DNA from: Candidatus Zipacnadum vermilionense
Lineage (GTDB): Bacteria > Armatimonadota > Zipacnadia > Zipacnadales > Zipacnadaceae
Reading direction: 5' to 3'
NCBI GenBank assembly: GCA_029821755.1
Contig: JALGSV010000007.1
Coordinates: 124,001 to 188,000 of the forward strand
DNA length: 64,000 nucleotides
How positions within the stretch are numbered: position 1 is the stretch's first letter; the number at the start of each line of letters is the position of its first letter. The notes beneath the pieces were generated by a model. That model was not told the origin of the DNA. It saw only the letters and a program-made list of their open reading frames with translations, and made no database searches. Shown here in pieces: positions 1 to 64,000 of this stretch. Both the position numbers and the translations under genes were made by a program.

Positions 1-317
1 TCGACCGCGACTTCGCTGGCCTGCTGCAGCAGTATCGCGAACTGATGTCGCTCCTGCTCGAGCATGACCTACCCAGCCGCGGCGCGGCCTCACCGCCCGC
101 CGCCGTGACCCGAGCCGCCGAGGAGGTTGCCTCGGCCCTGAATCTCCTTGAGGCTATGAATCATGAGCAACCCCCGGCCGGAATCACTGAACAAGCTGAA
201 CCTGGTTCAGCAGATGTACACACTGCCGCTCGACGCATGGCGGCCGCAACTGGATTCGCTTTCCCGGCTCCTGAGCCAGGGGAGCCCACCGTGGCGGGAG
301 CTGACGGCCGTCTATGA
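1..317 (+). CDS. 3' end of an upstream gene, possibly terminase small subunit (partial)
   Basis: The frame is open from base 3 to a TGA at 315-317; the other two forward frames stop within the first 65 bases. The visible N-terminal half (leucine-rich, ending near LNLLEAMNHEQ) looks like real helical protein. The last 50 or so residues overlap the terminase start in another frame and look like shadow sequence, so the overlap may be real or this frame may be extended by a lesion. Its position directly before the large terminase subunit suggests a small terminase subunit, but nothing in the sequence proves this. Confidence 0.4.
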   Translation, partial: DRDFAGLLQQYRELMSLLLEHDLPSRGAASPPAAVTRAAEEVASALNLLEAMNHEQPPAGITEQAEPGSADVHTAARRMAAATGFAFPAPEPGEPTVAGADGRL

Positions 318-1800
318 GCAGCCGCCGGCCCCGCCCGCCGAGTTCGTCACCAGTCCCCTGTATCTGGGGCTGGGCAACCGAGTCTACCCGATGGTCTTGC
401 GCACCCTGGAGGAGCTCTTCAACGGTCCCTACAACGAGGCCGCCATCTGCTGGGGCATCGGTAGCGGCAAATCCTTCTTCAGCTCGCTGGCCATCAGCTA
501 TCTACTTCACCGCACTTTGTGCCTGCGCGACCCCCAGGCCTACTACGGTCTGGCGCCCGGTAGCGCCATTGCCTTCCTGAATATGAGCGCCAGCGCGGGC
601 CAAGCCCAGCGCGTGGTGTTCAATGAAATCAAGCAACGCCTGATCGCCTCGCCGTGGTTTCGGCGCTTCTGCTCCCGCTACGGCAAGCACGGTCTGCAGG
701 TGCTCAGCGGCGAGATTCGCCTGCCCAAGCACCTCGTGGTCGTCACCGGCAACTCCGCCGAGACCTGCCCCCTGGGGTACAACCTGCTGGGGGCGGTCCT
801 GGACGAGGCTGCCTTCCTACTCACTACCGGCGACGGTCGTCGCGACGCCGCCGAGGAGATCTACCATGCTCTACGCCAGCGCATCACCAGCCGCTTCTTC
901 AACCGCGGCCTGCTGGTACTGATTTCGTCACCTCGCCATGTGGGCGACTTCATCGAGCGCAAGTTGGCCGAGGCTCCGGATAGCCCGCGCCTCTACACCA
1001 GTCGCCGCGCCCTGTGGGAGATGAAGCCGCCGCAGCTCTACTGCGGCCGCTTCTTCGAGTACGAGGGCCTGCAGGTCCCGGTCGAGTACCAGGACGACTT
1101 CCGCCGCAATCCGCAGCGAGCGCTGCGCGATCTCGCGGCCCGGCCCACCCAGGCCTACTGCGCCTGGTTAACCGACGAGCAGGCCCTGGAAGCCTGCTGC
1201 GACCTACCGGGCGAGAGCCCGCTGGACGAGGGCGGCCGCTGGCGCGGCGATCTGCGCGCGCCGGACAGCCTGCCCCGCTACCTGCACGTGGACCTGGGCC
1301 TGCGCCGCGACGGCTGCGGGATCGCCATGGTCCACTGCCGCCCGGCCCCGGAGCGTCCCGACGAGCCGGAGGTCTGGGCCGACCTGGTCGTCCGCCTCAC
1401 CGCCCCGGCGGGCGGGGAGATAGACTTCGCGCGGGTCCGCGAGTTGATCAACGACCTGCGCCGGCGTGGGTACAGCCTGGCCCAGGTCAGTTTCGACGGC
1501 TGGCAGTCGGTAGACAGCCGCCAGATTCTGCGCCGCCAGGGCTTCCGCACGGCGCTGGTCTCGGTAGACCGGGACCTGGGGCCCTACGAGACGCTCAAGG
1601 AACTGGTCAACACCGGCCGCCTGCACCTGCCGCGTTACGAGCCGCTGTTGCGGGAGCTCAAGCGCCTGGAGCTGGTAGACGGTCGCAAGGTGGACCACCC
1701 CCGCGGCGGCAGCAAGGATGCTGCCGACGCCCTGGCCGCCGCCACCAGCGAAGCGATCAAGCACTGGGGCGGGGGCAGGATCGGCAGCCGCATCATTTGA
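163..1800 (+). CDS. Phage terminase large subunit (ATPase/nuclease)
   Basis: This is the DNA-packaging motor of a tailed phage. It has a Walker A motif GIGSGKS at residues 98-104, a Walker B VLDEAAF at 212-218 and a coupling motif LLVLISSP at about 250-257. The C-terminal RNase H-like nuclease has acidic residues D377 (HVDLGL), D445 (SFDGW) and D519/D522 (KDAADAL). The 545-residue length is normal for the family. The ATG at 163 has GAGG about 9 nt upstream. The next gene encodes the portal, the usual partner. A hairpin repeat follows the stop codon. Confidence 0.93.
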   Translation: MSNPRPESLNKLNLVQQMYTLPLDAWRPQLDSLSRLLSQGSPPWRELTAVYEQPPAPPAEFVTSPLYLGLGNRVYPMVLRTLEELFNGPYNEAAICWGIGSGKSFFSSLAISYLLHRTLCLRDPQAYYGLAPGSAIAFLNMSASAGQAQRVVFNEIKQRLIASPWFRRFCSRYGKHGLQVLSGEIRLPKHLVVVTGNSAETCPLGYNLLGAVLDEAAFLLTTGDGRRDAAEEIYHALRQRITSRFFNRGLLVLISSPRHVGDFIERKLAEAPDSPRLYTSRRALWEMKPPQLYCGRFFEYEGLQVPVEYQDDFRRNPQRALRDLAARPTQAYCAWLTDEQALEACCDLPGESPLDEGGRWRGDLRAPDSLPRYLHVDLGLRRDGCGIAMVHCRPAPERPDEPEVWADLVVRLTAPAGGEIDFARVRELINDLRRRGYSLAQVSFDGWQSVDSRQILRRQGFRTALVSVDRDLGPYETLKELVNTGRLHLPRYEPLLRELKRLELVDGRKVDHPRGGSKDAADALAAATSEAIKHWGGGRIGSRII

Positions 1801-1807
1801 TTCCGGC

Positions 1808-1862
1808 GGCACCGGCGTCTCGCCGGTGCTTCGTGTGGGGGCGGGCCTGCTAGCCCGCCCAG
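1808..1862 (+). repeat. Two adjacent palindromic REP-like hairpins
   Basis: A hairpin with arms CACCGGCG/CGCCGGTG is followed by GTGG and a second hairpin with arms GGCGGGC/GCCCGCC. Both read in plus orientation, the minority orientation among the GTRG-type repeats of this window. They lie between terminase and portal. Confidence 0.7.
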
Positions 1863-1948
1863 TTGGTAACAACCAGGCGGCGAACACACCTCGGGGCGCC
1901 GGTCATCGGCGCCCCGGGCCGCCTATCCGAGATGGAGGAGAAAGCAGC

Positions 1949-3199
1949 ATGTCCGAGTTGATGCTCAAAGCGTATGTGGTAGGCGGAGATGAGGGGGCCG
2001 GGCGGAGCCGGCAGTTGCCGGAAAGCGCCTGGGTGGAGGCCTATGCTAGCGGGGAGGTGATCGAGCCGCCGTATGATCTGGACGCGCTGGCGCAGTTGTA
2101 TGAGACCAATGCCGCGCACAAGGCTTGCGTGGACGCCAAAGTCACCAACTGCGTGGGCCTGGGGTATCGGTTTGTGCCGATGACCGACAACCCGCAGGGA
2201 GCCAACCGGGCAAACCTGGCCCTGCTGGAGCACCTTTTCGGTAACTGCAGTCCGGAGCAGACCTTCACAGAGGCGCTCGCGGGAGTGTGGACCGATGTGG
2301 AGTGCCTGGGCAACGGGTACCTGGAGATCACCCGCAACTCGCGCGGCGAGATCGACGGCTTTTACCACGTGCCGGGGACGACCATGCGGGTGCGCGGCGG
2401 CGGGCAGGGGTTCCTGCAGATCCGGGAGACCGAGCGGCGCTCCTTCCGGCCCCTGGGCGGGCCCGAGGAGGCCGACCCGGTCACCGGGGAGCCGCAGAAC
2501 GAGATCATGCACCTGAAGAAGTACACGCCCCAGTCCTCCTACTACGGCATCCCGGACATCGTGGCGGCGATGGCGGCGGTGGTGGGCGATAAAGAGGCGC
2601 GGGAGTACAATATCGACTTTTTCGAGAACCACGCCGTCCCCCGCATGGCGATTATCGTGGAGGGCGGACAACTCTCCGATGAGGTGCTGGCGCAAATCCA
2701 GGAGTACATGGAGACGGAGATTCGCGGCCAGGGGCACAAGACGCTCATCCTGGATGTGCCGGGCAGCGACGTGCGCATCCGCCTGGAGCCGCTGACAGTG
2801 GGCGTGCAGCAGGACGCGGCCTTCCTGGACTACCGCAAGGCCAACCGGGACGAGGTGCTGATGGTACACCGGGTGCCGCCCAGCAAGATCACCATTGTCG
2901 AGCACGCGAACCTGTCCAACTCGAAGGACCAGGACAAGACCTTCCGCGAGCAGGTGATCCGCCCGGAGCAGCGGCGGATCGAGTACCGGATCAACCGCAT
3001 GGTCCGGGAGGAGATGGGCATAGGCGACTGGCGCTTCCGCTTCGAGGAGATGGACTTGGCCGAGGCCCGCGAGGAGGCGGAGATAGCGAAGATCTACTCA
3101 GAGATAGGGGCGTGGACGGTGGAGGAGATAAGAGGGAGGCAAGGGCTGAGTACGGCAGGCACAACGGCCGGCACAGGGACAGGCCCAACGGCAGGCTGA
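1949..3199 (+). CDS. Phage portal protein
   Basis: This is the dodecameric head-vertex channel. The order of conserved segments matches PBSX/HK97-type portals: an early AHKACVDAKVTNCVG helix, ECLGNGYLEI, a HLKKYTPQSSYYGIPD loop, FFENHAVPRMAI, and a late VHRVPPSKI with the NLSNSKDQDKTF segment. The frame is open further upstream, but the ATG at 1949 has GGAGGAGAAAG in front and the upstream part contains intergenic repeats. The C-terminus ends in a Thr/Ala/Gly-rich tail encoded by a degenerate tandem repeat (3156-3199) that also occurs outside genes, so the tail looks repeat-derived. Confidence 0.92.
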   Translation: MSELMLKAYVVGGDEGAGRSRQLPESAWVEAYASGEVIEPPYDLDALAQLYETNAAHKACVDAKVTNCVGLGYRFVPMTDNPQGANRANLALLEHLFGNCSPEQTFTEALAGVWTDVECLGNGYLEITRNSRGEIDGFYHVPGTTMRVRGGGQGFLQIRETERRSFRPLGGPEEADPVTGEPQNEIMHLKKYTPQSSYYGIPDIVAAMAAVVGDKEAREYNIDFFENHAVPRMAIIVEGGQLSDEVLAQIQEYMETEIRGQGHKTLILDVPGSDVRIRLEPLTVGVQQDAAFLDYRKANRDEVLMVHRVPPSKITIVEHANLSNSKDQDKTFREQVIRPEQRRIEYRINRMVREEMGIGDWRFRFEEMDLAEAREEAEIAKIYSEIGAWTVEEIRGRQGLSTAGTTAGTGTGPTAG

Positions 3200-3222
3200 A
3201 CGACAGTGAGAACGGCAGGACG

Positions 3223-3252
3223 GGGCCGCGGGCGAGAGCTTGCGGCCCTTTT
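3223..3252 (+). terminator. Possible weak intrinsic terminator or attenuator
   Basis: A 7-bp stem GGGCCGC/GCGGCCC with a 12-nt loop is followed by TTTT, between portal and prohead protease. The stem is short, so partial read-through would be expected. Confidence 0.35.
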
Positions 3253-3284
3253 GCATGGCTGCGTTTTGGGAGGAACGACAACAG

Positions 3285-4118
3285 ATGCGATTTGACGGGA
3301 TTGCGAGCTCTACTGCCGTGGATCGCGAGGGCGAACAGATGACGACGGGGGCGTTGGAGGGGATGGTGCAGGTCGGCCCCGTCGAGCTGCGCGCAGGGCA
3401 TCGGGGAGAGAAGATCGGAGTCGTGGAGGAGTGCCGGCGGGAAGGGGAGAGACTGAGAGTGAAGGGGAGGCTGGAAGAGAAGAGCCCCCGGGCGCGGGCG
3501 CTGTGGGAGAGGCTGCGGCGGGGGGTGCGGATGGCCCTGAGCGTGGGCGGGCGCAAGCGCGTGGTGCGGCGGTATAGCCCCGTCGCCGGGCGGTATGTGC
3601 GGATGATTGAAGACGCCTCGCTGGAGCATGTGGCGGTGTGTGGGGAGGAGGAAGCCAGGAATGGGGAGACGGAGGTAGTCGCGAGCGGGGAGAGGGGAAC
3701 CTCACCCCCCGGCCCCCTCTCCCGCGCCTGCGGCTGGGGAGAGGGGGAGTCGAAGGTCGAAAGTGGCGGAGGGGGAGTGTTAGTCGGCAGTCGAGAGTGT
3801 CAGGGGGGAGATACCTCACCCCCTGGCCCCCTCTCCCGCGCCTGCGGCTGGGGAGAGGGGGAGTTGGGAGGGGAGTCTCACCCCCTGCCCTCTCTCGCGA
3901 CACCGCCGCCCCGAGGAGAAGAGGGGGAAGTGAGAAGGGCGGTAAGGCAGGAGCTTGCGGAAGCGGAAGCCTGTGCTTCCCATCCCGCTCGTTCCTCCGG
4001 CCCGTCGGCGGAGCCGGGGCGGAGACGGTCGCTGCTGGTGGGGAAGACGGGACGGACAAAGGAGCAAGTCAAGAGCTTGCGCAACGACAACGATGAACTC
4101 TGGAAGGGAGTGCTGTGA
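3285..4118 (+). CDS. Prohead maturation protease (XkdF/HK97 type), interrupted in frame by repeats
   Basis: The first part matches phage capsid proteases: FDGIASSTAVDREGEQMTTG near the start, RLRVKGRLEEKSP, VRMALSVGG and DASLEHVAVC. It presumably cleaves the capsid or scaffold during head assembly. The ATG at 3285 follows GGGAGGAA at 3268-3275; the longer open frame starts in a hairpin. From about residue 135 the reading frame runs through two full and one divergent copy of the class A repeat ([16 protein letters not shown] twice), adding roughly 80 Gly/Pro-rich residues, then returns to a charged tail that may act as scaffold. The stop is one base before the capsid gene's GTG. Confidence 0.82.
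   Translation: MRFDGIASSTAVDREGEQMTTGALEGMVQVGPVELRAGHRGEKIGVVEECRREGERLRVKGRLEEKSPRARALWERLRRGVRMALSVGGRKRVVRRYSPVAGRYVRMIEDASLEHVAVCGEEEARNGETEVVASGERGTSPPGPLSRACGWGEGESKVESGGGGVLVGSRECQGGDTSPPGPLSRACGWGEGELGGESHPLPSLATPPPRGEEGEVRRAVRQELAEAEACASHPARSSGPSAEPGRRRSLLVGKTGRTKEQVKSLRNDNDELWKGVL
3700..3749 (+). repeat. Class A hairpin repeat, translated
   Basis: This is a full-length class A copy: CCTCACC head, outer stem CCCCCTCTCCC/GGGGAGAGGGGG and the CGCGCCTGCGGCTG loop. It is read in frame inside the prohead protease. Confidence 0.9.
3814..3863 (+). repeat. Class A hairpin repeat, translated
   Basis: This is a second copy with the same loop and reading frame as the one at 3700, inside the same gene. 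Confidence 0.9.
3876..3928 (+). repeat. Divergent class A repeat, translated
   Basis: It keeps the CTCACCCCCTGCCC head and GAGGGGGAAG end, but has a different loop (GACACCGCCGCCCCGAGG). It lies directly after the second copy in the protease gene. Confidence 0.6.
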
Positions 4119-4119
4119 A

Positions 4120-4845
4120 GTGGGTACCGAAGAACTGTTGGAGAAAGCCGTGGAGACGGGAGACTTGGAGGCGGGAGGGCTGCTGAATACCCAGCAAACC
4201 GATCGCTACATTTCGCTGGTGGTGGATCAGTCGGCGATGCTGCGCGAGGCGCGGGTGGTGCGGATGCGCGGGCCGGTCATGGAGCTGGATAAGATCGCGA
4301 CCACCGGGCGCGTCAGTCAGCTCAAGACCGAGGGCGTGGCGCCAGAGACCCTGGCCGCCCCCGCCTTCAGCAAGGTCAATCTGAGCAGTGTCGAGGTGGT
4401 TACGCCCTTTGAGATTACCTTCGAGGCGCTGGAGGACAGCATCGAGCAGGGGGACCTGGAGAATACCATCGTCGAGGCCATGAGCCGGCAGACGGCCACC
4501 GATCTCGAGGAGCTGGCGATCCTGGGCGATACCGACTCGTTGGACACGTTCCTGAAGGGCCAGGACGGGTGGCGCAAGCTGGCCGACGGCGGGCAGATCG
4601 TGGACCTGGAGGGCGCGACCCTGGATAAGGCCGCCCTGGGCCTGATGTACAAGGCCCTGCCGGATAAGTACAAGCGCAACCACGGGGACCTGCGCTTCTA
4701 CTTGCGGCGGGGGATGCGGCATTATCGGCGGGGATCGCGCCGCCGTATATGGGCGTGCCGGCGGTACCGGTGCCGCTCATTCCGACGAATCTGGACGCCG
4801 TGGCGCCCTTCGCGGGCGAGGGGGACTACTCCTTCGGGTTCCTGA
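4120..4845 (+). CDS. Phage major capsid protein, 5' part before a frameshift
   Basis: The sequence TDRYISLVVDQSAMLREARVV, the SVEVVTPFEITFEALEDSIE region and LEELAILGD fit an HK97-fold major capsid protein. The GTG at 4120 has GGAAGGGAG 9 nt upstream and lies just after the protease stop; an ATG at 4093 would overlap the protease. Homology-like sequence in this frame ends at about 4705 (GDLRFYL). Beyond that it becomes Arg-rich shadow, while the true C-terminus continues in another frame (4749-5003). Adding one G to the G5 run at 4709-4713 would join both parts into a protein of about 294 residues, a normal capsid length. Confidence 0.85.
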   Translation: MGTEELLEKAVETGDLEAGGLLNTQQTDRYISLVVDQSAMLREARVVRMRGPVMELDKIATTGRVSQLKTEGVAPETLAAPAFSKVNLSSVEVVTPFEITFEALEDSIEQGDLENTIVEAMSRQTATDLEELAILGDTDSLDTFLKGQDGWRKLADGGQIVDLEGATLDKAALGLMYKALPDKYKRNHGDLRFYLRRGMRHYRRGSRRRIWACRRYRCRSFRRIWTPWRPSRARGTTPSGS

Positions 4846-5003
4846 CCTCACGGGAGAACCTGATCTTCGGCATCCAGCGGCGGGTGCGGATCGACCGGGA
4901 CCGGGACGTGCTGCGGGGCGTGAACGTGTACGTGATCTCCACGCGGATCTCGGTGGCGTTTGAGGACCCGGAGGCAGTGGTGATGGGAGTGAATGTCGGG
5001 TAG
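4749..5003 (+). CDS. Phage major capsid protein, 3' part after a frameshift
   Basis: The frame reads AGDAALSAGIAPPYMGVP from about 4707 and continues through VPLIPTNLDAVAPFAGEGDY, FLTSRENLIFGI and the terminal strand ISVAFEDPEAVVMGVNV. This is the usual C-terminal domain of the capsid fold. The ATG at 4749 is only the first start codon in the open frame; there is no ribosome site, so this is not thought to be a separate gene. It is either a sequencing/assembly error in the G run, a real inactivating deletion, or a -1 frameshift product. Confidence 0.75.
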   Translation: MGVPAVPVPLIPTNLDAVAPFAGEGDYSFGFLTSRENLIFGIQRRVRIDRDRDVLRGVNVYVISTRISVAFEDPEAVVMGVNVG

Positions 5004-5013
5004 GGGAGGAGAA

Positions 5014-5376
5014 CCTCACCCCCTGGCCCCCTCTCCCGCGCCTGCGGCTTGGGAGAGGGGGAAAGATGCCGCCGTGGCGAGCGGGGCCAGCCTGCTTCGT
5101 TCGAGCTGCACAGGACAGGACTTGAGGGGGCGGAGGCGGGGAGAGGGACGCAAAGGTTAGCGAACGGGCGGCTGGCGGGTGTGATCGCAGACGGCTGCGC
5201 GCGGAAGCCGCCCCCACGAGAGCGCGGGCTGGAAAGCCCGCGCCACGCGGAGCGACGGGCGAGGACGCCCGTCGTACCCGGAGGAGACATCGCCCCGAGG
5301 AGCGGTGCCGCCGGAAGCGAGGGGCGAGAACGCCCGTTGTACCTAGGGAGGCGGCGGGGGACATAGCCCCCGCCCT
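5014..5376 (+). repeat. Intergenic repeat cluster (class A plus four GTRG-type hairpins)
   Basis: This spacer of about 390 nt has no gene. It holds a class A copy (5014-5062, starting 10 nt after the capsid stop), a GCGGGC-stem REP ending CCACGCGGA (5219-5253), a GACGGGCG/CGCCCGTC hairpin ending GTAC (5258-5282), a related AGGGGCG/CGCCC hairpin (5315-5340) and a GGCGGGGG/CCCCCGCC hairpin ending CTAT (5350-5381). Confidence 0.8.
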
Positions 5377-5397
5377 ATAGCAGAGGGGATAGGTGCC

Positions 5398-8300
5398 ATG
5401 CATAAGCAATACCTGTGGGTAGATCGGCGAGGGGCGGAGTTGCGGTGGGGGGCGCTGGGGAACGCGAACATTGGGGCGAGCGGGAAGGGGAGCCTGGTGT
5501 ATTGGGTGCGCAAGCCCTTTGGTAATAACCGCTGGTACGACGACTTCATGTGGGGGATCGTGTGCGACGACAGCAACATGGTCCGGAGCCGGTACGGGCG
5601 GGGGATCGGGGTGCGGCGTGATGGGGTGTGGTCCGCGGGGGGGCAGACCGACATCAACTGGGCCAACTCGGGCGCCTGGGAGCTGCACATGATGCAGTGG
5701 GACTTCACCCAGGGCAAGCTGTGGAGCTACTACAACGACGGCGTGGCCTCGGCCCCGGAGCGTACGGGCGTGGCCGCACCGAACGGGACGGCGCAGTATA
5801 TCCAGATCGGCTACCCGTACTCCAGTCCGACCGTGTACAAGGACAGCGACCTACGGTGGCATGGATTGGCAATCTGGGACGATCTGCTGACCGTGCCACA
5901 GATGCAGGCGATCTACGCGCGGGGGTACCAGGACGAACTGCAGGCGGGGGACGGGACGGGGAACCTGATCTTCTTGCTGCGGATGAATGAGGGGCTAACG
6001 GCGGAGGTGGCGGGGGGGAGCCCGCTCTGCACGCCGGGGGCGACCTCGGGACCGCGCTGGTGCCTGATGGAGGAGGGGACGCGGAACCTGGGGACAGCGG
6101 TATACCCGCTGGGGACGCCGCGGCACGATGGCAGTGAGGATGACCGCAAGCCGCTGGCGGCAGTATGCCGGGTGTCACTGGACATCGCGCAGCAGCAGGC
6201 GGCGGTGAGCGACCTCAACGAGAGCACCTACAGCCGACTGCAGGTGCAGGGCTACACCTACAGCCACGTGGCCGGGGCCTTCTTCCCGGAGCCGCCCTCG
6301 CCGGGGACGTACCGGCAGCTCATCCACGTGCCGGATGAGGGGAACACGGCGGGGTACGAGATGGGGATCGGGCCGCTGGCGTACAAGCACTATCCCTCGA
6401 CCAGCACGGGGGTGTTCGACCAGTACGGGAGCGGGCGGAACTTCTCCGTGGTGGCGGACGCGGGGAACTCGCAGACGGCCTTCAAGACGAATCTGACCAC
6501 GCCGTTCGCGGCGAGCTACTGGATCGGGGCGTGGGTGCACCTGTACAGCGGCAATTGCCGGGGGTACCGGGGGAAGGTGGTGGACTTCAACGGGACGACC
6601 AAGGTGATCACGCTGGACACGACGCTGCCGGAGATCCCGGCGGCGGAGTCGGTGGGGTTCATCAACTTCTGCCCGCGAGTCATCGGGCAGAACGCGAGCG
6701 GGGGGATGCTGTACGACTACACGGTGGAGGCGAACCTGTGGTCGCGGCATGACAGCTCGAAGCACTTCACGATGCTGGAGTGGCAGGCGAGCCCCAACGC
6801 GGGGTTCCTGCGCTACGACCGGGGGCGGACGGCGGTCATCCCGGGATCGGCGTACAACGGAGGCGGACGGAATGTGATGTACGGGAAGGGGTATGGCTAT
6901 ACGGACAGCCCCTCGACGAATCTGGAGATCTGGTTGCGCAAGATCGAGCTGGCGGGACCGCAGAAGTACCAGTTGATCGGGCGGCAGGCGCAGAGGCAGG
7001 GAGCAACGCTGGCGGACAACTTCCTGGTGCGGACGAGGGATTCGCATGCGGTAGGCGGGGACTCGGTGAAACTGTGGCGCAAGACGGGGACGAGCCTGGT
7101 GCGGGAGCGGCCGGTGAAGCAGACGGACTACCAAGCGGTGTGGGCGGACCTGACGGCGACGGGGACGTGGCGGGCGACGGTGGACTGCCCGCCGATGCCG
7201 CTGGCGTATGACGAGGCGACGCAGGTGGTGACCTGCGCGATCACCGGGAAGGATGCGGCGGGAGTGCGGCGGCTGGGATACATTCAGGGGCATTGGGATG
7301 AGCAGACGGGGCGGATTGGCTGGACGGAGGAGCCGGCGCCGGTGGGGAAGGCCAATCCGGTCATCGACATGAGCACGCTGCGGACGGACCGGGAGTCGGA
7401 TGCGCCGTATCAGGAGCCGCAGTCACTGTGCAATGTGCTGCAGGCGCCGGACGGGACGTGGAGCCTGTTGTACAACGCGCGGCCGGATGCGGTAGACGGG
7501 GCGCAAATCTGGTGCCTGCATGGGGCGGAGGACCGCTGGTCGTTTGACTTCGCCGAGCAGTTCGCCGGGCCGCTGGTCCCGATGTTCGGGGGGGTGGATA
7601 CGCGGGAGCCGTTGAACGGGAACGGGTTCGTGCCGTGGGTGAACATGCACGCCTACTGGACGGTGTGGGAGAACCCGTACGCTACCTCGCCGCAGCGACG
7701 GTACCAGGCGTACGTGGGGGGCAAGACGATCTTCAACTCGGGGACCGGGTACTCAGTGGACATGCGGCCGGTGATAGGCTGTCAGGGGGCAGATCTGCGC
7801 AGCCTGCGGCCGCTGCCGCACGGCAACGCGCTGACGCCGCTGCCGGGCGCGAACATGCACATGTTCACCGGCACGATGCTGGGCCAGGAGGACGCGATCG
7901 GGCTGCTGTTCTCGGACGGGGTGACGTCGGGCGTGGGGCTGATGACCTCAGAGGACGGCGTGCACTTCCAGTCGCTGTATGTGCAGTCGGGAGTAGGCGA
8001 GCCGCTGCTGCCGTATTCGGAGTTGCCGGGGGAGTCGTTCTGCCTCAAGCCGGGGCCGGCCTTCCGGCTGGGGGACCTGCGGGTCTACTACTACGGCTGG
8101 GATGAGTACGCGTCCCTGAACTTCGCGACCGTCCGCTGGAATGGGGAGACCTCGTACCAGATGGACGCGGAGCAGACCGAGACGTGGCTGGAGACGGCGA
8201 TCCTGGAGCGGCCGGAAAGCGGCTGGGGGGAGCTGTACGTGAACGCGGCGCCGGAGCAGGGGACGGTCCAGGTGGAGCTGCGAGATCCGGTGACGGAGAC

Positions 8301-8802
8301 GGCGGTGACCGGCTGGGCGCGGGGGGACTGCAGCGCGATCGGAGACAGCGTGCGGGGGCAAGTGACCTGGGGTGGGGCGGGACTGGGTGAGCAGACGGCG
8401 CAGTACCTGCGGCTGCGATTCTACCTGAGCCGGGCCTCCGCCACTGACACGACGCCGAAGCTGTACGCCTGGGAGACGGCGCCGCTCGTAATCTTGGCGC
8501 CGCAGGTGACGAGCCTGCAGGTGGAAGGGCAGGTAGCGCCGGCGGGAGTGGGCGACACGCAGCCAACGCTGAGCTGGAGCTACAGCGATCCGCAGAGCCT
8601 GGTGCAGACGGCCTGGCAGGTGCAGGTGGCCGCCACGCGGGAGGCGCTGGAGACAGGCCAAGCGGAGATGTGGGATACGGGTGTGCGGATAGGCGCGGAG
8701 ACGAGCGTGGTGTACGCGGGCGAGGCGCTGGGAGACTACGAGACGTACTTCTGGCGGGTGAGGGTGAGGAATGAGAAGGGCGTGTGGTCGGAGGAGTGGT
8801 AG
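5398..8802 (+). CDS. Large virion protein with LamG-like and Ig-like domains
   Basis: The product has 1134 residues. The N-terminal 250 or so (SLVYWVRKPF, GAWELHMMQWDFTQGKLWSYYNDG, LRWHGLAIWDDLLTVPQMQAIYARG) have the pattern of a concanavalin A/LamG jelly roll. The middle is rich in Trp, Tyr and Gly and may be a beta-propeller or tail-spike-like region (SEDGVHFQSLYVQSG). The last 100 residues (PTLSWSYSDP, WQVQVAATREALETG, TYFWRVRVRNEKGVWSEEW) resemble a fibronectin III/Ig domain. It probably binds host-surface glycans. Its place between capsid and connector genes is unusual for a fibre. The ATG at 5398 follows AGAGGGGATAGGTGCC. Exact function is unknown. Confidence 0.75.
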   Translation: MHKQYLWVDRRGAELRWGALGNANIGASGKGSLVYWVRKPFGNNRWYDDFMWGIVCDDSNMVRSRYGRGIGVRRDGVWSAGGQTDINWANSGAWELHMMQWDFTQGKLWSYYNDGVASAPERTGVAAPNGTAQYIQIGYPYSSPTVYKDSDLRWHGLAIWDDLLTVPQMQAIYARGYQDELQAGDGTGNLIFLLRMNEGLTAEVAGGSPLCTPGATSGPRWCLMEEGTRNLGTAVYPLGTPRHDGSEDDRKPLAAVCRVSLDIAQQQAAVSDLNESTYSRLQVQGYTYSHVAGAFFPEPPSPGTYRQLIHVPDEGNTAGYEMGIGPLAYKHYPSTSTGVFDQYGSGRNFSVVADAGNSQTAFKTNLTTPFAASYWIGAWVHLYSGNCRGYRGKVVDFNGTTKVITLDTTLPEIPAAESVGFINFCPRVIGQNASGGMLYDYTVEANLWSRHDSSKHFTMLEWQASPNAGFLRYDRGRTAVIPGSAYNGGGRNVMYGKGYGYTDSPSTNLEIWLRKIELAGPQKYQLIGRQAQRQGATLADNFLVRTRDSHAVGGDSVKLWRKTGTSLVRERPVKQTDYQAVWADLTATGTWRATVDCPPMPLAYDEATQVVTCAITGKDAAGVRRLGYIQGHWDEQTGRIGWTEEPAPVGKANPVIDMSTLRTDRESDAPYQEPQSLCNVLQAPDGTWSLLYNARPDAVDGAQIWCLHGAEDRWSFDFAEQFAGPLVPMFGGVDTREPLNGNGFVPWVNMHAYWTVWENPYATSPQRRYQAYVGGKTIFNSGTGYSVDMRPVIGCQGADLRSLRPLPHGNALTPLPGANMHMFTGTMLGQEDAIGLLFSDGVTSGVGLMTSEDGVHFQSLYVQSGVGEPLLPYSELPGESFCLKPGPAFRLGDLRVYYYGWDEYASLNFATVRWNGETSYQMDAEQTETWLETAILERPESGWGELYVNAAPEQGTVQVELRDPVTETAVTGWARGDCSAIGDSVRGQVTWGGAGLGEQTAQYLRLRFYLSRASATDTTPKLYAWETAPLVILAPQVTSLQVEGQVAPAGVGDTQPTLSWSYSDPQSLVQTAWQVQVAATREALETGQAEMWDTGVRIGAETSVVYAGEALGDYETYFWRVRVRNEKGVWSEEW

Positions 8803-8835
8803 GGAACGGCGGGACGGCGGCGGGGGAGAGGGGAA

Positions 8836-9035
8836 CCTCACCCCCCGGCCCCCTCTCCCGCGCCTGCGGCTTGGGAGAGGGGGAGGAGAGGGGATCGGCG
8901 GGGACACCGGTCTGGAGAACGGTGCCACTAGGGTCGGTGTGTTGGCCGTGAGCTAGGGCGGGCGGGAGGCCCGCGCCACGCGGAGGGGAGGCAGGACCTC
9001 GCCACCCCGCACCGGCGAGACGTCGGTGCCACCGG
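8836..9035 (+). repeat. Intergenic repeat cluster
   Basis: It contains a class A copy (8836-8885), an ACACCGGTC/AACGGTGCCAC hairpin (8908-8932), a degenerate GCGGGAGGCCCGC REP ending CCACGCGGA (about 8956-8983) and a CACCGGCGAGACGTCGGTG hairpin ending CCAC (9009-9033). The last one runs directly into the GGAAGGAG ribosome site of the next gene. Confidence 0.75.
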
Positions 9036-9052
9036 AAGGAGTATGGTTGGAT

Positions 9053-9724
9053 ATGGTAGCGGAAGCAGTTTTCTCAACGGGGTTGCTCAGTAGCTATTGC
9101 AGTGAGCAGGACGTACTTGCCTTGCTGGCGGGGTATGACCTGTCACGGCTGGGAGAGACGGTGGTGGTGGAGGAGCGGATGCAACAGCTCCTGCCGGTCA
9201 CCAAGCGGAGCCTGGATACCGCCGTGGGGCATGACTTCCTGTGGCATGGGAACGATACCGTGATCCTGGACGGCAACGGGCGCGATCGGCTGAGCCTGCT
9301 GGAGACGGGGCGGGCGCCACTGGCGGCGGTGCTGGAGCTGATCGTTAACGGGATGGTGGTGCCCGCGGAGGACTATGTGGTGTACCCGCAGCGGGGAGAG
9401 ATCCAACTGCGGCCGGGGCCGGGCGGCGCGGGCGCGAGCCTGGGCGGGCGGTTCCCGGTAGGGCAGCAGAACGTGCAGCTGACCCTGGACTGGGGCTATC
9501 CGCAGGTGCCGGGCGACGTGACACTAGCCCAGGCGAAGCTGACCGCGGCGCAGATCCTGGCGGAAGCGGCCGGAGAGAAGATCAGCGCAGCGGAGGTGCG
9601 GATCGGGGACTACGCCGTACGGTACTCGGCGTCCGGGAAGTACGGGGCGGTGATCGAGGGCCTGGCCCGAGAGGCACAGGCGCTGGTGCGCGGGTACCGG
9701 AGGATGGGGATCAGAGTCGTGTAG
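9053..9724 (+). CDS. Phage head-tail connector-like protein
   Basis: It encodes 223 residues. An N-terminal helical part (YCSEQDVLALLAGYDLSRL) precedes a beta-rich centre (ILDGNGRDRLSLLETGRAPL, VNGMVVPAEDYVVYP, VQLTLDWGYPQVPGDV) and a helix (LAQAKLTAAQILAEAAG). This fits adaptor or connector proteins encoded between capsid and tail genes, but the family call is inferred mainly from position. The ATG at 9053 is 11 nt after GGAAGGAG; a TTG at 9047 with 5-nt spacing is also possible. A REP hairpin ends immediately before the ribosome site. Confidence 0.6.
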   Translation: MVAEAVFSTGLLSSYCSEQDVLALLAGYDLSRLGETVVVEERMQQLLPVTKRSLDTAVGHDFLWHGNDTVILDGNGRDRLSLLETGRAPLAAVLELIVNGMVVPAEDYVVYPQRGEIQLRPGPGGAGASLGGRFPVGQQNVQLTLDWGYPQVPGDVTLAQAKLTAAQILAEAAGEKISAAEVRIGDYAVRYSASGKYGAVIEGLAREAQALVRGYRRMGIRVV

Positions 9725-9745
9725 AGGCGGGAGGCGAGAAGCGCC

Positions 9746-9825
9746 TCCGCGTGGGGCGGGCTTCCAGCCCGCCCTCGGAGGCGCATGTTCACGGGAGGGC
9801 GGGCTGGAAGCCCGCCCCACGCGGA
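9746..9825 (+). repeat. Inverted pair of REPs (BIME-like)
   Basis: TCCGCGTGGGGCGGGCTTCC with its palindromic partner is followed 20 nt later by its inverted copy ending CCCCACGCGGA. The 80-bp unit has the same layout as the pairs flanking the RAYT gene. Its right end overlaps the ribosome site of the next gene. Confidence 0.9.
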
Positions 9826-9839
9826 TGGAGAGACAGAAC

Positions 9840-10379
9840 ATGAGTGACTACCTGTTTGATGAGGTGTTGAATCGGCGGGGGAATGTGACCCGGCCGGTGG
9901 TGGAAGTGGGAGGCGACGGGCTGGCGCGCGAGGCGCGGTATGAGGTCGCGGCGGTGGCTGTGGCGCTGCGGGTGCGGCCGGTGCGGGCGACGGTTGACTA
10001 TGGGTTGCTGGGACGCTGGCCTCAGGCGACGGCGGTGCTGTATATGTGGCCGGGTCAGACGCGGGCGCTGGATCGGGTCGGCGTGGTGCTGAGCGCGACG
10101 GAGCTGGCCGCGGAGGCGGAGGAAGGGGCCACCGAGATCGCGGTGGTGACGGCGGCCGGGATGGAGGCGGGGGCGCGGTTGCATCTGCGGGAAGGGGCGG
10201 CGCTTAGCGAGGTGGTGGTGGAGAGCGTGGAGGGGACGACAGTGACGCTGCGGGAGGCGCTGGACAGGGACTTCGGCACGGGGGCGAGCGTGGAAGTGGT
10301 GGCTAGCTATGAGGTGCTCGGCGGGGAGGACCAGAGCGGGGAAGGGCACCATGTGAGGGTGGCGGCGAGGGAGCGATAG
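9840..10379 (+). CDS. Phage structural protein of unknown role
   Basis: It encodes 179 residues with alternating charged and small hydrophobic stretches and repeated short beta-strand-like segments (REARYEVAAVAVALRVRPVR, EEGATEIAVVTAAGM, ALSEVVVESVEGTTVTLREA). Its place between the connector-like gene and the tail-terminator-like gene suggests head completion or joining. The ATG at 9840 is preceded by GGATGGAGAG; the ATG at 9825 lies inside that ribosome site and is unlikely. I do not recognise the family. Confidence 0.6.
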   Translation: MSDYLFDEVLNRRGNVTRPVVEVGGDGLAREARYEVAAVAVALRVRPVRATVDYGLLGRWPQATAVLYMWPGQTRALDRVGVVLSATELAAEAEEGATEIAVVTAAGMEAGARLHLREGAALSEVVVESVEGTTVTLREALDRDFGTGASVEVVASYEVLGGEDQSGEGHHVRVAARER

Positions 10380-10389
10380 AGGCGGGAGG

Positions 10390-10570
10390 CCTCACCCCCC
10401 AGCCCCCTCTCCCGCGCCTGCGGCTGGGGAGAGGGGGAGCCAGAGGGAGGGGACACCGCTCTGGCGAGCGGTGCCACTGGGGGCAAAGGAACGTACCAGA
10501 GTGGCAGGAGGGGCGGGCGCGGACGCCCGCCACCGCTGCGCAGAGCACAGACTAGAAAGCCTGTGGTACC
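10390..10570 (+). repeat. Intergenic repeat cluster
   Basis: It contains class A (10390-10439, 10 nt after a stop), an ACACCGCTCTGGCGAGCGGTG hairpin ending CCAC (10452-10477), a GGCGGGCG/CGCCCGCC hairpin ending CCAC (about 10510-10534) and a degenerate AGGCT-type hairpin ending GTACCGG (10549-10571). The last runs straight into GGAGGAGAG and the start codon at 10582. Confidence 0.75.
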
Positions 10571-10581
10571 GGAGGAGAGAG

Positions 10582-11253
10582 ATGAGCCAGGGACTACATT
10601 ATGGGGAGATCTGTGAGGCAGTGCGGGGGTTGGTGCGCAGTGGGGTGGCGCTGACGGCGGATGCCGGCGGGAGCGATACGGTCAGCGTGGGGAGTAATCG
10701 GTTGTTTACCGAGGGGCAGGCGGTGGCGCTGGCGGATCAGACGGGGCAGCAGGAAGCCCATACGGTCGCGGAGCTGATGGGGCTGACGCAGGTGCGCCTC
10801 GATAGCGCGGTGAGCGGGGAGTTCCTGGTCAGCCAGGGGGCCGCCCTGCGGCGGGAGCCGGCGGAGTTGGCCGGGCTCAAGTGGATCGGGCAGGGACGGC
10901 CGGAGATCATGCCCCAGCCGCCGGAGACCCGGCTGCCGGCCGTGATCATCGGGCCGGGGCGCATGGAGCAGCCGCCGGCGGCGGGGACCAATAGCGCGCG
11001 GCGGCAGGACTACTACGTCTCGGTCTACTACCTGGAGCAGCCGGTGCCAGGGCAGGTCAGCGGCGTGGACCTGCTGGAGAAGGCCGACGCGCTGTTTGGG
11101 CTGCTCAGCAGCGACCCGTACCTGGGCGGGGCGGCGTGGTATGCGCAGGTGATCCGCGTGGAGCCGGACCCGGAGGCGGTGCGGAAGATGCGGGAGGCGG
11201 GAGCGGAAGTGGTAGGGGTGGAGGTGGAGTTGGTGGCGCAGAGGATGGGTTAG
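10582..11253 (+). CDS. Phage tail terminator-like protein
   Basis: It encodes 223 residues. The C-terminal half (YYVSVYYLEQPVPGQV, LLEKADALFGLLSSDPYLGG, YAQVIRVEPDPEAVRK, VVGVEVELVAQRM) has the pattern of tail-terminator or minor-tail proteins that cap the tail tube: alternating strands, then a helix, then a final strand. The gene directly precedes the tail tube gene, as in siphophages. The start at 10582 has a strong GGAGGAGAG site. The N-terminal 100 residues (SDTVSVGSNRLFTEGQAVAL) look like an added beta domain. Confidence 0.65.
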   Translation: MSQGLHYGEICEAVRGLVRSGVALTADAGGSDTVSVGSNRLFTEGQAVALADQTGQQEAHTVAELMGLTQVRLDSAVSGEFLVSQGAALRREPAELAGLKWIGQGRPEIMPQPPETRLPAVIIGPGRMEQPPAAGTNSARRQDYYVSVYYLEQPVPGQVSGVDLLEKADALFGLLSSDPYLGGAAWYAQVIRVEPDPEAVRKMREAGAEVVGVEVELVAQRMG

Positions 11254-11259
11254 GGGAGG

Positions 11260-11421
11260 CCTCACCCCCCGGCCCCCTCTCCCACGCCTGCGGCTGGGGA
11301 GAGGGGGGAGCAGAGAGGGGGCCGCTTTGGCGAGCGGCACCACGGGGAACGGAGTTCCGTGACGGAACCGAATCCCCCCGCCCTGCAGCAAAGGGAGGCA
11401 GGCCGGGAGCCTGCGCTACGG
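11260..11421 (+). repeat. Intergenic repeat cluster
   Basis: It holds class A (11260-11310, 6 nt after a stop, loop ACGCCTGCGGCT), a GCCGCTTTGGCGAGCGGC hairpin ending CCAC (11320-11343) and an AGGCAGGCCGGGAGCCTGC hairpin ending CTAC (11396-11421). Confidence 0.75.
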
Positions 11422-11455
11422 CGAAATGACCATGTATGTGGAGAGGTGATTGATA

Positions 11456-12358
11456 ATGGCAGTGGCCCTGGGACATGAGGGGGCGTTTGGGTTTGCGTTG
11501 CAGACGACTAAGGGGATGTTCGTGGCGCCGGATAATTGGCTGCCGCTCATGGACGGCGGACGCGGGGCGGCGGATACCGTGGCCCTGCGCAGCAACTACG
11601 TGCCCCTGGATATGGCGGACATGCGGGCCTTCCAGACCGCGTACTACTCCGCCGGCGCGTGGGTGGAAGGCGCGCTGCGCTTTCCGTTGGTGCCGGGGGC
11701 GGTGAGCGACCTGCTGGACTGGATCCAGGCGCGGGACAGCGATAATCAGGGCAAATGGGCGTCGGCAGTGATCGACTGCGTGCACACGGTCAAGAAGATC
11801 ACCGACCTAAAGGTGCGGCGAGCGACCTTCGACTGTGCGCTGGGTAAGCCGGTGATGTGCACGCTGGAAGTGGTAGGGCTGGCGATGGCGACGGGGGTGA
11901 CGCCGACGGCGGTGATGCCGACTGAGCCGCCGTACCTGTTCCGGGAGGCGACGGTGGAACTGGCAACCGGCGGGACGCCGGGGCTGGACGGGAACTGCGA
12001 GCAGCTGCGGATCGTGGTGGACACCTGCCTGGAAGAGGCGGAGAAGGGGATGCGACTGACCCCGTCGAGCGGGCCGCAGGAGCTGTACAACCTGGCGGGC
12101 CTGCGGGCCTGGGGGAGCCTGAACCGGGACTTCGTGGACAGCGCAGTCTACGCCGACTTCGTGGCGGGGACCGAGGCGGCACTGGCCGTGACGCTGCAGC
12201 GGGGAGCGGCGACGGCGGAGATCAGCCTGCCGCGAATGCTGCACGTGGCTGACGGGCTGGGGCTGCCGGGGTCGCACGAGCGACGGATCGTGGAGGAGGT
12301 AGAGTTCCTAGCCCTGGGGAGCGAGGACGGGACGACAGCGCCGGCGGTGCTGGCGTAG
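11456..12358 (+). CDS. Phage tail tube protein
   Basis: It encodes 300 residues. The C-terminal motif (QRGAATAEISLPRMLHVAD then HERRIVEEVEFLALGSEDG) and the LTPSSGPQELYNLAG region match long-tailed phage tail tube proteins that polymerise into the tail lumen. The ATG at 11456 has GGAGAGGTGA 6-7 nt upstream; a TTG two codons earlier would overlap that site. Its presence indicates a siphovirus- or myovirus-like particle, which makes the lack of a recognisable tape measure downstream notable. Confidence 0.75.
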   Translation: MAVALGHEGAFGFALQTTKGMFVAPDNWLPLMDGGRGAADTVALRSNYVPLDMADMRAFQTAYYSAGAWVEGALRFPLVPGAVSDLLDWIQARDSDNQGKWASAVIDCVHTVKKITDLKVRRATFDCALGKPVMCTLEVVGLAMATGVTPTAVMPTEPPYLFREATVELATGGTPGLDGNCEQLRIVVDTCLEEAEKGMRLTPSSGPQELYNLAGLRAWGSLNRDFVDSAVYADFVAGTEAALAVTLQRGAATAEISLPRMLHVADGLGLPGSHERRIVEEVEFLALGSEDGTTAPAVLA

Positions 12359-12433
12359 AGGCGAGTCGCAAGACGCAAGCAGGGGAGCCTGGAGGGCCGG
12401 GCTCTTCTGCTTGGTGGGGGGAGTTGTCAAGGC

Positions 12434-12964
12434 ATGAGGGTGACCGGCGAGAAGCGAGGGAGAGGGTCGGCACGGGGGGAGGAATGGACGGCGGAATGGG
12501 AGTGGGAGGAAAGGTGGACGGTGGAGGAGGACGAGGATGAGAAGGCGATGGACTGGGGGCAGGAAGAGGAAGAGACGGCGGGAGAGGTGCTGCGGGAGGG
12601 GCGGGACTTTCGGAAGCAGGCGGAGCTGAGGCAGAGGCGGGCGGAGACTCGGATCGCCCCACCCCCTGCCCCCTCCCTGCGCACGTTCCGTGCGCTTGGC
12701 AGGGGAGGGAGAGTCCAACCGCAGAGAGGAACGAGGCACGGCCGAGGTGAGAGTCAAGAGGGGGCCCGAGGTACGGAAAGGCTAAGGGAAGCGGCAAGGC
12801 CAGAAGAAGCGCGGAGAGCAGATGAGGGGGAGCACGAGGCGGGCCCGAGAGTGGGGACGGAGGAGAGGCGGGAGGTAGAACCGCGGCGGGTTACCGGTGG
12901 CGTGCAGGAGAGCGTGGCGGAAGAGAGGGAGGAGAGGCGGCGGAGGGTGGAGTGGGTGAGGTAA
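12434..12964 (+). CDS. Highly charged ORF in the tail-chaperone/tape-measure slot
   Basis: The 176-residue Glu/Arg-rich frame lies between the tail tube and the first tail-tip gene. The first 60 residues (EWTAEWEWEERWTVEEDEDE) could be a tail assembly chaperone. A divergent class A repeat (12656-12713) is read through in the middle, after which the sequence is low-complexity Arg/Glu. There is no clear ribosome site. It may be a degraded chaperone or tape-measure remnant, or a chance open frame in GC-rich DNA. Confidence 0.35.
   Translation: MRVTGEKRGRGSARGEEWTAEWEWEERWTVEEDEDEKAMDWGQEEEETAGEVLREGRDFRKQAELRQRRAETRIAPPPAPSLRTFRALGRGGRVQPQRGTRHGRGESQEGARGTERLREAARPEEARRADEGEHEAGPRVGTEERREVEPRRVTGGVQESVAEEREERRRRVEWVR
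12656..12713 (+). repeat. Divergent class A repeat with alternative loop
   Basis: The ends CACCCCCTGCCCCCTCCCTG and GGCAGGGGAGGGAGAG enclose a GCACGTTCCGTGC apical hairpin in place of the common loop. It is inside the charged ORF. Confidence 0.6.
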
Positions 12965-13104
12965 CGGCAGGCAGGACGACAGGCACGGAGGCAGGCGCAG
13001 GGACAGGCACAACGTCAGGGAAGGGAGCGCGGGCTAGAAGGCCCGCGCCACGCGGAGAGAGCTTGCGCCATACGGAACACCGGCGAGAAGCTGGTGCCAC
13101 CGGG
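12964..13104 (+). repeat. Degenerate GGCAGGCAC repeat plus two REP-like hairpins
   Basis: It contains tandem GACAGGCAC-like words (12964-13019), a CGCGGGCTAGAAGGCCCGCG REP ending CCACGCGGA (13023-13056) and a CACCGGCGAGAAGCTGGTG hairpin ending CCAC (13078-13101). The last hairpin is followed at once by GGGAGGGG and the start at 13113. Confidence 0.75.
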
Positions 13105-13112
13105 AGGGGACT

Positions 13113-15947
13113 ATGTCTGACGGAGTGGGTGAAGGCATACAACTGGGGCAGCAGTGGGGGGTGGTGATCAGCCGAGTGGTGAGCGAGGACGGAATCGTGG
13201 AGATCGTGACTCCCCAGGGGCTGGTTACGGGCCATGTCTACCAGGTGCGCGACCTGGATGTGCCGCTGGAAGTGGTGGAGGTGGCGCTGATCGAGGAGCA
13301 GGTGAACGGGACCGGGACCGGGCGGTATGCGCTGATGGTGGATGACCCCTACTGGGGGCGGAGGATTCAGCCGGCGCAGTTTGCCGAGCCTCCCTGGACC
13401 GAGGACTTCGTCATGGGCTACCGGCTGCGCGGAGAGGTGCGGCAGGGGGACGAGCTGGTAGTAACGGCGCCAGTGAGCTTCGAGGTGACGCTGGAGACCG
13501 CTGAGGATGGGGCCGTGCGGTTCTGGGACAGCGAGGAGTACAACAAGCTGATCTGGTCGGGAGAGCTGGAAACGTACGTGTCGGGGCCCGAGGTGACGGC
13601 GCCGGTGGTGACCGACTGGCAGGGGAAGTGGGAGCACATCGTGCCCAAGGGGCACAAGGCACCGTACCAGCGGGAGACGGACCGGCGGGATGACACGGCG
13701 GAGACGGCGCAGGAGCCGCTGCGGCGGTATGTGGAAGAGGTACAGGTGGCCTACCGGGGGCGGCGGGCTGTGGTGGTGGAGGGGGAGGAGGCGCTGATCA
13801 ATATCGACAGCGCGGGGGCGCGGATCACCGCGACGCCGGGGGCGACGGTGCGGGCGGGAGTGATGGAGGACGCGGGGCAGATGTACCTGGTGCCGGCGTC
13901 GGGGGTGGTGGAGATCGGGGGCCTGCCGGAGGGGTGGGTGAGCCTGGCTCAGTTCCAGCGGGCCGGGACGGGGGAGTGGGATCCGCGCTACGGGGCGCCG
14001 CGGGTGCTGCTGCCGGTCCATGAGGACCAGATGGTGGAAGTGGACCTGGGGGAACTGGAGCAGTACCCGGAGGATGGGACCGTGGCCTGCGGACGGGTGT
14101 ACTGGTCGGTGGGGGTGCCGGCGGTGGGGGTGCAGATCGTCATCATCAGCCAGGAGAGCGGGGAGATTGTGGGGACGGCGGCGACCACCGGAGGCACGGG
14201 CTTCTGGAGCGTGGACATCCCGGCGGAAGGGCTGGGCGGCAACCTGTTCATCATGGACCCGAACTGGGGGTCGATGCCGATCTACGGGATGCCGTACTCG
14301 GACGTAGTGCTGGGGGCACGGGCGTACGCCGGGTGGATGGACGAGTTCATGAGTGAGGCCTGGCGGAGGGAATCGCGGGGGCACAAGAACTTCCCGTACG
14401 TGCCGGGGGCGACGGGGGTGGTGGACAACGATACGGGGCAAGTCTACGAGACCGAAGAGTCACCGTACGGCGGGTGGATGACGCAGGAGACGCTGCCGAA
14501 GTGGAAGTGCATCGAGGACCCGGTGGCCCTACTGACGTATGGGCCGCAACTGCGGAGCTACCGGCTGGAGACCGACCATGGAGTGGAGGACCCGGACTTC
14601 CATCTACGAGACCAGTCCTTCAGCGGCTGGGACGATCAGCCCAGCTACTACCGAGCGGCGGGCTACTACCCGGAGAAGAAGATTCTGCTGGGGGGGAAGA
14701 TCAAGTACAACGTGGTGGTGGCCGGGCGGGAGAGGATTGATCACCAGTGGCCGGAGGCGGCGAGAGTGGGGTTGGAGTGGGGTAAGCACGCGGGGTTCGT
14801 GGAGTTGAGGGCGGGAGTGCGCGAGCTGGAAGGCGCGCTTCACGCGGATAGTTGCTGCACTGACTGGCTGTGTCCATACTGTGGCGGGCCGGTGATGCGG
14901 TGGGAGGGCACCTGGTGGGAGCGCGGGTATTGCCAGCATTGCGCTGATACTTGGTATCTTCCCCGGGCGACGGACGGCAGGGGCTTCGCGCAGAGCGTGG
15001 CCCTGGCCTCCCGGCTGGGGGAACGGTGGGAGCACCGGGCGCTGACGCTGACGCCGCAGGGCGGGTTCGCCAATGTGGTGCGCTATCACTGGCGGCCGGA
15101 CCTCTACGAGGAAAGCGAGGAGTACCTGCGCACCGACGGGCCGGGGATGCGGACCAATGCGCCGCGGTGGTGGGCGAAGCATCCGCATGAGGTCCTGGAC
15201 GGGCGGGGCCTGGGGGTGTGGAACGGGGACGTCAACCCACCTTACACGCCGGGGCGGACGCTGGAGGAGTACGGCGGGACGGTGGGCCGGGCACTGGGGT
15301 TGGCGCAATTCAAGCTGGCCTTCCCACCGGAGTGGGTGGCGGGGCAAGAGTTTGCGCTGGAGGTGGACTGCGAGCGGGAGGACGAGGAGATCGAGACGGT
15401 GCTGGTGACGGTGCCGGAAGGGACCGAAGGGCCGAATGAGCTGCATCCGCTGGGGGACGTGATCGCGCTAGCGCCGATGACGAAGCTGCGAGCGGAAGGG
15501 CTGGAGAGTCCGTATGAGACCGTGGGGCTGTACCGGGCGGTGCGGGACATGCGGCTGGTGGGGGCGGCGGCGCCGGGAAGCCGGGCGGTGGTCACGGCGG
15601 ACGTGCCGTACCTGGCAACACCGGAGGGGGTGGAGGTGCAGGGGCTGGCCGCGGCTTTCGTCGCCCTGCAACTGGCGCCGCCGGAGTGCCGGCCGCATAT
15701 CTTTGAGGACGCGGTGGGGCAGCTCTTTCTCTTCCGGACGTGGGAGGGGAATATCGAGATGCGACGGCGGCGATCGGTGTGCCTGCCGTGGGAGGCGCCA
15801 CGGATGATCGTAACGGACGGGGAGAGCGACTACCCATGGGCGATCAAGGATGAGCAGGGGCGGATGATCCTGGTGCGGCAGGTAAGCGGGGGCCTAACCG
15901 TGGTGGCGCACTCGCGGGATGAGGGGAAGACGTGGGAGGAGGTGTGA
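13113..15947 (+). CDS. Large tail/host-recognition protein with zinc ribbon and Asp-box end
   Basis: The product has 944 residues. Around residues 320-375 there is a carboxypeptidase-regulatory-like beta sandwich (GVPAVGVQIVIISQESGEIV, TTGGTGFWSVDIPAEG). A zinc ribbon has C587PYC590 and C607QHC610. The last residues (HSRDEGKTWEEV) form an Asp box of a BNR/sialidase-type propeller. The next ORF is in the same frame, 31 codons downstream, and continues the Asp-box pattern, so this gene probably lost its 3' end. GGGAGGGG precedes the ATG. It is probably a tail-tip or fibre component; the enzyme activity is unknown. Confidence 0.7.
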   Translation: MSDGVGEGIQLGQQWGVVISRVVSEDGIVEIVTPQGLVTGHVYQVRDLDVPLEVVEVALIEEQVNGTGTGRYALMVDDPYWGRRIQPAQFAEPPWTEDFVMGYRLRGEVRQGDELVVTAPVSFEVTLETAEDGAVRFWDSEEYNKLIWSGELETYVSGPEVTAPVVTDWQGKWEHIVPKGHKAPYQRETDRRDDTAETAQEPLRRYVEEVQVAYRGRRAVVVEGEEALINIDSAGARITATPGATVRAGVMEDAGQMYLVPASGVVEIGGLPEGWVSLAQFQRAGTGEWDPRYGAPRVLLPVHEDQMVEVDLGELEQYPEDGTVACGRVYWSVGVPAVGVQIVIISQESGEIVGTAATTGGTGFWSVDIPAEGLGGNLFIMDPNWGSMPIYGMPYSDVVLGARAYAGWMDEFMSEAWRRESRGHKNFPYVPGATGVVDNDTGQVYETEESPYGGWMTQETLPKWKCIEDPVALLTYGPQLRSYRLETDHGVEDPDFHLRDQSFSGWDDQPSYYRAAGYYPEKKILLGGKIKYNVVVAGRERIDHQWPEAARVGLEWGKHAGFVELRAGVRELEGALHADSCCTDWLCPYCGGPVMRWEGTWWERGYCQHCADTWYLPRATDGRGFAQSVALASRLGERWEHRALTLTPQGGFANVVRYHWRPDLYEESEEYLRTDGPGMRTNAPRWWAKHPHEVLDGRGLGVWNGDVNPPYTPGRTLEEYGGTVGRALGLAQFKLAFPPEWVAGQEFALEVDCEREDEEIETVLVTVPEGTEGPNELHPLGDVIALAPMTKLRAEGLESPYETVGLYRAVRDMRLVGAAAPGSRAVVTADVPYLATPEGVEVQGLAAAFVALQLAPPECRPHIFEDAVGQLFLFRTWEGNIEMRRRRSVCLPWEAPRMIVTDGESDYPWAIKDEQGRMILVRQVSGGLTVVAHSRDEGKTWEEV

Positions 15948-15952
15948 GGGCG

Positions 15953-16008
15953 CCTCACCCCCCTGCCCCCTCTCTGGGCGCAGACGCCCTGGGCAGGAGA
16001 GGGGGGAG
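15953..16008 (+). repeat. Class A repeat with alternative loop
   Basis: It starts 5 nt after the stop of the 944-residue protein. The apical part is TGGGCGCAGACGCCCTGGG rather than the common loop. It separates two ORFs that are in the same frame. Confidence 0.85.
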
Positions 16009-16040
16009 GAGAGAGATCGTGGTTCGGGAGGAATCTGACA

Positions 16041-16340
16041 ATGGCTAGTGCGCTGCAGTATCCGATGGCCTTTCACCATAACGGGATCCTGTACCTGATC
16101 GGCTATTACGGGGGGCGGCAGTTGATCCGGCGGAGTGGGGATGGGGGGAAGACCTGGCTGAAGTACCAAGGGGACAGCATCCAGAGCGACATCGCCGAGT
16201 CGGACCCGGAGCGGGTGGCCCTAGTGAAGATGGAGACGCAAGGGGCGCGGCTGGTGGTGGGAGTGCCGCAGACGCCGCACGTGGTGATCTATGTGAGTCG
16301 GGACGATGGCTGGACGTGGGAGAGGGAAGGGGAGGTCTGA
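16041..16340 (+). CDS. Small Asp-box (BNR) protein, probably split from the upstream gene
   Basis: The 99-residue product has two Asp boxes, SGDGGKTW and SRDDGWTW, and strand patterns of a beta-propeller (GILYLIGYYGGRQLIRR; VVIYVSRDDGWTWERE). It is too short for a full propeller. The preceding 944-residue protein ends in an Asp box in the same frame and only one TGA plus a class A repeat lies between them. GGGAGGAA is present upstream of the ATG, so it may be translated separately and complement the larger part. Confidence 0.65.
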   Translation: MASALQYPMAFHHNGILYLIGYYGGRQLIRRSGDGGKTWLKYQGDSIQSDIAESDPERVALVKMETQGARLVVGVPQTPHVVIYVSRDDGWTWEREGEV

Positions 16341-16552
16341 ACGGCAGGCACGACAACAGGCACAGAGGCAGGCACAGAGGCAGGGGGACCGGCGAGGAGT
16401 CTGGGGCACCGGAGGAAGCAGACCCCTGACCGCCCCGCGACGGGCGAGGACGCCCGTCGTACCGGAGAGGGTGCGGGCGGAGGTTGCGCGCGGGGAAGCG
16501 CTTACACTCCGGCCCGACGGGACGGCGGGGGACGTAGCCCCCGCCCTACAGG
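16340..16552 (+). repeat. Intergenic repeat cluster
   Basis: It contains GGCAGGCAC-like tandem words (16340-16384), a GACGGGCGAGGACGCCCGTC hairpin ending GTACCGG (16437-16462) and a GGCGGGGGACGTAGCCCCCGCC hairpin ending CTAC (16520-16548). The last one adjoins the GGGAGAGAGG site of the next gene. Confidence 0.75.
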
Positions 16553-16561
16553 GAGAGAGGT

Positions 16562-18871
16562 ATGGCTAAGAGATCGTATCCAATTGCGCGGGTGAAACTG
16601 CAGGCGCCGGGGGCGCGGTGGGGGGTGAAGTATGACGGATTTGGCCAGCAGGACCTGTCGGCGGAACTGATGCGGGAGGGGCGGGTGAGCGTCAGCCCGG
16701 TGGACTTTGGGGCGCTGGGACTGCCGGCGCCGGGGAAGGCCGGGGTGCAGGTGCCCGCGGCGATGGTGCTGGAGCGCAGCGGGCTGAACTGCGTGGTGGC
16801 GCGGCCGTTCTTGGATACCGCCCAGCAGATCGGCCTGGGGCACTTTACCACCTATGGCGGGGACTGGGTGAGTCTGCCCAAGCATGGTTTCAACGGGGAG
16901 ATGAACCTGTTCCAGTGCCGTGGCGTGGGGAATGAGGTGATCGGGGCGGTCAGCAACTTCACGCTGCCGCTGGACCCGGTCATGGCCATGTCGCTGTACC
17001 GGACCCATCCGCCGGATGACTTCAACTGGGACCAGGTGTCGCCGTATACGGAGATTCACTTTGGCGTCACGGCGAGCGAGGAGTGGGTGCTGTGCCTGCC
17101 GTATGGCGCGCCGCTGTACCTGATGCGGCGGGTGGGCGGGCAGTGGTGGAAGGTGCCGGACACCGAGCGGTCGGTGCATGTGCCCAGCCTGAGCGGATAC
17201 GGCAGCGGGCAGCGCTTGCTCCTGTGGGTGGCGGTGTGGCGAGGGCGGCTGGTGCTGTCGACGGACGGATTCGCGGAGGACGTGTGGGTGTACCGGGCGC
17301 CGGAGGGGCCGATCCGGGTCAAGTCGGGGAAGTGGTCCATCTGGCACAACGCGGGGCAGTACATGTTCTCGTTCCTGCCGATCAAGATGCCGACGGCGCG
17401 GCTGGACAGCGCGGCGGTGGAGACAGGCTACGATACGCGGCTGAGCGTGGGGCAGGTGTTTGTCACCGACCGGCAGCAGCCGGTGCTGAGCGACGGCGGG
17501 ACGGTGTTGGCGGAGGCGGGAGTGGTGGATACGACGGCGGTGCGCGGGGACCTGTCGGCGACGCAGCGGGCCTGGCGGGCGGAGATCGCGCCGTATGTCT
17601 GGAGCCAGACCGAGGTGGGGACCGATCCGGAGACGGAGGAGCCGGTGGACTTTGAGACGTGCGTGTCACCGCAACTGTATGCGGTCAACATGGGGCAGTA
17701 CGCGGAGGTGGAGGAGCGGGAGACACCGACGGAGGAGGACATCTCGGCGGAGGTGCGGCGGGTGGAGGGCAGCCACGCGGACAAGCTGCCGACGGTGCGG
17801 TATGCCCTGGCGCTGGACAACCAACTGGGGCAGCGGCGGGAGCTGCGGGAGTACCAGCGGGTGGCGGTGGAGTTGGGCTGGCGGCTGGACGATGAGAGCG
17901 AGGTATACACGGCGACGGCGGAGGGGTACACGGTGGAGCCGCCGCCGGAGGTGCTGGGCGGGGGGGAGGCGGAGCTGGAAGTGGCGCTGCTCGACGGGCT
18001 GCTGCGGCTGCGGGATGAGAAGGCCGACGGGCGCGTGCCGGTGTTTGACGGCTGGGCGGTGGTGGAGGTCTTCCGCTGGGCGCTGGATCGGTGCGGGATT
18101 CCGCGGGCGAAGCAGAACCTGGAGGACACGGGCGTGCGGTTGTCGCTGGGGGAGCCGGAGTCGCCCCTGTGGCTGCCGGAGCCGGGGCGGGGCTGGCTGG
18201 AGTTCCTGCAGGAGGTAGCGCGGTTTGACTACGGGGCGGGGTTGTTCGTGGATGCCGAGGGGCGCTTCACCAAGGCCTGCGCGCACTGCCGGGAGCTGCG
18301 GACGGCGGCGGACGTGGCCCGGCATGACGGGAGCCTGACGGGGGCGTGCCCGGCCGAGGTGGACTGGCAACTGTACACCCGGGCGAGCGAGGCGCCGGAA
18401 CCGGAGGAGCCTGGAGAGGTGCTGGCGATGGCGCGGCCACGGCTGAGCCTGAGCGAGCGGGAGTATGTGAACTACGTGGCGGTGTGCGGCGTGGGGCGAG
18501 ACGGGCGGCCGATCCGGTCAGTGGTGTGGGACCCGGCCTCGCTGTATGACCCGACCTCGGATCGCTTCGTAGGCTGGCGGAAGATGGAGGTCGCGGCGCT
18601 GCGCGGGTACACCACACAGGCCGAGGCCAACCGTCTGGCGCAGGATATCTACACGGCGCGGAGCGGGCGACCGGAGTACCTGAGCCTGCTGACGCCACTG
18701 GAGCCGGGGATGCGGATTGGGCAGGTGTTGGAGGTGCGGGGGGCGGAGCAGATCGGGGCGGGCGGGCAGGCGTACCGCATCGTGGCGCTGGAGCATCGGG
18801 TGGAGAGGAGCCCGGAGAGGGTGGCGGTGACGCGGGTGAAGGGGAAGTGGGTGGGGAGCCTCACCCCCTGA
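16562..18871 (+). CDS. Phage tail hub/baseplate-like protein
   Basis: The product has 769 residues. The last 250 (YVNYVAVCGVGRDGRPIRSV, ASLYDPTSDRFVGWRKMEV, a helix with TTQAEANRLAQDIY, then TPLEPGMRIGQVLEVRGAE) match the strand-helix-strand layout of tail hub proteins such as gp27/XkdQ-type late control proteins. The middle (DGWAVVEVFRWALDRCGIP, WLEFLQEVARFDYGAGLFVD) is also typical of these proteins. The N-terminal 300 residues look like an added beta-rich domain. The stop TGA lies inside a class A repeat, so the last residues (GSLTP) are repeat-encoded. Confidence 0.65.
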   Translation: MAKRSYPIARVKLQAPGARWGVKYDGFGQQDLSAELMREGRVSVSPVDFGALGLPAPGKAGVQVPAAMVLERSGLNCVVARPFLDTAQQIGLGHFTTYGGDWVSLPKHGFNGEMNLFQCRGVGNEVIGAVSNFTLPLDPVMAMSLYRTHPPDDFNWDQVSPYTEIHFGVTASEEWVLCLPYGAPLYLMRRVGGQWWKVPDTERSVHVPSLSGYGSGQRLLLWVAVWRGRLVLSTDGFAEDVWVYRAPEGPIRVKSGKWSIWHNAGQYMFSFLPIKMPTARLDSAAVETGYDTRLSVGQVFVTDRQQPVLSDGGTVLAEAGVVDTTAVRGDLSATQRAWRAEIAPYVWSQTEVGTDPETEEPVDFETCVSPQLYAVNMGQYAEVEERETPTEEDISAEVRRVEGSHADKLPTVRYALALDNQLGQRRELREYQRVAVELGWRLDDESEVYTATAEGYTVEPPPEVLGGGEAELEVALLDGLLRLRDEKADGRVPVFDGWAVVEVFRWALDRCGIPRAKQNLEDTGVRLSLGEPESPLWLPEPGRGWLEFLQEVARFDYGAGLFVDAEGRFTKACAHCRELRTAADVARHDGSLTGACPAEVDWQLYTRASEAPEPEEPGEVLAMARPRLSLSEREYVNYVAVCGVGRDGRPIRSVVWDPASLYDPTSDRFVGWRKMEVAALRGYTTQAEANRLAQDIYTARSGRPEYLSLLTPLEPGMRIGQVLEVRGAEQIGAGGQAYRIVALEHRVERSPERVAVTRVKGKWVGSLTP

Positions 18872-18954
18872 TCCCCCATCCTTGCAGGAGAGGGGGAATC
18901 AGAACCTCACCCCCCGGCCCCCTCTCCCGCGCCTGCGGCTGGGGAGAGGGGGAG
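18859..18954 (+). repeat. Tandem class A repeats, one supplying a stop codon
   Basis: The first copy (18859-18897) has the short ATCCTTGCAGG loop and contains the TGA of the tail hub gene. The second copy (18905-18954) has the common CGCGCCTGCGGCTG loop. Confidence 0.9.
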
Positions 18955-18980
18955 TGGAGAGGGCCAAGGGAGACGACTTC

Positions 18981-19202
18981 ATGGAGAACCTGATTGCGGC
19001 GGTGAGGGAAGAGATTGACCGGCGGGTAAGGCCGGGGCAAAGCGGGGCGACGACGGTGGCGGAGAGGGTGGCGGGGGCGGAGGTCATCGGGGCTAGCAAG
19101 ACGACGGTAGCGGCGGTGTATGAGGCGGGGACGGGAGAGGTGCGACGGTACGGGTGGTATGGGAGAGGGAGGTATGGGGACGAGAGGTATATGGCGGTCT
19201 GA
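18981..19202 (+). CDS. Small phage protein, unknown
   Basis: The 73-residue product begins MENLIAAVREEIDRRVRPGQ and ends in a Tyr/Arg/Gly-rich tail (RRYGWYGRGRYGDERYM). The ATG at 18981 has AAGGGAGACG upstream; the longer frame begins in a class A repeat. It lies between tail hub and tail fibre-like genes. It could be a small tail accessory protein. I do not recognise it. Confidence 0.5.
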   Translation: MENLIAAVREEIDRRVRPGQSGATTVAERVAGAEVIGASKTTVAAVYEAGTGEVRRYGWYGRGRYGDERYMAV

Positions 19203-19227
19203 GCGGCAGTTGGAACGGCAGGGAGAA

Positions 19228-19391
19228 CGGGACACCGCTCGGGAGAGCGGTGCCACTGGGGGACGGCTGGTTCTGGTTCATTGAGGTGAACAAGGCCCGC
19301 GCTACCGCGCGGGCCTTGTTCACTTTTAGATGGCGGGCTGGAAGCCCGCCCCACGTAGAGGAGCCACAGGCTTGGAAGCCTGGGCTACCCA
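19228..19391 (+). repeat. REP-like hairpins around a terminator
   Basis: It contains a CACCGCTCGGGAGAGCGGTG hairpin ending CCAC (19230-19256), a GGCGGGCTGGAAGCCCGCC REP ending CCACGTAGA (19332-19362) and an AGGCTTGGAAGCCT hairpin ending CTACCCAG (19368-19391). Confidence 0.75.
19286..19327 (+). terminator. Strong intrinsic terminator inside the tail region
   Basis: A perfect 16-bp stem starts GTGAACAAGGCC and closes GGCCTTGTTCAC around a CTACCG loop, and is followed by TTTT. It lies between the 73-residue ORF and the fibre-like gene, so the lysis/fibre genes may need their own promoter or antitermination. Confidence 0.8.
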
Positions 19392-19407
19392 GAGACGGAG
19401 GCGAGAG

Positions 19408-20100
19408 ATGCCGACGCAGAGTGACAACTACGGATTGTGGGTCGGGATGGTTACGGACGATTTCATCGAGCCGGCGCATGTGGATCGAGCGGCGCAGATA
19501 GTGGATCGGGTGCTGGGAGGCGTGGTCGGGAAGCTGCTGGCGGCGGGGGTGTATGAGGGATGGCTCCTCGGACAGGACAAGCAGGTGGGCGCTGGGTGGG
19601 GTGTGCTGGAAGCAGCGATCGGGGAGACCGAGGCGGGGCAGGAGATCGGCGGGCTGACTAACGAGGCCGTCAACTACGTCTTCGCCGTGGCTACCGAGGA
19701 GACTGCGCCAGGGGGTGTGGTGGGCTTTGCCGCTCAGACCGGATCGGTGGGGCCGGCGGGGGCGCTGTACCTGGGGACCATTGAGCTGGATGCCGCCGGG
19801 GCGGTCGTGGCTCTGGACAACGACGCAACGGGTGTGGATCGAGGGGTGTTCCCGCTGGTGACGCGGACGCTGCAGGGGAGCGGAACGGTGGCGGAGGTGG
19901 ACCCGGATGAGACGGTGGCTATCGAGGTGACTCACGCGGCGCTGGCGGTGCCGGGGGCGATCGCGGTAACGGTGAGCGAGGGATTCTCGTATGTGGTCGA
20001 GGAGGCGTGGCGAGGAGACGGGCTCCTGGTGAAGGCGACCAACGAGGGGACGGAGACGGCGGAGTTGGTGTATGCGTGGGAAAGGAAGGGGATGGGGTAG
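19408..20100 (+). CDS. Putative tail fibre/receptor-binding accessory protein
   Basis: The product has 230 residues. The N-terminus (MPTQSDNYGLWVGMVTDDFI) and the repeated strand motifs (NEAVNYVFAVATEETAPGG, ALYLGTIELDAAGAVVALDN, SYVVEEAWRGDGLLVKATNE) suggest a beta-rich virion surface protein. The ATG at 19408 has GGAGGCGAGAG upstream. It sits just before the lysis genes, where fibres are often encoded. Function is inferred from position only. Confidence 0.55.
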   Translation: MPTQSDNYGLWVGMVTDDFIEPAHVDRAAQIVDRVLGGVVGKLLAAGVYEGWLLGQDKQVGAGWGVLEAAIGETEAGQEIGGLTNEAVNYVFAVATEETAPGGVVGFAAQTGSVGPAGALYLGTIELDAAGAVVALDNDATGVDRGVFPLVTRTLQGSGTVAEVDPDETVAIEVTHAALAVPGAIAVTVSEGFSYVVEEAWRGDGLLVKATNEGTETAELVYAWERKGMG

Positions 20101-20104
20101 GGAG

Positions 20105-20143
20105 CCTCACCCCCTGCCCCCTCTCCTTGCAGGAGAGGGGGAG
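20105..20143 (+). repeat. Class A repeat, short-loop form
   Basis: It starts 4 nt after the preceding stop and has the TCCTTGCAGGA apical part. Confidence 0.9.
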
Positions 20144-20185
20144 AGGAGAGGGCAGCGGGGATGATTGCCGTACCGGGGAGGAAGC

Positions 20186-20512
20186 ATGGACTGGCAGGTA
20201 ATGCTCAACTGGCTGCAGGGGCCCGAGGGGGCGACGGTGCGGTATGGGCTGGCGGGGGCGCTGGGGGCGGTGGTCAACTGCGCGCTGGAGGAGCGGGCGG
20301 TAGTGCTGCCGCGGCTGCGCGGGAACCGGCTGGAGCTGGGGTTCCTGGGGAATCTGGCCACTTGCTCCGTGACCGCGCAGATCGCCGACCACTCTTTCAC
20401 CACCGCCTTCCTGGCAGCGCTGGCGGGGACGATGATCCTGCGAACGCTCAAGCGGCGCATCGAGCGGGCCTTCGAGGAGGAGTTGGAGCGGCTCAAGCGA
20501 GGTGAAGGGTGA
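20186..20512 (+). CDS. Small holin-like membrane protein
   Basis: The 108-residue product has two hydrophobic segments (YGLAGALGAVVNCAL and TTAFLAALAGTMIL) and ends in a charged helix (RIERAFEEELERLKRGEG). This topology fits phage holins or lysis accessory proteins. GGGGAGGA lies just before the ATG at 20186. The stop TGA shares its A with the ATG of the next gene, so the two are translationally coupled. Confidence 0.6.
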   Translation: MDWQVMLNWLQGPEGATVRYGLAGALGAVVNCALEERAVVLPRLRGNRLELGFLGNLATCSVTAQIADHSFTTAFLAALAGTMILRTLKRRIERAFEEELERLKRGEG

Positions 20513-20853
20513 TGGAGTTGCTCACGGGAATGGCGGTAGCAGTGAATGGGGTGGTGCTGGTGGCGGCCGGGCTGGGCGGGCTGGACCTGGCGCGGCGAGG
20601 GGGCTTTCGGCCGGCGGAGATCGGGATGGCGCTGGTGGCGCTGGGGCAGTTGGCCGGCGCGGCGGAGACGCCCGGCTGGGGGTGGCTGATTCGCACCGGG
20701 GCGGCCCTGATCGTGATCTACACGATGTGGCAGACCGGGCGGCTGGTGGTGGGAGCGCGGGAGGCGGGCGCGGTTAGGGAAGAGGCGGGGGTAGTGGAGC
20801 TGGCGAGGGTGAGAGCGGTGGCGAGTTGGCCCGGTAGACGACAGGCACGATGA
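20512..20853 (+). CDS. Small membrane protein coupled to the preceding holin-like gene
   Basis: The 113-residue product has three hydrophobic segments (MAVAVNGVVLVAAGLGG, MALVALGQLAGAAE, AALIVIYTMW) and a basic C-terminus. The start overlaps the previous stop by one base. It may be a second holin or antiholin component. The family was not recognised. Confidence 0.5.
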   Translation: MELLTGMAVAVNGVVLVAAGLGGLDLARRGGFRPAEIGMALVALGQLAGAAETPGWGWLIRTGAALIVIYTMWQTGRLVVGAREAGAVREEAGVVELARVRAVASWPGRRQAR

Positions 20854-20935
20854 CAGGCACAACGATAGTCGGAGCGGGGGTAGCCCGCCCCACCTCCGCA
20901 TGGCGACTAAGAAAGACACAGAGAGGTGAAGACAG

Positions 20936-21223
20936 ATGCAGAAGATTCAGTGGATCCTGGAGGCGATAGTGCTGCCGGGGACGAGCACGCTGCTGGTGGG
21001 GTACCTGTGCGCGCTGGCGGCGAAGTACATCCAGCGGCTCAAGGACCAGCGGCTGCGGGAGTTGCTCCTGGCCCTGGTCAAGGCGGCGGAGCAGATCTAT
21101 GGCGCGGGGACCGGGGACCTGAAGCGGGACTACGTCCTGCAACAGGCGCGGGCGCAGGGACTGGCCGGCGTCAGCAGCGCGAAGCTGGAGGCGGCGGTGT
21201 ATGAGATGAGAAACGGCGGGTGA
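20936..21223 (+). CDS. Phage holin, LL-H family-like
   Basis: It encodes 95 residues: one N-terminal membrane segment (LEAIVLPGTSTLLVGYLCALAA), then an amphipathic helix (KYIQRLKDQRLRELLLALVK) and the AAEQIYGAGTGDLKRDYVLQ segment characteristic of LL-H-type holins, followed by a helix ending LEAAVYEM. It would permeabilise the inner membrane for the amidase encoded 180 nt downstream. GAGAGGTGAAGAC precedes the ATG. Confidence 0.75.
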   Translation: MQKIQWILEAIVLPGTSTLLVGYLCALAAKYIQRLKDQRLRELLLALVKAAEQIYGAGTGDLKRDYVLQQARAQGLAGVSSAKLEAAVYEMRNGG

Positions 21224-21224
21224 A

Positions 21225-21375
21225 CCTCACCCCCTGCGCACGCGGACGTGCGCTTCCCCCTCTCCCGCGCCTGCGGCTGGGGAGAGGGGGAGCGAGGACA
21301 ACGCCACCGCGGGGCGTCGGCGAGAGGAGTCATGCCTCACCCCCCCCTGCGTTCTCCCCCTGCAGGGAGAGGGAG
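21225..21375 (+). repeat. Two class A repeats, one with a double apical module
   Basis: The first (21225-21291) starts one base after the holin stop and carries an extra GCGCACGCGGACGTGCGC hairpin before the common loop. The second (21335-21375) has a short CCCTGCAGGG loop and ends 25 nt before the amidase start. Confidence 0.85.
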
Positions 21376-21399
21376 TAGAAAGGTAGAACAAGAAACATC

Positions 21400-22068
21400 A
21401 TGCCAAGCGAGAGACAAGTCAGTTTTGCGGAGTTTGAGCAGCACCTGAACAACCTGCGGATGCCGCGGATGATCGACGAGGTGATCGTCCATCATACCGA
21501 GGAGCCGAGGGCGGCGCAGTACCGGGGGCTGTCCACCATTCAAGGCGTCCGGCGGTACCACATGCAGGTGCGGGGGTGGTCGGATAACGGCTACCATATC
21601 ATGATCGCGCCGAACGCGGATATCTGGCTGTGCCGACCGCTGGAACGGGCGGGGGGGCACTGCCTGGGGCATAACGCGCACTCGGTGGGGCTGTCGTATA
21701 TTGCCAACTTCGATGCGGAAGACCCGCGTAGCTACGGGGGGATGGTCACCGGGCAGCGCGTTGTCCAGGCGGTGCTGAAGCGGTTCGGGCTGGGCGTCAA
21801 GGCGGTACATTTCCATCGGGAATTCGCCGACAAAACCTGCCCCGGCATGAAGTTGGACTTGACGACCTACCGAAAGGAAGTGGAGCAAATGAGCCAGGAG
21901 CTACAAATTGTGGTGGAACCGGCGAGGAAGATGATCCCTTGCCATGCGCGGCTGGAGAGCGACACGACGCGGGTGGACCTGCGGGCGCTGGCGGAGGGGC
22001 TGGGGTATGAGGTGGTGGACCGGATTCGGGAGGAGGGGAAAGTGGTGGTGAGGGAGGGAGGCGCGTAG
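21400..22068 (+). CDS. N-acetylmuramoyl-L-alanine amidase (endolysin) with stalk domain
   Basis: The product has 222 residues. The Amidase_2 domain has zinc ligands H31/H32 (VIVHHTEE), H137/H139 (AVHFHREF) and C147 (KTCPG), with the HNAHSVGLSYIANF strand. It cleaves the amide between MurNAc and the stem peptide. The C-terminal part (KMIPCHARLESDTTRVDLRA, LAEGLGYEVVDRI, GKVVVR) resembles a copper-amine-oxidase/stalk wall-binding domain, a type also found in the host-like gene at 45608. There is no signal peptide, as expected for a holin-dependent endolysin. The ribosome site is weak (AGGTAGAA). Confidence 0.88.
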   Translation: MPSERQVSFAEFEQHLNNLRMPRMIDEVIVHHTEEPRAAQYRGLSTIQGVRRYHMQVRGWSDNGYHIMIAPNADIWLCRPLERAGGHCLGHNAHSVGLSYIANFDAEDPRSYGGMVTGQRVVQAVLKRFGLGVKAVHFHREFADKTCPGMKLDLTTYRKEVEQMSQELQIVVEPARKMIPCHARLESDTTRVDLRALAEGLGYEVVDRIREEGKVVVREGGA

Positions 22069-22174
22069 GGGAAGGTGGAACGTGGGGGAGAAGCGCGTTC
22101 TGGCAGGAGAATGAGGCTGGGGCGGAGAAAGGGAACTGGTAAACTGAATCGCGATACGGAGAAGGAGAGCTGCT

Positions 22175-24745
22175 ATGCGCGGAGTCTTGCCCTGGCTGAT
22201 GACGATGTTGGTGCTGATGATGGTGACCGCGGCGGTGGCGGAGGATATCTACTCGGATAGCCCCTGGGATCGGGAGATGGCGGTGGGGCTGGCGGTGGAT
22301 CAGGAGCAGGTCAAGGAATCGCTGCTCTCCGGGTCGGTTATCGGGCAGGTGTTCACACCGGGGATGGCGTCGCTGGAGCGGGTCGATGTCATCCTCAAGA
22401 ACCGCACCGACCACACGCCGGGGAAGATCCGGTTGCTGGCCTGGGCGGGGAACTATGCCGATACCGTTAAGCAGGCGGCCCTGTGGGAAGATGACGCGGA
22501 CTTCTCCGGGGCGGATATGCCGGTGTTGCGGCACTATTTCCCGCGCGTAGCGGTGGAGCCGGGCCAGCAGTACCTGCTGGAGATTGCCCGGCCCAGCGAG
22601 TCATTCTACATTGCCGGAGTGCAGGAAGACGCCTACCCGGGCGGGTTCGTGGTGGGCAACGGTAGCCCGCGCACCGGGTGGGACATGTGGTTCCGGACCT
22701 TCGGGAAGGGCGCGGCGACGGTGGTACCGCCGCGGCCCCTGCCTCCACTTAGTGCGGTGCAGCCTCAACCCCCGGGCGCCGCGATTCCCCTGAGCAAGCA
22801 AGTATACCTGGATACGGTGCGGACCTACGCCGAGCGCAATGCGCCGGCATGGGCCACGGCGGGTGGGGGGCGCGTGGCGCAGCTGATGTACTACGGCGGG
22901 TTCCTGTACAAGTACGGCGGGGACGAGCGGCCGCTGGCCCAGGTGGCCGGCTGGCTGCGGGACGGGATGACCTACATCCAGGAGGAGGGAGCGGGGGCCA
23001 ATCCGTGGTTTGCCAGCGAGATGGCGCTGGGGATCTGGTGGCTGCGGGGCAACCCACAGTGGACGGCGCAGAACGAGGCGGATGCCCGACACATCCTGCT
23101 GACCGCGGCGGGGCGGATGTGGCCGAACCGGGAATACGGGGCGATGAACCGGCCGATGTGGAGCGCCATGGTCTTCCGCACCGCGGCGGAGTTGTACCCG
23201 GAAGAGGCGCAAGCCGGGGAGTGGCGGGCGTATGCGGATAAGGTGTGGCACTCCTGGTCGGACTTCGATGACACCGAGGAAGACAGCTCCCACTACAACA
23301 ACGTGTTCATTTTCTTCATGCTGGGGTACGTGCATGTGACCAAGCAGGAGGAGATCTTCCAGCGGCCGGGGATGGTCAAGTGGGTGGAGCGGTACCGGGA
23401 CGTGCTGGCGCCAAACGGGATGATGGTGGGCTGGGGGGACAGCATGGGGATCGGTGGGGACTGGGGCGGCTGGGCAGCGATGTTCGAGACGGCGGCGGCC
23501 GTGACCAGAGAGGGGACCTTCAAGGAGGCGGCGCGGCGGACGGTCCAGGCGCACCAGCGGTACATCCTGGACCAGGAGCCGCTGCTGTGCGTGTACGAGG
23601 ATATGCCCAGCCTGGCGCTGGCGTTCATCGCGGCCGACGACGCGGTGCAGCCGGTGGCCCTGGCGGGGAAGAGCGCGATGCTCACCTGCGCCTACCCGAA
23701 GCTGCGGCCCAAGGGGGAGCGGCAGGAAGGGTGGTTTGAGCTGGAGCGCCGACAGACGCCGTGGAAGCTGGCGCTGCGGTCCTCGGCGGAGGAGACGGCC
23801 TACTATGCACTGCTGGGGCTGCTGCCCTACGCCGGGCATGGACATGCCGATGCCCCGGCGATCCTGGCGCTGGCGGCGAACGGGACGCTGTTCCTGGACG
23901 ACTCGACGTACATGGACCGGCGCTGGGAGGACCACAACCAACTGTTCGGCGTGCGGGTGAGCGGAGGTAGCCTGGGCGCGGAGCCGAGCGAGACGGTGGT
24001 GCGGAGCTTCGCCGACGGGCAGACAGCGACGTACGCGGACATCGCTTGGCAGGACTACCCGGGGTGGGGGATGGGCTTTGTGCGCCAGGTACTGTTCGTG
24101 AAGGGGCTGGGGTGGGTGATTCACGACCGGACCGAGGCCCAGGAGACGGCGGAATGGTACCTGGGGCCGACCTGGCAGGTGGAGAGGATGCGGACACGCG
24201 GGGAGAACTGGTTCGATATCGACAACCCGGCGCCGTACAGCTTCGCCTGGCCGACCGCGAACGGGACCGACCACCTGCTGATCTGGTTTGCGCCGAAGAC
24301 GGGGGCTGGGGTGGACTACTCGGAGATGCCGACGAGAGTGCGGGAGGGCAAGCCGTGGTACACGTCCGCGCCGTACTGCGTCTACCAGGAGGCGGGGCCG
24401 CTGCAGATCAGCGCGACGGAGCCGGCGTGGTTCACCAGCCTGCTGCTGCCGCTGGCCCAGGACCAGAGCGCGGTCGAGGCGGCCCAGGGGTTGCGGGTGG
24501 TGTCGGACAGCGCGGGGGCGACGGTGGTGGAGGTCCGGCAGGGCGCGGTGACGTGGACGCTGGCGGTGATCAGCGACGGCCAGGCGCACGAGGTGGGGCC
24601 GGTGACCGCGGACGCGCAAGCGGTGGTGGTGCGAGAAGGCGCGGGGCCGCTGGCGGTGGAGGCCTTCGGGGCCAAGAGCGTGCAGACGGGCGGGAAGGTG
24701 CTGATGGAGGGGGAGGAGAGGGAGGACTGGGGAGTGGGGTGGTGA
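22175..24745 (+). CDS. Secreted heparinase II/III-like polysaccharide lyase
   Basis: The 856-residue product has a signal peptide (LPWLMTMLVLMMVTAAVAED). An N-terminal beta domain of about 170 residues precedes an alpha/alpha toroid (FLYKYGGDERPLAQVAGWLR through HNQLFG) and a C-terminal beta sandwich. The signature GHGHADAPAILALAANGTLF, followed by DDSTYM, is typical of heparinase II/III and alginate lyases. It probably degrades acidic polysaccharide outside the cell. AAGGAGAG precedes the ATG. It follows the amidase by 106 nt, so whether it is host or prophage cargo is unclear. Confidence 0.85.
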   Translation: MRGVLPWLMTMLVLMMVTAAVAEDIYSDSPWDREMAVGLAVDQEQVKESLLSGSVIGQVFTPGMASLERVDVILKNRTDHTPGKIRLLAWAGNYADTVKQAALWEDDADFSGADMPVLRHYFPRVAVEPGQQYLLEIARPSESFYIAGVQEDAYPGGFVVGNGSPRTGWDMWFRTFGKGAATVVPPRPLPPLSAVQPQPPGAAIPLSKQVYLDTVRTYAERNAPAWATAGGGRVAQLMYYGGFLYKYGGDERPLAQVAGWLRDGMTYIQEEGAGANPWFASEMALGIWWLRGNPQWTAQNEADARHILLTAAGRMWPNREYGAMNRPMWSAMVFRTAAELYPEEAQAGEWRAYADKVWHSWSDFDDTEEDSSHYNNVFIFFMLGYVHVTKQEEIFQRPGMVKWVERYRDVLAPNGMMVGWGDSMGIGGDWGGWAAMFETAAAVTREGTFKEAARRTVQAHQRYILDQEPLLCVYEDMPSLALAFIAADDAVQPVALAGKSAMLTCAYPKLRPKGERQEGWFELERRQTPWKLALRSSAEETAYYALLGLLPYAGHGHADAPAILALAANGTLFLDDSTYMDRRWEDHNQLFGVRVSGGSLGAEPSETVVRSFADGQTATYADIAWQDYPGWGMGFVRQVLFVKGLGWVIHDRTEAQETAEWYLGPTWQVERMRTRGENWFDIDNPAPYSFAWPTANGTDHLLIWFAPKTGAGVDYSEMPTRVREGKPWYTSAPYCVYQEAGPLQISATEPAWFTSLLLPLAQDQSAVEAAQGLRVVSDSAGATVVEVRQGAVTWTLAVISDGQAHEVGPVTADAQAVVVREGAGPLAVEAFGAKSVQTGGKVLMEGEEREDWGVGW

Positions 24746-25415
24746 GGAGGAGGGGCTGCGATGGCTTGAGCATAAATTGATCTTAGGGCCAAAGCGGCAA
24801 CACGTCATCTTGACAAACAAGCAATCTATGGATATGCTTATCGCATAGGAACAACCTGACTTGGGGAGGACGGGTGTTTCCTGCTATTCCAAGCGGCTTT
24901 CGGCGGCCTAGTGTCCTGCGTTGATACCTACCATGGTGCCCGCGCAGGGCTTCTGCGTACTTGGGCGCACGGTTCTTGAAGTTTAGTTTATCTTTAGTTG
25001 AGGTAGGATAGACGTGCCAGGAGGCAAACGCGCGGCGAACGGATCGCGCTGGGCAGGGATCGGGAACCAGGCGGCGGGTACAGTCGGTCCTATGTGTGGC
25101 CGACAAACGAACCGAGTGAGCCATTCGGCGTCGGCATGATTGTGCCACTTGGTGTCGGCCCCGTGGCGAGCCCTTGTTGCTGGCGAGGACGCGTCCGCAA
25201 CTGACTCCGGGAACCAGAATTCTTTTGCACCGTTTTCCGAAGGGGAAGGTGATTCGCCGGGAATGGAGAATTATCTCTAGTTCGGATTGTCCGGCGGCCG
25301 ACGTCAGGCACTTCGCGTGGGCAAGCCGGACTGTTGTACCTCCCAGTTGACACGGTCCGGTGTCAGACACCGCGCCCGGTGTTTCTGGCACTGCGATCAG
25401 GAAGTTGGACGATCC
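24746..25415 (+). other. Gene-free stretch of lower GC content
   Basis: No convincing reading frame was found on either strand. The long minus-strand open frame over it is a shadow with implausible composition. Base composition is more AT-rich than the neighbours (for example 24763-24850 and 24975-25015). A good sigma70-like promoter lies at 24810-24838. The stretch may hold a lost gene, a long leader or an unrecognised RNA. Confidence 0.5.
24810..24838 (+). promoter_or_regulatory. Sigma70-type promoter candidate
   Basis: A perfect TTGACA at 24810-24815 is followed by a 17-nt spacer and TATGCT at 24833-24838. No ORF starts within the next 570 nt. Confidence 0.45.
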
Positions 25416-26000
25416 ATGAGTATGCTCCATTACGTCTGTTTCTACGCGGGAGCGACAATTGCCGTCGCGGCCACCGTCTATCTGATCGGGTACTGCATCG
25501 TACAGCTCGTGGCCTTTGTCCGCACCCCCCCTAAGTTCAGAAAGGTGATCGACAACACCGATAGCGTAGCGATCGAAGACCTCCTCGGTTTGGCCAAGGA
25601 GGCGCAAGAGTATCTGCACGTGTTCGCTGGCGGCGACGCGCGCGCGTGGGGACTGAAGGAAGTCAGGCCCGCGATGCTGGAGGCCTCCGAACGCCTGAAG
25701 CCTGAGAACATAGTGATTGTTGTCTCTCACTCGCCCCTTGAAGGAGAGGGCCATCCACTCGCTGAACTGGCCAGAGAGAACCTGATCACCTTGCTGGTAT
25801 CGAGAGATGACGATATCCCTCACCCCCAACCGCACTTCAGGCTGGCTGACGGCAGACACTGGTCGATCGAGGGACTGCACCCGTCGGGGGAGCAAGCGCG
25901 ACGCTTCAAGTCAGCGAGGAACGCGTCCCTTGCCGGTGCGGATTTGGAGCGTCAGTTCCGGTCCATAGTGTCTCGGAGCCATAGGTACAGTCGGACGTAG
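25416..26000 (+). CDS. Membrane-anchored protein of unknown function
   Basis: The 194-residue product has one N-terminal membrane segment (FYAGATIAVAATVYLIGYCI), then a soluble domain. The C-terminal half (NIVIVVSHSPLEGEGHPLAE, PHFRLADGRHWSIEGLHPSG, RNASLAGADLERQFRSI) loosely recalls phospholipase-D-like fold proteins, in which an HF.laDg motif is followed by an E/H pair, but the catalytic motif is not complete and this is a weak guess. The ATG at 25416 has only GGAAG far upstream. Codon use is less GC-biased than in the neighbours, consistent with transfer. Confidence 0.5.
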   Translation: MSMLHYVCFYAGATIAVAATVYLIGYCIVQLVAFVRTPPKFRKVIDNTDSVAIEDLLGLAKEAQEYLHVFAGGDARAWGLKEVRPAMLEASERLKPENIVIVVSHSPLEGEGHPLAELARENLITLLVSRDDDIPHPQPHFRLADGRHWSIEGLHPSGEQARRFKSARNASLAGADLERQFRSIVSRSHRYSRT

Positions 26001-26022
26001 AGACTCCGCCCCGCTAAGTAAG

Positions 26023-26391
26023 GTGGTGACCTCCCGATTGATAGACGGTAGCGCTCCTCCGTTCATAGTCCTCGCCCTCAACGTCGCCGTAATCTACGGC
26101 ATCGTGCCACTGGCTTCCTTCTACCGCGACCACATGCGGCTGAGCATCTCACGCTTGTTCGTCTTGATCTCAATAGGCCTGCCTGCGGTGCTGGGGATGG
26201 TCTGTGACCTTCTCCTCATCGCGTCCCCGGCTGGCGTCGACGGTAGTCGGCCTGTCTCGGTGTGCCTGGACTGGCTGGTGTATCTGTGCTTGTGGCCGAT
26301 CCCCGTCTTTGCCGCCATTGCGGTGTGGAACGTCGTTCAGCACGCTTGGGAGAAGTCGCACCAGGATGAAGTCCTGGAGTTGCCCGAGTAA
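26023..26391 (+). CDS. Small multi-spanning membrane protein, unknown
   Basis: The 122-residue product has three hydrophobic segments (PFIVLALNVAVIYGIVPLAS, LFVLISIGLPAVLGMVCDLL, LVYLCLWPIPVFAAIAVWNV) and a charged tail. GTG starts at 23 nt after the previous stop, with a weak AAGG site. It may form a pair with the upstream membrane protein, with which it shares atypical codon use. I do not recognise a family. Confidence 0.5.
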   Translation: MVTSRLIDGSAPPFIVLALNVAVIYGIVPLASFYRDHMRLSISRLFVLISIGLPAVLGMVCDLLLIASPAGVDGSRPVSVCLDWLVYLCLWPIPVFAAIAVWNVVQHAWEKSHQDEVLELPE

Positions 26392-26539
26392 TAGGCGCTC
26401 GGCCATGGTCCCCGCTAGGCGTACGGCATGTCGAGAGCGGCGAAGCGCTACGGCAATTCGTGGTCCCGGTCCATGTGAGCGGGCAGACCCCGTCTTCTCA
26501 CGCGAAGCCGTGCCCGTCGCGTTTGTTTTGTAGGCTGAC

Positions 26540-27040
26540 CTAGCCCCGCCCGGCCAGGCGGCGGGATACTAGCTGGCGGAGGCCGCCGGCTTCTACTAGT
26601 TCGGCGGCGGGGCCTACCAGGGGCGGGAAGTGGTAGTCCTGGCCGCGCGTTAGGTTGTGAATGACTCCGGACTCAAGGTCCACCTCGACCTCGTCGCCGC
26701 TCTGAATCCCCTGAGCGGCTTCCTCCGATTCGATGATGGGTAGACCGATGTTCAGCGCGTTGCGGTAGAAGATGCGGGCGAAGGACTCGGCGATTACCGC
26801 GCCAATGCCGGCGGTCTTGATCGCCAGCGGCGCGTGCTCGCGGGAGGAACCGCAACCGAAGTTGCGCCCGGCCACGATCACATCCCCCGGCTCGACCTTC
26901 TCCACAAAGTCAGCATCGATATCCTCCATGCAGTGCGCCGCCAGCTCGTCGGCGTCGCTGGAGGCCAGGTAACGGGCGGGAATGATGACGTCGGTGTCGA
27001 CGTGATCGCCGTATTTGTGGGCATGGCCGTGAATGGGCAT
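26540..27040 (-). CDS. leuD: 3-isopropylmalate dehydratase/homoaconitase-type small subunit
   Basis: The product has 166 residues, the length of the archaeal-type LeuD/HacB small subunits. The swivel domain has [16 protein letters not shown] at residues 10-25, [14 protein letters not shown] at 58-71, and the [19 protein letters not shown] segment. It pairs with a 4Fe-4S large subunit to isomerise 2-isopropylmalate (leucine) or homocitrate-type substrates. No large-subunit gene lies in the window, so the substrate cannot be fixed. The start is placed at [11 protein letters not shown] because the longer frame covers Pro-rich noncoding sequence. Confidence 0.85.
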
Positions 27041-27154
27041 GGTAGGGAGGCTCCTGTCGTAAGTGTGAGGGCAGTATAAGGGGTCAAGGGGCAGGGGGCA
27101 AGGGGGGGGCGGTGTGAGCCCTGGTTGTCGGCAAGCGATGGCCGGCAAGTTGCA

Positions 27155-27205
27155 CCTCACCCCCCCAGCCGCCTCTCCCGCGCCTGCGGCTGGGGAGAGG
27201 GGGAG
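27155..27205 (+). repeat. Class A repeat between minus-strand genes
   Basis: It has the common loop. It is the only class A copy within the minus-strand gene block (26.5-36.8 kb) and is still in the plus orientation. Confidence 0.85.
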
Positions 27206-27380
27206 TATCTGTCCCGAAGCGCCGGGGATCGCTCTCGGTCTTGCTTCTCTTGCCGAAAGACACAGGTCACACCCGGGGGGAGGGGAGGCGAGACGTGTAA
27301 GGCGGAAGGTGGAACGTGAAGGCCGGGAGGTGGGGAGAGGGCGGGGAGCCGAGGGTGCTCCCCGCCCGGGAGTAGTGAGG

Positions 27381-27836
27381 CTAGGTCGGCGGGAGGGTGA
27401 TTTCCAGGAAGGTGCGCTGGGCGTAGCGGTGGCGGAACTGGTGGCGGACGGGTCGGAGGTCGGAGCCCGCGGGGGGATCGACCTCTACCTCATAGGCGCC
27501 GCCGCGCGGGCACTCGAAGCGGAAGTAGCCCTCGGGGCCGGTGAGGGTCTGGCCGACCTGGCGACCGCCGGTGAAGAGCGTCACCGTGGCGCCGGGGACG
27601 GGCACAGTGGTCGCCTGCGCGGGCGCGGCCAGGGGAGGGAGCACGTCGGCCGGAGCGGAGGCGGTTGCGGCGACGGTGGGGACCGCGGCGAGGACAACCC
27701 CGCCGATGTCGGTCTCGCCGGGAGGGAGGCCGCCGCCAGTGTAGGCAATGAGCAGGTCGGTGGCGGAACTGCAGCCGACCAGGATTAGAGCGAGCGCCAG
27801 GAGCGCGGTTAGTAGGGCGAGCGCCTGCGGTTTCAT
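27381..27836 (-). CDS. Lipoprotein with carboxypeptidase-regulatory-like domain
   Basis: It encodes 151 residues. A lipobox follows the signal peptide ([13 protein letters not shown]). A Pro/Ala linker leads to a beta domain ([40 protein letters not shown]) of the CarboxypepD_reg/Cna-B-like type. It is probably anchored to a membrane and exposed. GGAGGAATC precedes the ATG, which overlaps the stop of the regulator gene (ATGA), so the two are coupled. Confidence 0.75.
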
Positions 27837-29638
27837 GATTCCTCCTCGGAGAGTTGAGCCCTCTCGTTGCCGGCGTCGGTCATCAGACGTAGGGCAGGGG
27901 GGGCGGGTTCCTCGGCTGTCGCGAAGGCCGCCAGGAGGGATTCCTGTAGAGAACGCTCGGCGGCGGTGAGGTCGGGCCGGCAAGGGGCGGCCGGGCGGCG
28001 AGAGTGGGCGTCGATGAGCAGCTGGGCGGCCTGGGTGAGTTCGCCCAGGCGTAGGTGGGCGGCGGCGGCGGCGAGGGCGGCGGCCAGTTCGCCCCAAAAG
28101 TCACCCGCGGCGGAGGACAGGGCCGCGGCCTGCTGGGCCAGCTTGAGCGCGGACCGGGCCGAGCGGGCGCGCTCCGACAGGGCCACCAGACACTCGGCCT
28201 GCAGATCGTCATAGCCGGTGGCTTTCGCCAGGCGAGCGATATCCCGCAGTTGCTGCCGCGCGTCGGGAGCGGAGTCCTCCAGTAGGGCCAGGCTGAGCGC
28301 GGCTCGGGTCGCCAGACGGTGCAGCTCCAGGCGCTGGGCCCGGGCGCGGCAGCGCTGTAGGTAGTGAAGCGCCTCCTCGGTTTTCCCCTCGGCGCGGTAG
28401 ACCTCCCCCACGGCCAGTTCCGCCTCGGCGAGCGGGTGCCCGCTGGAGCCCTCCGCGGCTTGCTCCAGCGCCGCGAGGGCCTCGCGCTTGGCGGCAGGCA
28501 AGTCTCCACAGCGGCGTAGGTACTCGGTATGGAAGAGCGAGGCCAACAGCGCCAGGCGTTGATCCCCGGCCAGGGCCGACCACTCCTGCAGGCGCTCCAG
28601 GTGGTCTCCGGCGGCGGCGAGGCGGCCGGTGCGCAGGTCGGCGAGGGCGGTGTCGAGCGCGGCCTCGCGGATCTGGTCGGGCAGGTCCGCAGCGGAGGCG
28701 AGGGCGTGGAGGTTGTCGCTGAGGGCGAGGGCGAGGTGGTAGTGGCCGCGGGCGAGGGCGAGGTTGACGCGGTTGGAGGCGAGATAAGCGCGAGCGAGGG
28801 CGCGGCGGTCAGGGGACTCCTCGCCGGAGTCCACCACGGCGGCGGCCTGATCCAGGGCCTGCTCGGCGGCGGGGAGATGGCCAGTCTGTTCCTCCAGCGC
28901 CGCGAGAGCGACCAGCGCGGCCCAGCGGGGCCACCAGCGCTCGGCAGTGGTGAGGGGAAGAGCCTGCTCGCGGGCCTCTGCGGATCGGCCCAAGCCCTGG
29001 AGCACACGGACCAGCTCCTGGCGGGCGGAATACTCCGCGGGGAGGTCGGCGGTGTCCTGGGCGAGACGCAGGGCCTCCTGCAGGGCACGGAGGGCCATGT
29101 CTAGGTTACCCACCTGGTACCAGGCGTGGCCCATGTGCAGGTGGGCGGCGGCCAGAGCAGACTGGTCGCCGAGGGCGCGGGCAATCTCTAGCCAACGAGG
29201 GCAGGCCTCCAGGAGGGCGGCGGCGTCTTCGGCGTGGCGGTAGGCGAGGCAGATCTCGCGCAGGTCTTGGGCGAGGGTATGGCGGTACTGGTCGGTTTCG
29301 GCGGCGCGGCGCCCGCGCTCGTGGGCGAGGGCCTGCTCGGCGGCGGTGGTGGCCTCGCGGCAGCGATCCAGCTCGGCCCGGAGCTGCTGGGCGTCGGAGC
29401 CCTCCAGGCCGGACTCGCCCAGCAGGAACCAAGCCAAGGGGCGGCCGGTGAGGTCGGCGATCTCCTGCAGGCGGTCAAGCTGGACCAGGACGTCACCCTT
29501 GACGTACTGGTAGATGAGGGCGCGGGAGCAACCCAGGTGGCGGGCGAAGGCAGGCAGGGAGTCGTAGTCGGTGTCGGCCACGGCGGCCTGGATCCGCTTG
29601 CCGAGCTCTTGTCTGCCTTTGGGTGTGCGCAGGTCCAT
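27833..29638 (-). CDS. HTH-TPR regulator
   Basis: It encodes 601 residues. An N-terminal Xre-like helix-turn-helix (LPAFARHLGCSRALIYQYVK, DRLQEIADLTGRPLAWFLLG) is followed by about 480 residues of TPR-like helices rich in Ala, Leu and Glu (AAAHLHMGHAWYQVGNLDMA; GEVYRAEGKTEEALHYLQRC). This layout is that of cytoplasmic regulators that sense a peptide or partner through TPRs. A TATAAT box lies only 12 nt before the ATG, so the mRNA is predicted to be almost leaderless. It is coupled to the lipoprotein and divergent from the secreted protein at 29813, a possible target. Confidence 0.75.
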   Translation of the reverse strand: MDLRTPKGRQELGKRIQAAVADTDYDSLPAFARHLGCSRALIYQYVKGDVLVQLDRLQEIADLTGRPLAWFLLGESGLEGSDAQQLRAELDRCREATTAAEQALAHERGRRAAETDQYRHTLAQDLREICLAYRHAEDAAALLEACPRWLEIARALGDQSALAAAHLHMGHAWYQVGNLDMALRALQEALRLAQDTADLPAEYSARQELVRVLQGLGRSAEAREQALPLTTAERWWPRWAALVALAALEEQTGHLPAAEQALDQAAAVVDSGEESPDRRALARAYLASNRVNLALARGHYHLALALSDNLHALASAADLPDQIREAALDTALADLRTGRLAAAGDHLERLQEWSALAGDQRLALLASLFHTEYLRRCGDLPAAKREALAALEQAAEGSSGHPLAEAELAVGEVYRAEGKTEEALHYLQRCRARAQRLELHRLATRAALSLALLEDSAPDARQQLRDIARLAKATGYDDLQAECLVALSERARSARSALKLAQQAAALSSAAGDFWGELAAALAAAAAHLRLGELTQAAQLLIDAHSRRPAAPCRPDLTAAERSLQESLLAAFATAEEPAPPALRLMTDAGNERAQLSEEES

Positions 29639-29650
29639 GGTGCAATTAGG

Positions 29651-29681
29651 ATTATAGCATAAATCCGGTGAAAAGAAGCAA
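29651..29681 (-). promoter_or_regulatory. Promoter of the HTH-TPR gene
   Basis: Read on the minus strand: TTGCTT, a 19-nt spacer, then TATAAT at 29656-29651, 12 nt before the start codon. The -10 is perfect and the -35 is weak. Confidence 0.55.
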
Positions 29682-29812
29682 AGAAGATGGAAAACAGAAG
29701 ATAGTCTGGTATAAATAGACAAGACGCGGGATGAAGGGAATCATTGGGGGCGGGAAAACGACTAATTATATAGTAGGCCACAACCAGGCCAATTCGCACA
29801 AGGAGGACGATC

Positions 29813-30301
29813 ATGAAGAACAAAGTCTACTACGGACTGCTAGCGGCAGGAGTAGCGCTGGCGGTGACACTAATAGCGATGAGCGGCGGGCCGGCGTGGG
29901 CCGGGGCGGATGCCGCGGAGATAGCGGCGGGGGATGGCGGCGTGCGCTTGCAGGCGGATACGCCGGCGCAGCACCGGGACGGGACGCGGGTGTGCGACGG
30001 CTCCGGTGACCAGACTCAGACGCGGGACCGCAAGCGCCTACGCGACGGTTCCGGTCAGGAGAGCTCGCAGCACAGACAGCAGATACGGCAGATGCAGCCG
30101 CGCACCCGGGACCTGCAGTGCGACGGGACCGAGCAGCGCCTGCGCTCGCGGGACGGCTCGGGCTCAGGTGAAGGCTTGCAGGCCCAGGCCCGCGGCCAGC
30201 GCCGAGGCGGCCGTGCCACCATGCAGGACCAGAGCCAGACTCAACAGCAGGAGCAGCGGCAGACGCACTCCCGCGCCCGGCAGGGCGGCTCGACTCGGTA
30301 A
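29813..30301 (+). CDS. Secreted Gln/Arg/Asp-rich low-complexity protein
   Basis: The 162-residue product has a signal peptide (YYGLLAAGVALAVTLIAM ending near AWA). The mature part repeats the words RDGSG or CDGSG/CDGT (at about residues 62, 78, 104 and 114) separated by Gln/Arg-rich stretches (QTQTRDRKRL, SQTQQQEQRQTHS), with only two cysteines. No known domain was recognised. An AAGGAGGACG ribosome site makes translation very likely. It is divergent from the HTH-TPR regulator and followed by a hairpin terminator. Confidence 0.7.
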   Translation: MKNKVYYGLLAAGVALAVTLIAMSGGPAWAGADAAEIAAGDGGVRLQADTPAQHRDGTRVCDGSGDQTQTRDRKRLRDGSGQESSQHRQQIRQMQPRTRDLQCDGTEQRLRSRDGSGSGEGLQAQARGQRRGGRATMQDQSQTQQQEQRQTHSRARQGGSTR

Positions 30302-30337
30302 GTGCTTCCCCTCGAGTTGCTCAGCCGGTTCGGTATA

Positions 30338-30368
30338 ACGGCCCCGTGGAATTCCCGCGGGGCCGTTG
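30338..30368 (+). terminator. Hairpin terminator after the secreted low-complexity gene
   Basis: The stem ACGGCCCCG/CGGGGCCGT closes a TGGAATTCCCG loop and is followed by TGGTCT, a poor T tract. Confidence 0.55.
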
Positions 30369-30447
30369 GTCTGGGGGGAGGGGAGAGGTGGAACGTGGAA
30401 CGTGGAACGGCGGCACCAGCGACCAACGACCAGCGACCTCCCGCAGC

Positions 30448-30480
30448 ATGACGGCCCCTCGGGGCGGAGGGGCCGTCATG
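30448..30480 (-). terminator. Hairpin after the CBS gene
   Basis: A 12-bp perfect stem ATGACGGCCCCT/AGGGGCCGTCAT with an 8-nt loop lies 24 nt beyond the CBS stop on the minus strand. There is no T tract. Confidence 0.5.
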
Positions 30481-30503
30481 AACTGCGAGGGGGTGACTGA
30501 AGG

Positions 30504-30872
30504 CTATTTCACTTTAGCCTTCAAAACGTCGGCGCGGCTGACGATGCCCACGAGCTTCTTGGCGGCATCTACCACGGCCACGCGCTTGATCTTCTTCTTG
30601 AGCAGCAACTCCGTCACGGCCTTGAGCGAGTCGCCCGAGGCTACCGTTATGGCCTTCTTCTTGCCGATGAGGGCCTCGACGGTGTCGGCCATCTTGGCGC
30701 CGAGGACGTCGGCCTCGGTGATGATCCCGAGAACACAGCCGTCCGTGTCAACCACGGGCATGCCACTGATCTCGTTCTCCACCAACTTAGCGATGACGAC
30801 CTTGGCCTTGTCCTTGAGGCCAACGGTCACCACTTTCGCGGCGGGGGTCATGATGTCTTTGGCTGCCGGCAT
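30504..30872 (-). CDS. Stand-alone CBS-pair protein
   Basis: It encodes 122 residues that form two CBS motifs only: residues 1-60 (ISGMPVVDTDGCVLGIITEA) and 65-122 (RVAVVDAAKKLVGIVSRADV). Such Bateman modules bind adenine nucleotides and often regulate a partner. No fused effector domain is present. GGAGGTGA sits 6 nt before the ATG. The neighbouring gene is a Kef-type antiporter, but they are 390 nt apart and need not be linked. Confidence 0.88.
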   Translation of the reverse strand: MPAAKDIMTPAAKVVTVGLKDKAKVVIAKLVENEISGMPVVDTDGCVLGIITEADVLGAKMADTVEALIGKKKAITVASGDSLKAVTELLLKKKIKRVAVVDAAKKLVGIVSRADVLKAKVK

Positions 30873-31259
30873 TGCGAATCACCTCCCTCTTGGCGCAGGT
30901 TGTGTGCGAAGACAGGGATGAGGATCGCAGACAGAGTTGCACGCTAATACAAGCTATTGTGCTCGTGTTCACCGTGAGGGAAAGGGAATCCTGCTGGGGC
31001 GAAAAAAAAGTCGAGGTATATCGCAAGTCGTGAGGGGGGAGCACGGGAGTCGGGATTGAGGAGGTTGCCGGTGGAGAGGAGGGAGCCGGAGGGTAGTCTC
31101 AGGGCGACAGGCGGAGCGGCAGGCAGAGAGGCGGGCACAACGACAGGGGGACGGCAGAGCTTGTGGGTGGCATGGTGGCGGCTGAGGCGAAGCGGGAGTG
31201 CAGAGCAAAGAGGACAGGCGCGATTCCAGGGGGACCGAAAGTCGCGTCTGTCCCCACCA
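30873..31259. other. Intergenic region between CBS and antiporter genes
   Basis: No gene is seen. It holds AT-rich sequence upstream of the CBS gene (30935-30965), a GGCAGGCAC-type degenerate repeat (31106-31151) and an inverted repeat at 31212-31253. Confidence 0.5.
31212..31253. repeat. GGACAGGCGCGA inverted repeat
   Basis: The arms GGACAGGCGCGA and TCGCGTCTGTCC differ by one base pair. It shares the GGGACAGG...CCTGTCCC theme with the larger element at 47317-47390. Confidence 0.7.
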
Positions 31260-33218
31260 TCATGCCTGCCCTCCAGGGCCCCCGCCCTCGAGCAGGACGA
31301 GCAGGTCGCCGGGCTGCAGCTGGAAATCAGGCGAGGGATTGGGGAAAGTCTCCTGTTCACGGCGGACGGCCAGGACGGTCACGCCGCGTTGGCGGCGCAG
31401 GTCGGCCTCGGCGAGGGTGAGAGTCGCGAGGGGGGAGTCAGGGGTCAGGCGCTCGACGCGGACGCGCACCTCGGGGAAGGCCGCGCGCAGGTCGCAGAGA
31501 TTGAGGGGGGGGCGGGCGGGGGAGCGCAGCATCTGGTAAGCGTCCGCCCGGATTTCCGCTACCGCTCGCCGGATCTCCTCGGGGGGAAGCAGGTAGTGGT
31601 GGAGCACGCGGGCGAAGATCTCCAGCGCGGTCTCGTACTCCTCGGGGATGACCTCGTCGGCCCCCAGCTTATGCAGGTCGGCGACCTCTTCGAGCAGCCG
31701 GGTGCGCGCGATGATATACAGGTCGGGGCGCAGCCGGCGGGCCAGCTCTACAATGCGGCGAGTGGCGACGGGGTCGGCGATGGCCACGACCAGGGCGTGG
31801 GCCTGGTCGAGCCCGGCGCCCTCGAGCACGGGAAGGGAGGTGGCATCGCCATAGGAAATGATCTCACCCCGGGCCTGCTCCCGGCGCACGGTGTCGGGGT
31901 TCATCTCAATAATGTGGTAGGGGATGTCGACGGCGCGGGCAGCGCGGGCGACGTTGCGGCCATTGACGCCAAAGCCGACGAGGACCAGGTGTTGGGCCAA
32001 GGGGGGGGCCGGTGGCGGAGGCAGGGGATACCAGCCCCGCAGCAGCCGCGGGGGGAGGGGCAGAGAGCCGAGCGCCGCCGCCAGGCGCGGCGCAGCCGCT
32101 ATCAGCCACGGCGTGAAGGCCATGGTGAGGATGGAGACGGCCAGAAAGAACTGCCCGATCTCGCCCGCCACCAGCCCGTGGCCAGCGCCGCTGCGCGAGA
32201 GCACAAAGGAGAATTCGCCGACCTGACTGAGCGTGATTCCGACCAGTACGGCGAGGCGCAGGGGTAGACCCAGGAGCAAGGCGCTGCCCCCGGCCAGGAA
32301 GGCCTTGACCAAGACAACGCCGACGGCGAGCAGGAGAATCGTCCCGGCATGGGCCAACAAGAAGTGCAGATCGAGCAGCATGCCCACGGAGATGAAGAAG
32401 AAGCTGGTGAAGACCTCGCGGAAGGGGAGGATATCCCCCAGGGCTTGCCGGCCGTAGGGCGACCCGGAGGTGATCAAGCCGGCTAGGAAGGCGCCCAGGG
32501 CCAGGGACAAGCCGGCGGCGGAGGTGAGCCAGGCAATGCCGGCACAGAGGGTGACGACCAGAAGGAGAAAGAGCTCTCGGCTGCGGGTGCGTACGACCTG
32601 GTCGAGGAGACGGGGAATCAACCAAAGGGCCACGACCAGCAGCAGCAGGAGCGCTGCCAGGACACCCAGTCCGGCCGGCAAGACCACGGGCGCCCCCTCG
32701 GCGCGCTCGGCCAGGAAGGGCGTGAGCAGCATCATGGGGACTACGGCCAGGTCCTGAAAGATGAGGATGCCCAGGCTGGTGCGCCCATGCGGGGTGTCCA
32801 ACTCGTACCGCTGTTGGAGCAGGCGCATCACGATGGCGGTGCTGCTGAGCGAGAGCAGGAATCCGAGGAAGATAGCCTCCAGCGGCAGCAGGCCCAGCCA
32901 GAGGCCGGCCCAGTAACCGGCGCCGATGGTGAGGAGACACTGGAGGGAGCCGCCCAGGAGCACGGACTTGCGCAGGCGCACGAGTTCCGCGAGAGAGAAC
33001 TCCAGGCCGATGGTGAATAGGAGCAGGACAACGCCGATTTCAGCCAGTTCCTCGACGCGGGCCGTGTCGCTGATCAGGCCGGGTCCGTAGGGGCCCAGCA
33101 GCGTGCCAGCGACCAGGAAGCCGACGATGCCGGGGAGGCGCAGGCGGGTGAAGAGGAACAGAACAGCGACGGACAGGACCAGTACGACCACGATGTCGCG
33201 GAAGAGATGAGTGTCCAT
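31260..33218 (-). CDS. Kef/CPA2-type cation:proton antiporter with RCK domains
   Basis: It encodes 652 residues. The first 380 form about 12 membrane helices with family motifs (GFLVAGTLLGPYGPGLI, LLLFTIGLEFSL, LGILIFQDLAVVP, FFFISVGMLLDL). An RCK_N/TrkA_N domain follows (HLVLVGFGVNGRNVARAARA), then an RCK_C domain ending QLQPGDLLVLLEGG. It probably exports K+ or Na+ in exchange for H+ under nucleotide control, like the YbaL group. The start at MDTHLF is chosen as the first Met before the membrane region; its ribosome site is poor. Confidence 0.9.
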   Translation of the reverse strand: MDTHLFRDIVVVLVLSVAVLFLFTRLRLPGIVGFLVAGTLLGPYGPGLISDTARVEELAEIGVVLLLFTIGLEFSLAELVRLRKSVLLGGSLQCLLTIGAGYWAGLWLGLLPLEAIFLGFLLSLSSTAIVMRLLQQRYELDTPHGRTSLGILIFQDLAVVPMMLLTPFLAERAEGAPVVLPAGLGVLAALLLLLVVALWLIPRLLDQVVRTRSRELFLLLVVTLCAGIAWLTSAAGLSLALGAFLAGLITSGSPYGRQALGDILPFREVFTSFFFISVGMLLDLHFLLAHAGTILLLAVGVVLVKAFLAGGSALLLGLPLRLAVLVGITLSQVGEFSFVLSRSGAGHGLVAGEIGQFFLAVSILTMAFTPWLIAAAPRLAAALGSLPLPPRLLRGWYPLPPPPAPPLAQHLVLVGFGVNGRNVARAARAVDIPYHIIEMNPDTVRREQARGEIISYGDATSLPVLEGAGLDQAHALVVAIADPVATRRIVELARRLRPDLYIIARTRLLEEVADLHKLGADEVIPEEYETALEIFARVLHHYLLPPEEIRRAVAEIRADAYQMLRSPARPPLNLCDLRAAFPEVRVRVERLTPDSPLATLTLAEADLRRQRGVTVLAVRREQETFPNPSPDFQLQPGDLLVLLEGGGPGGQA

Positions 33219-33396
33219 ACTCCAGAGAGACGGCGACCCTCCCTTAGCGGTTAGCGCGTTCTGGTCCGGTGGCGCCACTCGCCCGTGCTGAAGCTGCCGC
33301 GGGCGCTGCAGAGGTAGATGAGACACCTGCGTTACTCAGACCGGGGCCCACAGGGAAGGGCGAGCAAGAAGGCCCGTCCCCCCTCGAGCCCCTGCG

Positions 33397-35271
33397 CTAG
33401 ACCCCCGGTCCTTCGGGGAGCTCGGTGGTTTCCTCCCACATCCCCAACTGGAATTGGCGTTGGTACATCTCGGCGTAAAGGCCGTTGCGCGCCATGAGGG
33501 CGTCGTGGGTGTCCTCCTCCACAATCTCGCCGTCCTCCAGGACCAGGATCTTATCGGCGTTACGGACAGTGGAGAGGCGGTGGGCGATAACGAAAACCGT
33601 GCGGCCTTGGCGGAGGTTGTCCAGCGCCGCCTGAATCTTCTGCTCGGCCTCGGTGTCCACCAGGGAGGTGGCCTCGTCGAGGATGAGGATGCGGGGGTCG
33701 GCGAGTAGGGCGCGGGCAATGGCGATACGCTGGCGCTGGCCGCCGGAGAGCTTGACCCCGCGCTCGCCGATGCGGGTATCGTACTGGTCCGGCAGGTCGA
33801 GGATGAATTCCTCGGCGTAGGCGGCCTGACAGGCGGCCTTGATCTCCTCGTCGGTGGCGTCTAGGTGGCCGTAGGCGATGTTCTCCTTGACGGTGCCGTC
33901 GAAGAGGAAGGTCTCCTGCAGCACGATGGCCATGTGGTGGCGGAGGGAGGCCTGGGTGACGGTGCGCACGTCGATGCCATCCACCAGCACGCGGCCTTCG
34001 ATGGGGTCGTAGAAGCGGGGGAGGAGGTTGACGAGCGAGGTCTTCCCCGCCCCGGAGCGGCCGACCAGGGCGATGGTCTCGCCGGGGTCGGCGTTGATGG
34101 TGAGGTCCTTGAGGACCACCTCGCCGGTCTTGTAGCGGAAAGAGACGTTCTCCAGGTAGATGGCACCCTTCACGTCGGTCAGCTCGGTAGCGTCGGGAGC
34201 GTCTTTGATCTCGGGCTTCTCGTCGAGAATGTTGAAGATACGGGCCAAGGCGGCGAGGGCGCGGTTGAAGATGTCGTAGACGCGGATGAGGCCGCCGACG
34301 GGGCCGTAGAACTGGCCCAGATAGCCCATGAGCAAAGCCACGCCGCCAGCGGTCAGGAGCGGCTGGCCGGAAGGGGTAGAACCGGCGGCGCCATACCACA
34401 GAGCGGTGATGGTGCCCATGGACGTGATGAGGCCGAGCACCGGGAAGAAGGTGGACCACATCCAGATGCCGCGCACGCTCTGGCGGAAGTAGGCCCAGGA
34501 GTGCTTGCGGAAGCGCGCCAGCTCGTAGTCCTCGCGGACGAAGGCCTTGACCACGCGGATGCCGGCGATGGACTCCTGCAGTTCGTTGTTGATGTCGCCG
34601 AGGTCCTCCCGGATCTTGCGGTAGATGGGGCGGACAAACCTGGAGAAGATGTAGATGCCCAGGGCGAAGGCGGGCAGGGGCCAGAGGCCGGCGAAGACTA
34701 CGAGCGGGGTGGTCCAGAAGGCCCAGAACAGCAGGAAGACCACGCCGACGGACATGACAACATTGGCAACGACCTCGTCGGCGCCGTGGACGACCATGTC
34801 CTCCACCGCGTTTACGTCGTTGGAGAGGCGGGACATGATGTCGCCGGTGGGGTGGTCGTCGTAGTAGGAGAGGGAGAGGTTCTGGAGGTGCTCGTAGGTC
34901 TCCATGCGCAGGTTGAAAACGAAGCGCTGGCCTAGGATGTGCATGACATTCATGCGCAGGGCGCTGAAGATCTGCTGGGCGATGTAGGCGGCGATGAGGA
35001 TGCCCATGTAGTGGGCGAGCAGTTCCAGGCGGCGGCCGACGATGACCTCGTCCACTAGGGGGCGCATGACCCAGGGCCAGACCAAGGAGCCGGCGGAGGC
35101 GGTGAGGGTAGCGACGGTACCGATGAGGATACGCAGCCAGAAGGGGCCGAGTTCTCGGTAAAACCAGGCCAACATGCGGCGATCGCTCAAGCGCAAAGGC
35201 TTGACGTCCTGGCCGTATTTGCCGCCATCGTCGCCGCCGCGCATGTGGCGGCCCATTCCCATTCCACGCAT
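33397..35271 (-). CDS. ABC exporter (MsbA/LmrA-type half-transporter)
   Basis: It encodes 624 residues: six membrane helices (about 40-320) and a C-terminal ATPase. Walker A GRSGAGKT is at 404-411, the Q-loop at Q452, signature LSGGQ at 508-512, Walker B ILILDE at 528-533 and the H-loop at H564. The D-loop is SLVD instead of the usual SALD. A Gly/Met/His-rich N-terminus (MRGMGMGRHMRGGDDGG) precedes the first helix. It functions as a homodimer or heterodimer; no second half-transporter is adjacent, so a homodimer is likely. The substrate is unknown. Confidence 0.92.
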   Translation of the reverse strand: MRGMGMGRHMRGGDDGGKYGQDVKPLRLSDRRMLAWFYRELGPFWLRILIGTVATLTASAGSLVWPWVMRPLVDEVIVGRRLELLAHYMGILIAAYIAQQIFSALRMNVMHILGQRFVFNLRMETYEHLQNLSLSYYDDHPTGDIMSRLSNDVNAVEDMVVHGADEVVANVVMSVGVVFLLFWAFWTTPLVVFAGLWPLPAFALGIYIFSRFVRPIYRKIREDLGDINNELQESIAGIRVVKAFVREDYELARFRKHSWAYFRQSVRGIWMWSTFFPVLGLITSMGTITALWYGAAGSTPSGQPLLTAGGVALLMGYLGQFYGPVGGLIRVYDIFNRALAALARIFNILDEKPEIKDAPDATELTDVKGAIYLENVSFRYKTGEVVLKDLTINADPGETIALVGRSGAGKTSLVNLLPRFYDPIEGRVLVDGIDVRTVTQASLRHHMAIVLQETFLFDGTVKENIAYGHLDATDEEIKAACQAAYAEEFILDLPDQYDTRIGERGVKLSGGQRQRIAIARALLADPRILILDEATSLVDTEAEQKIQAALDNLRQGRTVFVIAHRLSTVRNADKILVLEDGEIVEEDTHDALMARNGLYAEMYQRQFQLGMWEETTELPEGPGV

Positions 35272-35573
35272 AGTGAGAAGTACGATCCGTTCCTAGGGGA
35301 TGGGGGCAGTATATCGTGAGGAGCGGCCAGTGGCAAGTAGGGAGGGGAAGTCGTCGGTCGGAAGGGGGAAGCGCGTCGGGGAAGGTAGAACGTGGCGGAG
35401 GGGAAGGGAGCAATTGAGGAACAGAGCGTCACTGGGGCGACGAGGGGGACGTTGGTGTGAGGCGGCTTGCGGGACGTTGCTGGGGGGGGGCAGAGAGGAG
35501 AGGGTCGTGTGACCGGGCGGGGGGCGGCGCCGGGGTTGTCGGGGGGCGGTCGAGGCGGCAGCGCCACGGGTGA
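35272..35573. other. Intergenic region without a gene
   Basis: The sequence is G-rich with short micro-repeats (AAGGTAGAACGTGG at about 35384). No coding or RNA signal was seen. Confidence 0.5.
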
Positions 35574-36791
35574 TTACGACGGGTCCTGGAGCAGCTCCTC
35601 CGCCTTGCCCAGCGCGGCGGCGTAGACCCTCTTGGCCGGTATCCCGTGCTCCGCGGCCAGGCGGGCGCAGTCCTCGTGCTCGGGGGAGGCAGTGATGAGC
35701 TTGCCGTCCAGGAAGCCTACCTTGACTGCTACCGGGCCCCAGGGGGTGTCCACCGAACGCATCTCGCGGGGGAGGCAGCGGCGAGCGCAGGGGAGCACGC
35801 GGACGCCGAAGGTGGTGCTGTGCTCCAGCAGGGCGCGGGTGACGGCGTCGGCGCGGGCGGGAGGGGCCAGGGCGGTGATCAGGAGGGCGGGGCGGCCCTT
35901 CTTCATGAGAATCGGTGTCAGCCAGACGTCCAGCGCGCCGGCCTCGAAGAGCGCGGCCAGCAGGGCGGGCTGCAACTCCGGGTTCATGTCGTCGAGGTTG
36001 GTCTCCAGCAGGACGAGGTCGTCGGTGGGGAGGGCCGGCTCTGCCGCCGTGGCCTCGCCGATTATCAGGCGGACAAGGTTGGGGGTTCCGGGGAATTCCT
36101 TCATGCCGGCGCCGGAGGCGACCTGGGCGATGGTCATGGGGGGCGGAGGGCCTTGCTCGGCGGAGAGAGTGAGCGCCAGGGCCGCGCCGGTGGGGGTGAC
36201 GGTCTCGCCCTCGATGTCCACCGGGCGCGTGGACGCGCCTTGCAGAAGCTGCATCACCGCGGGCGGCGGGACGGACAAGCGGCCGTGGGCGGTGTCGATG
36301 AAGCCATGCGCGAGGGGGATCGGGGAGCAGGTGAGGCGCTCGATGCCAAGGTAGTCTAGGCCGATGAGGGTACAGACCAGGTCGGCGATGGTGTCCAGGC
36401 CGCCTAACTCGTGGAAGTGGACCTCCTCCACCGGGACGCCGTGGGCGCTGGCCTCGGCCGAGGCCAGGCACAGCAGCACCGCGTCGGCGCGCTCGCCGAC
36501 GGACGGCGCCAGGGGCAGGGAGTCCAGGATCTGTTGGAGGTCGGTGTAGGAGCGGTGGTCGTGTCCGGCAGCGGGGCCGTGGTGCGGGTGGTGTTGGCCC
36601 GCGTCGAGCAGGTGGACCTGGACCTGTGTACCCCGCAGGCCGCCGCGGGTGACCTCCTCGGAGGACAGCTCCAGGGGGAGGCTAACCAGCGCCTGCTGCA
36701 TCACCTCCAGGGGACAGCCGGCGTCAACCAGGACGCCGAGGAACATGTCGCCGGAGATGCCAGTGAAGATGTCGAGGTAGGCGATTGTCAT
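35574..36791 (-). CDS. larC: Nickel-pincer cofactor biosynthesis protein LarC
   Basis: It encodes 405 residues, full length for LarC/DUF111. Recognised parts are AYLDIFTGISGDMFLGVLVD at the start, a His-rich loop (GQHHPHHGPAAGHDH), EVHFHELGGLDTIAD, and the late DDLVLLETNLDDMNPE and WGPVAVKVGF segments. LarC inserts nickel into the pincer nucleotide used by lactate racemase-type enzymes. LarB, LarE and LarA are not in the window. In some bacteria the gene is split by a programmed frameshift; here it is one continuous frame. The start is the Met before TIAYLD. Confidence 0.92.
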   Translation of the reverse strand: MTIAYLDIFTGISGDMFLGVLVDAGCPLEVMQQALVSLPLELSSEEVTRGGLRGTQVQVHLLDAGQHHPHHGPAAGHDHRSYTDLQQILDSLPLAPSVGERADAVLLCLASAEASAHGVPVEEVHFHELGGLDTIADLVCTLIGLDYLGIERLTCSPIPLAHGFIDTAHGRLSVPPPAVMQLLQGASTRPVDIEGETVTPTGAALALTLSAEQGPPPPMTIAQVASGAGMKEFPGTPNLVRLIIGEATAAEPALPTDDLVLLETNLDDMNPELQPALLAALFEAGALDVWLTPILMKKGRPALLITALAPPARADAVTRALLEHSTTFGVRVLPCARRCLPREMRSVDTPWGPVAVKVGFLDGKLITASPEHEDCARLAAEHGIPAKRVYAAALGKAEELLQDPS

Positions 36792-36945
36792 AGGTAGTCG
36801 AAAGCCGCGAGTTGCGAGTTGGGGAAGCGGGAAGAGCTTGCCGAGGCCAGAGCAATTCCCCCTAGTATTCTTCCCCGTTGGCGGCAGGTTTCCTTCCTGG
36901 GTTCCGTGGGAGGTCCTTCCGTCGTGTGGCGGGAACATAGGGGCG

Positions 36946-37224
36946 ATGAAATCTGAGTCCCGCAAACCCGGCGAACGAGTGATGGGGTGGGTGCTGCATC
37001 CGCATGTGCGCGATGCGCTGGTCGTTCTGGGGGTGTTGGGTGTGTGGTGGGCGCTGTTCGCGCGGGGGTATCCCTGGTGGCTGTGGCTGCCGGCGTGCTT
37101 CCTCGCGCCGCTGGTGGTGATGGGGCTATGGTTAGTAACGGCGTATAGCTACCAGAAGGCCACTTACCCCCGGCGGGCGCTGGAGGCCAAACGGCGGCGG
37201 AAGAAGGAGAGAGAGGAAGCGTGA
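36946..37224 (+). CDS. Small two-helix membrane protein
   Basis: The 92-residue product has two hydrophobic segments (ALVVLGVLGVWWALFARGYP and LPACFLAPLVVMGLWLVTAY) and a very basic end (KRRRKKEREEA). The ATG at 36946 follows GGGGCG; upstream codons in the frame look noncoding. The stop overlaps the GTG start of the endonuclease IV gene (GTGA), implying coupling. Confidence 0.65.
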   Translation: MKSESRKPGERVMGWVLHPHVRDALVVLGVLGVWWALFARGYPWWLWLPACFLAPLVVMGLWLVTAYSYQKATYPRRALEAKRRRKKEREEA

Positions 37225-38201
37225 GGAGGGGAGCGCCGCCCTGCACTGGCAAGGCGCTGGCACCGCCCGGCTTCGCTGAAGCTACACAGGGCAGGCCGGG
37301 GACGCAGGCTGGGAAGCCTGCGCTACCCAGACGATTTGGGTTTCACGTCTCCATCGCCGGCGGGATAGGCCGCGTCTTGGAGCGGGTGGTGGAGAGGCAC
37401 TGTACGACGGCGCAGATGTTCACCTCCTCGCCCTCGCAGTGGCGGACGGTCCCGGTAGATCCCGAGGAAGCAGCGGCACTAAGGGAGGGGCTGGCGGCAG
37501 CGGACATCCGGCCGCATTTCGTTCATGCCATCTACCTACTGAATCTGGCCTCGCCGGATAAGGAGCTGTGGCGGCGGAGTGTGCGGCACTTGGCGGAGGA
37601 GCTGCGGCGAGCGGTGCTGGTGGGGGCGGCGGGAGTGGTGCTCCACCTGGGGTCGGTAGGCGAGGGCGGAAGGGCGTGGGACGGCGTACGGCGGGTGGCG
37701 AAGGCCCTGCGGGAGGTGCGGGAGCGGGCCCAGGTAGCCCTGCCGCTGATCCTGGAGAACAGCGCCGGGGCGGGCTACACGCTGGGGGGGACGCCGGAGC
37801 AGATCGGGGAGATGATGGCGCTGGCGGAATCGGCGGAGCCGCTGTGGCTGTGCCTGGATACGGCGCACTCATTCGCGGCGGGCCTGTCGGTGCACACGGC
37901 GGAGGGGCTGGAGGAGGTCCTGGGGCGGGTGGTAGCGGCACTGGGGCCGGAGCGGCTGGGCGTGCTCCACCTGAACGACAGCCGCTATGAATTCGGCACG
38001 CACCGCGACCGGCACTGGCATATCGGGAAGGGATGTATCGGGAGAGAAGGCCTGGCGAGGATAGTGAACCATCCGCGCCTGAAGGGGCTGCCGATGATCA
38101 TGGAGACGCCGGGGACGGTGGAGGAGGACCGGAGGAATATGTTCGTGGTGCGGAGGATGCTGCCGGGTGAGGAGAGGTGGAAGCTGCGGCGTCGGCGGTG
38201 A
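37221..38201 (+). CDS. nfo: Endonuclease IV (AP endonuclease) with repeat-derived N-terminus
   Basis: This is a TIM-barrel AP endonuclease that cleaves DNA 5' of abasic sites with three metals. Family motifs are FGFHVSIAGGIG (H42), FVHAIYLLNLASP, LHLGS, ILENSAGAG, WLCLDTAHSFAAG, LHLNDSRYEFGTHRDRHWHI and IMETPG. Family members normally start about two residues before the GxHVSIAGG strand. Here there is no usable start codon there, and the frame extends 37 residues upstream through a palindromic repeat (37299-37329) to a GTG that overlaps the previous stop. The first 38 residues are therefore probably repeat-derived. Confidence 0.9.
   Translation: MRRGAPPCTGKALAPPGFAEATQGRPGTQAGKPALPRRFGFHVSIAGGIGRVLERVVERHCTTAQMFTSSPSQWRTVPVDPEEAAALREGLAAADIRPHFVHAIYLLNLASPDKELWRRSVRHLAEELRRAVLVGAAGVVLHLGSVGEGGRAWDGVRRVAKALREVRERAQVALPLILENSAGAGYTLGGTPEQIGEMMALAESAEPLWLCLDTAHSFAAGLSVHTAEGLEEVLGRVVAALGPERLGVLHLNDSRYEFGTHRDRHWHIGKGCIGREGLARIVNHPRLKGLPMIMETPGTVEEDRRNMFVVRRMLPGEERWKLRRRR
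37299..37329 (+). repeat. GCAGGCTGGGAAGCCTGC hairpin, translated
   Basis: The hairpin ends CTACCCAG. On the minus strand it reads GTAG followed by the hairpin. It encodes part of the unusual N-terminus of endonuclease IV. Confidence 0.85.
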
Positions 38202-38232
38202 CGGGAAGGCGGAAGTGCAGAGGGACAGAGCC

Positions 38233-38436
38233 ATGAACGACCCCTCCCGGGCAGCGTTAATCGTGTTGGTGACGTTCGGAGCCGTGGCGCTCATGCTGTA
38301 TCTAGTGTTGCGGCCATTGATGCGGCAGGTGCGAGGGAAGGGGCAGTTGCGGCTGATCTGGTTTGTGGTGGGGGTGTTGCTGGTGCTGCTCGGGCTGGCC
38401 CAGGCTCTGGGGCGCGCGAAGAAGCTGCTGCCTTAG
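38233..38436 (+). CDS. Small two-helix membrane protein (paralogue 1)
   Basis: The 67-residue product has two hydrophobic helices (AALIVLVTFGAVALMLYLVL and LRLIWFVVGVLLVLLGLAQA) around a short basic loop. It resembles the next gene in length and pattern (LRPxxxQVR...RLxWxVV). ATG at 38233. The function is unknown. Confidence 0.6.
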   Translation: MNDPSRAALIVLVTFGAVALMLYLVLRPLMRQVRGKGQLRLIWFVVGVLLVLLGLAQALGRAKKLLP

Positions 38437-38459
38437 GGCGGACCGGGGGAAGGCGCGCG

Positions 38460-38660
38460 ATGGTTGCGACCGCCAAGTTGATCTTGCTCTTCGCGCTGCT
38501 GGGGGTGGTGTTCGCGGCGGTGATGGTGTGGGCGGCGTTGCGGCCTTTCGTGCAGGGGGTGCGCAGAAGCCCTGAGCGGATGAGGCTGGTGTGGGTGGTA
38601 GTGCTGGTAATCGTGGGGCTGGGGGTCTTGGTGGGGCTGTTGAAGAGGTTGGTGCTGTAA
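38460..38660 (+). CDS. Small two-helix membrane protein (paralogue 2)
   Basis: The 66-residue product (AKLILLFALLGVVFAAVMVW, then ALRPFVQGVRRSPERMRLVW and VVVLVIVGLGVLVGLLKRL) has the same helix-loop-helix plan as the preceding gene. A GGGGGAAGG site precedes the ATG. The pair looks like an old tandem duplication. Confidence 0.65.
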   Translation: MVATAKLILLFALLGVVFAAVMVWAALRPFVQGVRRSPERMRLVWVVVLVIVGLGVLVGLLKRLVL

Positions 38661-38666
38661 GCACGG

Positions 38667-38697
38667 GAGCGCGGGCTGGAAAGTTTGCGCCACGCGA
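38667..38697 (+). repeat. Degenerate GCGGGC-stem REP
   Basis: CGCGGGCTGGAAAGTTTGCG has a decayed right arm and ends CCACGCG, just before the ribosome site of the nitroreductase gene. Confidence 0.65.
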
Positions 38698-38711
38698 AAG
38701 GGGAATGCATC

Positions 38712-39299
38712 GTGAGCGTCTACGATCTGATCTTGCAGCGGCGTACCATTCGGAAGTTCCAGCAGAAGCCGGTGCCGAAGGAGCTGCTGGATAAACTGCT
38801 GGATGCGGGGAGGCTGGCGCCGGTGGGGGGGAATATCCAGCCGCTGGAATTCATCGCGGTGGACGACCCGGCGGTCTGCGCACAGGTGTTCGTCCACACC
38901 CGCTGGGCCGGATACCTGAAGGACGGAGCGCCCAAGCCGGAGGAGGAGCCGGTGGCGTACGTGGTGATCGTGCATAACCATGCCATCTCCAAGGCCGCCG
39001 CGCATCAGGATGTTGGCATTGCCGCCGAGTCTATCACGCTGGTAGCGCTAGACGAGGGCGTCGCCTCGTGCATGATCGGGGCGATGAACGCGGCGGAGAT
39101 CGGCAAGGTGCTGGGCGTGCCGGAGGACCGAGAGGTCATTCTGGTCATCGCCCTGGGCTATGCGTCGGAGACGGCGGTCATGGAGGAGATGCAGGGGGAC
39201 GACGATGTGAAGTACTGGCGCGATGAGGCAAGCGTGCATCACGTGCCCAAGCGGAAGAAGGAGTCGGTGGCGTTCTGGAATCGCTGGAGCGGGGAGTGA
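38712..39299 (+). CDS. Nitroreductase-family FMN oxidoreductase
   Basis: It encodes 195 residues. MSVYDLILQRRTIRKFQQKP is the usual N-terminal FMN-binding arginine segment. DAGRLAPVGGNIQPLEFIAV and the AAESITLVALDEGVASCMIG helix are typical of the family, which reduces nitro, quinone or flavin substrates with NAD(P)H. The GTG at 38712 is chosen because it immediately precedes the conserved start and AAGGGGAATG lies upstream. The physiological substrate is not evident. Confidence 0.85.
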   Translation: MSVYDLILQRRTIRKFQQKPVPKELLDKLLDAGRLAPVGGNIQPLEFIAVDDPAVCAQVFVHTRWAGYLKDGAPKPEEEPVAYVVIVHNHAISKAAAHQDVGIAAESITLVALDEGVASCMIGAMNAAEIGKVLGVPEDREVILVIALGYASETAVMEEMQGDDDVKYWRDEASVHHVPKRKKESVAFWNRWSGE

Positions 39300-39374
39300 G
39301 GGGACGCGAGATGCGAGTGGGGAGGAGAGGGTGGAACGTGGAAGGTGGAACGTGGAACGCGGGGAGGGGGGGAC

Positions 39375-41459
39375 ATGCGTAGGCTCTGGTTACTGATGCT
39401 CGTGATGGGGGCGATGCTCATGGGAGATCTTCTCGCGGTCTCGGCGGCTGATTTCTTTGTGTCGCCCGGCGGTAGTGACCGGAATCGGGGGTCGCAGGAG
39501 CGGCCCTTTCGGACGCTGGAGCGGGGGCGGAATGCGGTGCGGGCGCTGAAGCGGCGGGAGGGATTGCCACCGGGCGGGGTGACGGTGTGGGTCCGGGGAG
39601 GGGACTATGAACTGGCCGACAGCTTCGTCCTGACCGCGCAGGACAGCGGAACGGCTCAGGCGCCGGTGGTGTACCGGGCGTGGCCGGGGGAGGTAGCGCG
39701 ACTGGTGGGCGGGCGGCAGGTGACGACCTGGGAGCCGGTGCGCGAGGCGGCGATCCGGGCGCGGCTGCCGGAGGTGGCGCGGGGGAAGGTGCGGGTGGCG
39801 GACCTGGCGGGAGTGGGGATTGCCGACTATGGGCGGCTGACCTCGCGAGGCTTCGGGCGGCCGGTGTCGCCGGCGCACCTGGAGCTATTCTGTGGCGGTC
39901 GGCCGATGATCCTGGCGCGCTGGCCCAATGAGGGCTTTGTCAAGATCGCGGCCATCCCGCAGGCGCACAAGGACGAGCACGGCGGGGACCTGGGGGACCT
40001 GAAAGACGGGTTCCTCTATGAGGGCGACCAGCCGGCGGGGTGGAAGAACACCGGAGATATTTGGGTGCATGGGTACTGGGCGTGGGATTGGGCGAACTCG
40101 TACGAGCGCGTCGAGTCGCTAGATACGGCGACCCGGCTGATAAGGACCGCGCCGCCCTATGGGTTGTACGGCTTCCGGGCGGGGCAGAGGTACTACTTCC
40201 TGAACGTGCTGGAGGAACTGGACAGCCCGGGAGAGTACTGGGTGGATCGGGAGGCGGGGAAGATGTACTTCTGGGAGCCGGAGGGAGAAGTCGCGAGTGG
40301 GGAGGGGGACGCAGGCTTGGAAGCCTGCGCTACCGGGAGGGAGGTGTGGGTGTCGGTGCTGGAGGAGGCGCTGGTGTCGCTCCAAGGGGCGGAGTACGTT
40401 ACGCTGCAGGGGGTGACGCTGGAGTACGCGCGGGGGAATGGGGTGGAGATGAGCGGGAGTAGCCACTGCCGGCTGGTGGGGTGTACCGTGCGGAACCTGG
40501 GGGATTGGGGGGTGCGGATTGCCGGAGGGGTGGAGAGTGGGTTGGAGGGGTGCAACCTGTACCAGTTGGGCGACGGCGGGGTGTATCTGGAGGGCGGGGA
40601 TCGCCGGACGCTGACGCCGGGCGAGCATTTCGTGATCAACTGCGACATCCACGACATGGGGCGCTGGAGCAAGTGCTACCAGTCGGGGATCCTGGCCTAC
40701 GGGGTGGGGCATCACCTGGCCCACAACCACATTCACCACGGCCCGCACAACGGCATCCTCATCCACGGCAACGACTACCTGATCGAGTACAACGAACTGG
40801 ACCACCTGTGCCTGGAGACGGGCGACGTGGGGGCTTTCTACCTCGGGCGGGACTACACTGAGCGCGGGAACGTGGTGCGGTACAACTACTTCCACGACCT
40901 GGGGGGGATGGGCCTGGGCTCGATGGGGGTCTACCTGGACGACTGCGCGAGCGGGATAACGGTCTTCGGGAACGTCTTCTACAAGCTGCAGCGCGGGGTG
41001 TTCATCGGGGGCGGGCGGGATAATGTGGTGGAGAACAACATCTTTGTGGAGTGCAAGCCCTCGGTGGCGATTGACGGGCGGGGGCTGGATAAGAGCCCGG
41101 TCTGGCACAACATGGTCTACCAGACGATGAAGCAGCGGCTGGAGGAGATGAACTGGACGCAGCCGCCCTACAGCGCGCGCTACCCGGAGCTGGCGGGTCT
41201 GGCGAAGTACTACGCGACCGACGAGGGGATTCCGCCGGAGGGTAACGTGGTGCGGCGGAATATTTCGGTGGACGGCCCCTGGCTGGAGATCTACTGGCAC
41301 GCGACGCCGGAGATGGTGCAGGTGGGGAACAACCTGGTGGACGTGGACCCGAAGTTTGTAGATAAGGAGAAGGGGGATTTCCGTTTGAGGGAGGATTCAC
41401 CGGCGTGGAAGGTGGGGTGGGAGGCGATTCCTAACCGTGAGATTGGGATCGAGAGATGA
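39375..41459 (+). CDS. Secreted right-handed parallel beta-helix protein
   Basis: The 694-residue product has a signal peptide (RLWLLMLVMGAMLMGDLLAV). The start of the mature protein (FFVSPGGSDRNRGSQERPF, then RTLERGRNAVRAL) is typical of pectate-lyase-like or DUF1565-type helices. From about residue 340 the coils are clear (GAEYVTLQGVTLEYARGNGV, HCRLVGCTVRNLGDWGVRIA, HNHIHHGPHNGILIHGNDYL, NVVRYNYFHDLGGMG). It probably acts on extracellular polysaccharide. A palindromic repeat at 40307-40334 is translated in frame (GDAGLEACATGR) between the N-terminal sandwich and the helix. GGGGAGGGGGG precedes the ATG. Confidence 0.85.
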   Translation: MRRLWLLMLVMGAMLMGDLLAVSAADFFVSPGGSDRNRGSQERPFRTLERGRNAVRALKRREGLPPGGVTVWVRGGDYELADSFVLTAQDSGTAQAPVVYRAWPGEVARLVGGRQVTTWEPVREAAIRARLPEVARGKVRVADLAGVGIADYGRLTSRGFGRPVSPAHLELFCGGRPMILARWPNEGFVKIAAIPQAHKDEHGGDLGDLKDGFLYEGDQPAGWKNTGDIWVHGYWAWDWANSYERVESLDTATRLIRTAPPYGLYGFRAGQRYYFLNVLEELDSPGEYWVDREAGKMYFWEPEGEVASGEGDAGLEACATGREVWVSVLEEALVSLQGAEYVTLQGVTLEYARGNGVEMSGSSHCRLVGCTVRNLGDWGVRIAGGVESGLEGCNLYQLGDGGVYLEGGDRRTLTPGEHFVINCDIHDMGRWSKCYQSGILAYGVGHHLAHNHIHHGPHNGILIHGNDYLIEYNELDHLCLETGDVGAFYLGRDYTERGNVVRYNYFHDLGGMGLGSMGVYLDDCASGITVFGNVFYKLQRGVFIGGGRDNVVENNIFVECKPSVAIDGRGLDKSPVWHNMVYQTMKQRLEEMNWTQPPYSARYPELAGLAKYYATDEGIPPEGNVVRRNISVDGPWLEIYWHATPEMVQVGNNLVDVDPKFVDKEKGDFRLREDSPAWKVGWEAIPNREIGIER
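40307..40334 (+). repeat. GCAGGCTTGGAAGCCTGC hairpin, translated
   Basis: The hairpin ends CTACCGGG. On the minus strand it reads GTAG plus hairpin. It is inserted in frame in the beta-helix gene. Confidence 0.85.
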
Positions 41460-41470
41460 GGGGATAGGGG

Positions 41471-41666
41471 ACACCGCTCTGGAGAGCGGTGCGACTGTCG
41501 TGGTAACTCCAGCGGTGGGCGCGGGCGGATGTTGCGCGCTCGTGCCGAGCGCGCAACATCCGCCCCTACGGGAGGAAAGCACGGGCGAGACGCCCGTCGT
41601 ACCGGGAGGAGAGCACCGGCGAGACGCCGGTGCCACCGCGACAGAGGCTGGGAAGCTTGTGCTACC
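41471..41666 (+). repeat. Cassette of five different REP-like hairpins
   Basis: In order: CACCGCTCTGGAGAGCGGTG ending CGAC (41471-41494); a 20-bp-arm hairpin GGGCGGATGTTGCGCGCTCG ending CTAC (41523-41569); ACGGGCGAGACGCCCGT ending GTACCGG (41580-41604); CACCGGCGAGACGCCGGTG ending CCAC (41613-41638); and AGGCTGGGAAGCTT ending CTACCGAG (41644-41666). All share one orientation. The last abuts the GAGGAG ribosome site of the next gene. Confidence 0.88.
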
Positions 41667-41680
41667 GAGAGGAGACTACA

Positions 41681-42484
41681 GTGAAACTCGGAATGTTCGC
41701 GGATGAATTGTCGGCTACGCCGGGGCAGGCTTGTGAGATGGCGGCGCTGCATGGGGTCCACTGGCTGGAGTTCCGGATGTGGTACCGCCACCGGGCGCCA
41801 CAAGGGATGACGCAGGCGGATATGGACGCGGTGCGGCGAGAGGCCGATGGTTGGGGAGTGCGGTTCTCGTCCGTTTCGCCGGGGCTGCTGAAGATCGCCC
41901 CGGACGCGCCCGAGCGGGCCAGTCACACCGGCGACCTGCTGGACCAGAGCCTGGACCTGGCCGATACGCTGGGAGCCAAGGTGCTGGTGACCTTCACCCC
42001 CATCGTGCCGGAGGAGCAGCGGGGGCAGTGGGACGAGTGGCTGGTGGACGAACTGCGCACCATGGGCGAGCGGGCGCAAGCGCGGGGGATTATGGTGGCG
42101 GTGGAGAATGAGCCGGTGTGCGTGGGCTCCAGCGCGCCGCTGGTGGCGCAACTAGTGAAGCTGGTGGCGCACCCGGCGGTCAAGATGAACTGGGACCCCG
42201 GCAATGACGCCTCCTCCGGGCAGAGCACGGGGCCGGAGGCGTGGCCGGTGGTGGCGCCAGTGCTGGGGCATGTACATGTCAAGGACTACTACCAGGGCAA
42301 GCCGCAGGTGGCCGACCTGGGGGAGGGCTACTCGGACTGGCGCTGGATTCTGGCGAAGCTCAAAGAGATTGACTATCCCGGCTTCCTGATCCTAGAACCG
42401 CACAACGTGCCGCTGTTGGTGTCGGCAATGCGGGCGATCATGGTGCTGCGTAAGCGACTGGCTGAGGCGGGGGTGGAGTGGTAG
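41681..42484 (+). CDS. Sugar phosphate isomerase/epimerase (xylose isomerase-like TIM barrel)
   Basis: It encodes 267 residues. VKLGMFADELSATPGQACEM, WLEFRMWYRH, GAKVLVTFTPIVPEEQ, IMVAVENEPVC, VKMNWDPGND, LGHVHVKDYYQG and FLILEPHN follow the eight-strand AP-endonuclease-2 family barrel, with Glu, Asp, His and Glu metal ligands. It probably isomerises or epimerises a sugar. GTG at 41681 has GAGGAG 9 nt upstream. The stop is followed directly by the methyltransferase ATG. Confidence 0.85.
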   Translation: MKLGMFADELSATPGQACEMAALHGVHWLEFRMWYRHRAPQGMTQADMDAVRREADGWGVRFSSVSPGLLKIAPDAPERASHTGDLLDQSLDLADTLGAKVLVTFTPIVPEEQRGQWDEWLVDELRTMGERAQARGIMVAVENEPVCVGSSAPLVAQLVKLVAHPAVKMNWDPGNDASSGQSTGPEAWPVVAPVLGHVHVKDYYQGKPQVADLGEGYSDWRWILAKLKEIDYPGFLILEPHNVPLLVSAMRAIMVLRKRLAEAGVEW

Positions 42485-43285
42485 ATGTGGCTGCGAAGTC
42501 CTCGCCGGGGAGGGCGGACGGCGCCGGCGCCGCCGGAGCCGACCCGGCCCGGTCGCGGCGAGTTTGGGCGGGTGGCGGAGTGCTACGACGTGCTGATGGC
42601 GCGGGTGCCCTACCGGCGGTGGGTGGATTACGTCGAGCAACTGGTGGCAACACGCAAGGCCCAGCCGCGCCGGGTGCTGGATCTGGCCTGCGGGACGGGG
42701 AAGGTGGGGTCGGAAATGCGGCGGCGGGGGTATGTGGTGGTGGGCGCGGACCTGTCCGAGCAGATGACGCGGGGGTGCGCCCGGCAGCAGCCGGCCCTGC
42801 CGGTGGCGGTGATGGACGCGACCCGTCTGGGCCTACGGCCCCAGTCGCTGGACCTGGTGGTGTGCCTGTACGACAGCCTCAACTACGTGCTGGAGCCCGA
42901 AGGCCTGCGGGAGTGCTTCCGGCGGGTGCAGGAGGCGCTGGTCCCCGGGGGGCTGTTGATCTTTGACCTGAATACCACGCGGGCGCTGAAGGTGGGGCTG
43001 TTTACGCAGCGGGACCTGAGCCCGCTGGCGGCGGTGCAGTATCGCTGGGACGCGCATTGGGACGAGGTGGCGCAGACCTGCCGGGTGGACATGTGGTTCC
43101 GCTGTCGCGGTCCGGCGGGCGAGGAGGAGTTCACTGAGACGCACTACGAGCGAGCCTACGAGGAGGCGGAGGTGAAGGAGTGGCTGCACGAGGCGGGGTT
43201 CGCGTACGTGCAGAGCTATGACGCGTATACGCTGTACCCGGTGGGGGCGATGGCGGAGAGGATGTTCTTGGTGGGGCAGAGGTAG
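42485..43285 (+). CDS. Class I SAM-dependent methyltransferase
   Basis: It encodes 266 residues. The SAM-binding motif VLDLACGTGKVG is at about residues 64-75, followed by GADLSEQM, MDATRLGL, DLVVCLYDSLNYVL and LVPGGLLIFDLNT. The domain type is Methyltransf_25/11-like; the substrate is not evident. The first 25 residues are Arg/Pro-rich and the true start could be a little downstream. The ATG follows the isomerase stop with no gap, so the two form an operon. Confidence 0.85.
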   Translation: MWLRSPRRGGRTAPAPPEPTRPGRGEFGRVAECYDVLMARVPYRRWVDYVEQLVATRKAQPRRVLDLACGTGKVGSEMRRRGYVVVGADLSEQMTRGCARQQPALPVAVMDATRLGLRPQSLDLVVCLYDSLNYVLEPEGLRECFRRVQEALVPGGLLIFDLNTTRALKVGLFTQRDLSPLAAVQYRWDAHWDEVAQTCRVDMWFRCRGPAGEEEFTETHYERAYEEAEVKEWLHEAGFAYVQSYDAYTLYPVGAMAERMFLVGQR

Positions 43286-43289
43286 GGAG

Positions 43290-43348
43290 CCTCACCCCCT
43301 TGCCCCCTCTCCCTGCGCACGGGGACGTGCGCTTACGGGAGAGGGGGG
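43290..43348 (+). repeat. Class A repeat with GTGC/GCAC apical hairpin
   Basis: It starts 4 nt after the methyltransferase stop. The loop is CTGCGCACGGGGACGTGCGC instead of the common one. Confidence 0.85.
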
Positions 43349-43374
43349 ATTGAGACAGAAACAGGAGAACCTCT

Positions 43375-43815
43375 ATGTGGAAACCCGTGATAGCAATAGC
43401 GGCTGCCGTGATGGTGGCGGCGCTCTTGGGCTGTGGCCAGGGAGGGAAGGGGGCGGCGAAGACGCCGGAGGGGACGGCCAAAGCCTTCCTGGCGGCGGTG
43501 CAGGCGGGGGAGGCGGAGGGAGTGGCGGCGCTGTATGACTATGCAGAGGACGCCAAGCGCCAGAACGAGAATTGGGACGACATACCCAAGGGGCAGCAGG
43601 ACCTGATCCTCAAGGAGGAAGCCAAGCGGAACGCGGAGTCCCTGGAGGCGGGCATGACGCAGCTGGCGGCGCAGTGGGAGGACGCCAAGGTGGGGACGGC
43701 GCAGGTGAACGGTGAGACGGCCACGGTGACGGTAGATACGGCCCAAGGGAGCCAGACGCTCGAGCTGGTGCAGCGGGGGGACAAGTGGTACCTTGCGGGC
43801 GGAGTAGTGAGATAG
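43375..43815 (+). CDS. Small lipoprotein, DUF4878/NTF2-like
   Basis: The 146-residue product has a lipobox (VMVAALLGCGQ). The rest (TPEGTAKAFLAAVQAGEAEG, ATVTVDTAQGSQTLELVQRG, DKWYLAGGVVR) matches the pattern of DUF4878/NTF2-like lipoproteins: a helix carrying out a 'kafl.a...gd' motif and a final 'dgkWyl' strand. The role is unknown. AGGAGA precedes the ATG. A strong terminator follows. Confidence 0.8.
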   Translation: MWKPVIAIAAAVMVAALLGCGQGGKGAAKTPEGTAKAFLAAVQAGEAEGVAALYDYAEDAKRQNENWDDIPKGQQDLILKEEAKRNAESLEAGMTQLAAQWEDAKVGTAQVNGETATVTVDTAQGSQTLELVQRGDKWYLAGGVVR

Positions 43816-43856
43816 GCGCGCGGGGCGGGCCTGCCGGCTCGCCCACGCGGACAGTG

Positions 43857-43903
43857 CGACGGGCCGCGAGAAGCAGTTCGCAACGCGGCCCGTCGGTTCT
43901 TTG
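43857..43903 (+). terminator. Strong intrinsic terminator
   Basis: A perfect 12-bp stem CGACGGGCCGCG/CGCGGCCCGTCG is followed by GTTCTTT. It ends the isomerase-methyltransferase-lipoprotein unit. Confidence 0.85.
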
Positions 43904-44016
43904 TGGGTGGCAATTCGGGTGGGCCGGACGCTGCGCCTTGCTCGTGCCGAGCGGGACTCGCATGCGGCCCCCCGGGAGCGCATGTCTGACCCAAAAGATG
44001 GAAAGGACTCATCCTC

Positions 44017-45435
44017 ATGAAGATCGTGTTTTTCGGCGGCGGAGGACTGCGGACGCTGGGATTGTCGCGGCTCCTGCTGGAGACCGTACCCGGTCTGCAG
44101 GCCGGGGAGATTGCGCTGTATGACCTGGACTCGGCGCGGCTGGAAGCGATGGGGCGGATGATTCAGCGGTCGCCGGAGTTCGCCGCGGCGGACGCCAGGG
44201 TCACCTGGAGCACCAACCTTGACGAGGCCTTCCCCGGCGCTGATTTGGTCAGTTTCAGCCTGATGGCGCTGAGCGGTGAAGTTTTCGGGCTCAGCCAACT
44301 GGCCTGCAGGAAGCATGGCTTCATGGGCTCGGACCAGATCTCGCCCTCCGGAGCCTTCCTGGGCCTGGCGGGCGGCAAGATCGCCCTGGAGTGCGCCCGG
44401 GCCATGGAGAAGCACTGCCCCCAGGCGTGGCTCATCTTCCGCGCCAACCCGGTGCCGGTGCTGTCGGCGGTGGTGAACAACCATACGCGCATCCGGGCGC
44501 TGGGCATTTGCGACGGCTTCACCAACCACATGTCGGACCTGCCGCGGCTGACCGGGAGGGATGAGGTAGATGAGGGCTTCGAGGTGGACGTGGCCGGGAT
44601 CAACCACGGCAGCCTGATCCTGCGCGGTTCGTACCAGGGGGAGGACCTGTGGAGCTACCTGGATCGGTACCTCGGGCCCGGGTGGGAGCCGATGCACTTT
44701 GTAGTGGAGGACGACCCCGAGGGACAGCACGCCCCCTCGTCGGGGATGACCTACACCCAGGTCCAGGCGGCGTGGCTGGACTTCGCGCTGCGCCAGATGG
44801 TGACGATGTACCGCAAGCACGGGGTCACGGTCTTCTCCAACGAAGGCGACGGGACGGCCCACCTGCGCTACGAGGAGCAGACGGAGTGGAGCAAGCAGTG
44901 GGACCGGCAGGAGACGGAGGAGGACATCCTTACCGGGGCGCAGCGGGGCCGGGAGCGGCGGGCGAAGATGGACCGGGAGTTCCAGGAGCTGGCCACCGGG
45001 GAACTGCCGCCGGATTACTTCAAGCCGGCCCACCCCTGGGAGCGGGCGCAGATTACGGCGCGCATCGCCCGGGCGCTGGGCGGCGACGGGCCGCAGAAGA
45101 TCGTCAGCAGCTTCCCCAGCCGGGGAGCGGTGGAGGGTTTCAAGGACCGCACGGTGCTGGAGTACTCCCAGTGGCTGGGGCCGGAGGGCCTGCGGCCGGT
45201 GGAGAACCTCTACGTGCCGGATGTCTTCCACGGGACCCTCACCTCCCTGGCCACCCATCAGACCCTCCTGGGCGACGCCATCGCCACCGAGGACCCACGA
45301 GTACTTTACGAGGCCCTGTGGCCCTACCCCATCCAACAGAACACGAAGGCCTACTGGGCGCTGTGTGAGGACTTGCTGCGCATCTGCAAGGATGAGATAG
45401 CGGAGGGATTCCAGGGGGCGAAGGGGTACTTCTGA
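44017..45435 (+). CDS. Glycoside hydrolase family 4 (6-phospho-glucosidase/alpha-galactosidase-like)
   Basis: It encodes 472 residues. GH4 enzymes use NAD+ and Mn2+ and an oxidation-elimination mechanism. The NAD motif (KIVFFGGGGLRT), the substrate segment DQISPSGAFLGLAGG, the N-P-V motif (FRANPVPVLS), the metal cysteine in GICDGFTNH and AGINHGSLI with its catalytic-region His are all present. Length fits the family. It lies in a sugar-metabolism neighbourhood. Substrate and anomer preference cannot be told from sequence here. Confidence 0.88.
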   Translation: MKIVFFGGGGLRTLGLSRLLLETVPGLQAGEIALYDLDSARLEAMGRMIQRSPEFAAADARVTWSTNLDEAFPGADLVSFSLMALSGEVFGLSQLACRKHGFMGSDQISPSGAFLGLAGGKIALECARAMEKHCPQAWLIFRANPVPVLSAVVNNHTRIRALGICDGFTNHMSDLPRLTGRDEVDEGFEVDVAGINHGSLILRGSYQGEDLWSYLDRYLGPGWEPMHFVVEDDPEGQHAPSSGMTYTQVQAAWLDFALRQMVTMYRKHGVTVFSNEGDGTAHLRYEEQTEWSKQWDRQETEEDILTGAQRGRERRAKMDREFQELATGELPPDYFKPAHPWERAQITARIARALGGDGPQKIVSSFPSRGAVEGFKDRTVLEYSQWLGPEGLRPVENLYVPDVFHGTLTSLATHQTLLGDAIATEDPRVLYEALWPYPIQQNTKAYWALCEDLLRICKDEIAEGFQGAKGYF

Positions 45436-45490
45436 GAAGCGGTGAGCGGAACGGCGGGCGGGGCGGGGGAGAAAAAGTGCCAGGGGGGCA

Positions 45491-45520
45491 TTTCCCCCGT
45501 GGGCCGTGCTGTGGTATAAT
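45491..45520 (+). promoter_or_regulatory. Promoter candidate with perfect -10
   Basis: TATAAT at 45515-45520 is preceded 18 nt upstream by TTTCCC, a poor -35. It lies about 90 nt before the GTG of the secreted protein at 45608. Confidence 0.4.
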
Positions 45521-45607
45521 CGCGACGTGGTGGTAGGCCGCTGGTATTGCCAGCGCGGGTCAGAGCATTCTCCGGTCGGAGGCGTCTTTCGGCAGGGAGG
45601 GATTACC

Positions 45608-46420
45608 GTGTCCAAAGCCCTTTTCGCAGTAGTGGTCGTAGCCCTGGTGGGCCTGCTGGTCGGGCCGGTGTCGGCAGTGCAGATGACGGTTATGCAGGGC
45701 ACACTGCCGGTCATCATCCAGTCGGCGGCAGGAGTGCTGCCCCTTGACCAGGGGGTGGCGGTCCGCGACCAGGTCATGGTCAAGACCGAGGCCCCCGCGA
45801 ATTCGACCACTGTGATTTCCCTGGATGGTGCGCCGCTGCTAATCAGCAACGATCCGCGCCCCACCTTGCGCCTGGATACCACCAAGTTGGCCGAGGGCGA
45901 ACACCGCCTGAAGGTGGACGCGACCGGCCTAGATGGGACCAAGCTGGCCAGCGCTACCGACTTGGTGCTCAACGTCGCCAACCTCCCCGGCGCCCTGCAC
46001 GCGCAGATCGGCGCCACCATCGCCGCCCCCGCGCCGCCCTTCATGATGCTGTACCGCAAGTACATCCCCCGCGAGGTGGTCTGGTTCAACGGGCGCGAGG
46101 GGGACCTGGAGAAGCACGGCTTCCGCAAGAGCGGGCAGATCTACCTCACCGCCGTGGATCTGTTTCGCCACATCGGCGGGACGATCGTGTGGGGGCCGAC
46201 GCAGAACTGGATCGAGCTGCACCGCAACGACATCACCGTGCGCATCATCCCCGGCAGCGTCACCTGCGTAGTCAACGGCACCGCGCAGAACCTGGTCGGG
46301 CCGTGCGTGCGCAAGGCCAACCGGACCTACGTGCCGGTGGAGTCGCTCTGCTCGGTGCTGGGCCTGCCCTCGGCCTGGAACGACGAGGAGCAGCGGCTAT
46401 ATGTGACGTTCCGCCGGTAG
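45608..46420 (+). CDS. Secreted protein with copper-amine-oxidase-like stalk domain
   Basis: The 270-residue product has a signal peptide (ALFAVVVVALVGLLVGPVSA). The first half is an Ig-like strand region (PTLRLDTTKLAEGEHRLKVD). The second half (GQIYLTAVDLFRHIGGTIVW, NWIELHRNDITVRIIPGS, CVRKANRTYVPVESLCSVLG and the final LYVTFRR) is a Cu_amine_oxidN1/stalk domain, usually a cell-envelope binding module. GTG at 45608 follows GGCAGGGAGGG. No enzymatic domain is seen. Confidence 0.82.
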   Translation: MSKALFAVVVVALVGLLVGPVSAVQMTVMQGTLPVIIQSAAGVLPLDQGVAVRDQVMVKTEAPANSTTVISLDGAPLLISNDPRPTLRLDTTKLAEGEHRLKVDATGLDGTKLASATDLVLNVANLPGALHAQIGATIAAPAPPFMMLYRKYIPREVVWFNGREGDLEKHGFRKSGQIYLTAVDLFRHIGGTIVWGPTQNWIELHRNDITVRIIPGSVTCVVNGTAQNLVGPCVRKANRTYVPVESLCSVLGLPSAWNDEEQRLYVTFRR

Positions 46421-46591
46421 AGAGCAGTAAGCTGAACTGCGCTCGCGGTGCGGGCGCTTAGCTGAACGGCCGCTGAACGACCGCTGAACGGCAGGGAGCC
46501 CGTGCATTGCCGTCGTGGCGTTGAGCGGCCGTTGTGCTGAGGTTCAGCCCAGCGCCGGCCGCACCGGCCGCAGGCGCTGGCCGTTTCCCCC

Positions 46592-47290
46592 ATGATTGAC
46601 CTTCACTGTCACATCCTGCCGGGGGTGGATGACGGGCCGCGGGAGTTGGAGGAGTCGCTGGCCATGGCCCGGCTGGCAGCGGCGGATGGTATTCGCATCG
46701 TCGTGGCTACCCCCCACCTGGTTCCCCACGCTTTCGCCGATCATCCCTGGATTGAGGAATCGGTGACGCGTCTCAACGCGGCCTGCCGGGAGGAGGGCTT
46801 GCCGCTGCAGATTCTGCCGGGAGCGGAGGTGGTGGCGGCGCCGGAGGTACTACAGCACCTGGCCGCTCTGCCGCGCCTGGGAGCCGGGGGGTACGTACTG
46901 CTGGAGCCGCCGTTGGTGGGATTGCCCAACTATCTGGAGGAGCTGGTCTTCGGACTGCAATTGAGTGGGGCGGAGGTGGTACTGGCGCATCCGGAGCGGA
47001 CACAGATAATGCGGGTCAAGCCGGAGGTATTCTCGCGGCTGGCGGAGCGGGGCTGCGTACTCCAGATCAACGTCGCCAGTCTGACGGGCGGGGCGGGGCG
47101 CGTGACCCGGCGGCTGGCGCAGGGGCTGGTGCGTGACTTCCCTGCGTGTGTCCTGGCCACCGATGCCCACGACGCATTGCACCGGCCGCCGCTGCTGGCG
47201 CGAGCGGCAACGGCACTGCGGAAGTTGGGCGGCGAGGCGAGATTCCGGGAGATGACGGTGGAGCGGCCGGGGCGGGTGGTGGGAAAGTAG
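46592..47290 (+). CDS. CpsB/YwqE-type tyrosine phosphatase (PHP domain)
   Basis: It encodes 232 residues. The metal motif MIDLHCHILPGVDDGP (H5, H7, D13, D14), VVATPHLVPHAF, PGAEVVAAPE, VLAHPERTQI and ATDAHDALHRPP fit bacterial PHP-family protein-tyrosine phosphatases that control capsule or exopolysaccharide export through a BY-kinase. No kinase or polysaccharide locus lies beside it. The ATG at 46592 has no good ribosome site, but it starts exactly at the conserved motif. Confidence 0.88.
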   Translation: MIDLHCHILPGVDDGPRELEESLAMARLAAADGIRIVVATPHLVPHAFADHPWIEESVTRLNAACREEGLPLQILPGAEVVAAPEVLQHLAALPRLGAGGYVLLEPPLVGLPNYLEELVFGLQLSGAEVVLAHPERTQIMRVKPEVFSRLAERGCVLQINVASLTGGAGRVTRRLAQGLVRDFPACVLATDAHDALHRPPLLARAATALRKLGGEARFREMTVERPGRVVGK

Positions 47291-47316
47291 GGAAGCGCAG
47301 GGCGGAGGGGCTTGGC

Positions 47317-47390
47317 CCTGCGCAGGAAAAAGGGGACAGGTACGGTTTCCGCCGCAGGAAATCGCGCCTGTCCCCTTTTTCCTGCGCAGG
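47317..47390. repeat. 24-bp-arm inverted repeat with A/T tracts
   Basis: Perfect arms run from CCTGCGCAGGAAAAAGGGG at the left to CCCCTTTTTCCTGCGCAGG at the right, each continuing through GACAGG/CCTGTC. A partial inner hairpin (GGTTTCC/GGAAA) is in the loop. The AAAAA and TTTTT tracts could also make it a bidirectional terminator. Confidence 0.85.
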
Positions 47391-47479
47391 AAGGCGCACG
47401 GTGCCCGAGGAATAGCCTTCCACCCGGCATTTGCGACTTGCCGATACCCGCCTGCGACTAGCCAAGGAGGCTCTTTCCC

Positions 47480-48538
47480 ATGACTTCTAAAGAACGGATT
47501 GCTCTGGCCCTGCAGCTTAAGGAGGCCGACCGCGTCGCCATTTCCGACGGGCCCTGGGAGACGACGGTTGAACGCTGGCATAAGGAGGGCCTGCCGGAAG
47601 GGGTGAGCCCGACGGAGTACTTCGGGTATGAGATGGCTTCCACCGGAGCCAACCTGTCCATGCGGGTGCCCTACGCGGTAGTCGAGGAGACCGAGGAGTA
47701 CACCATCACCACCGGGGGGGACGGGCAGACACTCAAGAACTGGAAGCACTCCACTTCCACGCCGGAGTACTCTGACTTCATGATCAAGACCCGCGCGGAC
47801 TGGGAAGAGCACAAGCACCTCCTGGAGTGGGACTCCAGCCGCATTGACGTGGAGGCCTCGCGGACGGCCCAGGCGGACGCCGAGGCCAAGGGGCTGTGGT
47901 TCTCCTGCAACGCCATCTTCGGCTATGATCGGGTGCAAGGGCTGATCGGCTCCGAGCGGCTGCTGATGGCGATGGCGGAGGACCCCGAGTGGGTGCAGGA
48001 CATGTTCGACACAGTGGCGGAGTTGGCGTGCACCGCGCTGGACGAAATGGTCGGGCTGGGTTTTCAGTTCGACGGCTGTTTCGTGTATGACGACATGGGC
48101 TACCGCAACGCCACCCTGTTCTCGCCAGCGATGTTCCGGCGGTTCGAGCTCCCCAACCACCAGCGGATCTACGGCTGCGGCTGGGCGCACGACCTACCTT
48201 GCATCCTGCACAGCTGCGGCAATGTCAACGCCTTCGTGCCGGAGCTGATCGAGGCGGGGCTGGCCTGCCTGCAGCCGCTGGAGGTCAAGGCGCAGATGGA
48301 CTTGGTGCAGCTCAAGCGGGACTTCGGCGACAAACTGGCCTTCATGGGCGGGATCGATGTGCGCAAGATGGCAATGGCCGACCCGAAATTCATCGAGGAG
48401 GAGATCGCTACCAAGATCGGCGCGGCCAAGGTAGGGGGCGGGTACATCTACCACAGCGACCACTCGGTGCCCGATAACGTGAGTTTTGAGCAGTATGTAA
48501 ACGTGATGAAGTTGGTGGAGAAGTACGGTAGGTACTAG
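47480..48538 (+). CDS. URO-D superfamily protein (methyltransferase-like), copy 1
   Basis: The 352-residue TIM barrel is of the uroporphyrinogen decarboxylase/MtaA-CmuA superfamily. The C-terminal metal-type motif LHSCGN has H244 and C246; FMGGIDVRKM and HSDHSVPDNVSFEQY follow. True HemE residues for porphyrin binding are not obvious, so it is more likely a methyltransferase-like or uncharacterised relative. No corrinoid protein is nearby. AAGGAGG precedes the ATG. It is 64 nt before stop-start spacing of a close paralogue (next gene), which shares long segments (DWEEHK, FDGCFxYDDMGYR, LQPLEVKA). Confidence 0.87.
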   Translation: MTSKERIALALQLKEADRVAISDGPWETTVERWHKEGLPEGVSPTEYFGYEMASTGANLSMRVPYAVVEETEEYTITTGGDGQTLKNWKHSTSTPEYSDFMIKTRADWEEHKHLLEWDSSRIDVEASRTAQADAEAKGLWFSCNAIFGYDRVQGLIGSERLLMAMAEDPEWVQDMFDTVAELACTALDEMVGLGFQFDGCFVYDDMGYRNATLFSPAMFRRFELPNHQRIYGCGWAHDLPCILHSCGNVNAFVPELIEAGLACLQPLEVKAQMDLVQLKRDFGDKLAFMGGIDVRKMAMADPKFIEEEIATKIGAAKVGGGYIYHSDHSVPDNVSFEQYVNVMKLVEKYGRY

Positions 48539-48539
48539 A

Positions 48540-48602
48540 CCTCACCCCCCGGCTCCCTCTCCCCGCGCGCTTCGCTCCGCTCAGCGCTGGGGAGAGGGAG
48601 AG
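48540..48602 (+). repeat. Class A repeat with GCGC-rich apical hairpin
   Basis: It starts one base after the stop of the first URO-D gene. The apical part is CGCGCTTCGCTCCGCTCAGC. It separates two tandem paralogues. Confidence 0.85.
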
Positions 48603-48629
48603 TAGGTAGAGATAGGACGGTTCCCCCTA

Positions 48630-49688
48630 ATGACTTCCCAGGAACGCATCAATCTCGCTCTCGACCATCGCGAAGCCGACCGGGTGGCTATTCAGGACGC
48701 GCCGTGGTCGACTACCATCGAGCGCTGGCAGCGGGAGGGGCTGCCCGAGGGTGTCTCGCCGGTGGAGCACTTTGGGTTTGAGCTGGCGGGGTACTGGCCG
48801 GATCTGACCACGCGGTTCCCTGACGAGATAATCGAGGAGACTGACGAATACTTCCTGATGCGCAACAACTGGGGGGCGCTGGTCAAGAACTGGAAGCATC
48901 AAACCTCGGTGCCGCACATGACCGGGTTCACCATCCAGACGCGGAAGGACTGGGAGGAGCACAAGCACCGGATGGTGTGGGACTCGGGGCGGGTGAACTG
49001 GGAGGAAGCGGCGCGGGTGCGGGACCAGGCGCGAGCGCAGGGGAAGTGGTTCCACTTCACGGGGGCCTTCGGCTACAACTGGCTCATCCTCCTCGTCGGC
49101 GACGAGAACCTGCTGATGGCAATGGCCTCCGAGCCGGAGTGGGCGCAGGATATGTACGATACCTGCGGGCAACTGCTTTGCGACGCCTTGGAGGACATGG
49201 TCGGCCACGGCTTTGAGTTCGACGGCTGCTTCATCTACGACGACATGGGCTACCGGGGCGGGCCGCTGTTCTCGCCGGCGATGTTCCGCAAGTACGAGTT
49301 CCCCAACCACCAGCGCTTCTACCAGTTGGCCCAGGCGTACGGCCTCAAGACCATCCTGCACAGTTGCGGCAACGTGACGGCGCTGGTGCCGGGGCTGATC
49401 GAGGCGGGGCTCTCCGGCCTGCAGCCGCTGGAGGTCAAGGCGGGGATGGACCTGCTGCAGCTCAAGCGGGACTATGGCGAGGTCCTGTCCTTCATGGGCG
49501 GGATCGACGCGCGAAAGATGGCGCACCCCGAACCGGCGGTGATCGAGGCAGAGATCGCGACGAAGGTGACGGCCGCAAAGCGGGGCGGCGGGTATATCTT
49601 CCACTCGGATCACTCGATCCCGGATGACGTGAGCTTCGCGCAGTATTCGCGCGTGGTGGAGTTGGCGAGGAAGTACGGGGCGTACTAG
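48630..49688 (+). CDS. URO-D superfamily protein (methyltransferase-like), copy 2
   Basis: The 352 residues are the same length as copy 1 and collinear with it. LHSCGN is again at H244/C246, and FMGGIDARKM and HSDHSIPDDVSFAQY are conserved. The N-terminal thirds differ most (ITTGGDG versus LMRNNWGA), which may reflect substrate specificity. The ribosome site is weak (TAGGACGG). The following Gfo/Idh dehydrogenase suggests a role in breakdown of a modified (perhaps methoxylated) sugar or aromatic; this is inference. Confidence 0.87.
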   Translation: MTSQERINLALDHREADRVAIQDAPWSTTIERWQREGLPEGVSPVEHFGFELAGYWPDLTTRFPDEIIEETDEYFLMRNNWGALVKNWKHQTSVPHMTGFTIQTRKDWEEHKHRMVWDSGRVNWEEAARVRDQARAQGKWFHFTGAFGYNWLILLVGDENLLMAMASEPEWAQDMYDTCGQLLCDALEDMVGHGFEFDGCFIYDDMGYRGGPLFSPAMFRKYEFPNHQRFYQLAQAYGLKTILHSCGNVTALVPGLIEAGLSGLQPLEVKAGMDLLQLKRDYGEVLSFMGGIDARKMAHPEPAVIEAEIATKVTAAKRGGGYIFHSDHSIPDDVSFAQYSRVVELARKYGAY

Positions 49689-49705
49689 CCCTCCGAACAG
49701 CAGAG

Positions 49706-49730
49706 CGACGGGCGAGACGCCCGCCGTAGC
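49706..49730 (+). repeat. GACGGGCGAGACGCCCGC hairpin
   Basis: A single hairpin ends CGTAGCG, 24 nt before the dehydrogenase start. Confidence 0.7.
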
Positions 49731-49753
49731 GAGAACGGACGGAGCACCAACTG

Positions 49754-50893
49754 ATGGACAAATTACGCGTTGGCATCATCGGCCTCGGAGGCCGCGGGCA
49801 TTTGGGCGACGGCTGGATGAACAATGAGCGGTCTACCGTGGTCGCCGGGGCGGAGGTGGCGGAGACGGAATTGGCGGCCTTCCGCGAGCGGGCCGGGGAG
49901 GAGGTCTTCACCACCACCGACTACCGGCGGCTGGTCGAGCGGGAGGACGTGGACGCCGTCGCGGTGCTGGCGCCGGACTTCCTGCACGAGGAGTGCGCCG
50001 TGGCCGCGCTGGAGGCGGGCAAGCACGTTTTCTGCGAGAAGCCGCTGGCTATCTCTACCGCCGGCTGTGACCATATCCTGCGAGCGTGGAAAGCGTCGGG
50101 GAAGCAGCTCATGGTTGGCTTTAACATGCGGTACATGAATATCTTCCGCGTGATGAAGGAGATCATCGAAGCGGGGACCATTGGCGAGGTGAAGGCCGCA
50201 TGGTGCCGGCATTTCGTGGGGTTTGGTGGGCAGTTCTACTACCACGACTGGCACGCCAAACGCGAAGGGACCAACTCGCTACTGCTGCAGAAGGGCAGCC
50301 ATGACCTGGACATGATCCACTGGCTGACCGGGGCCTACACCCGGCGAGTGGCGGCCTTTGGGGGCCTAGATTTCTACGGGGGCGAGCGGTCCAACGACCT
50401 GCGCTGCAGCGAGTGCCCCGACCGCCGGACCTGCACCGAGTATGTGGACTGGCCGGGCCACGAGCGATGTGTGTGGCGGCAGGAGGTGGAGGTCGAGGAC
50501 AACAACACGGTGATCATGGAGCTGGAAGGCGGGATCAAGGCCTCCTACCTGCAGTGTCACTTCACCCCCGACTACCACCGCAACTACACCATCATCGGCA
50601 CTGAGGGGCGGGTGGAGAACTCCGAGCCGGAGATGAAGGTCTGGGTCAAGACCCGCCAGGGCGAGGGGTACAAGCACCTGGCCGACCGGGTGTATGAGGT
50701 GAAGGAATACCAGGGCGGACACGCGGGCGGGGACCCGCGCATCACCGAGGACTTCCTGGATATGGTGTTGGAGGGCAAGGAGCCGGTAGCCCCGCCGCTG
50801 GCGGGAAGGATGTCGGTCGCGGCGGGCTGCGCGGCGGCAGAGTCCATGCGCAGCGGAGGCGGCGTGGTGCTGGTGCCGGAGATGGAGTGGTAG
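49754..50893 (+). CDS. Gfo/Idh/MocA-family oxidoreductase with cysteine cluster
   Basis: It encodes 379 residues. The Rossmann motif VGIIGLGGRG (residues 6-15) and the catalytic-lysine motif EKPLAI (K96) are present, as is the QKGSHDLDMIHWLTG helix. A cysteine group C218-x2-C221-x5-C227 (CSECPDRRTC) within the C-terminal domain is not part of the core fold and may bind zinc; such clusters occur in a subset of the family. It oxidises or reduces a sugar or inositol with NAD(P). Its neighbours are URO-D-like proteins and a carbohydrate-binding protein. Confidence 0.87.
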   Translation: MDKLRVGIIGLGGRGHLGDGWMNNERSTVVAGAEVAETELAAFRERAGEEVFTTTDYRRLVEREDVDAVAVLAPDFLHEECAVAALEAGKHVFCEKPLAISTAGCDHILRAWKASGKQLMVGFNMRYMNIFRVMKEIIEAGTIGEVKAAWCRHFVGFGGQFYYHDWHAKREGTNSLLLQKGSHDLDMIHWLTGAYTRRVAAFGGLDFYGGERSNDLRCSECPDRRTCTEYVDWPGHERCVWRQEVEVEDNNTVIMELEGGIKASYLQCHFTPDYHRNYTIIGTEGRVENSEPEMKVWVKTRQGEGYKHLADRVYEVKEYQGGHAGGDPRITEDFLDMVLEGKEPVAPPLAGRMSVAAGCAAAESMRSGGGVVLVPEMEW

Positions 50894-50899
50894 GCCCAG

Positions 50900-50985
50900 C
50901 CTCACCCCCCCTCTCCTGGCAGGAGAGGGGGGATACATAAGAAGAATCCCGGCCCCGGTGGCACTGGCGTCTCGCCGCTGCGGGG
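50900..50985 (+). repeat. Class A repeat and a plus-oriented REP-like hairpin
   Basis: Class A short-loop form (50900-50932) starts 7 nt after a stop. At 50957-50983, GTGG is followed by a CACTGGCGTCTCGCCGCTG hairpin in plus orientation. Confidence 0.75.
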
Positions 50986-51025
50986 CTGGCTGCCGATAGG
51001 ACAATACTACACGGAGGACATATTC

Positions 51026-52570
51026 ATGCAAGACAACTCCCTCATCCGCCAGACGATGGTGAATCTCCATCTCGCCAGCCGCTATGCCGACTACACGCCC
51101 AACTTCCGCGTCGAGGAATTCCAGCCCGGAGCCTGGTGGGTGCTGGACGGCGCGACGCGCGTGGGATCGGTGCAGGCGGAGAGCGGCTTCCTGGAGCTGG
51201 TCAACTTCGATCCACATGCGCCGCGGCCGGTGGAGTTCCCCGAGGTCTACCATGCGCCCACCGCGCCGGGGGATCGGATCCCCCTGGCGAACTGGGTGAA
51301 GTGGAACCAAGAGACGACCAGCGAGCGGAACGAGCTGACCTTCTCGGGTGGCGGGGAGACGCTGACGGTGCAGTTCGAGGAATGGTTCGCTGGGGAGCCT
51401 CACCCCCCTGCCCCCCTCTCCATGCAGGAGAGGGGGAGGCGGATGCATGCGGTCAAGACCTGCACCTTCGCGGTGGACGCGGACCTGGGGTACGTGGTGC
51501 AGGTGGAGAGCCACGTCCAGTCGCCGGTGTCGCATCAGGTGGAGTTCGCCAACTTCCTGCCGGAGCACGTGGTGGACGACCGACTGCAGCGTTGGCCCTT
51601 CGTGCTGTGGCAGCATCCCGACGGGCGGATTCTGCGCTGGAACCAGAACAACGCCGGGGCCGAGGCCTATGGGAACCGCGACCATCACGGCCTGCGGCAG
51701 ATCGACCCGGAGGGCTTTTTCGGTTTCTTCGGGGAGAAGGACCGCTGCCCGGTGGCGGAGTTCCGCGGGGCGAACATGCCGATCGCGGCGGCCACCTGCG
51801 CCAACATGCTCGACGAGCACCTGCATTGGGTGGTGGGGCGCGACTTTGAGCCGCCACAAGACGAGGCGGGACTGTACACCTACGACGTGGCCTTCACGCT
51901 GGCCTCGCTGCCGGGGGAGGTGGGGGCGAAGCTGGCGGAGGGAGCGGAGCTCAATGACCTCATCCTGGAGCGCTATCCGAGCGAGATGGCGGGAAGGTAC
52001 CCCTGGACGCGGGGCGAGACCGGGCCGGTGCGGCCGCTGGACCATGTGGTGTTTCGGCAGGGCACTACCTGCGACTTCACTGAACGTCTCGACCCGTGCG
52101 CCTCGGACCGCAACCAGTGCTTCCTGTGCCCGGATGACGACGAGACGGCGCCGGTCAGTATTCTGTCGGCGGGCGGGCGTCTCACCGCCCCCTGCCTGCG
52201 GGTGCAAACCAGCGGGGCCTCACCCCCTGCCCCCTCTCCTTGCAGGAGAGGGGGTAAGAAGGTTAGCGCTGGTCCGCAGCACGGGACCTCACTGCACGTC
52301 ACCGAGGGAGCGACCTACGAGGTGACCGCGTGGATCAAGACGGACCTGAGCGAGGGCGAGGCGCAGTTGCGGGTATGGGAGTGGTGCTTCACGCCACGAA
52401 ACCTGACGAAGGAGTACCTGTCCGTCCCGGTGAGCGGCAAGTCGGAGTGGACCAAGGTAGCGGTGGAGTTCACCCCGCAGGGGCCCATGACCCACTGCCT
52501 CTGCCCGGAAATCGTGGTAGAGGGCGAGGGGACCGTGTGGGTGGATGAGATGGTGGTACGGCAGGCCTAA
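51026..52570 (+). CDS. Carbohydrate-binding-like protein of unknown activity, with two translated repeats
   Basis: It encodes 514 residues. The first 350 are not recognised (YADYTPNFRVEEFQPGAWWV; HWVVGRDFEPPQDEAGLYTY). The C-terminal 110 (TYEVTAWIKTDLSEGEAQLR, SEWTKVAVEFTPQGPMTH, TVWVDEMVVRQA) resemble a CBM of the CenC/CBM4-9 jelly-roll type. Two class A repeats are read in frame: residues 125-138 (EPHPPAPLSMQERGRR region) and 398-410 (SPPAPSPCRRGGKK region), each in a different reading frame of the repeat. The protein stays intact on both sides. No signal peptide is seen. Confidence 0.65.
   Translation: MQDNSLIRQTMVNLHLASRYADYTPNFRVEEFQPGAWWVLDGATRVGSVQAESGFLELVNFDPHAPRPVEFPEVYHAPTAPGDRIPLANWVKWNQETTSERNELTFSGGGETLTVQFEEWFAGEPHPPAPLSMQERGRRMHAVKTCTFAVDADLGYVVQVESHVQSPVSHQVEFANFLPEHVVDDRLQRWPFVLWQHPDGRILRWNQNNAGAEAYGNRDHHGLRQIDPEGFFGFFGEKDRCPVAEFRGANMPIAAATCANMLDEHLHWVVGRDFEPPQDEAGLYTYDVAFTLASLPGEVGAKLAEGAELNDLILERYPSEMAGRYPWTRGETGPVRPLDHVVFRQGTTCDFTERLDPCASDRNQCFLCPDDDETAPVSILSAGGRLTAPCLRVQTSGASPPAPSPCRRGGKKVSAGPQHGTSLHVTEGATYEVTAWIKTDLSEGEAQLRVWEWCFTPRNLTKEYLSVPVSGKSEWTKVAVEFTPQGPMTHCLCPEIVVEGEGTVWVDEMVVRQA
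51398..51437 (+). repeat. Class A repeat, translated
   Basis: It has the short CCATGCAGG loop and is read in frame inside the 514-residue protein. Confidence 0.9.
52218..52253 (+). repeat. Class A repeat, translated
   Basis: It has the short CCTTGCAGG loop and is read in a different frame from the copy at 51398, just before the CBM-like domain. Confidence 0.9.
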
Positions 52571-52632
52571 CGCGTGCGCAGAATATCCGCCCCTGCGAGA
52601 ACGGCAGTCTTGTGGCGAGGAGAGTCGCAACG

Positions 52633-54504
52633 ATGACCTGGAAGCCCGTGCTGACGGAGGCCCTGCTGGAAGGCCAGGCCGGCGTTGATCTGAAGTCGTT
52701 TCTGTTGGAGCAGATTCCCCCGTTTGTGGCGCCCACCGACCCAGAGACCTGGTCGGCGGAGGCGCGGGTGCTGCGGGAGCAGGCGCGGCGGGAAGTGTTC
52801 CTTCGAGGCTATCCCCGCAAGGCCGTCCAGTCCCCGCCGCGAGTGGTCTGGGGCGAGGTCCTGCAGCCCTGCCCGGAGTACTGTATCCGCAAGGTCCGCT
52901 ATGAGTGTTACCCCGGCTACTGGATTCCGGCGCTGCTGTATGAGCCGGCGCGGCTGGAGGGGCGCATGCCGGTGATGCTCAACCCCAACGGGCACCACAC
53001 CGGCGGTAAGGCGGCCGGGTACAAGCAGATCCGCTGCGCCAACCTCGCCCGCCGCGGGGTGTTGGCGTTGAACATGGAGTTCATCGGGATGGGGGAGCTG
53101 GAGGCCGACCGCTACCACGGCGGGCAGGCGATGCTGAACCTCACCGGCCTATCCGGGGTGGGGCTGTTCTACTTGGCGCTGCAGAAGGGCCTGGATGTGC
53201 TCTTGCAGCACTCCCACGCCGACCCTGAGCGGGTGGGGGTGACGGGCCTGTCCGGCGGCGGCTGGCAGACCATCGTCATCTCTGCCCTGGACGAACGGGT
53301 CACTCTGAGCGTGCCGGTGGCGGGGTATACCTCGATGCGCGGGCGGGTGGAGTGCGCCCTGCCGAACGACATCGGCGACCTAGAGCAGTGCCCGGTGGAC
53401 CTGACCACGGTCCTCGACTACCAGCTGATGACGGCAATGCTGGCGCCCCGGCCGGTGCTGCAGATCCTCAACGAGACGGACGACTGCTGCTTTGCGACCC
53501 CGCGGACCCGGCCGGTGATCTACGACGCTCTCCAGCCGACCTGGGAGGCCTTCGGCGCGGGCGAGCGTTTCCAGTTCCACAGCAACTTCGACCCCGGGAC
53601 GCACAACTACGAGGCAGACAACCGAGCGGCGCTGTACCGCTTCCTCAGGGAGCAGTGGGGCCTGCCCGGCCCGGCGCGGGACACGCATCGCGAGCGGGAG
53701 GTGCTGCCTGAGGGGCAGTTACGGGTGGGCCTGCCGTTGGACCAGGCGACCATGCAGACGCTGGCGGTCCGCCGGGCGCGACGACTGGGCCAGCAACGGC
53801 AAAGCCTGCGGACGGCCGCCGAGCGGCGGGACCTGCGCCGGCGCCTGCGGGAGGTCCTGCGGCTACCGGAGTTCCCCCTCGCCTCGCTCCCGACTGGCTT
53901 CGCCACCCGCGGCGGCGTGCTGGCGGCCGGTCCCTGGAGCCTCCCCGTCTCCGTCTCCCGGCAGACGAAGGCCACGGGAACGGAGCTGGTCCTGGGCGAC
54001 GGCGGACGCGCGGGCCTCGGGCCGCTCCCCGCCGGCCACCCGCGAGCCGCCCGGCGCTTTATGGCTGACCTGCTGGGCACCGGGGAAAACGCCTGCGGTT
54101 GGCAAATGGAGATGCTGGTGGAGACCGTCGGGCAGCGGGTGCTGGGGCACCAGGTGGCACAGACGCTGGCCCTGGCGCGGGCAGTGGCCGCCGCGACCGG
54201 CGCGGAACGCGTGCGGCTGGTGACGCATGGTACCCGCACCGGAGTGGTGGGCCTGCTAGCCGCGGCCCTGGAGCCGGGGCTGTTCGAGGCACTGCTCTCG
54301 TACAACAACATTGCCTCACTGATATCCCTACTGGAAACCGGTGAGCGCTGCGAGACGCTGCCGGCGCTGTACTGCTTTGGCCTGCTGGAGGTGGCCGATC
54401 TGCCGGAGCTGACGGCGCTGCTGGAGCACGTCCGCTACGGCCAGCCCTCGCGCGCGGTGCCGTGTCTCCTGGGGTGTCGCGCGGGTCGCGTTCCGCACGG
54501 GTAG
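52633..54504 (+). CDS. Alpha/beta hydrolase (acetyl xylan esterase-like), long form
   Basis: The product has 623 residues. An N-terminal esterase half has the nucleophile motif GLSGGGW (S207), the oxyanion region NPNGHHTGGKAAGY, an acid in NETDDCC and a GTHNYE histidine, as in large acetyl-xylan-esterase-like proteins. The second half (from about residue 400) looks like a second, degenerate alpha/beta domain without a clear nucleophile (VRLVTHGTRTGVVGLLAAAL). The stop TAG is the TAG of a GTAG tetranucleotide that starts a REP-like hairpin at 54501, and the last 15 residues are low in conservation, so the natural C-terminus may have been replaced. ATG at 52633 follows GGCGAGGAGAG. Confidence 0.8.
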   Translation: MTWKPVLTEALLEGQAGVDLKSFLLEQIPPFVAPTDPETWSAEARVLREQARREVFLRGYPRKAVQSPPRVVWGEVLQPCPEYCIRKVRYECYPGYWIPALLYEPARLEGRMPVMLNPNGHHTGGKAAGYKQIRCANLARRGVLALNMEFIGMGELEADRYHGGQAMLNLTGLSGVGLFYLALQKGLDVLLQHSHADPERVGVTGLSGGGWQTIVISALDERVTLSVPVAGYTSMRGRVECALPNDIGDLEQCPVDLTTVLDYQLMTAMLAPRPVLQILNETDDCCFATPRTRPVIYDALQPTWEAFGAGERFQFHSNFDPGTHNYEADNRAALYRFLREQWGLPGPARDTHREREVLPEGQLRVGLPLDQATMQTLAVRRARRLGQQRQSLRTAAERRDLRRRLREVLRLPEFPLASLPTGFATRGGVLAAGPWSLPVSVSRQTKATGTELVLGDGGRAGLGPLPAGHPRAARRFMADLLGTGENACGWQMEMLVETVGQRVLGHQVAQTLALARAVAAATGAERVRLVTHGTRTGVVGLLAAALEPGLFEALLSYNNIASLISLLETGERCETLPALYCFGLLEVADLPELTALLEHVRYGQPSRAVPCLLGCRAGRVPHG

Positions 54505-54656
54505 GGGCGGATGCTGGGCGCTCGGCACGAGCGTACAACATCCGCCCGCGGGCGCGGAGAACAAACCGGAAGACGCGCCGATCCGCGACAATCCGGACGG
54601 TTCGCCGTAGTCGCGGGCGGATATTCCACCGCGGACGGTGGAGTATCCGTCCCTAC
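54501..54656 (+). repeat. Two REP-like hairpins of the GGGCGGAT class
   Basis: The first (54501-54547) is in plus orientation: GTAG then GGGCGGATG with a decayed partner CATCCGCCC. The second (54615-54656) is in the opposite sense, GGGCGGATATTCCACCG with GGTGGAGTATCCGTCCC, ending CTAC. No gene lies between. Confidence 0.75.
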
Positions 54657-54688
54657 CAGAGGAGCCGACTGATCGCGGGAGACTCGCG

Positions 54689-55759
54689 ATGCTGGTGGAC
54701 AAGGCGCACAACCGGGAGTTGGCGCTGCGCCTGTGGGAGGGTAAGCCCTCGGCAGGACTGTTGTGGTCGCTGGATGTGGACTGGTCGCGCTGCTCGCCGG
54801 TGGTGGAGGACGTGGGCGCCTTCATGCAGGACGCGCTGGGCTGCCTGCTGTGGGGTACGTGGGCCCCGGTGGCCGAGAGGCGCCACCCCTTCGTTGAGAT
54901 AGTAGAGCAGGTGCAGGGCGAGGACCGGCTGATTGAGTATCGCTGCGAGGCGGGCATGCTCCGCGAAGTGCGGCGGGCGGGGCAGATTCTGCAGCACAAG
55001 GTGGAAACGGTCGCGGAGCTGCGCGTCCTGGTGGAAATGTGGTGGCACCTGGAGGTGCATTCGTCCCTGGAGCGCTACCATCGCGCCCGGGACGGGGGCC
55101 CGGCCGCTGCCCCGGTGGTGGTCACCACCAGCGACGCCTCCGCCGTCCAGCACCTCCTTCAGCATGAGACCGGCGTCGCGGGATTCTGGTACCTGCTGGC
55201 CGACGGTACGCCGCTGGTCGAGGAGGCCATGGCGCTGTGGCAGGCGCGGCTGGAGGAGCAGTACCGGATCATGGTGTCGCTGGGGGAGCCGCGTTTCTAC
55301 CAAGCGGAGAACACCTCGACTACCATGATCTCGCCCGTCTACTACGAGCGCTACAGCCTGGGGCATATCCGGCAGTTCACCGCCGCTGCCCACCGCTGCG
55401 GCGCGCGGGCGGTGGTGCACATGTGCGGCCTGCTGCGCGATCTGCTGCCCCTGCTGCGGCGCACGGAGATGGACGGCATCCACCTGCTCACCCCACCCCC
55501 GGTGGGCGACGCCGACTTCCGCGCCGCCTTTGACATCATGCCGGAGGGCTTCACCCTCATGGGTCGCTTCGGGTCGCTGGAGTGGATAGGCCGGACGAAG
55601 GAGCAGATGCTGAACAGCCTGCGCCGCATACTCCCGCACGAGGTCTACCAGGAGCACGCCTTCCTGCTGATGGTGACCTCCGACGGGGCGGCGTTCACGC
55701 CAGGGGACCTGGAGAGATTGCGGGAGGCGGTGGAGGAGTATGAGGGGGAGGGAACCTAA
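54689..55759 (+). CDS. URO-D superfamily protein, divergent copy 3
   Basis: The 356-residue product has the superfamily HxCG motif at H244/C246 (VVHMCGLL), the same residue positions as in the two copies upstream, and PRFYQAENTSTTMISPVYYE in place of the FDGCFxYDDMGYR segment. The C-terminal GRFGSLEWIGRTKEQMLNSL segment and RRILPHEVYQEHAFLLMVTS follow. Function is unknown. ATG at 54689 follows CGGGAGAC; the earlier ATG at 54638 is inside a repeat hairpin. It is convergent with the next gene, 6 nt stop to stop. Confidence 0.8.
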   Translation: MLVDKAHNRELALRLWEGKPSAGLLWSLDVDWSRCSPVVEDVGAFMQDALGCLLWGTWAPVAERRHPFVEIVEQVQGEDRLIEYRCEAGMLREVRRAGQILQHKVETVAELRVLVEMWWHLEVHSSLERYHRARDGGPAAAPVVVTTSDASAVQHLLQHETGVAGFWYLLADGTPLVEEAMALWQARLEEQYRIMVSLGEPRFYQAENTSTTMISPVYYERYSLGHIRQFTAAAHRCGARAVVHMCGLLRDLLPLLRRTEMDGIHLLTPPPVGDADFRAAFDIMPEGFTLMGRFGSLEWIGRTKEQMLNSLRRILPHEVYQEHAFLLMVTSDGAAFTPGDLERLREAVEEYEGEGT

Positions 55760-55765
55760 GCGGCT

Positions 55766-56602
55766 TCACTTCGGCAGTACCACTAGCGCGGAGGGAATCC
55801 CGTACGCCCCCGGCAGGTCCAGCTCCGTCTCGCCCGCGTGGAAGTAGAGTTGCGAAGAGGGGCCGCCGTCGAGGTTCAGGGCGTCCTGACAGCCCAGGGC
55901 TTTCATCGCCCTGGCCCAGTCGCGCAGGGATAGCTCCCCCTGGCAGGTGACGGCCAGGATAACCTCGCCGGCCTCCGTCACCCCCACTGCGGCGCGGACG
56001 TGCTTCCCCGGCTTGAAGCGGGAGACGACCTGGCCGCCGGTCACTAGCCGCGGATGGCACTGAAGAGCCTCGGTGACGCCGGCGGGCAAGCCCTGTTCGG
56101 TTGGGCGGATCATCGCGCGGCCCTGCACGACGCAGAAGTAGCCCCCGGCCTTCTTGAAGGGCGGGTTGGTCTGCTTACCCTCGTGGATCAGCACTCCCAG
56201 CGGATGCCAGTGCTCGTCGAAGTAGCCGCCGTTGATCGCCGCCACCGCCCCGCGCTCGGCGGCAAGGCTCCGCACGGTCTGCGGTGTCTTCCCGTCGTGC
56301 GTCAGATCGGCCACCTCTACACGGCACTTGTCCAGGTCCACCCGCACGGCCGCGATCCGCGCCCGGCCGCCGGCGGCTTCTCGCACCCAGTAATCCGCCC
56401 CGGGAGCGGCCTTCACCCAGCTCGAGGTGAGCGACAGGGGCGAGGCCTCCTGCAGGGGTGGGGGGTCCGCCGGCCCGGTGGGGGTGGGGATGAGCGTCGC
56501 CGGGTCCGAGCGCGTCTGGGGCCGCTGGTGGTGAATCCACCAGCCCAGAATCCCGCCGGCGAGGAGGCAGAGCAGAATGGCGAAACCACGGGCGCGCTTC
56601 AT
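55766..56602 (-). CDS. Exported phosphodiester glycosidase-family protein
   Basis: It encodes 278 residues. An N-terminal membrane anchor (FAILLCLLAGGILGWWIH) and Pro-rich linker precede a NAGPA/DUF2233-type domain: VDLDKCRVEVADL, AAERGAVAAINGGYFDEH, VTCQGELSLRDWARAMKALG, and the signature DALNLDGGPSSQLYF. The family removes GlcNAc from phosphodiester-linked sugars or modifies teichoic-type polymers. The start is at MKRARGF; an in-frame Met nine codons earlier lacks a ribosome site. Confidence 0.85.
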   Translation of the reverse strand: MKRARGFAILLCLLAGGILGWWIHHQRPQTRSDPATLIPTPTGPADPPPLQEASPLSLTSSWVKAAPGADYWVREAAGGRARIAAVRVDLDKCRVEVADLTHDGKTPQTVRSLAAERGAVAAINGGYFDEHWHPLGVLIHEGKQTNPPFKKAGGYFCVVQGRAMIRPTEQGLPAGVTEALQCHPRLVTGGQVVSRFKPGKHVRAAVGVTEAGEVILAVTCQGELSLRDWARAMKALGCQDALNLDGGPSSQLYFHAGETELDLPGAYGIPSALVVLPK

Positions 56603-56655
56603 GAGTACAACACAGAGGTAGTGTAGCATGGACGGTGAGGGGGTGCCAGTCGGTG

Positions 56656-56718
56656 CCTCACCCCCCTGCCCCCTCTCCCCGCGCCCCTCGCTACGCTCGG
56701 CGCTGGGGAGAGGGGGAG
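56656..56718 (+). repeat. Class A repeat with GCGC/CTACGC apical module
   Basis: The loop CGCGCCCCTCGCTACGCTCG resembles the module at 48540. It lies upstream of the plus-strand GH57 gene and after a minus-strand gene start. Confidence 0.85.
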
Positions 56719-56833
56719 TTCGGAGCCGCCTACGAGGTTGCCCGGAGCCTCCCGGCGAATAGCAGCAGGGGGGCAGGCGGCTGGGCACAGGCCAGAAAGC
56801 TTGTGCGCCTCTGCACACCCATAAGGAGCCAAC

Positions 56834-58573
56834 ATGCCTGAACCGGTCGGCTGTTTTGCGCTGGTCTTGCACGGTCACATTCCCTACGTCCTGGGTCACG
56901 GCACGTGGCCGCATGGCAGCGAGATGCTCTACGAGGCTGCCGCGGATTCCTACATCCCTCTGCTCTGGGCGATTGAGGAGCTGGCCTATGAGGGCACCCC
57001 GGCTAAGGTCACCATCAGCTTCTCCGCCATCACCCTGGAACAACTGGGCGACGAGCGTTTCAAGGAGTGGTTCGTCAACTACCTGAACGACAAGATCCGC
57101 TGGGCCGACGAGGACAAGCAGCAAGCCCGCGCCAGTGGCGAGGGGCACCGGGAGTACCTGGCCCGGCGCTGGCGCGAGCGTTTCGAGGCCCTGCGGGATT
57201 CCTTTGTCAACCGCTATGGCCGGGATATCCCCGCCCAGTTCCGCGCGCAGCAGGAGGCCGGGAATATCGAGGTCATGGTCTGTGCGGCCACCCACGGGTA
57301 CCTGCCGCTGCTGCACGAGGCCGGCAGCGTGCAACTGCAGGTCAAGCAGGCAGTGAGCACCTACGAGAAGTTCATGGGCCGGCGGCCACGGGGATTCTGG
57401 CTGCCGGAGTGCGCCTATCGGCCGCGAGCGGCCTGGGCCCCGCCGCCGGAGATTCGGGGCACGGAGCCCCCCTGCCCGCGCAAGGGAATAGAGGAGTTCC
57501 TCGCCGAGAACGGCCTAGACTACTTCATCGTCGAGTCGCACCTGCTGGCCGGGGGCGGGCCGGAGCCGGTGGACATCGACTGGGAACACACGCTGGGCAA
57601 GCTCTGGGGACGTCTGCGCAGGTCCCGCGAGCCGCGCCCGTACTACGGCGAGAAGAGCCCGTACTTCCCCTACTTCGTCGGCGACCGCTACGAGAGCCAC
57701 CCGCCGGTGGCCGTACTGGTGCGTGACCCCAGCACCGGCATGAAGGTGTGGAGCGGCGAGCACGGCTACCCCGGCGACCGCGACTACCTGGAGTTCCACA
57801 AGAAGCACCAGCCTGGCGACCTGCGCTACTGGCGCATCACCGGGCCGGACTGCCCCCTGGGGGACAAGGCGGAGTATCACCCGGAGTGGGCGGACGGGCG
57901 GGTGCGGCAACACGCGGGCAACTTTCTGTGGTCGGTGAAGGAGACGTTGCGCTCGCAGCCCCACCCCGGCGGACGACTGCCGGTGCTCTGCGCGCCCTTC
58001 GACGCGGAGCTGTTTGGCCACTGGTGGCATGAGGGCCCGCGCTTTCTCACCCACGTCCTGCGCTGGATGCATCAAGACCCGGAGATCGCGGTGGTTACCG
58101 GGAGCGAGTATCTGCGGCACAACTCGCCGGAGACGGCGATCACCCTCCCGGAGGGCTCCTGGGGCGCGGGCGGAGGGCATGGGGTGTGGCTGAATGAGGA
58201 CGTGAACTGGGTCTGGCGGGAGATCTACGACGCCGAGCAGGACTTCGGGGCGCTACTGGCCGACCACGGCTACGGCCACGATGAGGCCATGCAGGCGCTG
58301 ATCAAGCAGGCGGAGCGAGAGTTGCTCTTGCTGCAGGCCAGCGACTGGCCTTTCCTGATCACCACCTGGTCGGCCCGCGACTACGCCGGCGAGCGCATCG
58401 CCCACCACCACGGGGACTACAAGCGGGTAGCGAACATGGCGCGGAGGTATGGCCGGGGCGAGTGGATCAGCGAGGAGGAGTGGGCCTACTTCGGGGCCGT
58501 GCAGGATAGGGACAGGCCGTTCGGGGAGATTGAGGCGAGGTGGTTTGGGGAGGTGGAGAGGGAGGCGGGGTGA
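56834..58573 (+). CDS. GH57 family 1,4-alpha-glucan branching enzyme-like
   Basis: The product has 579 residues. The GH57 motifs are VLHGHIPYV (His13/His15), FWLPECAY with the nucleophile E192, and CAPFDAELFGHWWHEGP with the acid D390, followed by a DUF1957 C-terminal helical domain (EAMQALIKQAERELLLLQAS, DWPFLITTW). It makes alpha-1,6 branches in glycogen. The length and motif order fit Thermus/Thermotoga-type branching enzymes. An AAGGAGCC site precedes the ATG. No other glycogen genes are seen nearby. Confidence 0.9.
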   Translation: MPEPVGCFALVLHGHIPYVLGHGTWPHGSEMLYEAAADSYIPLLWAIEELAYEGTPAKVTISFSAITLEQLGDERFKEWFVNYLNDKIRWADEDKQQARASGEGHREYLARRWRERFEALRDSFVNRYGRDIPAQFRAQQEAGNIEVMVCAATHGYLPLLHEAGSVQLQVKQAVSTYEKFMGRRPRGFWLPECAYRPRAAWAPPPEIRGTEPPCPRKGIEEFLAENGLDYFIVESHLLAGGGPEPVDIDWEHTLGKLWGRLRRSREPRPYYGEKSPYFPYFVGDRYESHPPVAVLVRDPSTGMKVWSGEHGYPGDRDYLEFHKKHQPGDLRYWRITGPDCPLGDKAEYHPEWADGRVRQHAGNFLWSVKETLRSQPHPGGRLPVLCAPFDAELFGHWWHEGPRFLTHVLRWMHQDPEIAVVTGSEYLRHNSPETAITLPEGSWGAGGGHGVWLNEDVNWVWREIYDAEQDFGALLADHGYGHDEAMQALIKQAERELLLLQASDWPFLITTWSARDYAGERIAHHHGDYKRVANMARRYGRGEWISEEEWAYFGAVQDRDRPFGEIEARWFGEVEREAG

Positions 58574-58593
58574 GGTCGGGGTGGGCCATCCGG

Positions 58594-58672
58594 TCCGCGT
58601 GGGGCGGGCTTTCTAGCCCGCCCTCAGCGGCTGCTACGGGGAGCGCGGGCTAGAAAGCCCGCGCCACGCGGA
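58594..58672 (+). repeat. Inverted REP pair upstream of the RAYT gene
   Basis: TCCGCGTGGGGCGGGC with its AGCCCGCCC partner is followed 19 nt later by CGCGGGCTAGAAAGCCCGCG and CCACGCGGA. Both ends are complementary (TCCGCGTGG/CCACGCGGA), so the whole 79 bp is one imperfect palindrome. It ends at the ribosome site of the RAYT gene. Confidence 0.92.
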
Positions 58673-58685
58673 GGGAAGGGTGCAC

Positions 58686-59183
58686 ATGTCCGAGCATCCC
58701 GGTTTTACCCCCTTGGGGGAGTTTGAGCGACGCAAGCGCCGTTTGCCCCACTGGGAGTCGCCTGACGAGGCCTACTTCATTACCTTCCGCCTCAGGGATC
58801 GCTCCGTAGTCGATCTGACCAGTCCCCCGATTGCGGCCATCATCATCGAGGCCCTGCGGTTCTTCCACGATAGACGGTACACTCTCTGGGACCACACGAT
58901 CATGCCGGATCACGTGCATCTGATCATCAAGCCGCTGGTGAAACGCGGGCTAACAATGCGTCTGGGGCACATTCTGCAGGGCCTCAAAGGCTGGACAGCG
59001 AGACAGATCAACTCGCACCTGGGGCGGCGGGGGCCATTGTGGCAGGACGAAAGGCACGACCACATCGTCCGCAACCAGAAGGACTACGTCGAAAAGGCTG
59101 CATACATCCTGGACAATCCGCGACGTGCGGGCCTGGTCAAAGACTCGACGGAGTGGCCGTGGTGGTCGGTGGGGGTGGAGTGA
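58686..59183 (+). CDS. REP-associated tyrosine transposase (RAYT, Y1/HUH type)
   Basis: The product has 165 residues. The HUH motif is MPDHVHLI (H76, H78) and the Y1 tyrosine region is KAAYILDNP (Y140; Y134 is the alternative). RLRDRSVV, GGPLWQDERHDHIVRN-type sequence (here GPLWQDERHDHI) and WPWWS at the end are usual RAYT features. It would cut and rejoin single-stranded REP DNA at the hairpin base. It is flanked on both sides by inverted REP pairs, the typical REP-RAYT-REP layout. ATG at 58686 follows GGAGGGAAGGG; GTG at 58680 overlaps that site. Confidence 0.92.
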   Translation: MSEHPGFTPLGEFERRKRRLPHWESPDEAYFITFRLRDRSVVDLTSPPIAAIIIEALRFFHDRRYTLWDHTIMPDHVHLIIKPLVKRGLTMRLGHILQGLKGWTARQINSHLGRRGPLWQDERHDHIVRNQKDYVEKAAYILDNPRRAGLVKDSTEWPWWSVGVE

Positions 59184-59210
59184 CGCGTCGTGTCGCCTGA
59201 TGGACCTCAG

Positions 59211-59285
59211 CGTGGGGCGGGCCTTCTAGCCCGCCCTCAGCAGCTGCTGCGGGGAGCGCGGGCTAGAAGGCCCGCGCCACGCGGA
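59211..59285 (+). repeat. Inverted REP pair downstream of the RAYT gene
   Basis: The layout matches the upstream pair: CGTGGGGCGGGCCTTCTAGC, a 20-nt CTCAGCAGCTGCTGCGGGGA middle, then the inverted copy ending CCACGCGGA. The hairpin arms differ from the upstream pair by a single compensated-looking C/G versus T/A change (CCTTCTAG vs CTTTCTAG). Confidence 0.92.
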
Positions 59286-59307
59286 TCCCGGCCCGGCCCG
59301 TGCGGAC

Positions 59308-59463
59308 CTACTTCCCCCTCCCCAGCCACGCCAGCAGCTTGACTGCCGCCTGTTGCCAGCCCTCCGTTTCCCAAAAGGCGGTTTTTCCCGCCGGGGCCTC
59401 GCCGTAAGCGGTGCCCAGGACGTACACTACCCGCCCCACGCGACGGAAGGGGTCGCCGCGCCC
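59308..59463 (-). pseudogene. Orphan C-terminal fragment in frame with the upstream gene's stop
   Basis: On the minus strand, immediately after the stop of the next gene and in the same frame, 51 codons read RVVYVLGTAYGEAPAGKT, AFWETEGWQQAAVKLLAW and then TAG. The sequence resembles the C-terminus of the protein at 61352-63238 (VVAVMTGLCYGEREGNLVPF, WEWPGWPEWL). It has no start codon or ribosome site. It is probably the remnant of a paralogous gene; TAG read-through is the less likely alternative. Confidence 0.55.
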
Positions 59464-61221
59464 CTACTCGAACTCCGCCACCACGACAGTCCACACCGTC
59501 ACCGAGGGGATAGTCACCGATCCGTCGGCGGCGGGCGTAACCGGGATTGCGTCGCCCGGCACATCCGGCGACATGGCGGCGATCTTGCTCAGTTTCATCC
59601 CGGCCGGAACGGTGAAGGCCACCCGGACGTTCTCCGCCGGAGCCGGGGGCTGGTCGGCCCAGCCGTCGTCGTCATTCTCCGGCATGTTCAGCAGGTGGAC
59701 GATGGTCCGCTTGCCACCGTCGGGCAGGTCGCGAGCGTTGACGAAGTCCTCCCACCAGACCCGCTCCGGACCGGTCACCGTGACGGCCTCGGCGCCGGGC
59801 CGTACATAGCGTAGGTCACAGTCCCACAAGTATTCCGACCAGCGGAACTCGAAGCGCCGGTAGTTAGGCCAGTTGTCCGGGTCGCCCCAGCCGTCAATCT
59901 GCACGCCGCTGGCTGAGGCCACTGCCTCCAGGTAGCGGTTGCTCCCCATCCAGCCAGCGTGGGAGAACCCACCGCGCCGGCGAATGGGCACGCACTCCTG
60001 CTGCAGGTAGAAGGCGGCTTTCTTCCAGGGGTGGTAGACGCTGGCGGGGTTGCCGGCCGAGTTGAAGTGCTCGTAGAGGCTGTAGGCGCCGGGCAGCATC
60101 ATGTCCTCCTCGGTCTCGCTGTTGTACATCTGTGGGTAGCCGCCGGCCACGTTGTTCCAGCCAAAGAGGAAGTCGGGGAAGCGTTTGGTCAGCTCCGTGC
60201 GGAGCTTGCGGACGAACTGAGTATTGGCCGCCGCGGGGTCCTTGAGCTCCTCCAGCTTGCCGGTCACGTCGTAACCGCCGACAACGCCGGGCGTACCATC
60301 GCTGCGGAAGCCGTCCCAGTTGAACATCTCCTTGGAGCGGGAGACTTCGTCGATCCAGAAATCCCCCACTACCTGCTTGGAGGGGAGGAAGGAGCCGGTC
60401 GTGATGCCGCCGGGGGTGTGCGGGTCCTGCAACTCCGGCTGGTAACGGTCCTTGGTGAGCTGGTCCACGTCGAACCAGGCGTTGGGGCGACCCGCCTTGT
60501 TGTAGGTCAGCCACTCGGGATGACGGCGGGCGAAATCGAAGCCGACAGGCCCGTAGGAGAAATACTGGATGTAGGTCACCACCGCCATGCCGTTTTCATG
60601 GGCACGCTGGACCATGTATTGCCAATCGCTCTTGCCCTCGGGGTACCAGCCCTGCCCGGAGCGCCACGTCTCGCTGTCGGGGGTCATGTCGTCGAACGGG
60701 GAGGGCATGTTGGAGTAGGCCTCCAGACAGGTGACGTAGGCCTTACGGTGTTTGGGGAGAAGCGAGTTGTCGATCTGCCCGTTCTCCTTCGCGCCGCGTA
60801 TGCTGAACAAGGTGAGGTAGTGGCCCACCTCCCAGGGGTTCTTGCCGACGGTGAAGAATTCGTGGCCGCTGACCGCCTCCGCCCCGGACTCGGCCACATG
60901 AGCGATCACCTCATGCCCCCACTTGCGGTCGGCGGGGACGGGGTAGGTGAAAGTAGTAGTCGCCTGGCCCTGGGCCGGGACGGTGAGGGTCTGGGGGGTC
61001 AGGTCATCACGGCCCTCCAGGCCATACAGCACGGCCATGGTCACGGCGGCGTCCACCGCGGCCTCGCCGGAGTTGGCTACGTCGACCGCAAACCGCGCCG
61101 TCTCGCCGGGCTGGTAGCAGATCTTCTCCGGCCAGACTCGAGTAACGGTGAGATCGCCGCACCAGGCCGGCAGGGCCAGGGCGAGCAGGAGAAGGCTCAG
61201 GGCCAGATGGTGTTTGCGCAT
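59464..61221 (-). CDS. Secreted TIM-barrel glycosidase-like protein
   Basis: The 585-residue product has a signal peptide (LALSLLLLALALPAWCGD). An N-terminal CARDB/Ig-like domain (RVWPEKICYQPGETARFAVD) precedes a barrel (YVTCLEAYSNMPSPFDDMTP, AHENGMAVVTYIQYFSYGPV, WIDEVSRSKEMFNWDGFRSD, FLFGWNNVAGGYPQMYN) and a C-terminal beta sandwich (RTIVHLLNMPENDD, SVTIPSVTVWTVVVAEFE). The layout recalls GH66/GH13-like enzymes; D in FRSDGTPG is a possible catalytic residue. Substrate is unknown. AAAGGACA is 8 nt before the ATG. Confidence 0.7.
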   Translation of the reverse strand: MRKHHLALSLLLLALALPAWCGDLTVTRVWPEKICYQPGETARFAVDVANSGEAAVDAAVTMAVLYGLEGRDDLTPQTLTVPAQGQATTTFTYPVPADRKWGHEVIAHVAESGAEAVSGHEFFTVGKNPWEVGHYLTLFSIRGAKENGQIDNSLLPKHRKAYVTCLEAYSNMPSPFDDMTPDSETWRSGQGWYPEGKSDWQYMVQRAHENGMAVVTYIQYFSYGPVGFDFARRHPEWLTYNKAGRPNAWFDVDQLTKDRYQPELQDPHTPGGITTGSFLPSKQVVGDFWIDEVSRSKEMFNWDGFRSDGTPGVVGGYDVTGKLEELKDPAAANTQFVRKLRTELTKRFPDFLFGWNNVAGGYPQMYNSETEEDMMLPGAYSLYEHFNSAGNPASVYHPWKKAAFYLQQECVPIRRRGGFSHAGWMGSNRYLEAVASASGVQIDGWGDPDNWPNYRRFEFRWSEYLWDCDLRYVRPGAEAVTVTGPERVWWEDFVNARDLPDGGKRTIVHLLNMPENDDDGWADQPPAPAENVRVAFTVPAGMKLSKIAAMSPDVPGDAIPVTPAADGSVTIPSVTVWTVVVAEFE

Positions 61222-61262
61222 GGTGGTTGTCCTTTCGTGAGTCATGCGGGCGCCGGGTTCGT

Positions 61263-61340
61263 TCCGCGTGGCGCGGGCTTTCTAGCCCGCGTTCCCTGGC
61301 CGGCCGCCGAGGGCGGGCTAGAAAGCCCGCCCCACGCGGA
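61263..61340 (+). repeat. Inverted REP pair, reversed composition
   Basis: TCCGCGTGGCGCGGGCTTTC leads to a 20-nt spacer and the GGCGGGCTAGAAAGCCCGCC hairpin ending CCACGCGGA. The two hairpin types appear in the opposite order from the pairs at the RAYT gene. Confidence 0.9.
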
Positions 61341-61351
61341 GGGAGCCGCCC

Positions 61352-63238
61352 CTACTCCGTCTCCGCCGCCAGGTTCTGCAACTGCCGGCCCAGCCACTCC
61401 GGCCAGCCGGGCCACTCCCAGAAGGGGACCAGGTTTCCCTCGCGCTCCCCGTAGCAGAGGCCGGTCATCACCGCGACCACGCCCTGGCCCTGGCGCCACT
61501 GGACCCAGAAGGGCCGACCGCCAGCCCGCATTGTCACCTGGGCCTCCGGGCGGACGTTGACCTCCTGCAGCCAAAGCGTACCGACCGGCGCGTCGGGGCT
61601 AAGCGCCGGGGTGATGATGCCACTTTTTACCGTAACCACGTCGAACGGCCCCTTGATGGTCACTGGCAGGAGCTCCTCCAGCGGTGTCCCTTGGTACCCG
61701 CCCCCGCCAAAGGCCCAGTGCCCGCCGATCACCAGCAGCGCGCCGCCGTGCTCGACATAGTCGCCCAGGTATTGCATGGTGATCTCGTCGAGCGCCTCGC
61801 TGGGCACGTTGTTAATCACCAGGGCGTCGTATCCCATCAGCTTCTCGTAGTCGCTGGGGAAGTACGATATCGAGGGCCCGTAGACAAAGACGCGGTAACT
61901 GCCAAAGTCGAGGGCCGCACCCATCCGGCGGGCGGCGGTGGGCAGGCGATAGTAGTCGTGGTACAGACCGCGCAGGTGGAGAATCCGGAAGCCCTCATGC
62001 GGGGTCTTGACGATCTGGGTCGGGCGCTCTACGGAGCGCTCCCGGCGGGGCTTGGCGAGGCGGTAGGGCTTCTCGGTACCCATCACGCCGGGGGCCGGGC
62101 GGTACTGCTCGTACGACACGGTCTTGCCGTCGGGGAGCGTCACCGTCGCCCGCGCCAGCAGGTTCCGAGTCAGCGGAGCATTGGCTACCTCAGCCTCGCT
62201 CGCTACCGTCGTAGCCCCCAGCGTCAGTCCGGGGAGATCCTTGGCAAAGAGCTCCTTGCCGGTGTCGTAATCCAGCAATTGCAGCTTGAGCGCCACCGCC
62301 CCCGCGACCGGCTGCGGGCCGGGGAAGAGCTGGTTGCTCAGCTTCACGTCGGTATCGCCGGCCTCCATCCTCAAGTAGCCCAGCACCTGCGGGGAAGCAA
62401 AGGTCACGCCCTGCATCCCCTGGAAGGGATAGGCGGTCACCGTGGTCTCCCACGATTTGCCCGGCGCCAGGTAGACTTGCTCCATCCACCACTCCACCGA
62501 CTGCGACGCGGAGTTGTTGTAGAGGCAGCGCAGGTTGTTGTAGTCCATAAAGAAGACGACGCCCTCGCCGGTGGCGGGGTAGACCTCGGCGCTCCAGCCG
62601 GCTACGGGGTCGTAGCAGAAGTCGTCAGTGCGCGCGTTGTAGGTGGGCGGCATGATCACGCCCTTAGAGTCAAACCAGGAGCCGCTGACGAGACCGCGGG
62701 TAGTGGGGCGGAAGGTCCAATCGTCATCCCGGGAGCTACCGACGTTGATGACATTCTGCACCCAGGGCCCCGGCGCACGCGGCTCAGTAGTGGGGTTCTC
62801 GAAGCGGTAGCGGACCTCGAGGGTCGGGCTGTCGCCGGTGAGGGTCATGGTGCGGGTGAGCTTGACGCCGGCGATGGCTTGATCGCCGCGGCCCTCGATG
62901 ATCACACTCGCCGCCACCGCAGCCGCACCCGGCTCGGAGGGGAGAATCTTGACTTCGTAGGGCCGGTCCAGCAGCTCCCCCGGCCAAGACTGCTGCCAGA
63001 CGTGGTCCATGAAGAAACCGGCGTTGCCGGGCAGGACCCAGTCAGTGCCGGTGGCCTTCCAGAGGAAGCTGGACACCCGCCCCCCCGCGGCGGGATCGAC
63101 GGTCAGCTCCAGCGCAGCGTTCTCCATGACCACCACGCGCTTGCCGGCGGCGTTGGTGGACTCCACAGCGGTAGCGGCCAGCAGGGGCAGGGGCAGAAGC
63201 AAGAGGGCCAGTAGGCAAAGCCCGCGGCGGGTATACAC
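61352..63238 (-). CDS. Secreted mutarotase-like/GATase1-like protein
   Basis: The 628-residue product has a signal peptide (LCLLALLLLPLPLLAATA). Residues 30-400 form a beta supersandwich-like region (GGRVSSFLWKATGTDWVLPG, VKLTRTMTLTGDSPTLEVRY, RFENPTTEPRAPG). Residues 420-628 resemble a glutamine-amidotransferase-like/ThuA-like domain (GYDALVINNVPSEALDEITM, YVEHGGALLVIGGHWAFGGG, VVAVMTGLCYGEREGN). It probably recognises or processes sugars extracellularly; the catalytic Cys/His of true amidotransferases is not evident. CTGGAGGAAC precedes the ATG. Confidence 0.72.
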   Translation of the reverse strand: MYTRRGLCLLALLLLPLPLLAATAVESTNAAGKRVVVMENAALELTVDPAAGGRVSSFLWKATGTDWVLPGNAGFFMDHVWQQSWPGELLDRPYEVKILPSEPGAAAVAASVIIEGRGDQAIAGVKLTRTMTLTGDSPTLEVRYRFENPTTEPRAPGPWVQNVINVGSSRDDDWTFRPTTRGLVSGSWFDSKGVIMPPTYNARTDDFCYDPVAGWSAEVYPATGEGVVFFMDYNNLRCLYNNSASQSVEWWMEQVYLAPGKSWETTVTAYPFQGMQGVTFASPQVLGYLRMEAGDTDVKLSNQLFPGPQPVAGAVALKLQLLDYDTGKELFAKDLPGLTLGATTVASEAEVANAPLTRNLLARATVTLPDGKTVSYEQYRPAPGVMGTEKPYRLAKPRRERSVERPTQIVKTPHEGFRILHLRGLYHDYYRLPTAARRMGAALDFGSYRVFVYGPSISYFPSDYEKLMGYDALVINNVPSEALDEITMQYLGDYVEHGGALLVIGGHWAFGGGGYQGTPLEELLPVTIKGPFDVVTVKSGIITPALSPDAPVGTLWLQEVNVRPEAQVTMRAGGRPFWVQWRQGQGVVAVMTGLCYGEREGNLVPFWEWPGWPEWLGRQLQNLAAETE

Positions 63239-63453
63239 GATTGTTCCTCCAGAGTTGGGCAGGGAGTGACCGAGGAGTCATGACGAGAGTATCCTTCGCG
63301 ACCGGGGCGGATGAGTCCTCCTCGCGCGGCAGGGGAGGAGTGGTCGTGGATCGGCAAGATCAGCGACCGCTGAGCAGGGGAATTCCGGTCTCGCAGCGAA
63401 CACTAACGTGTCTGTCGTATGTGGTGCCATTCTGTCCCTCACCGGAGCCTGCC

Positions 63454-64000
63454 ATGAGCCTACCCTCTCGTGTCACCTTTGCGATTGGCGCCGTTCTCCT
63501 ACTTTCTGCCACTCTCGTCGCCTGGTCTACCGACCAGGAGAGACCCACTAAATACGTCCTAGAGCTGTCCACCGACACCACTGCCTTGCCCTTCGCGCTG
63601 CCCGCCATTCCCGGCATGCCGAATATCCCGGGGCTGGGCGACATGATGAAACCCCGACGGCTGCTCCATGGTGAGGCCGTCTATCCCACCGGGGCCGTGG
63701 CCCCCATCTTCGTGACTGTGCCGGGTGACCTGAAGCTACAGAACAACAAGCTGATCCTGCAGGTCGAGCAGCCGATGGCCGGCGGCGGGCAGACCCCTGG
63801 CAGCCAGGGGCCGGGCACCCAGCCCCAGCCCGGTCAGGTGCAGTTAGTCACCAAGCTGTATTGGCATCCCGACACCGCCGAGGGCCCCATCGCCACCGAT
63901 GAGACCATCGATACCGCCCAACTGCCCCAGAGCGGGCCGGGGCAAATGCAGATCCCTTCCACGCAGTGGCAGCAAATACAGGCCGAGAGGGACCGCACCG
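63454..64000 (+). CDS. Secreted protein of unknown function, truncated by the window edge
   Basis: From the ATG at 63454 the frame is open to the end of the window (182 codons). A signal peptide is present (VTFAIGAVLLLSATLVAWST). The mature part includes a Pro/Gly/Met stretch (LPAIPGMPNIPGLGDMMKP), strands (PIFVTVPGDLKLQNNKLILQ) and a Gln/Pro-rich linker (GGGQTPGSQGPGTQPQPGQ). I do not recognise the family. GGAG lies 8 nt before the ATG. The 215 nt upstream, between divergent genes, contain no other feature. Confidence 0.65.
   Translation, partial: MSLPSRVTFAIGAVLLLSATLVAWSTDQERPTKYVLELSTDTTALPFALPAIPGMPNIPGLGDMMKPRRLLHGEAVYPTGAVAPIFVTVPGDLKLQNNKLILQVEQPMAGGGQTPGSQGPGTQPQPGQVQLVTKLYWHPDTAEGPIATDETIDTAQLPQSGPGQMQIPSTQWQQIQAERDRT

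Follow-up and report, generated by a model that had tools for sequence, protein, structure and literature searches.

A phage-derived head-tail gene cluster inherited with the chromosome in Zipacnadia, probably GTA-like and apparently eroding in one genus

The gene cluster that opens the window (the whole 64,000-nucleotide stretch analyzed here, G000:C71:124001-188000, on a contig of 280 kb) is in our judgment fairly probably a vertically inherited, phage-derived head-tail module, a viriform resembling the gene transfer agents (GTAs). We also lean, if only slightly, toward the wider claim that the Zipacnadia carry a new, independently domesticated GTA family, which has co-diversified with the whole order and which one genus is now losing. 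To our knowledge, no GTA is known in the phylum Armatimonadota, and the limited set of literature that we searched held no report of one for Zipacnadia or WS1. The host of the window is a Candidatus Zipacnadia (WS1) metagenome-assembled genome (MAG; G000, 4.39 Mb in 115 contigs, 95% complete) of that phylum, the class having been named recently (PMC10290634). Our evidence throughout consists of genes read from metagenome bins, the hosts being uncultured.

The cluster runs from the large terminase subunit (TerL) to the endolysin (163-22068), with every gene on the + strand and in the order TerL, portal, head maturation protease, major capsid protein (MCP), LamG-Ig protein, head-tail adaptor, two small connectors, tail tube, a chaperone/tape-measure remnant, two large tail proteins (the hub/tail protein among them), small proteins, holin, and amidase (Table 1). 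An earlier note on this DNA had recognized packaging, head, tail, and lysis genes here, and profile matches confirm them, all on one strand. Matches to PF04860, PF05065 (the latter by the MCP of a relative), PF18906, and the PHROGs of TerL and the adaptor mark the particle proteins as derived from caudoviricetes. When the contig is followed leftward, the genes upstream are those of the host (ilvD, a TPP enzyme, and GAPDH). Downstream, gene 22175 was not found beside the cluster in any relative, so the conserved cluster ends at the amidase.

Table 1. Features of the cluster, in window positions
Feature	Positions	Strand	Evidence and remarks
Upstream ORF, 3' part (small-terminase candidate)	1..317	+	ORF starts ~300 nt left of the window
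Terminase large subunit (TerL)	163..1800	+	phrog_2, E 2e-17; 45-61% identity to syntenic copies
Portal protein	1949..3199	+	PF04860, E 5e-43; phrog_12; 57-72% identity across the order
Head maturation protease/scaffold	3285..4118	+	phrog_80, E 1.5e-4; aligned with relatives
Major capsid protein (MCP, HK97 family), broken	4093..5003	+	phrog_1623 matches both halves
1134-aa LamG + Ig (Rha78A-like) protein	5398..8802	+	PF13385 and PF25788 in the family
Head-tail adaptor	9053..9724	+	phrog_442, E 2e-14
Conserved cluster protein	9840..10379	+	Syntenic, 31-43% identity; weak phrog_1082 match
Conserved cluster protein	10582..11253	+	Syntenic, 40-49% identity
Tail tube protein	11456..12358	+	PF18906, E 1e-10; phrog_290 in 6/9 members
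Tail-chaperone/tape-measure stretch, remnant	12434..12964	+	LREGRDF motif kept; in-frame repeat inside
944-aa conserved tail or tip protein (g13113)	13113..15947	+	Syntenic, 40-51% identity
BNR-like small protein (g16041)	16041..16340	+	Weak PF13088/PF14870 matches; syntenic
769-aa hub/tail protein with lectin-like domain	16562..18871	+	Relatives match tail and baseplate hub PHROGs
Small conserved cluster protein	18981..19202	+	Syntenic
Conserved cluster protein, no function assigned	19408..20100	+	Syntenic, 43-46% identity
Small conserved protein, possibly membrane	20186..20512	+	Syntenic; weak DUF4257 match
Small protein	20512..20853	+	Homologues in G003 and G009 only
Holin (LLH superfamily)	20936..21223	+	phrog_6918, E 9e-7; PF09682 below cut-off
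N-acetylmuramoyl-L-alanine amidase (endolysin), last conserved gene	21400..22068	+	PF01510, E 2e-12
Nine class A palindromes	3713..21290	+	Starts 3713, 3827, 5027, 8849, 10403, 11273, 18918, 20117, 21256

Several of the less familiar genes can be given candidate roles. The ORF that overlaps the start of terL is a candidate for the small terminase subunit (TerS); it is seen in family f1 only, where the G000 copy is 32% identical to that of G008 and the copies of G003, G008, and G009 are 41-56% identical to one another, and a search of PHROGs returned no match for it. The LamG-Ig protein, which always lies between MCP and adaptor and whose family carries PF13385 in 7 of 10 members and PF25788 in all 10, is probably a head fibre or adhesin. 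The first of the two connectors is probably a head or tail completion protein, and the second, judging from its position, probably a tail completion protein. The 944-aa tail or tip protein matches no family. A low-confidence model of the hub/tail protein (pLDDT 55) matches CBM66, which supports a lectin-like domain only, and an AlphaFold model of the tail tube (pLDDT 40) was set aside. The presence of carbohydrate-binding proteins on head and tip (LamG, CBM66-like) suggests binding to cell-surface sugars.

The cluster shows none of the equipment of an active temperate prophage: between 163 and 22068 there is no integrase, repressor, or replication gene, as the earlier note had remarked, and a PF00589 search found no integrase on the whole 280-kb contig. 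No tRNA occurs in the window or the adjoining 80 kb examined, and the longest word common to both 3-kb flanks (13 nt, against a random-pair mean of 12.8) reveals no att-like repeat beyond chance; att sites and a tRNA target for integration were thus sought and dismissed. With host genes on either side, the element is a fully endogenized part of the chromosome. Of nine genomes checked, eight have no integrase in the vicinity of the cluster; in the ninth, G003, a tyrosine recombinase sits ~4 kb upstream of terL (L049:6808-7320).

Orthologues of the cluster are spread across the order. The portal is present in 23 of its 41 genomes, in one copy each and at 52-75% identity, and searches with MCP and hub add four more genomes of the order (G001, G004, G005, and G035) and one from the class (G186), which brings the total to 27 in the order and one elsewhere in the class, with the cluster single copy and syntenic; outside these, MCP matches in the 251 phylum genomes searched are all distant. 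Families f1, f3, f5, and f6 have the same gene order apart from g16041, which lies elsewhere in G021. Of 20 splits, a tree of ten concatenated genes has 15 in common with the rpoB tree, where shuffling gives a mean of 0.2 and at most 3, and single-gene trees have 4-14; rpoB is the one host marker used, and its tree differs in part from that of the cluster. Host flanks tell the same story in some lineages. Among three genera of f5, more than 20 kb upstream is common to G038 and G040 and about 14 kb to G023 as well; the G040 contig carries a binning caveat, and the flanks of G038 and G023 agree without it. Downstream, ~20 kb is common to two species of genus g2, a small gene block adjoining the cluster is common to f5 and f6, and no other genus shares the flanks of the copy in the window. 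In g2, the sister genus, dN/dS lies between 0.01 and 0.28 (lowest 0.013), with MCP, TerL, and portal lowest, and selection is purifying throughout. The synteny and vertical inheritance that the earlier note proposed to check are borne out, by congruence with one host marker and by shared flanks in f5 and g2, and its proposal of a long-resident element kept under selection stands at the level of the clade, but not for the window's copy as an intact or well-kept one.

Portal and MCP searches found no orthologue in families f2 and f4, so the cluster either has been lost there or arose later than the order itself. A portal in G025 of f2 (L045, G025:C389) is unrelated-looking, at 29% identity, and probably belongs to an ordinary prophage. 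G035:C38 (L164) and G040:C113 (L057/L121) are 99.66% identical over 11 kb although binned in different genera; this reflects either a misbinned contig or a very recent transfer, and we treat it as the former, which is likely.

Could temperate or defective phages of one successful family have infected the order and integrated repeatedly? All parts of the cluster are of phage type, two families lack it, and a recombinase lies near one copy, all of which such a history would accommodate. We nevertheless regard it as very unlikely given the congruence with rpoB, the host flanks common across genera, the single copy per genome, and the absence of lysogeny genes and of nested phages. That G000 merely holds an ordinary prophage remnant, decaying since a single infection, is scarcely credible: the copy here is indeed damaged and full of repeats, but open and constrained orthologues in the same gene order across the order contradict it. 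A recent prophage was likewise rejected on the shared flanks, the rpoB congruence, and the missing integrase.

Comparison with free phages agrees with descent within the clade. The nearest ones (Streptomyces phages such as Mildred21; IMG/VR L102, L103, L105, and L106) have the same portal family, at 39-47% identity, and a related MCP, at about 30%, but in the portal and MCP trees they fall outside one Zipacnadia clade (with moderate support of 0.81 and 0.70), and no phage sequence is nested inside it. For most of the tail genes, no homologue could be detected in the phage loci that were tested; beyond portal and MCP, the phage loci examined hold relatives only of the tail tube, adaptor, g10582, and amidase, in L179 and L180. 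A further set of IMG/VR records (L089, L091-L094, L098, and L099) is 98.8-100% identical to Zipacnadia chromosomal contigs and probably represents chromosomal pieces misfiled as viruses. Elsewhere in Armatimonadota, G042:C24 (L167) and G069:C739 hold a distant set of portal, MCP, and adaptor, in which the MCP match falls into two parts about 220 nt apart, within an open frame; either a prophage or a domesticated relative of the cluster could account for this set.

The copy in the window is damaged, and the view that its genes are nearly all intact does not hold. Nucleotide alignment with intact relatives places a 52-nt internal deletion and a frameshift in MCP near 4713, and no second MCP copy was found in the G000 genome. 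The stretch between the tail tube and g13113 is 758 nt long where relatives have 1.5-2.4 kb, a shortening of about 1 kb; missing from it are a 153-aa chaperone-like gene, present in every other copy whose contig reaches far enough, and a 115-aa gene, present in most such copies. In the congener G002, ~500 nt of repeats stand between portal and LamG in place of protease and MCP. Between G000 and G002, dN/dS ranges from 0.25 (portal) to 0.63 (LamG), with rpoB at 0.155, whereas the values in g2 (G003-G011) are 0.089, 0.159, and 0.082, respectively; the window's genus thus stands at ~2-4 times its sister genus, and as these are Nei-Gojobori estimates at high divergence, only the contrast between genera is meaningful. 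The locus seems to be eroding in this genus, with capsid genes broken or lost, tail genes deleted, and palindromes inserted in spacers and genes. With its structural genes not all open, the window's copy has probably lost its function, barring an error of assembly. Such an error, under which the G000 copy would be intact and both its frameshifted capsid gene and its shortened tail-chaperone region would be artefacts of a repeat-rich MAG, seems to us a possibility, though an unlikely one: the two MCP halves are still recognizable and well conserved on either side of the break, GC-rich repeats promote misassembly, and the sequence was judged from the assembly, but an independent bin of the same genus (G002) has neither protease nor MCP, several genes of the genus show elevated dN/dS, and two separate conserved genes are missing.

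The pattern of loss also bears on whether the element was domesticated for something other than DNA transfer, such as a killing device of the tailocin type or some other delivery shell, the head genes being secondary. It is the head genes that the window's genus is losing (MCP broken here; protease and MCP gone in G002) while the long tail genes remain open, and carbohydrate-binding tip and head proteins are prominent. However, a tailocin would consist of tail genes without TerL, portal, and capsid; all three are present in relatives and, across the other genera, retained and among the most constrained genes, which makes a tailocin less likely for the clade. The tail chaperone gene has also been lost here, which points to decay rather than to a working headless tail. 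We consider such a device improbable. Of the two systems that the earlier note offered in place of a recent prophage, a GTA-like one fits and a tailocin fits less well.

Repeats were a central part of that note's argument, and here our reading departs from it. Pattern searches with the strict definition count 92 class A palindromes in the genome, of which 14 fall in the window and 9 (64% of those 14) in the cluster; a uniform null would place 0.46 in a stretch of 21.9 kb (P about 1e-9). The genome holds 19 copies of a 20-nt core, 7 of them within the cluster, and all 13 CTCACCCCC arms in the cluster share one orientation. The cluster is 11.8% non-coding, with spacers of 75-394 nt, so the repeat-filled spacers described earlier are real, except that two of the nine class A copies (3713 and 3827) lie not in spacers but within the protease ORF, whose C-terminal half contains in-frame repeat copies. 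The clusters of G003, G009, G038, G019, G023, and G024 have 0-1 CTCACCCCC arm and no hairpin, while those of G021 and G026, like G000, have some arms. The LamG-adaptor junction, 250 nt here, is an overlap of ~4 nt or a gap of at most 6 nt in each of the nine measured relatives, as it is in the congener G002, and wide spacers are partly a feature of the window's lineage, not of the element. Since the best-preserved copies are nearly free of them, the repeats are later insertions and uninformative on domestication, for which the note had invoked them. The class A repeats are lineage-specific host insertions that accompany erosion in this genus; a role as a working part of the element was rejected, as well-preserved copies do without them.

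Similar insertions occur in frame elsewhere: a repeat lies within the portal gene of G002 (L066), and TerL and portal of G026 (L067) contain in-frame insertions. Rickettsia palindromic elements are palindromic repeats found both in spacers and in frame inside genes. The palindromic host repeats in frame in a phage-type gene at 3713-3870 of the window resemble them in occupying both kinds of site, an analogy of position.

Taken together, we envisage that an ancient phage left its structural and packaging genes in Zipacnadia, where they were domesticated and have since been inherited along with the chromosome. Species with intact copies would make siphovirus-like particles, in which TerL may pack host DNA into an HK97-type head; the tail, with carbohydrate-binding proteins on head and tip, would attach to other cells and allow transfer, and holin and amidase would lyse the cell to free the particles. 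In the window's genus, the locus would be eroding as host palindromes enter spacers and, in frame, genes. A GTA is defined as caudoviricete-derived, fully endogenized, and mostly vertically inherited, packaging mostly random host DNA in a head too small for its own genome and delivering it to other cells (PMC9662315). The clade-level facts agree with those parts of the definition that sequence can address; host-DNA packaging, limited head capacity, and delivery are predicted.

Few lineages supply the known GTAs, and sequence methods for finding distant ones are lacking (PMC11841831). If our reading is true, it adds an independent domestication in a phylum without a described case and provides test species. 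The cluster also shows that loci of this kind are filed as viruses, several IMG/VR records being pieces of Zipacnadia chromosomes. Kept and decaying copies within one clade would further allow a comparison of how such elements are gained, maintained, and lost, and of the selection that maintains them.

Among known systems, Bartogtaviriformidae, Brachygtaviriformidae, Dd1, and VTA represent independent domestications of tailed phages (PMC9662315; PMC11841831). They belong to other hosts and have been shown experimentally. The RcGTA-like GTAs of Alphaproteobacteria (Rhodogtaviriformidae) have co-diversified vertically with their hosts (PMC9662315) and are likewise chromosomal sets of genes for packaging, head, tail, and lysis that lack genes for replication or integration. 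Among solved structures, the portal profile matches only the RcGTA portal Rcc01684 (6tba/6te8, E 1.4e-4), and the MCP, tail tube, and hub profiles gave no sequence match to solved chains. The Zipacnadia cluster, known here from genes alone, differs from RcGTA in belonging to another phylum and in the large LamG-Ig gene that separates its MCP from its adaptor.

Follow-up and report, generated by a model that had tools for sequence, protein, structure and literature searches.

A RAYT gene and its hairpin repeats

The window, a 64,000-nt stretch (C71:124001-188000) of a 4.39-Mb draft genome in 115 contigs, contains one RAYT gene and about ten coexisting families of REPs, small hairpins that carry a GTRG-type guide tetranucleotide at the foot. 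The gene (L061; 58686-59183, + strand) encodes a 165-aa protein with the HUH motif PDHVHL, which scores 93.2 bits against NF047646 (REP_Tyr_transpos; cut-off, 80) and 22.4 bits against PF01797 (slightly below 23) and matches PDB 4er8, the E. coli TnpArep, at E=7e-6, combining a Y1 HUH transposase with the RAYT family profile. It lies between two inverted class A pairs (REPINs), at 58599-58667 on its 5' side and 59212-59280 on its 3' side, each made of A1 (GTGG-GGCGGGCT, + strand) convergent with A2 (GTGG-CGCGGGCT, - strand). Two further class A REPINs lie at 61268-61335 (A2/A1) and 9751-9820 (A1/A1).

The remaining repeats of the window are single or stand in tandem. On the + strand we found a class B REP (CACCGGCG-TCT) whose guide has degenerated to GCGG (1806-1828), a class A REP with GTGG (1835-1860) and a long class G hairpin, GTAG-GGGCGGATGCTGGGCGCTCG (54501-54547). 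All others are on the - strand. A class D REP, GTAC-GACGGGCG-TCCT (5254-5277), is followed downstream, head-to-tail, by a class A2 REP (5223-5246); a class E REP (GGCGGGGG-CTATGT) with the guide ATAG at 5375-5378 lies close by (5353-5378). Class F REPs, GTGG-CACCGCTC, occur at 10454-10477 and 19233-19256; another A2 at 13028-13051; a GTAC-tagged D at 16439-16462; an E, GTAG-GGCGGGGG-CTACGT, at 16524-16549; an A1 adjoining a degenerate C in the same orientation at 19332-19388; and class C REPs, GTAG-CGCAGGCT, at 37303-37326 and 40310-40333. At 41472-41636, four classes form a mosaic of a single orientation: F (41472-41495, with GTCG at 41492-41495 in place of its guide), a long-stem G (41523-41569), D (41580-41602) and B (41614-41636). 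We count about 29 hairpins, slightly below the more than 30 of the original prediction. The analysis covered about 1.26 Mb of stretches, with pattern searches across the whole genome; a list of perfect hairpins, each read on both strands, reproduced the predicted pattern. The 1.26 Mb hold 206 REP copies, mostly intergenic, with 36 inside called genes at a coding fraction of 0.82.

The guide tetranucleotide is specific to the stem class

The guide adjoining these hairpins is real, as shown by its enrichment and by its presence when repeats are selected by stem alone. In 438 kb, 40 hairpins have GTGG at the foot of the stem where 2.6 would be expected, and 20 have GTAG where 1.3 would be. In 868 kb, GT[AG][GC] is found at the foot of 144 of 337 hairpins, compared with 34-65 at eleven control offsets, and block-shuffled sequence yields 147.5 hairpins, 21 of them with a guide. 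Conversely, a hairpin of at least 7 bp follows GTGG 100 times and GTAG 89 times per 10,000 occurrences, compared with 19-34 for most other tetranucleotides. Selected genome-wide by stem alone, class B is preceded by GTGG in 47 of 54 cases and class D by GTAC or GTGC in about 19 of 25, and reversed stem patterns, used as a control, gave no matches. The tag is therefore far commoner than base composition predicts, as originally proposed for GTAG, GTGG and GTAC. All three guides are present, but they are not interchangeable: A, B and F carry GTGG; C, K, E and G carry GTAG; and D deviates from the usual GT(A/G)G with GTAC.

Related stems flank related RAYTs

Nearly all classes pair the 4-nt guide with an 8-bp stem, the exception being the long-stem class G (GTAG-GGGCGGAT). 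Loops are TTCT or TCC in class A, TCT in B and K (GTAG-CGCAGGCG), TCT or TCCT in D, TCCA in C and its variant C' (GTAG-CACAGGCT) and CTACGT in E. Genome-wide, perfect stems number 54 for B, 39 for C/C' and 25 for D. Single base-pair steps lead from A2 to C, from C to C' and from C to K, and two-pair steps from K to B and from B to D; the links among A, C, C', K and B are compensated changes, and K, B and D have the apex GGCG-TCT-CGCC in common. One hairpin, GTAG-CGCGGGCT-TCCA-AGCCTGCG, has a single G.T pair and is intermediate between C and A2. Several distinct classes do exist, as predicted, but because of these steps and this intermediate, "unrelated" and "fully exchanged" are too strong for A, C, C', K, B and D.

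The genome encodes six RAYTs, five as open frames and one decayed; a search with Pfam Y1_Tnp recovered five loci, and an alignment of those five recovered the sixth. A different stem class flanks each. Like the window gene, the L062 RAYT is bracketed by inverted REPs, here C' (class C/C'). The L064 RAYT adjoins an array of class K, the L059 RAYT adjoins GTAG-GGGCGGCG, the decayed L063 RAYT (internal stops) adjoins GTAG-GGGTGCGG, and the L060 RAYT lies between GGAG-GGGCCGCATGGG repeats. The proteins of L001 and L020:120-608 also exceed the NF047646 cut-off, and that of L020:1992-2534 falls slightly below it (74). A search of named genomes with the window RAYT yielded cyanobacterial relatives only, all of them distant (35-39% identity).

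In a tree of 41 RAYTs from this genome and its relatives, the six fall into three deep clades. Those of classes A, C and K share one (support, 100/99) with a relative's RAYT flanked by GTAG-CGCAAGCT; those of L059 and L063 belong to another (98/95); and all GGAG-flanked RAYTs, including that of L060, form the third (98/95). RAYTs from a congener and other relatives with class E-like stems, GTAG-GGCGNNG-GCTTGTA, constitute a clade of their own (100/100), and class E probably originated from RAYTs of this type. Stem similarity tracks RAYT relatedness: stem distance correlates with distance in the RAYT tree (Mantel p = 0.004; 0.014 with identical stems collapsed). Each RAYT has two near-identical partner stems (A1/A2, C/C').

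Neighbouring REPs follow family identity

To examine how REPs are arranged, we compared neighbours within 60 nt across the 1.26 Mb, leaving the K array out of the tandem count. All 32 convergent pairs join members of the same family, and two further pairs scored as mixed by the script had been mis-binned, both being class E by guide and loop. Of 18 tandem neighbours, 17 are between families and one is within a family (Fisher p = 1e-10 for architecture against family identity). No divergent neighbours were found in this sample. Class A accounts for 26 of the convergent pairs, with spacers mostly of 18-25 nt. Inverted same-family REPs at near-fixed spacing fit REPINs (BIMEs), and the convergent same-family pair is probably the mobile unit. 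Spacers that contain CTCC are often common to the tandem mosaics and may represent insertion context.

Unpaired REPs follow GC skew, a probable mark of replication

Along C71, unpaired REPs of all families are on the + strand at about 64-126 kb and almost all on the - strand at about 129-215 kb, a switch that coincides with a change of sign in GC skew. We take this skew to track replication, since the contribution of the coding strand to it at third codon positions is close to nil (-0.014). The rule that positive skew goes with the minus strand is obeyed by 109 unpaired REPs and violated by 24 (p = 9e-14); counted by clusters, the figures are 87 and 19, and outside C71 61 and 12. In a separate set of 20 stretches, picked after the rule had been stated and centred on B, C and D copies, 44 of 52 obey it. 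The bias is stronger for families without a RAYT in this genome (61:7) than for those with one (48:17; p = 0.024), and imperfect and perfect copies do not differ in it. Gene direction does not account for it: at negative skew, 14 of 19 REPs between two + strand genes and 26 of 31 between two - strand genes are on the + strand. Nor does availability of the target word CTCC as sole cause, since its frequency on the C-rich strand is only 1.41 times that on the other.

The G-rich strand is probably the leading strand, since it carries the genes for RNA polymerase and ribosomal protein L2 and since the change from negative to positive skew occurs about 14 kb away from dnaA; only 54% of all genes are on this strand. 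In that case the guide strand would serve as template for leading-strand synthesis, the reverse of the outcome expected if REPs simply inserted into the lagging-strand template, as IS608 and ISDra2 are known to do (PMC6006769). One possible explanation, which we advance tentatively, is that RAYT action leaves a footprint on the replication strand. Single REPs whose guide is exposed on the lagging-strand template would be cut and lost, and unpaired REPs would survive mostly with the guide on the C-rich strand. Convergent REPINs, which keep one arm in each orientation, would stay mobile, and single REPs would be stabilised half-REPINs. We found no earlier report of a replication-strand bias of REPs in the literature searched, which excluded the likely relevant Ton-Hoang 2012 and Gomez 2014. 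If general, the bias would offer a genome-readable test for RAYT action on single-stranded DNA at replication forks, so far approached for REPs mainly in vitro.

Origin of the coexisting families

We consider it very probable (roughly 0.86) that about ten REP families coexist here and that each most likely owes its spread to a RAYT of its own, an HUH transposase acting on single strands; the shared hairpin design is then what REP families of known type would be expected to show. Guide enrichment, the association of RAYTs with stems, the RAYT tree and pair architecture support this reading. These, like the strand bias, are observations, whereas RAYT activity, cutting and the loss of some RAYTs are inferred. 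By analogy with TnpA_REP, a RAYT would bind the single-stranded guide and stem-loop and cut nearby flanking DNA. The guide would be conserved because the enzyme uses it in cutting, while the stem would diverge along with its RAYT by compensated base-pair changes, and RAYTs would duplicate or be exchanged and gain new flanking REPs.

The original prediction left open whether several RAYTs or a single RAYT with relaxed stem recognition had diversified the hairpins combinatorially. A single relaxed enzyme would suit the common 8-bp stem length, the relatedness of the stems and the mixed repeats that flank some RAYTs of relatives (L076, L079, L085). That origin is made very unlikely, however, by the division of the six RAYTs into three deep clades, by the distinct class flanking each of them, by the lack of mixed-family convergent pairs and by the parallel between stem similarity and RAYT relatedness; we see relaxation only as far as the two near-identical stems of each RAYT. 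The predicted RAYT origin is supported, in its form with several RAYTs. We give still less credence to intrinsic terminators or mRNA-stability elements shaped by transcription, with an incidental guide. REPs are known to act on RNA and the copies are mostly intergenic, yet an Rfam search returned no match, the side of the loop is fixed relative to the guide, and unpaired orientation follows replication skew, not the strand of flanking genes.

No RAYT of this genome adjoins families B, D, E or F, which are probably leftovers of RAYTs that were lost or not assembled. Class B, with 47 GTGG copies here and absent from 38 of the 41 genomes searched, spread recently, as its abundance here and rarity in relatives show; yet it flanks no RAYT in the loci read. 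An alternative is that this genome's clade I RAYTs mobilised B, D and F in trans. These classes share 8-bp stems with class K, and B and D also share its TCT loop and apical GGCG; the recent spread of a B family that lacks a B-flanked RAYT would be accommodated. We nevertheless regard mobilisation in trans as unlikely: a RAYT never stands next to B in the loci read, the RAYT of B may simply be missing from an assembly that is 95% complete, and D is old and low-copy.

Class D, an old, low-copy family present across the order, was found in 16 of the 41 genomes, and in none of the loci read does it flank a RAYT. Its guide is GTAC throughout the bacterial family and mostly GTGC in another family of the order. 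In vitro, the S. maltophilia enzyme no longer cleaved when given GTAC as a laboratory guide variant, and the Marinomonas enzyme was redirected by it to GA/GT sites (PMC8266576). Because of the former result, class D may be immobile or served by another enzyme. Next to D we found none of the GA/GT sites that the guide model predicts for GTAC; its flanks are CTCC-like as in other classes, including GTGG-tagged class A, whose CTCC-like flanks on both sides are compatible with CC. The GTAC class lends no support to covariation of guide and cleavage site across classes.

Comparison with known REP systems

Single genomes with GTRG-tagged REPs of several classes have been described before (Nunvar 2010, 2013; Di Nocera 2013; Quentin 2018). 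Stenotrophomonas and Pseudomonas combine several such families with more than one RAYT (PMC2817692, PMC3686654), and similar systems are described across bacteria (PMC3733652, PMC6006769). One Stenotrophomonas strain has up to about eleven stem classes (PMC3686654), and a premise of one or a few stem types per known genome is too narrow. The repeats of Stenotrophomonas (SM1-SM13, SMAGs; PMC2817692, PMC3686654) resemble those described here in having GTRG adjoining 8-9 perfectly paired bases, several classes per genome, RAYTs between inverted REPs, classes without a RAYT, 'orthoswitch' of stems and hybrid clusters. Unlike Stenotrophomonas, for which at most four RAYTs are reported (PMC3686654), this genome has six, together with a GTAC/GTGC-tagged family, a strict rule by which neighbours are convergent within a family and tandem between families, and a replication-strand bias of single REPs. 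The RAYT-less GTAC/GTGC family across the order and the bias of unpaired REPs look less ordinary than the rest. The one-RAYT-one-REP rule is extended to a lineage with six RAYTs, in which stem families can be seen to diverge together with their RAYTs through compensated changes of one base pair at a time.

The GTAG superfamily (Di Nocera 2013, PMC3733652) is similar in its shared tag, stems mostly of 6-9 bp, coexisting families and GTGG variants; its families were sorted by sequence, whereas those here are tied to RAYT clades, and GTAC, the guide of class D, is absent from the text of that paper. Repeats of the Pseudomonas type (GTGG-GA-GGGGGC..., SBW25) have counterparts at relatives' clade II RAYTs, which carry GTRG-GA-GCGACA or GTRG-GA-GGGGCA; none was found next to the RAYTs of this genome. 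The E. coli protein TnpA_REP (PDB 4er8) is a sequence homologue of the window RAYT, if weakly alike, and E. coli REP stems are bulged, whereas the stems here are perfect.

Repeats near other RAYTs and in the window

Some seven class K REPs are arrayed in tandem next to the RAYT on contig C63 (stretch L105:9624-9810), and the RAYT of locus L059 is surrounded by GGCGGGCGGCGCAGGCGCCTCTCGGGATCCTCC-like tandem units and paired GGCAGATGGGGCAGGC hairpins (stretch L020:1-60, 660-850). Within the window, a perfect 17-bp hairpin, GTGAACAAGGCCCGCGC (19286-19323), adjoins class A and class C REPs.

Another abundant palindromic repeat, TCACCCCCTGCCCCCTCTCC...GGAGAGGGGG, carries no GT guide (window 8819-8902, 15955-16016, 20107-20164, 21255-21291, 27148-27210, 50906-50932, 51412-51436 and 52230-52254), and its strand bias is not strong (79 versus 58). 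The inverted repeat CCTGCGCAGGAAAAAGGGGACAGG (window 47317-47390; 34-nt arms) resembles those flanking the REP-less Y1 transposases of relatives (loci L073, L088 and L104); no transposase of that type was found in this genome.

GC skew

GC skew reverses sharply at about 124-129 kb of contig C71 (window ~1-5 kb), with third-position skew passing from -0.22 to +0.41, an origin-like flip adjoined by a phage portal gene (window 1949-3199). The dnaA gene, however, lies on a different contig (C83:19209), near a second negative-to-positive flip.

Follow-up and report, generated by a model that had tools for sequence, protein, structure and literature searches.

In-frame copies of a G/C-rich triplex-motif repeat in genes of Candidatus Zipacnadum vermilionense

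Introduction

Several families of short palindromic repeats are described within bacterial genes. Rickettsia palindromic elements (RPE) lie in frame in conserved genes and are tolerated as added peptides (Ogata 2000, as cited in PMC2229807 and PMC3733652). Intragenic copies are also described for the GTAG/CGTC REPs by Di Nocera et al. (2013; PMC3733652), where some ORFs are hit twice and many of the targets are DNA-repair genes, including dnaE2. A third type is the G/C-rich intrastrand-triplex motif BoxC/PIT/TM, which is 'always located intergenically' in E. coli MG1655 according to Holder et al. (2015; PMC4666352). The same paper reports triplex folding in vitro and instability of the motif, and gives stable triplexes in vivo as lacking support. 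In the open-licence literature, in which this was the one paper found on the motif, no report of the triplex motif inside translated genes was found. The database used there comprises 5,246 genomes and plasmids, so that in-gene copies from other organisms may stand in it without comment.

The DNA analyzed here is a stretch of 64,000 nucleotides from Candidatus Zipacnadum vermilionense (Armatimonadota; contig JALGSV010000007.1, positions 124,001 to 188,000), referred to as the window. A previous sequence-only reading had described two repeats ("class A") within one gene of the window, translated in different frames, and had proposed their insertion after speciation with the function of the gene retained.

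Results

Two repeat copies in one reading frame of the window

The features of the locus are listed in Table 1. The sole domain signal of the host ORF is a weak C-terminal carbohydrate-binding-like match (CBM_4_9_1/BppA domain 1, PF22637, E 6e-4, below the Pfam cut-off), and AlphaFold2 prediction of the protein with its one orthologue resulted in a mean pLDDT of 38, and the model was discarded.

Table 1. Coordinates of the host gene, the inserts and the repeat copies in the window.
Feature	Position	Strand	Remarks
Host ORF, 514 aa	51026..52570	+	ORF list; weak C-terminal domain match
Insert 1: GGGGAG + 39-nt core = 45 nt = 15 codons	51392..51436	+	Absent from G001 orthologue
Repeat core, copy 1, 39 nt, codon phase 0	51398..51436	+	Third strand 51398-51408, spacer TG, hairpin arms 51412-51421 / 51427-51436
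Insert 2: GG + 37-nt core = 39 nt = 13 codons, within a glycine codon (GG|T)	52216..52254	+	Absent from G001 orthologue
Repeat core, copy 2, 37 nt, codon phase 1	52218..52254	+	Third strand 52218-52227, spacer TG, hairpin arms 52230-52239 / 52245-52254
Third, shorter copy, family D9, intergenic	50899..50932 (G000:C71:174899-174932)	+	Between upstream oxidoreductase gene and ORF 51026-52570

Both copies are in frame within the 514-residue protein and are read in different phases (0 and 1), as had been proposed. Copy 1 begins at codon position 1 and its codons CCT CAC CCC CCT GCC CCC CTC TCC ATG CAG GAG AGG GGG read as PHPPAPLSMQERG, while copy 2 begins at codon position 2 and its codons (G)CC TCA CCC CCT GCC CCC TCT CCT TGC AGG AGA GGG GG(T) read as ASPPAPSPCRRGG. 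The codon reading of both copies bears out that neither of the phases used contains a stop codon. The start positions given previously (51398-51437 and 52218-52253) were correct, and both ends had to be shifted by one base, to 51436 and 52254. The predicted tryptic peptides across the two inserts are PHPPAPLSMQER and SPPAPSPCR.

Structure and identity of the repeat

A consensus was built from those 47 of 73 strict copies (pattern given below) that have short loops: GCCTCACCCCCTGCCCCCTCTCCTTGCAGGAGAGGGGG. Its arms CCCCCTCTCC and GGAGAGGGGG pair with each other, and CCTCACCCCC mirrors the first arm with one change. The opposite strand contains, in this order, a pyrimidine arm, a loop, a purine arm, a short loop and a purine third strand. 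By inspection, the consensus is free of stop codons in each of the sense frames (three of three) and in two of the three antisense frames. Copy 1 differs from the consensus by one substitution and two extra Cs, whereas copy 2 shows no differences. In the flanks of 73 copies, a GGAG-like stretch lies ahead of many cores and a loose NNCAGAG-type tail behind many intergenic ones, so that the full unit may exceed 37 nt.

The copies were checked against the ITxF class II rules of Holder et al. (2015; PMC4666352), which comprise a pyrimidine-purine-purine order on one strand, stems of 6-15, at most one mismatch, loops of 1-6 nt and allowed triads. Both window copies follow these rules with 10 of 11 triads each. 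Among the 150 copies listed, the stem length reaches 9 or more in 93 and is 7-8 in four, while 53 fail under the ITxF loop limits, which the long-loop copies go beyond; none of 150 shuffled copies passed. Furthermore, the E. coli motif CCCTCTCCCTGTGGGAGAGGGCCGGGGTGAGGGC, as published in Table 1 of PMC4666352, matches the reverse complement of the present repeat in a comparison by eye. Judged by sequence and predicted geometry, the repeat is the BoxC/PIT/TM G/C-rich intrastrand-triplex motif.

In comparison with the E. coli motif as described in PMC4666352, the two share the order on the purine strand (pyrimidine arm, loop, purine arm, loop of 2-3 nt, purine third strand with TGAGG) as well as a high copy number and a patchy distribution over genomes. 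They differ in stem length (10 here, about 9 in E. coli), in the second loop (TG-type instead of TTA or CCG) and in location, since all E. coli copies are described there as intergenic, whereas 20 of the 146 testable copies listed here are located in genes.

With the RPEs, as described in the cited papers, the repeat shares the occurrence of palindromic repeats in frame within genes as added peptides. The RPEs are, however, elements of 105-146 bp from AT-rich genomes with another sequence, whereas the present core has 37-39 nt plus a few flanking bases and belongs to an unrelated lineage. The likeness to the GTAG/CGTC REPs of PMC3733652 consists of short in-frame hairpins, ORFs hit twice and DNA-repair targets including DnaE2. 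The upstream consensus over 73 copies is GGAG-like and contains no GTAG or CGTC, and the RAYT association of the GTAG REPs has no counterpart at the five Y1_Tnp hits of the genome, none of which has a flanking repeat pair. In its behavior the repeat resembles RPEs and intragenic REPs, yet it belongs to neither family.

Abundance of the repeat

The strict pattern CTCACCCCCN{1,6}CCCTCTCCN{2,30}GGAGAGGGG resulted in 74 matches, corresponding to 73 separate elements, in the 4.39 Mb genome and in none in the reversed control, which places the repeat far above chance. In two congeners 13 and 16 strict matches were found, and in three relatives of the same family 0, 1 and 11, with all reversed controls at 0. 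A covariance model (E 1e-6) detected the repeat in 25 of 41 genomes of the order, with the highest count in the window's genome (120), followed by 53 and 46 in two others; the congeners have 20 and 16. Compared with its congeners, the window's species has thus undergone an expansion of the repeat to 120 strong copies.

Empty sites in the orthologue of the window gene

A search of 61 genomes, with that of the window among them, yielded a full-length orthologue in one further genome, G001 from the same genus (CALFVE010000117.1, uncultured bacterium); the remaining genomes gave a weak match to the window gene or none. The G001 protein has 488 aa, and 323 of 486 aligned residues are identical (about 66-67%). 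The alignment contains three gaps, namely 15 codons at insert 1, 13 codons at insert 2 and an unrelated gap of two codons in the opposite direction. The end points of the inserts are read from this alignment of 66% identity and may move by a few bases.

Exact gaps of a multiple of three in a repeat-free orthologue had been proposed as a check, and in G001 45 and 39 nt are missing. Since the G001 orthologue lacks both copies, with gaps of exactly 15 and 13 codons, the alignment supports that both inserts entered the window gene after the split from the congener. With the gene present in only two of the species among the 61 genomes, the locus has no outgroup, and the direction of the change is deduced from the repeat nature of the insert. 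Neither a pseudogene nor a gapless orthologue was found when both were looked for in the window gene.

Genome-wide placement and reading frame

The census of the repeat is a lower bound of at least 150 non-overlapping copies from sampled parts of the genome, of which 146 could be tested; four were left out because they are too close to the end of a locus. Coding sequence around the copies was called with a hexamer score made for this analysis, which is not a trained gene finder. Of the 146 testable copies listed, 20 are in frame in coding sequence, two are flanked by coding sequence with a broken frame and the others are intergenic or at gene edges. For random 37-mers from the same DNA, 1842 of 3000 (61%) are located in genes (Fisher P 3e-31), and the repeat thus strongly avoids genes.

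Where coding sequence is present on both sides, the frame is kept in 20 of 22 listed copies (P = 3e-8 against one third), which supports the proposed tolerance of the repeat as a protein spacer. Ten of the in-gene copies listed are in sense and ten in antisense orientation, and five of the six frames are used. The sense copies use all three frames (PHP, SPP and LTP readings), while the ten antisense copies use two frames and all avoid the TGA-bearing one.

A degenerate copy is located at positions 18858-18897 of the window, where CCCTGA provides the upstream ORF with its stop codon (TGA 18869-18871), so that the repeat forms the protein end. This copy, one of the two counted as broken, is rather a gene end with a stop codon from the repeat than a frame-breaking insertion. 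The contig C85 of G000 (48.8 kb; L099, L100, L188, L212) carries eight of the 150 listed copies, seven of them in genes, compared to 13 in-gene copies elsewhere. Other palindromic families are also found in frame in the sampled DNA (L086 mutS, L084 dnaE, C21:62374, C85:17343, C63:18608), with 5 of 33 copies of a GTGETPVPP type and 3 of 3 of a GVSP type. For a GGLESPPHA-type palindrome, 5 of 60 copies are in frame in the sampled DNA, of which at least one looks like a chance match.

Other host genes

The 20 in-gene copies listed are distributed over 17 genes, with two copies each in the window gene, the second dnaE and a DEAD-box helicase and one copy in each of 14 genes. Clustering in hot genes was considered as the reason for the double hits; at least three of these occurred in 4 of 20,000 simulations, for which gene number and lengths were assumed. 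Among the single-copy hosts are mutS, a SpoU/TrmH methylase, an FAD oxidase, a polysaccharide deacetylase and a GH95 hydrolase. A further dnaE is located in the window's genome at C69, and for mutS there is one other, weaker match in this genome, which presumably is MutS2.

The polysaccharide deacetylase has exactly 15 extra codons that are absent in all four orthologues, two of them from other families. At site 1 of the second dnaE, 16 codons are absent in all seven orthologues covering the site, and the insert at site 2 is absent in seven of eight, the eighth (G019) having an unrelated stretch. At site 3 (L084 ~8395-8600), about 67 extra residues are present, apparently several repeats fused; in G001 this loop contains a long insert of a different kind, and in seven other orthologues it is free of inserts. 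The insert peptide of MutS is found in none of 19 other orthologue rows, and its size is not exact because the length of this loop varies among them. In the comparison of MutS with solved structures, the insert falls in a stretch skipped by the alignment (query 165-248).

In TrmH the linker is variable among the orthologues and contains in G002 a separate repeat-like insert of opposite orientation, while G001 has a different expansion at the repeat site of GH95. With linkers that are variable or occupied by other repeats, TrmH and GH95 were rejected as clean empty sites. In G001, two loops of DnaE and one of MutS likewise contain inserts of its own. The inserts of G001 and G002 indicate that sister species fill the same loops independently.

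Selection on the host genes

For the window gene and its G001 orthologue, dN was 0.26 and dS 1.01 (NG86), resulting in a ratio of 0.26, with 0.30 before, 0.24 between and 0.23 after the inserts. The ratios of other host genes were similar, with 0.16 and 0.22 for MutS, 0.22 and 0.16 for DnaE, 0.15 and 0.29 for the deacetylase, 0.22 for GH95 and 0.24 for TrmH; the six host genes measured span 0.15-0.29. As estimated from the aligned codons, dN/dS excludes that the window gene is an old pseudogene. The insertion of copy 2 may be of recent date, and the gene may have diverged for the most part before the insertions. A very recent loss of function is compatible with these values, because the ratio averages over the whole divergence and copy 2 equals the consensus. 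The proposed insertion after the split is backed by the exact gaps in G001, while the proposed retention of function is consistent with the data and likely, which we infer from the intact ORF and the substitution pattern.

Spread of the repeat

Five Y1_Tnp (RAYT-like) hits were found in the window's genome, three of them above the cut-off and one of these with internal stops. No flanking pair of the triplex repeat was found around any of the five, the nearest repeats being 233 to 47,829 nt away. Mobilization by a RAYT in cis is therefore not supported; a RAYT may act on the repeat in trans. Two of the RAYTs, one in the window and one on C75, are flanked by inverted repeats of their own, which are of another type. 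In the window, a RAYT-like (Y1_Tnp) ORF (~58866-59048) is located within 58594-59285 between two blocks of 79 nt (58594-58672 and 59207-59285; 94% identical), which belong to another palindromic family (GCGGGCT..AGCCCGC) in a REP-RAYT-like layout.

Discussion

The findings are explained with good confidence by a short mobile or self-copying triplex repeat, which was amplified in the species, entered the window gene twice after the split and persists there as an in-frame spacer. New copies would land anywhere in the genome, insertions that shift the frame or create stops would be purged, and insertions of whole codons in a loop or linker could persist, as five of the six frames of the repeat are open. 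The inserts would code for short, Pro/Gly/Arg-rich and probably flexible spacers, which are predicted from the sequence to be translated and not skipped.

It appears unlikely that the window gene has recently decayed to a pseudogene, or is dispensable, and carries its inserts in frame by luck. In favor of this, chance alone leaves one insertion in three in frame and both of two insertions in about 1 in 9 cases, copy 2 does not differ from the consensus and may be of young age, and the gene is found in only two species among the 61 genomes searched. However, a dN/dS of 0.26 that is similar in all three segments does not fit such a gene, nor does luck account for the frame kept in 20 of the 22 coding-flanked copies listed or for hosts such as mutS and the second dnaE, with ratios of 0.16-0.22.

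An ancestral state of the inserts, with two losses in the congener, is very improbable: the missing outgroup of the window gene leaves room for it, but the insert is a high-copy repeat whose abundance is specific to the window's genome (120 against 16 and 20), and for the deacetylase and dnaE, which do have outgroups, the empty state prevails. Removal of the inserts from the product, by ribosome hopping over the strong G/C hairpin that each of them contains or by RNA or protein splicing, is hardly credible, since skipping needs neither codon multiples nor open frames, yet 20 of 22 listed copies keep the frame and 10 of 10 antisense in-gene copies avoid the TGA frame.

How the amplifying repeat is copied is a matter of speculation. 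Drawing on the instability described in PMC4666352, copying could occur at stalled replication forks. In a doubtful extension of this idea, the folded repeat would stall replication and be copied there by template switching, with no need for a transposase, and would thereby seed genomes with open-frame spacers. The mutation rate of the host could in turn be affected by the repeat via mutS and the extra dnaE, as both act on replication errors and contain repeat-coded spacers.

Under the favored reading of post-split insertion and tolerance as spacers, a widespread triplex-motif repeat, described as intergenic in E. coli in PMC4666352, is able to invade conserved genes and to serve there as a translated spacer in any of the three sense frames. 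The protein-coding palindromes would then reach beyond the Rickettsia-type and GTAG/CGTC repeats and include one more class, from an uncultured lineage that is unrelated. The hosts found here, among them mutS, one dnaE and one helicase gene, overlap with the DNA-repair targets described by Di Nocera et al. (PMC3733652), by which an old suggestion becomes testable. Finally, the empty sites in congeners, together with loops that sister species have filled with different repeats, would constitute a natural experiment on the insertion tolerance of proteins.

Follow-up and report, generated by a model that had tools for sequence, protein, structure and literature searches.

A single RAYT gene bracketed by its own REPINs as the very probable source of a dispersed, GTGG-tagged REP family

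Background

Systems comparable to the locus described here are the REPINs and RAYTs of Pseudomonas fluorescens (Bertels and Rainey 2011, PMC3116915; a study of REP diversity from 2013, PMC3686654), the TnpA-REP/BIME system of Escherichia coli (PDB 4er8; PMC8266576), and the superfamily of GTAG-tagged REPs (PMC3733652). According to the model developed for TnpA-REP, the enzyme binds single-stranded REP, cleaves at an adjacent dinucleotide and rejoins the strands, and the REPIN is moved in trans (PMC8266576, PMC3116915). Tyr115 and Asn119 of the E. coli protein are named as catalytic (PMC8266576) and as essential in vivo (PMC6006769).

The organization around the RAYT (REP-associated tyrosine transposase) gene studied here, RAYT1, agrees with that of P. 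fluorescens in a lone RAYT gene with its own REPs at its flanks, in a GTGG/GTAG guide, and in the dispersal of inverted REP doublets; at the level of the genome, several RAYT-REP pairs and lineage-specific REP classes are common to both. Despite this similarity there are differences: RAYT1 belongs to a distant lineage, many of its REPINs combine one C-type with one G-type arm, and the copies on either side of the gene are direct repeats of near-identical sequence. With E. coli, RAYT1 shares an HUH motif and a tyrosine that align, a GTRG guide next to a hairpin, and inverted pairs, whereas E. coli REPs carry GTAG and a bulged stem and the RAYT1 family GTGG and a perfect stem. Tagged stem-loops, dimers, an intergenic location, and a RAYT flanked by REPs are likewise found in the GTAG-tagged superfamily, which was surveyed in Proteobacteria, Cyanobacteria, Chloroflexi, and the PVC group (PMC3733652); the lineage of RAYT1 may lie outside these groups. 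A GTGG guide is already known in other bacteria (PMC3686654), as are the general arrangement, REPINs, and RAYT-specific REP classes, and the novelty is modest in this respect. The RAYT-REPIN relation, well studied elsewhere, is extended to a lineage that has apparently received little study and in which it is common for a RAYT to have REPs of its own.

Results

RAYT1 and its flanking REPINs

Within the window (the whole 64-kb stretch of DNA analysed), RAYT1 is situated at 58686..59183 on the plus strand and constitutes an intact open reading frame of 165 aa from its ATG. The protein reaches 93.2 bits (cut-off 80) with the NCBIfam equivalog NF047646 (REP_Tyr_transpos), no IS200 model was matched in the NCBIfam profile search, and the score for Pfam Y1_Tnp (22.4 bits) is below the cut-off of 23. 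Sequence similarity to E. coli TnpA-REP (PDB 4er8) is low (phmmer, E=7e-6). In a scan of genome contigs, the homologues retrieved were all cyanobacterial, at 35-39%. The catalytic set consists of the HUH residues His76 and His78 and of Tyr140, plus Asn144; in an alignment of 34 RAYTs (RAYT1 and 33 homologues) they are conserved in 34, 32, 34, and 33 members, respectively, and Y140 and N144 are aligned with Tyr115 and Asn119 of E. coli. On these grounds, the HUH/Y1 transposase of 165 residues read from the letters alone in the original prediction is confirmed.

The upstream REPIN (58594..58672) starts around 20 nt past the stop codon of a GH57 gene and ends 13 nt before the ATG of RAYT1; it is composed of a G-type REP on the plus strand (58594-58624) and a C-type REP on the minus strand (58642-58672), with GTGG as guide. 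The downstream REPIN (59208..59285), again an imperfect palindrome of two inverted REPs, is a direct repeat of the upstream one. Both are identical at 67 of 71 positions (94.4%), and two of the four differences (4/71) represent one matched change, T-A to C-G, across the two arms. As single strands they fold with -43.1 kcal/mol (upstream; z -8.9 against shuffles) and -40.8 kcal/mol (downstream; z -7.3), and each half of the upstream REPIN also folds alone (z about -4). An imperfect palindrome of around 80 bp made of two hairpins on either side of the RAYT had been predicted and is found; concerning the ends of these pairs, the prediction has to be amended, as the downstream pair has CAGCGTGG and not TCCGCGTGG at its outer left end.

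The end of the upstream REPIN contributes the GGA of a possible ribosome-binding site (GGAGG) around 10 nt 5' of the RAYT1 start codon, and the long REPIN hairpin might therefore damp translation of RAYT1. The middle sequence of the flanking REPINs is private, i.e., absent from the other REPIN copies listed, and for this reason the dispersed copies listed do not descend directly from these two.

The REP family in the genome

All family counts and comparisons refer to draft assemblies. The genome carrying the window (G000; 4.39 Mb in 115 contigs) contains 195 exact copies of the REP head CGCGTGGNGCGGGC, compared to one for the reversed control pattern, and 58 complete inverted pairs (REPINs), compared to none in the control. 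The inverted doublet is thus a dispersed unit, and the hairpin is repeated far beyond the RAYT locus, in agreement with the expectation of a genome-wide family. The unit of around 79 nt (TCCGCGTGG...CCACGCGGA) is built from REPs of the layout TCCGC-GTGG-stem-loop-stem-CTC, in which the GTGG guide is located 5' of the hairpin and outside the stem. Among 58 distinct REPs the ends of the family are sharp: conservation sets in at T(-5) of TCCGC-GTGG and stops at CTC(+3) behind the stem.

The first stem pair, compared over 88 arms, is G-C in 50, C-G in 29, and T-A in one, and is unpaired in eight. Since it changes compensatorily, the individual REP hairpin is maintained. The two arms of a REPIN are combined as C/G in 27 cases, as G/G in 13, and as C/C in two. 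Clean copies are mainly intergenic over the 440 kb inspected in full; on contig C71, 26 of 34 REPs lie in called spacers, compared to 14% of random positions (gene calls being crude). Some dispersed REPINs share the whole unit including its middle, with up to 97% identity. Concordance of the loops between arms (26/44, vs 14.9 by shuffling) was considered as a sign of general covariation and was rejected as proof; beyond the majority loop it is made up of a TTCCA founder subfamily and the downstream RAYT1-flanking copy, i.e., about two independent events.

RAYT1 itself is present once in G000 and is not amplified. In IS200/IS605 elements tnpA is amplified together with its ends; here, one RAYT1 gene is found vs 58 REPINs, and the gene is bracketed by REPs of a family dispersed in the same genome, as in RAYTs.

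Further copies in the window

Two dispersed REPINs are situated in the window exactly as originally described, one of the TTCCA-loop subfamily at 9746..9825 (93% identity to a copy at C38:82029) and one with C-type and G-type arms at 61263..61340. The five single copies named beforehand proved to be of unequal quality. Those reported at 5219 and 13023 are clean C-type REPs on the minus strand without mismatches to the consensus head and stem (5223..5252 and 13028..13057), and those reported at 19332, 38667, and 43827 are degenerate, with two (19332..19360, minus strand), three (38670..38696, minus strand), and two mismatches (43817..43843, plus strand). A further clean single on the minus strand (8957..8985) had been overlooked; it is located in a repeat-rich spacer of around 250 bp, and a counterpart is absent from the congener G002. 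At a tolerance of up to two mismatches, the head has 15 matches in the window alone vs 6.2 expected. Rfam yielded no match in the window.

Other RAYTs and their REPs

Five RAYT-like genes exist in G000, namely RAYT1 and four others, each at most 39% identical to it. RAYT2 is flanked by GTAG-CACAGGCTTCCAAGCCTGTG, the relaxed form of which (GTAG-CRCAGGC...) has 24 copies in the genome; RAYT3 has at its flank an array of GTAG-CGCAGGCGTCTCGCCTGC, with nine exact copies in the genome; RAYT4 and RAYT5 are flanked by other long hairpins or inverted repeats. As two other RAYTs carry clearly different REPs, the REP family of the window goes with RAYT1. Across the phylum, hairpins tagged with GTAG or GTGG and differing in their stems occur within 350 bp of about 27 of the 34 RAYTs surveyed. 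The cognate relation is most strongly indicated by the finding that each RAYT has a tag and hairpin of its own, and this part of the original prediction is supported by the different REPs at the other RAYTs.

RAYT2 and RAYT4, which are unlike genes, lie around 1.6 kb apart (G000:C22:144-2480). The hairpins flanking RAYT4 have stems of 16 bp (GGCAGRTGGGGCAGGC...GCCTGCCCCAYCTGCC). The hairpin flanking RAYT5, CTCGCGCACAAACAACGTGCGCGAG, is located next to CCACCC, and a near copy exists at G000:C17:119032-119071; RAYT5 may therefore have a terminal-repeat family of its own.

Comparison with relatives

The REP head is at background level (0-3 copies) in other members of the family, with the exception of the congener G001 (nine copies); the second congener, G002, has none. 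G001 further contains 54 copies of a stem-switched version, GCAGGC/GCCTGC, in which both sides of the stem are changed and which is absent from G000 and G002. Its REPINs have unlike arms, the C-type with loop TTCCA and the G-type mostly with ATCCTT or a similar loop. GTAG and GTGG are equally frequent as guides (42 REPs each), and among these REPs no clear dinucleotide rule relates guide and flank. In two genomes of the same order, G024 and G028, 20 and 29 head copies were counted and no RAYT was hit. The hairpin there (CGCGTGG-GGCGGGC-GTCTC-GCCCGCC) is different from that of the window's family, because the copies read mostly have GTCTC as their loop and are unpaired. Judged by these assemblies, the REP family is lineage-restricted: confinement of the hairpin to the RAYT locus, or equal abundance in relatives lacking a RAYT, would have spoken against the original prediction, and neither was found.

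Concerning the locus itself, the GH57 neighbour is present in ten relatives, in which the gene downstream of RAYT1 is not conserved, and RAYT1 was seen at the orthologous spot in no relative examined. In G002, neither REP nor RAYT follows the conserved GH57 gene; the next gene is prepilin-type, as read from its start and not from a family search. In G001 (79% complete), no RAYT1 orthologue was found (best match 39%), and the contig ends around 113 bases downstream of the GH57 stop in a REP head, TCCGCGTAGGGTA, such that the expected RAYT1 locus may lie beyond the assembly break. With the downstream gene not conserved in the relatives and the G001 contig ending in a REP, no clean empty site was obtained for RAYT1 itself. 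Several G001 contigs end at a distance of no more than a few dozen bases from a REP, and draft assemblies of this kind therefore probably under-represent both REPs and RAYT loci.

Empty spacers, which had been proposed as a check, were found for dispersed copies in part: neither G001 nor G002 has the REPIN of C71:257008-257083 between the same two genes, and G002 lacks the one at C71:260819 in its orthologous spacer, the orthologous spacers having diverged such that the exact insertion junctions are unreadable. Loss in the congeners instead of gain is formally still conceivable at these sites.

Discussion

The locus is very probably a REPtron, i.e., a single chromosomal RAYT1 bracketed by its own REPIN and the source of the dispersed family. 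An intact RAYT, a dispersed family, REPIN architecture, and different REPs at the other RAYTs all agree with the originally suggested origin of the repeats. RAYT1 would act as a single-strand DNA nuclease recognising a REP by the GTGG tetranucleotide beside a hairpin of 7-9 bp. By analogy with TnpA-REP biochemistry, it would cleave next to the REP at a dinucleotide and then rejoin the strands, and the two-REP unit would be dispersed in trans into intergenic spacers while the RAYT1 gene itself stays in place. Concerning the dinucleotide, CT is found immediately 3' of the stem in most copies, the unit begins at T, and C is found at -6 in 31 of 58 REPs; CC is situated at -4/-3 of the REP. In the published model a GTGG guide would select CC, and a change of the guide from GTAG to GTGG is reported to permit cleavage at CC in vitro (PMC8266576). 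Cleavage at CT or CC beside these REPs is a prediction. As a natural GTGG family with sharp ends, these REPs would allow guide-dependent CC cleavage to be tested on native substrates.

Whether dispersal continues is a separate matter. The near-identity of the flanking REPINs, which had been taken as a sign of present activity, exists, but it is a weak argument, dispersed copies reaching 97%. Together with the private middle of the flanking copies, these identities fit movement of REPINs after the lineage had separated from its congeners, but give no firm indication for the present. In a relic variant of the REPtron, RAYT1 would have dispersed the repeats in the past, these would now be immobile and decaying, and the RAYT would be kept for a host function. 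Many single and degenerate copies and closest dispersed copies that are 97% and not 100% identical fit this variant, whereas the intact reading frame and catalytic residues, and at least one REPIN that neither congener has in the orthologous spacer, do not favour it; we regard it as possible, though doubtful.

Roles as terminators, mRNA stabilisers, or supercoiling sites have been proposed for REPs (PMC3733652), and hairpins selected by the host for such functions could have spread otherwise, the RAYT merely having landed beside two of them. The intergenic location of the copies, often shortly past the end of a gene, and their strong fold would suit this explanation. It is nevertheless improbable: in a single genome, three RAYTs lie beside three different REPs, about 27 of the 34 homologues are accompanied by a GTAG/GTGG-tagged hairpin of their own, the conserved guide outside the stem is needless for a terminator, no T run follows the hairpin, and the family is missing in the congener G002.

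That REPIN-RAYT-REPIN moves as a whole, as a composite transposon with REPINs as ends and dispersed REPINs as solo remnants, is highly improbable. The near-identical direct repeats and a RAYT found at this spot in no relative examined would agree with it; against it, RAYT1 is single vs 58 REPINs, and the dispersed copies listed lack the private middle of the flanking ones.

Within the REPtron reading, a dual constraint might act on the repeats, each arm being a RAYT substrate and the whole REPIN one long hairpin, with the guide having drifted between GTAG and GTGG within the family between sister species. For the arms, covariation of the first stem pair and the retention of C- and G-type arms in both G000 and G001 point in this direction, and for the whole unit the paired loop changes, such as those by which the two RAYT1-flanking copies differ; overall, we consider this rather unlikely. 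If true, the guide drift would amount to a natural experiment on whether the cleavage dinucleotide is determined by the guide. In any case, paired sister families that differ by switches of stem and guide are available in this lineage.

Besides the REPs, a second spacer repeat, CCTCACCCCCCGGCCCCCTCTCCCGCGCCTGCGGCTTGGGAGAGGGGG, is situated in the window at 5008-5062 and 8830-8886, in which the GTRG tag is absent. Similar stretches, CCTCACCCCC, are also found in the congener G002.
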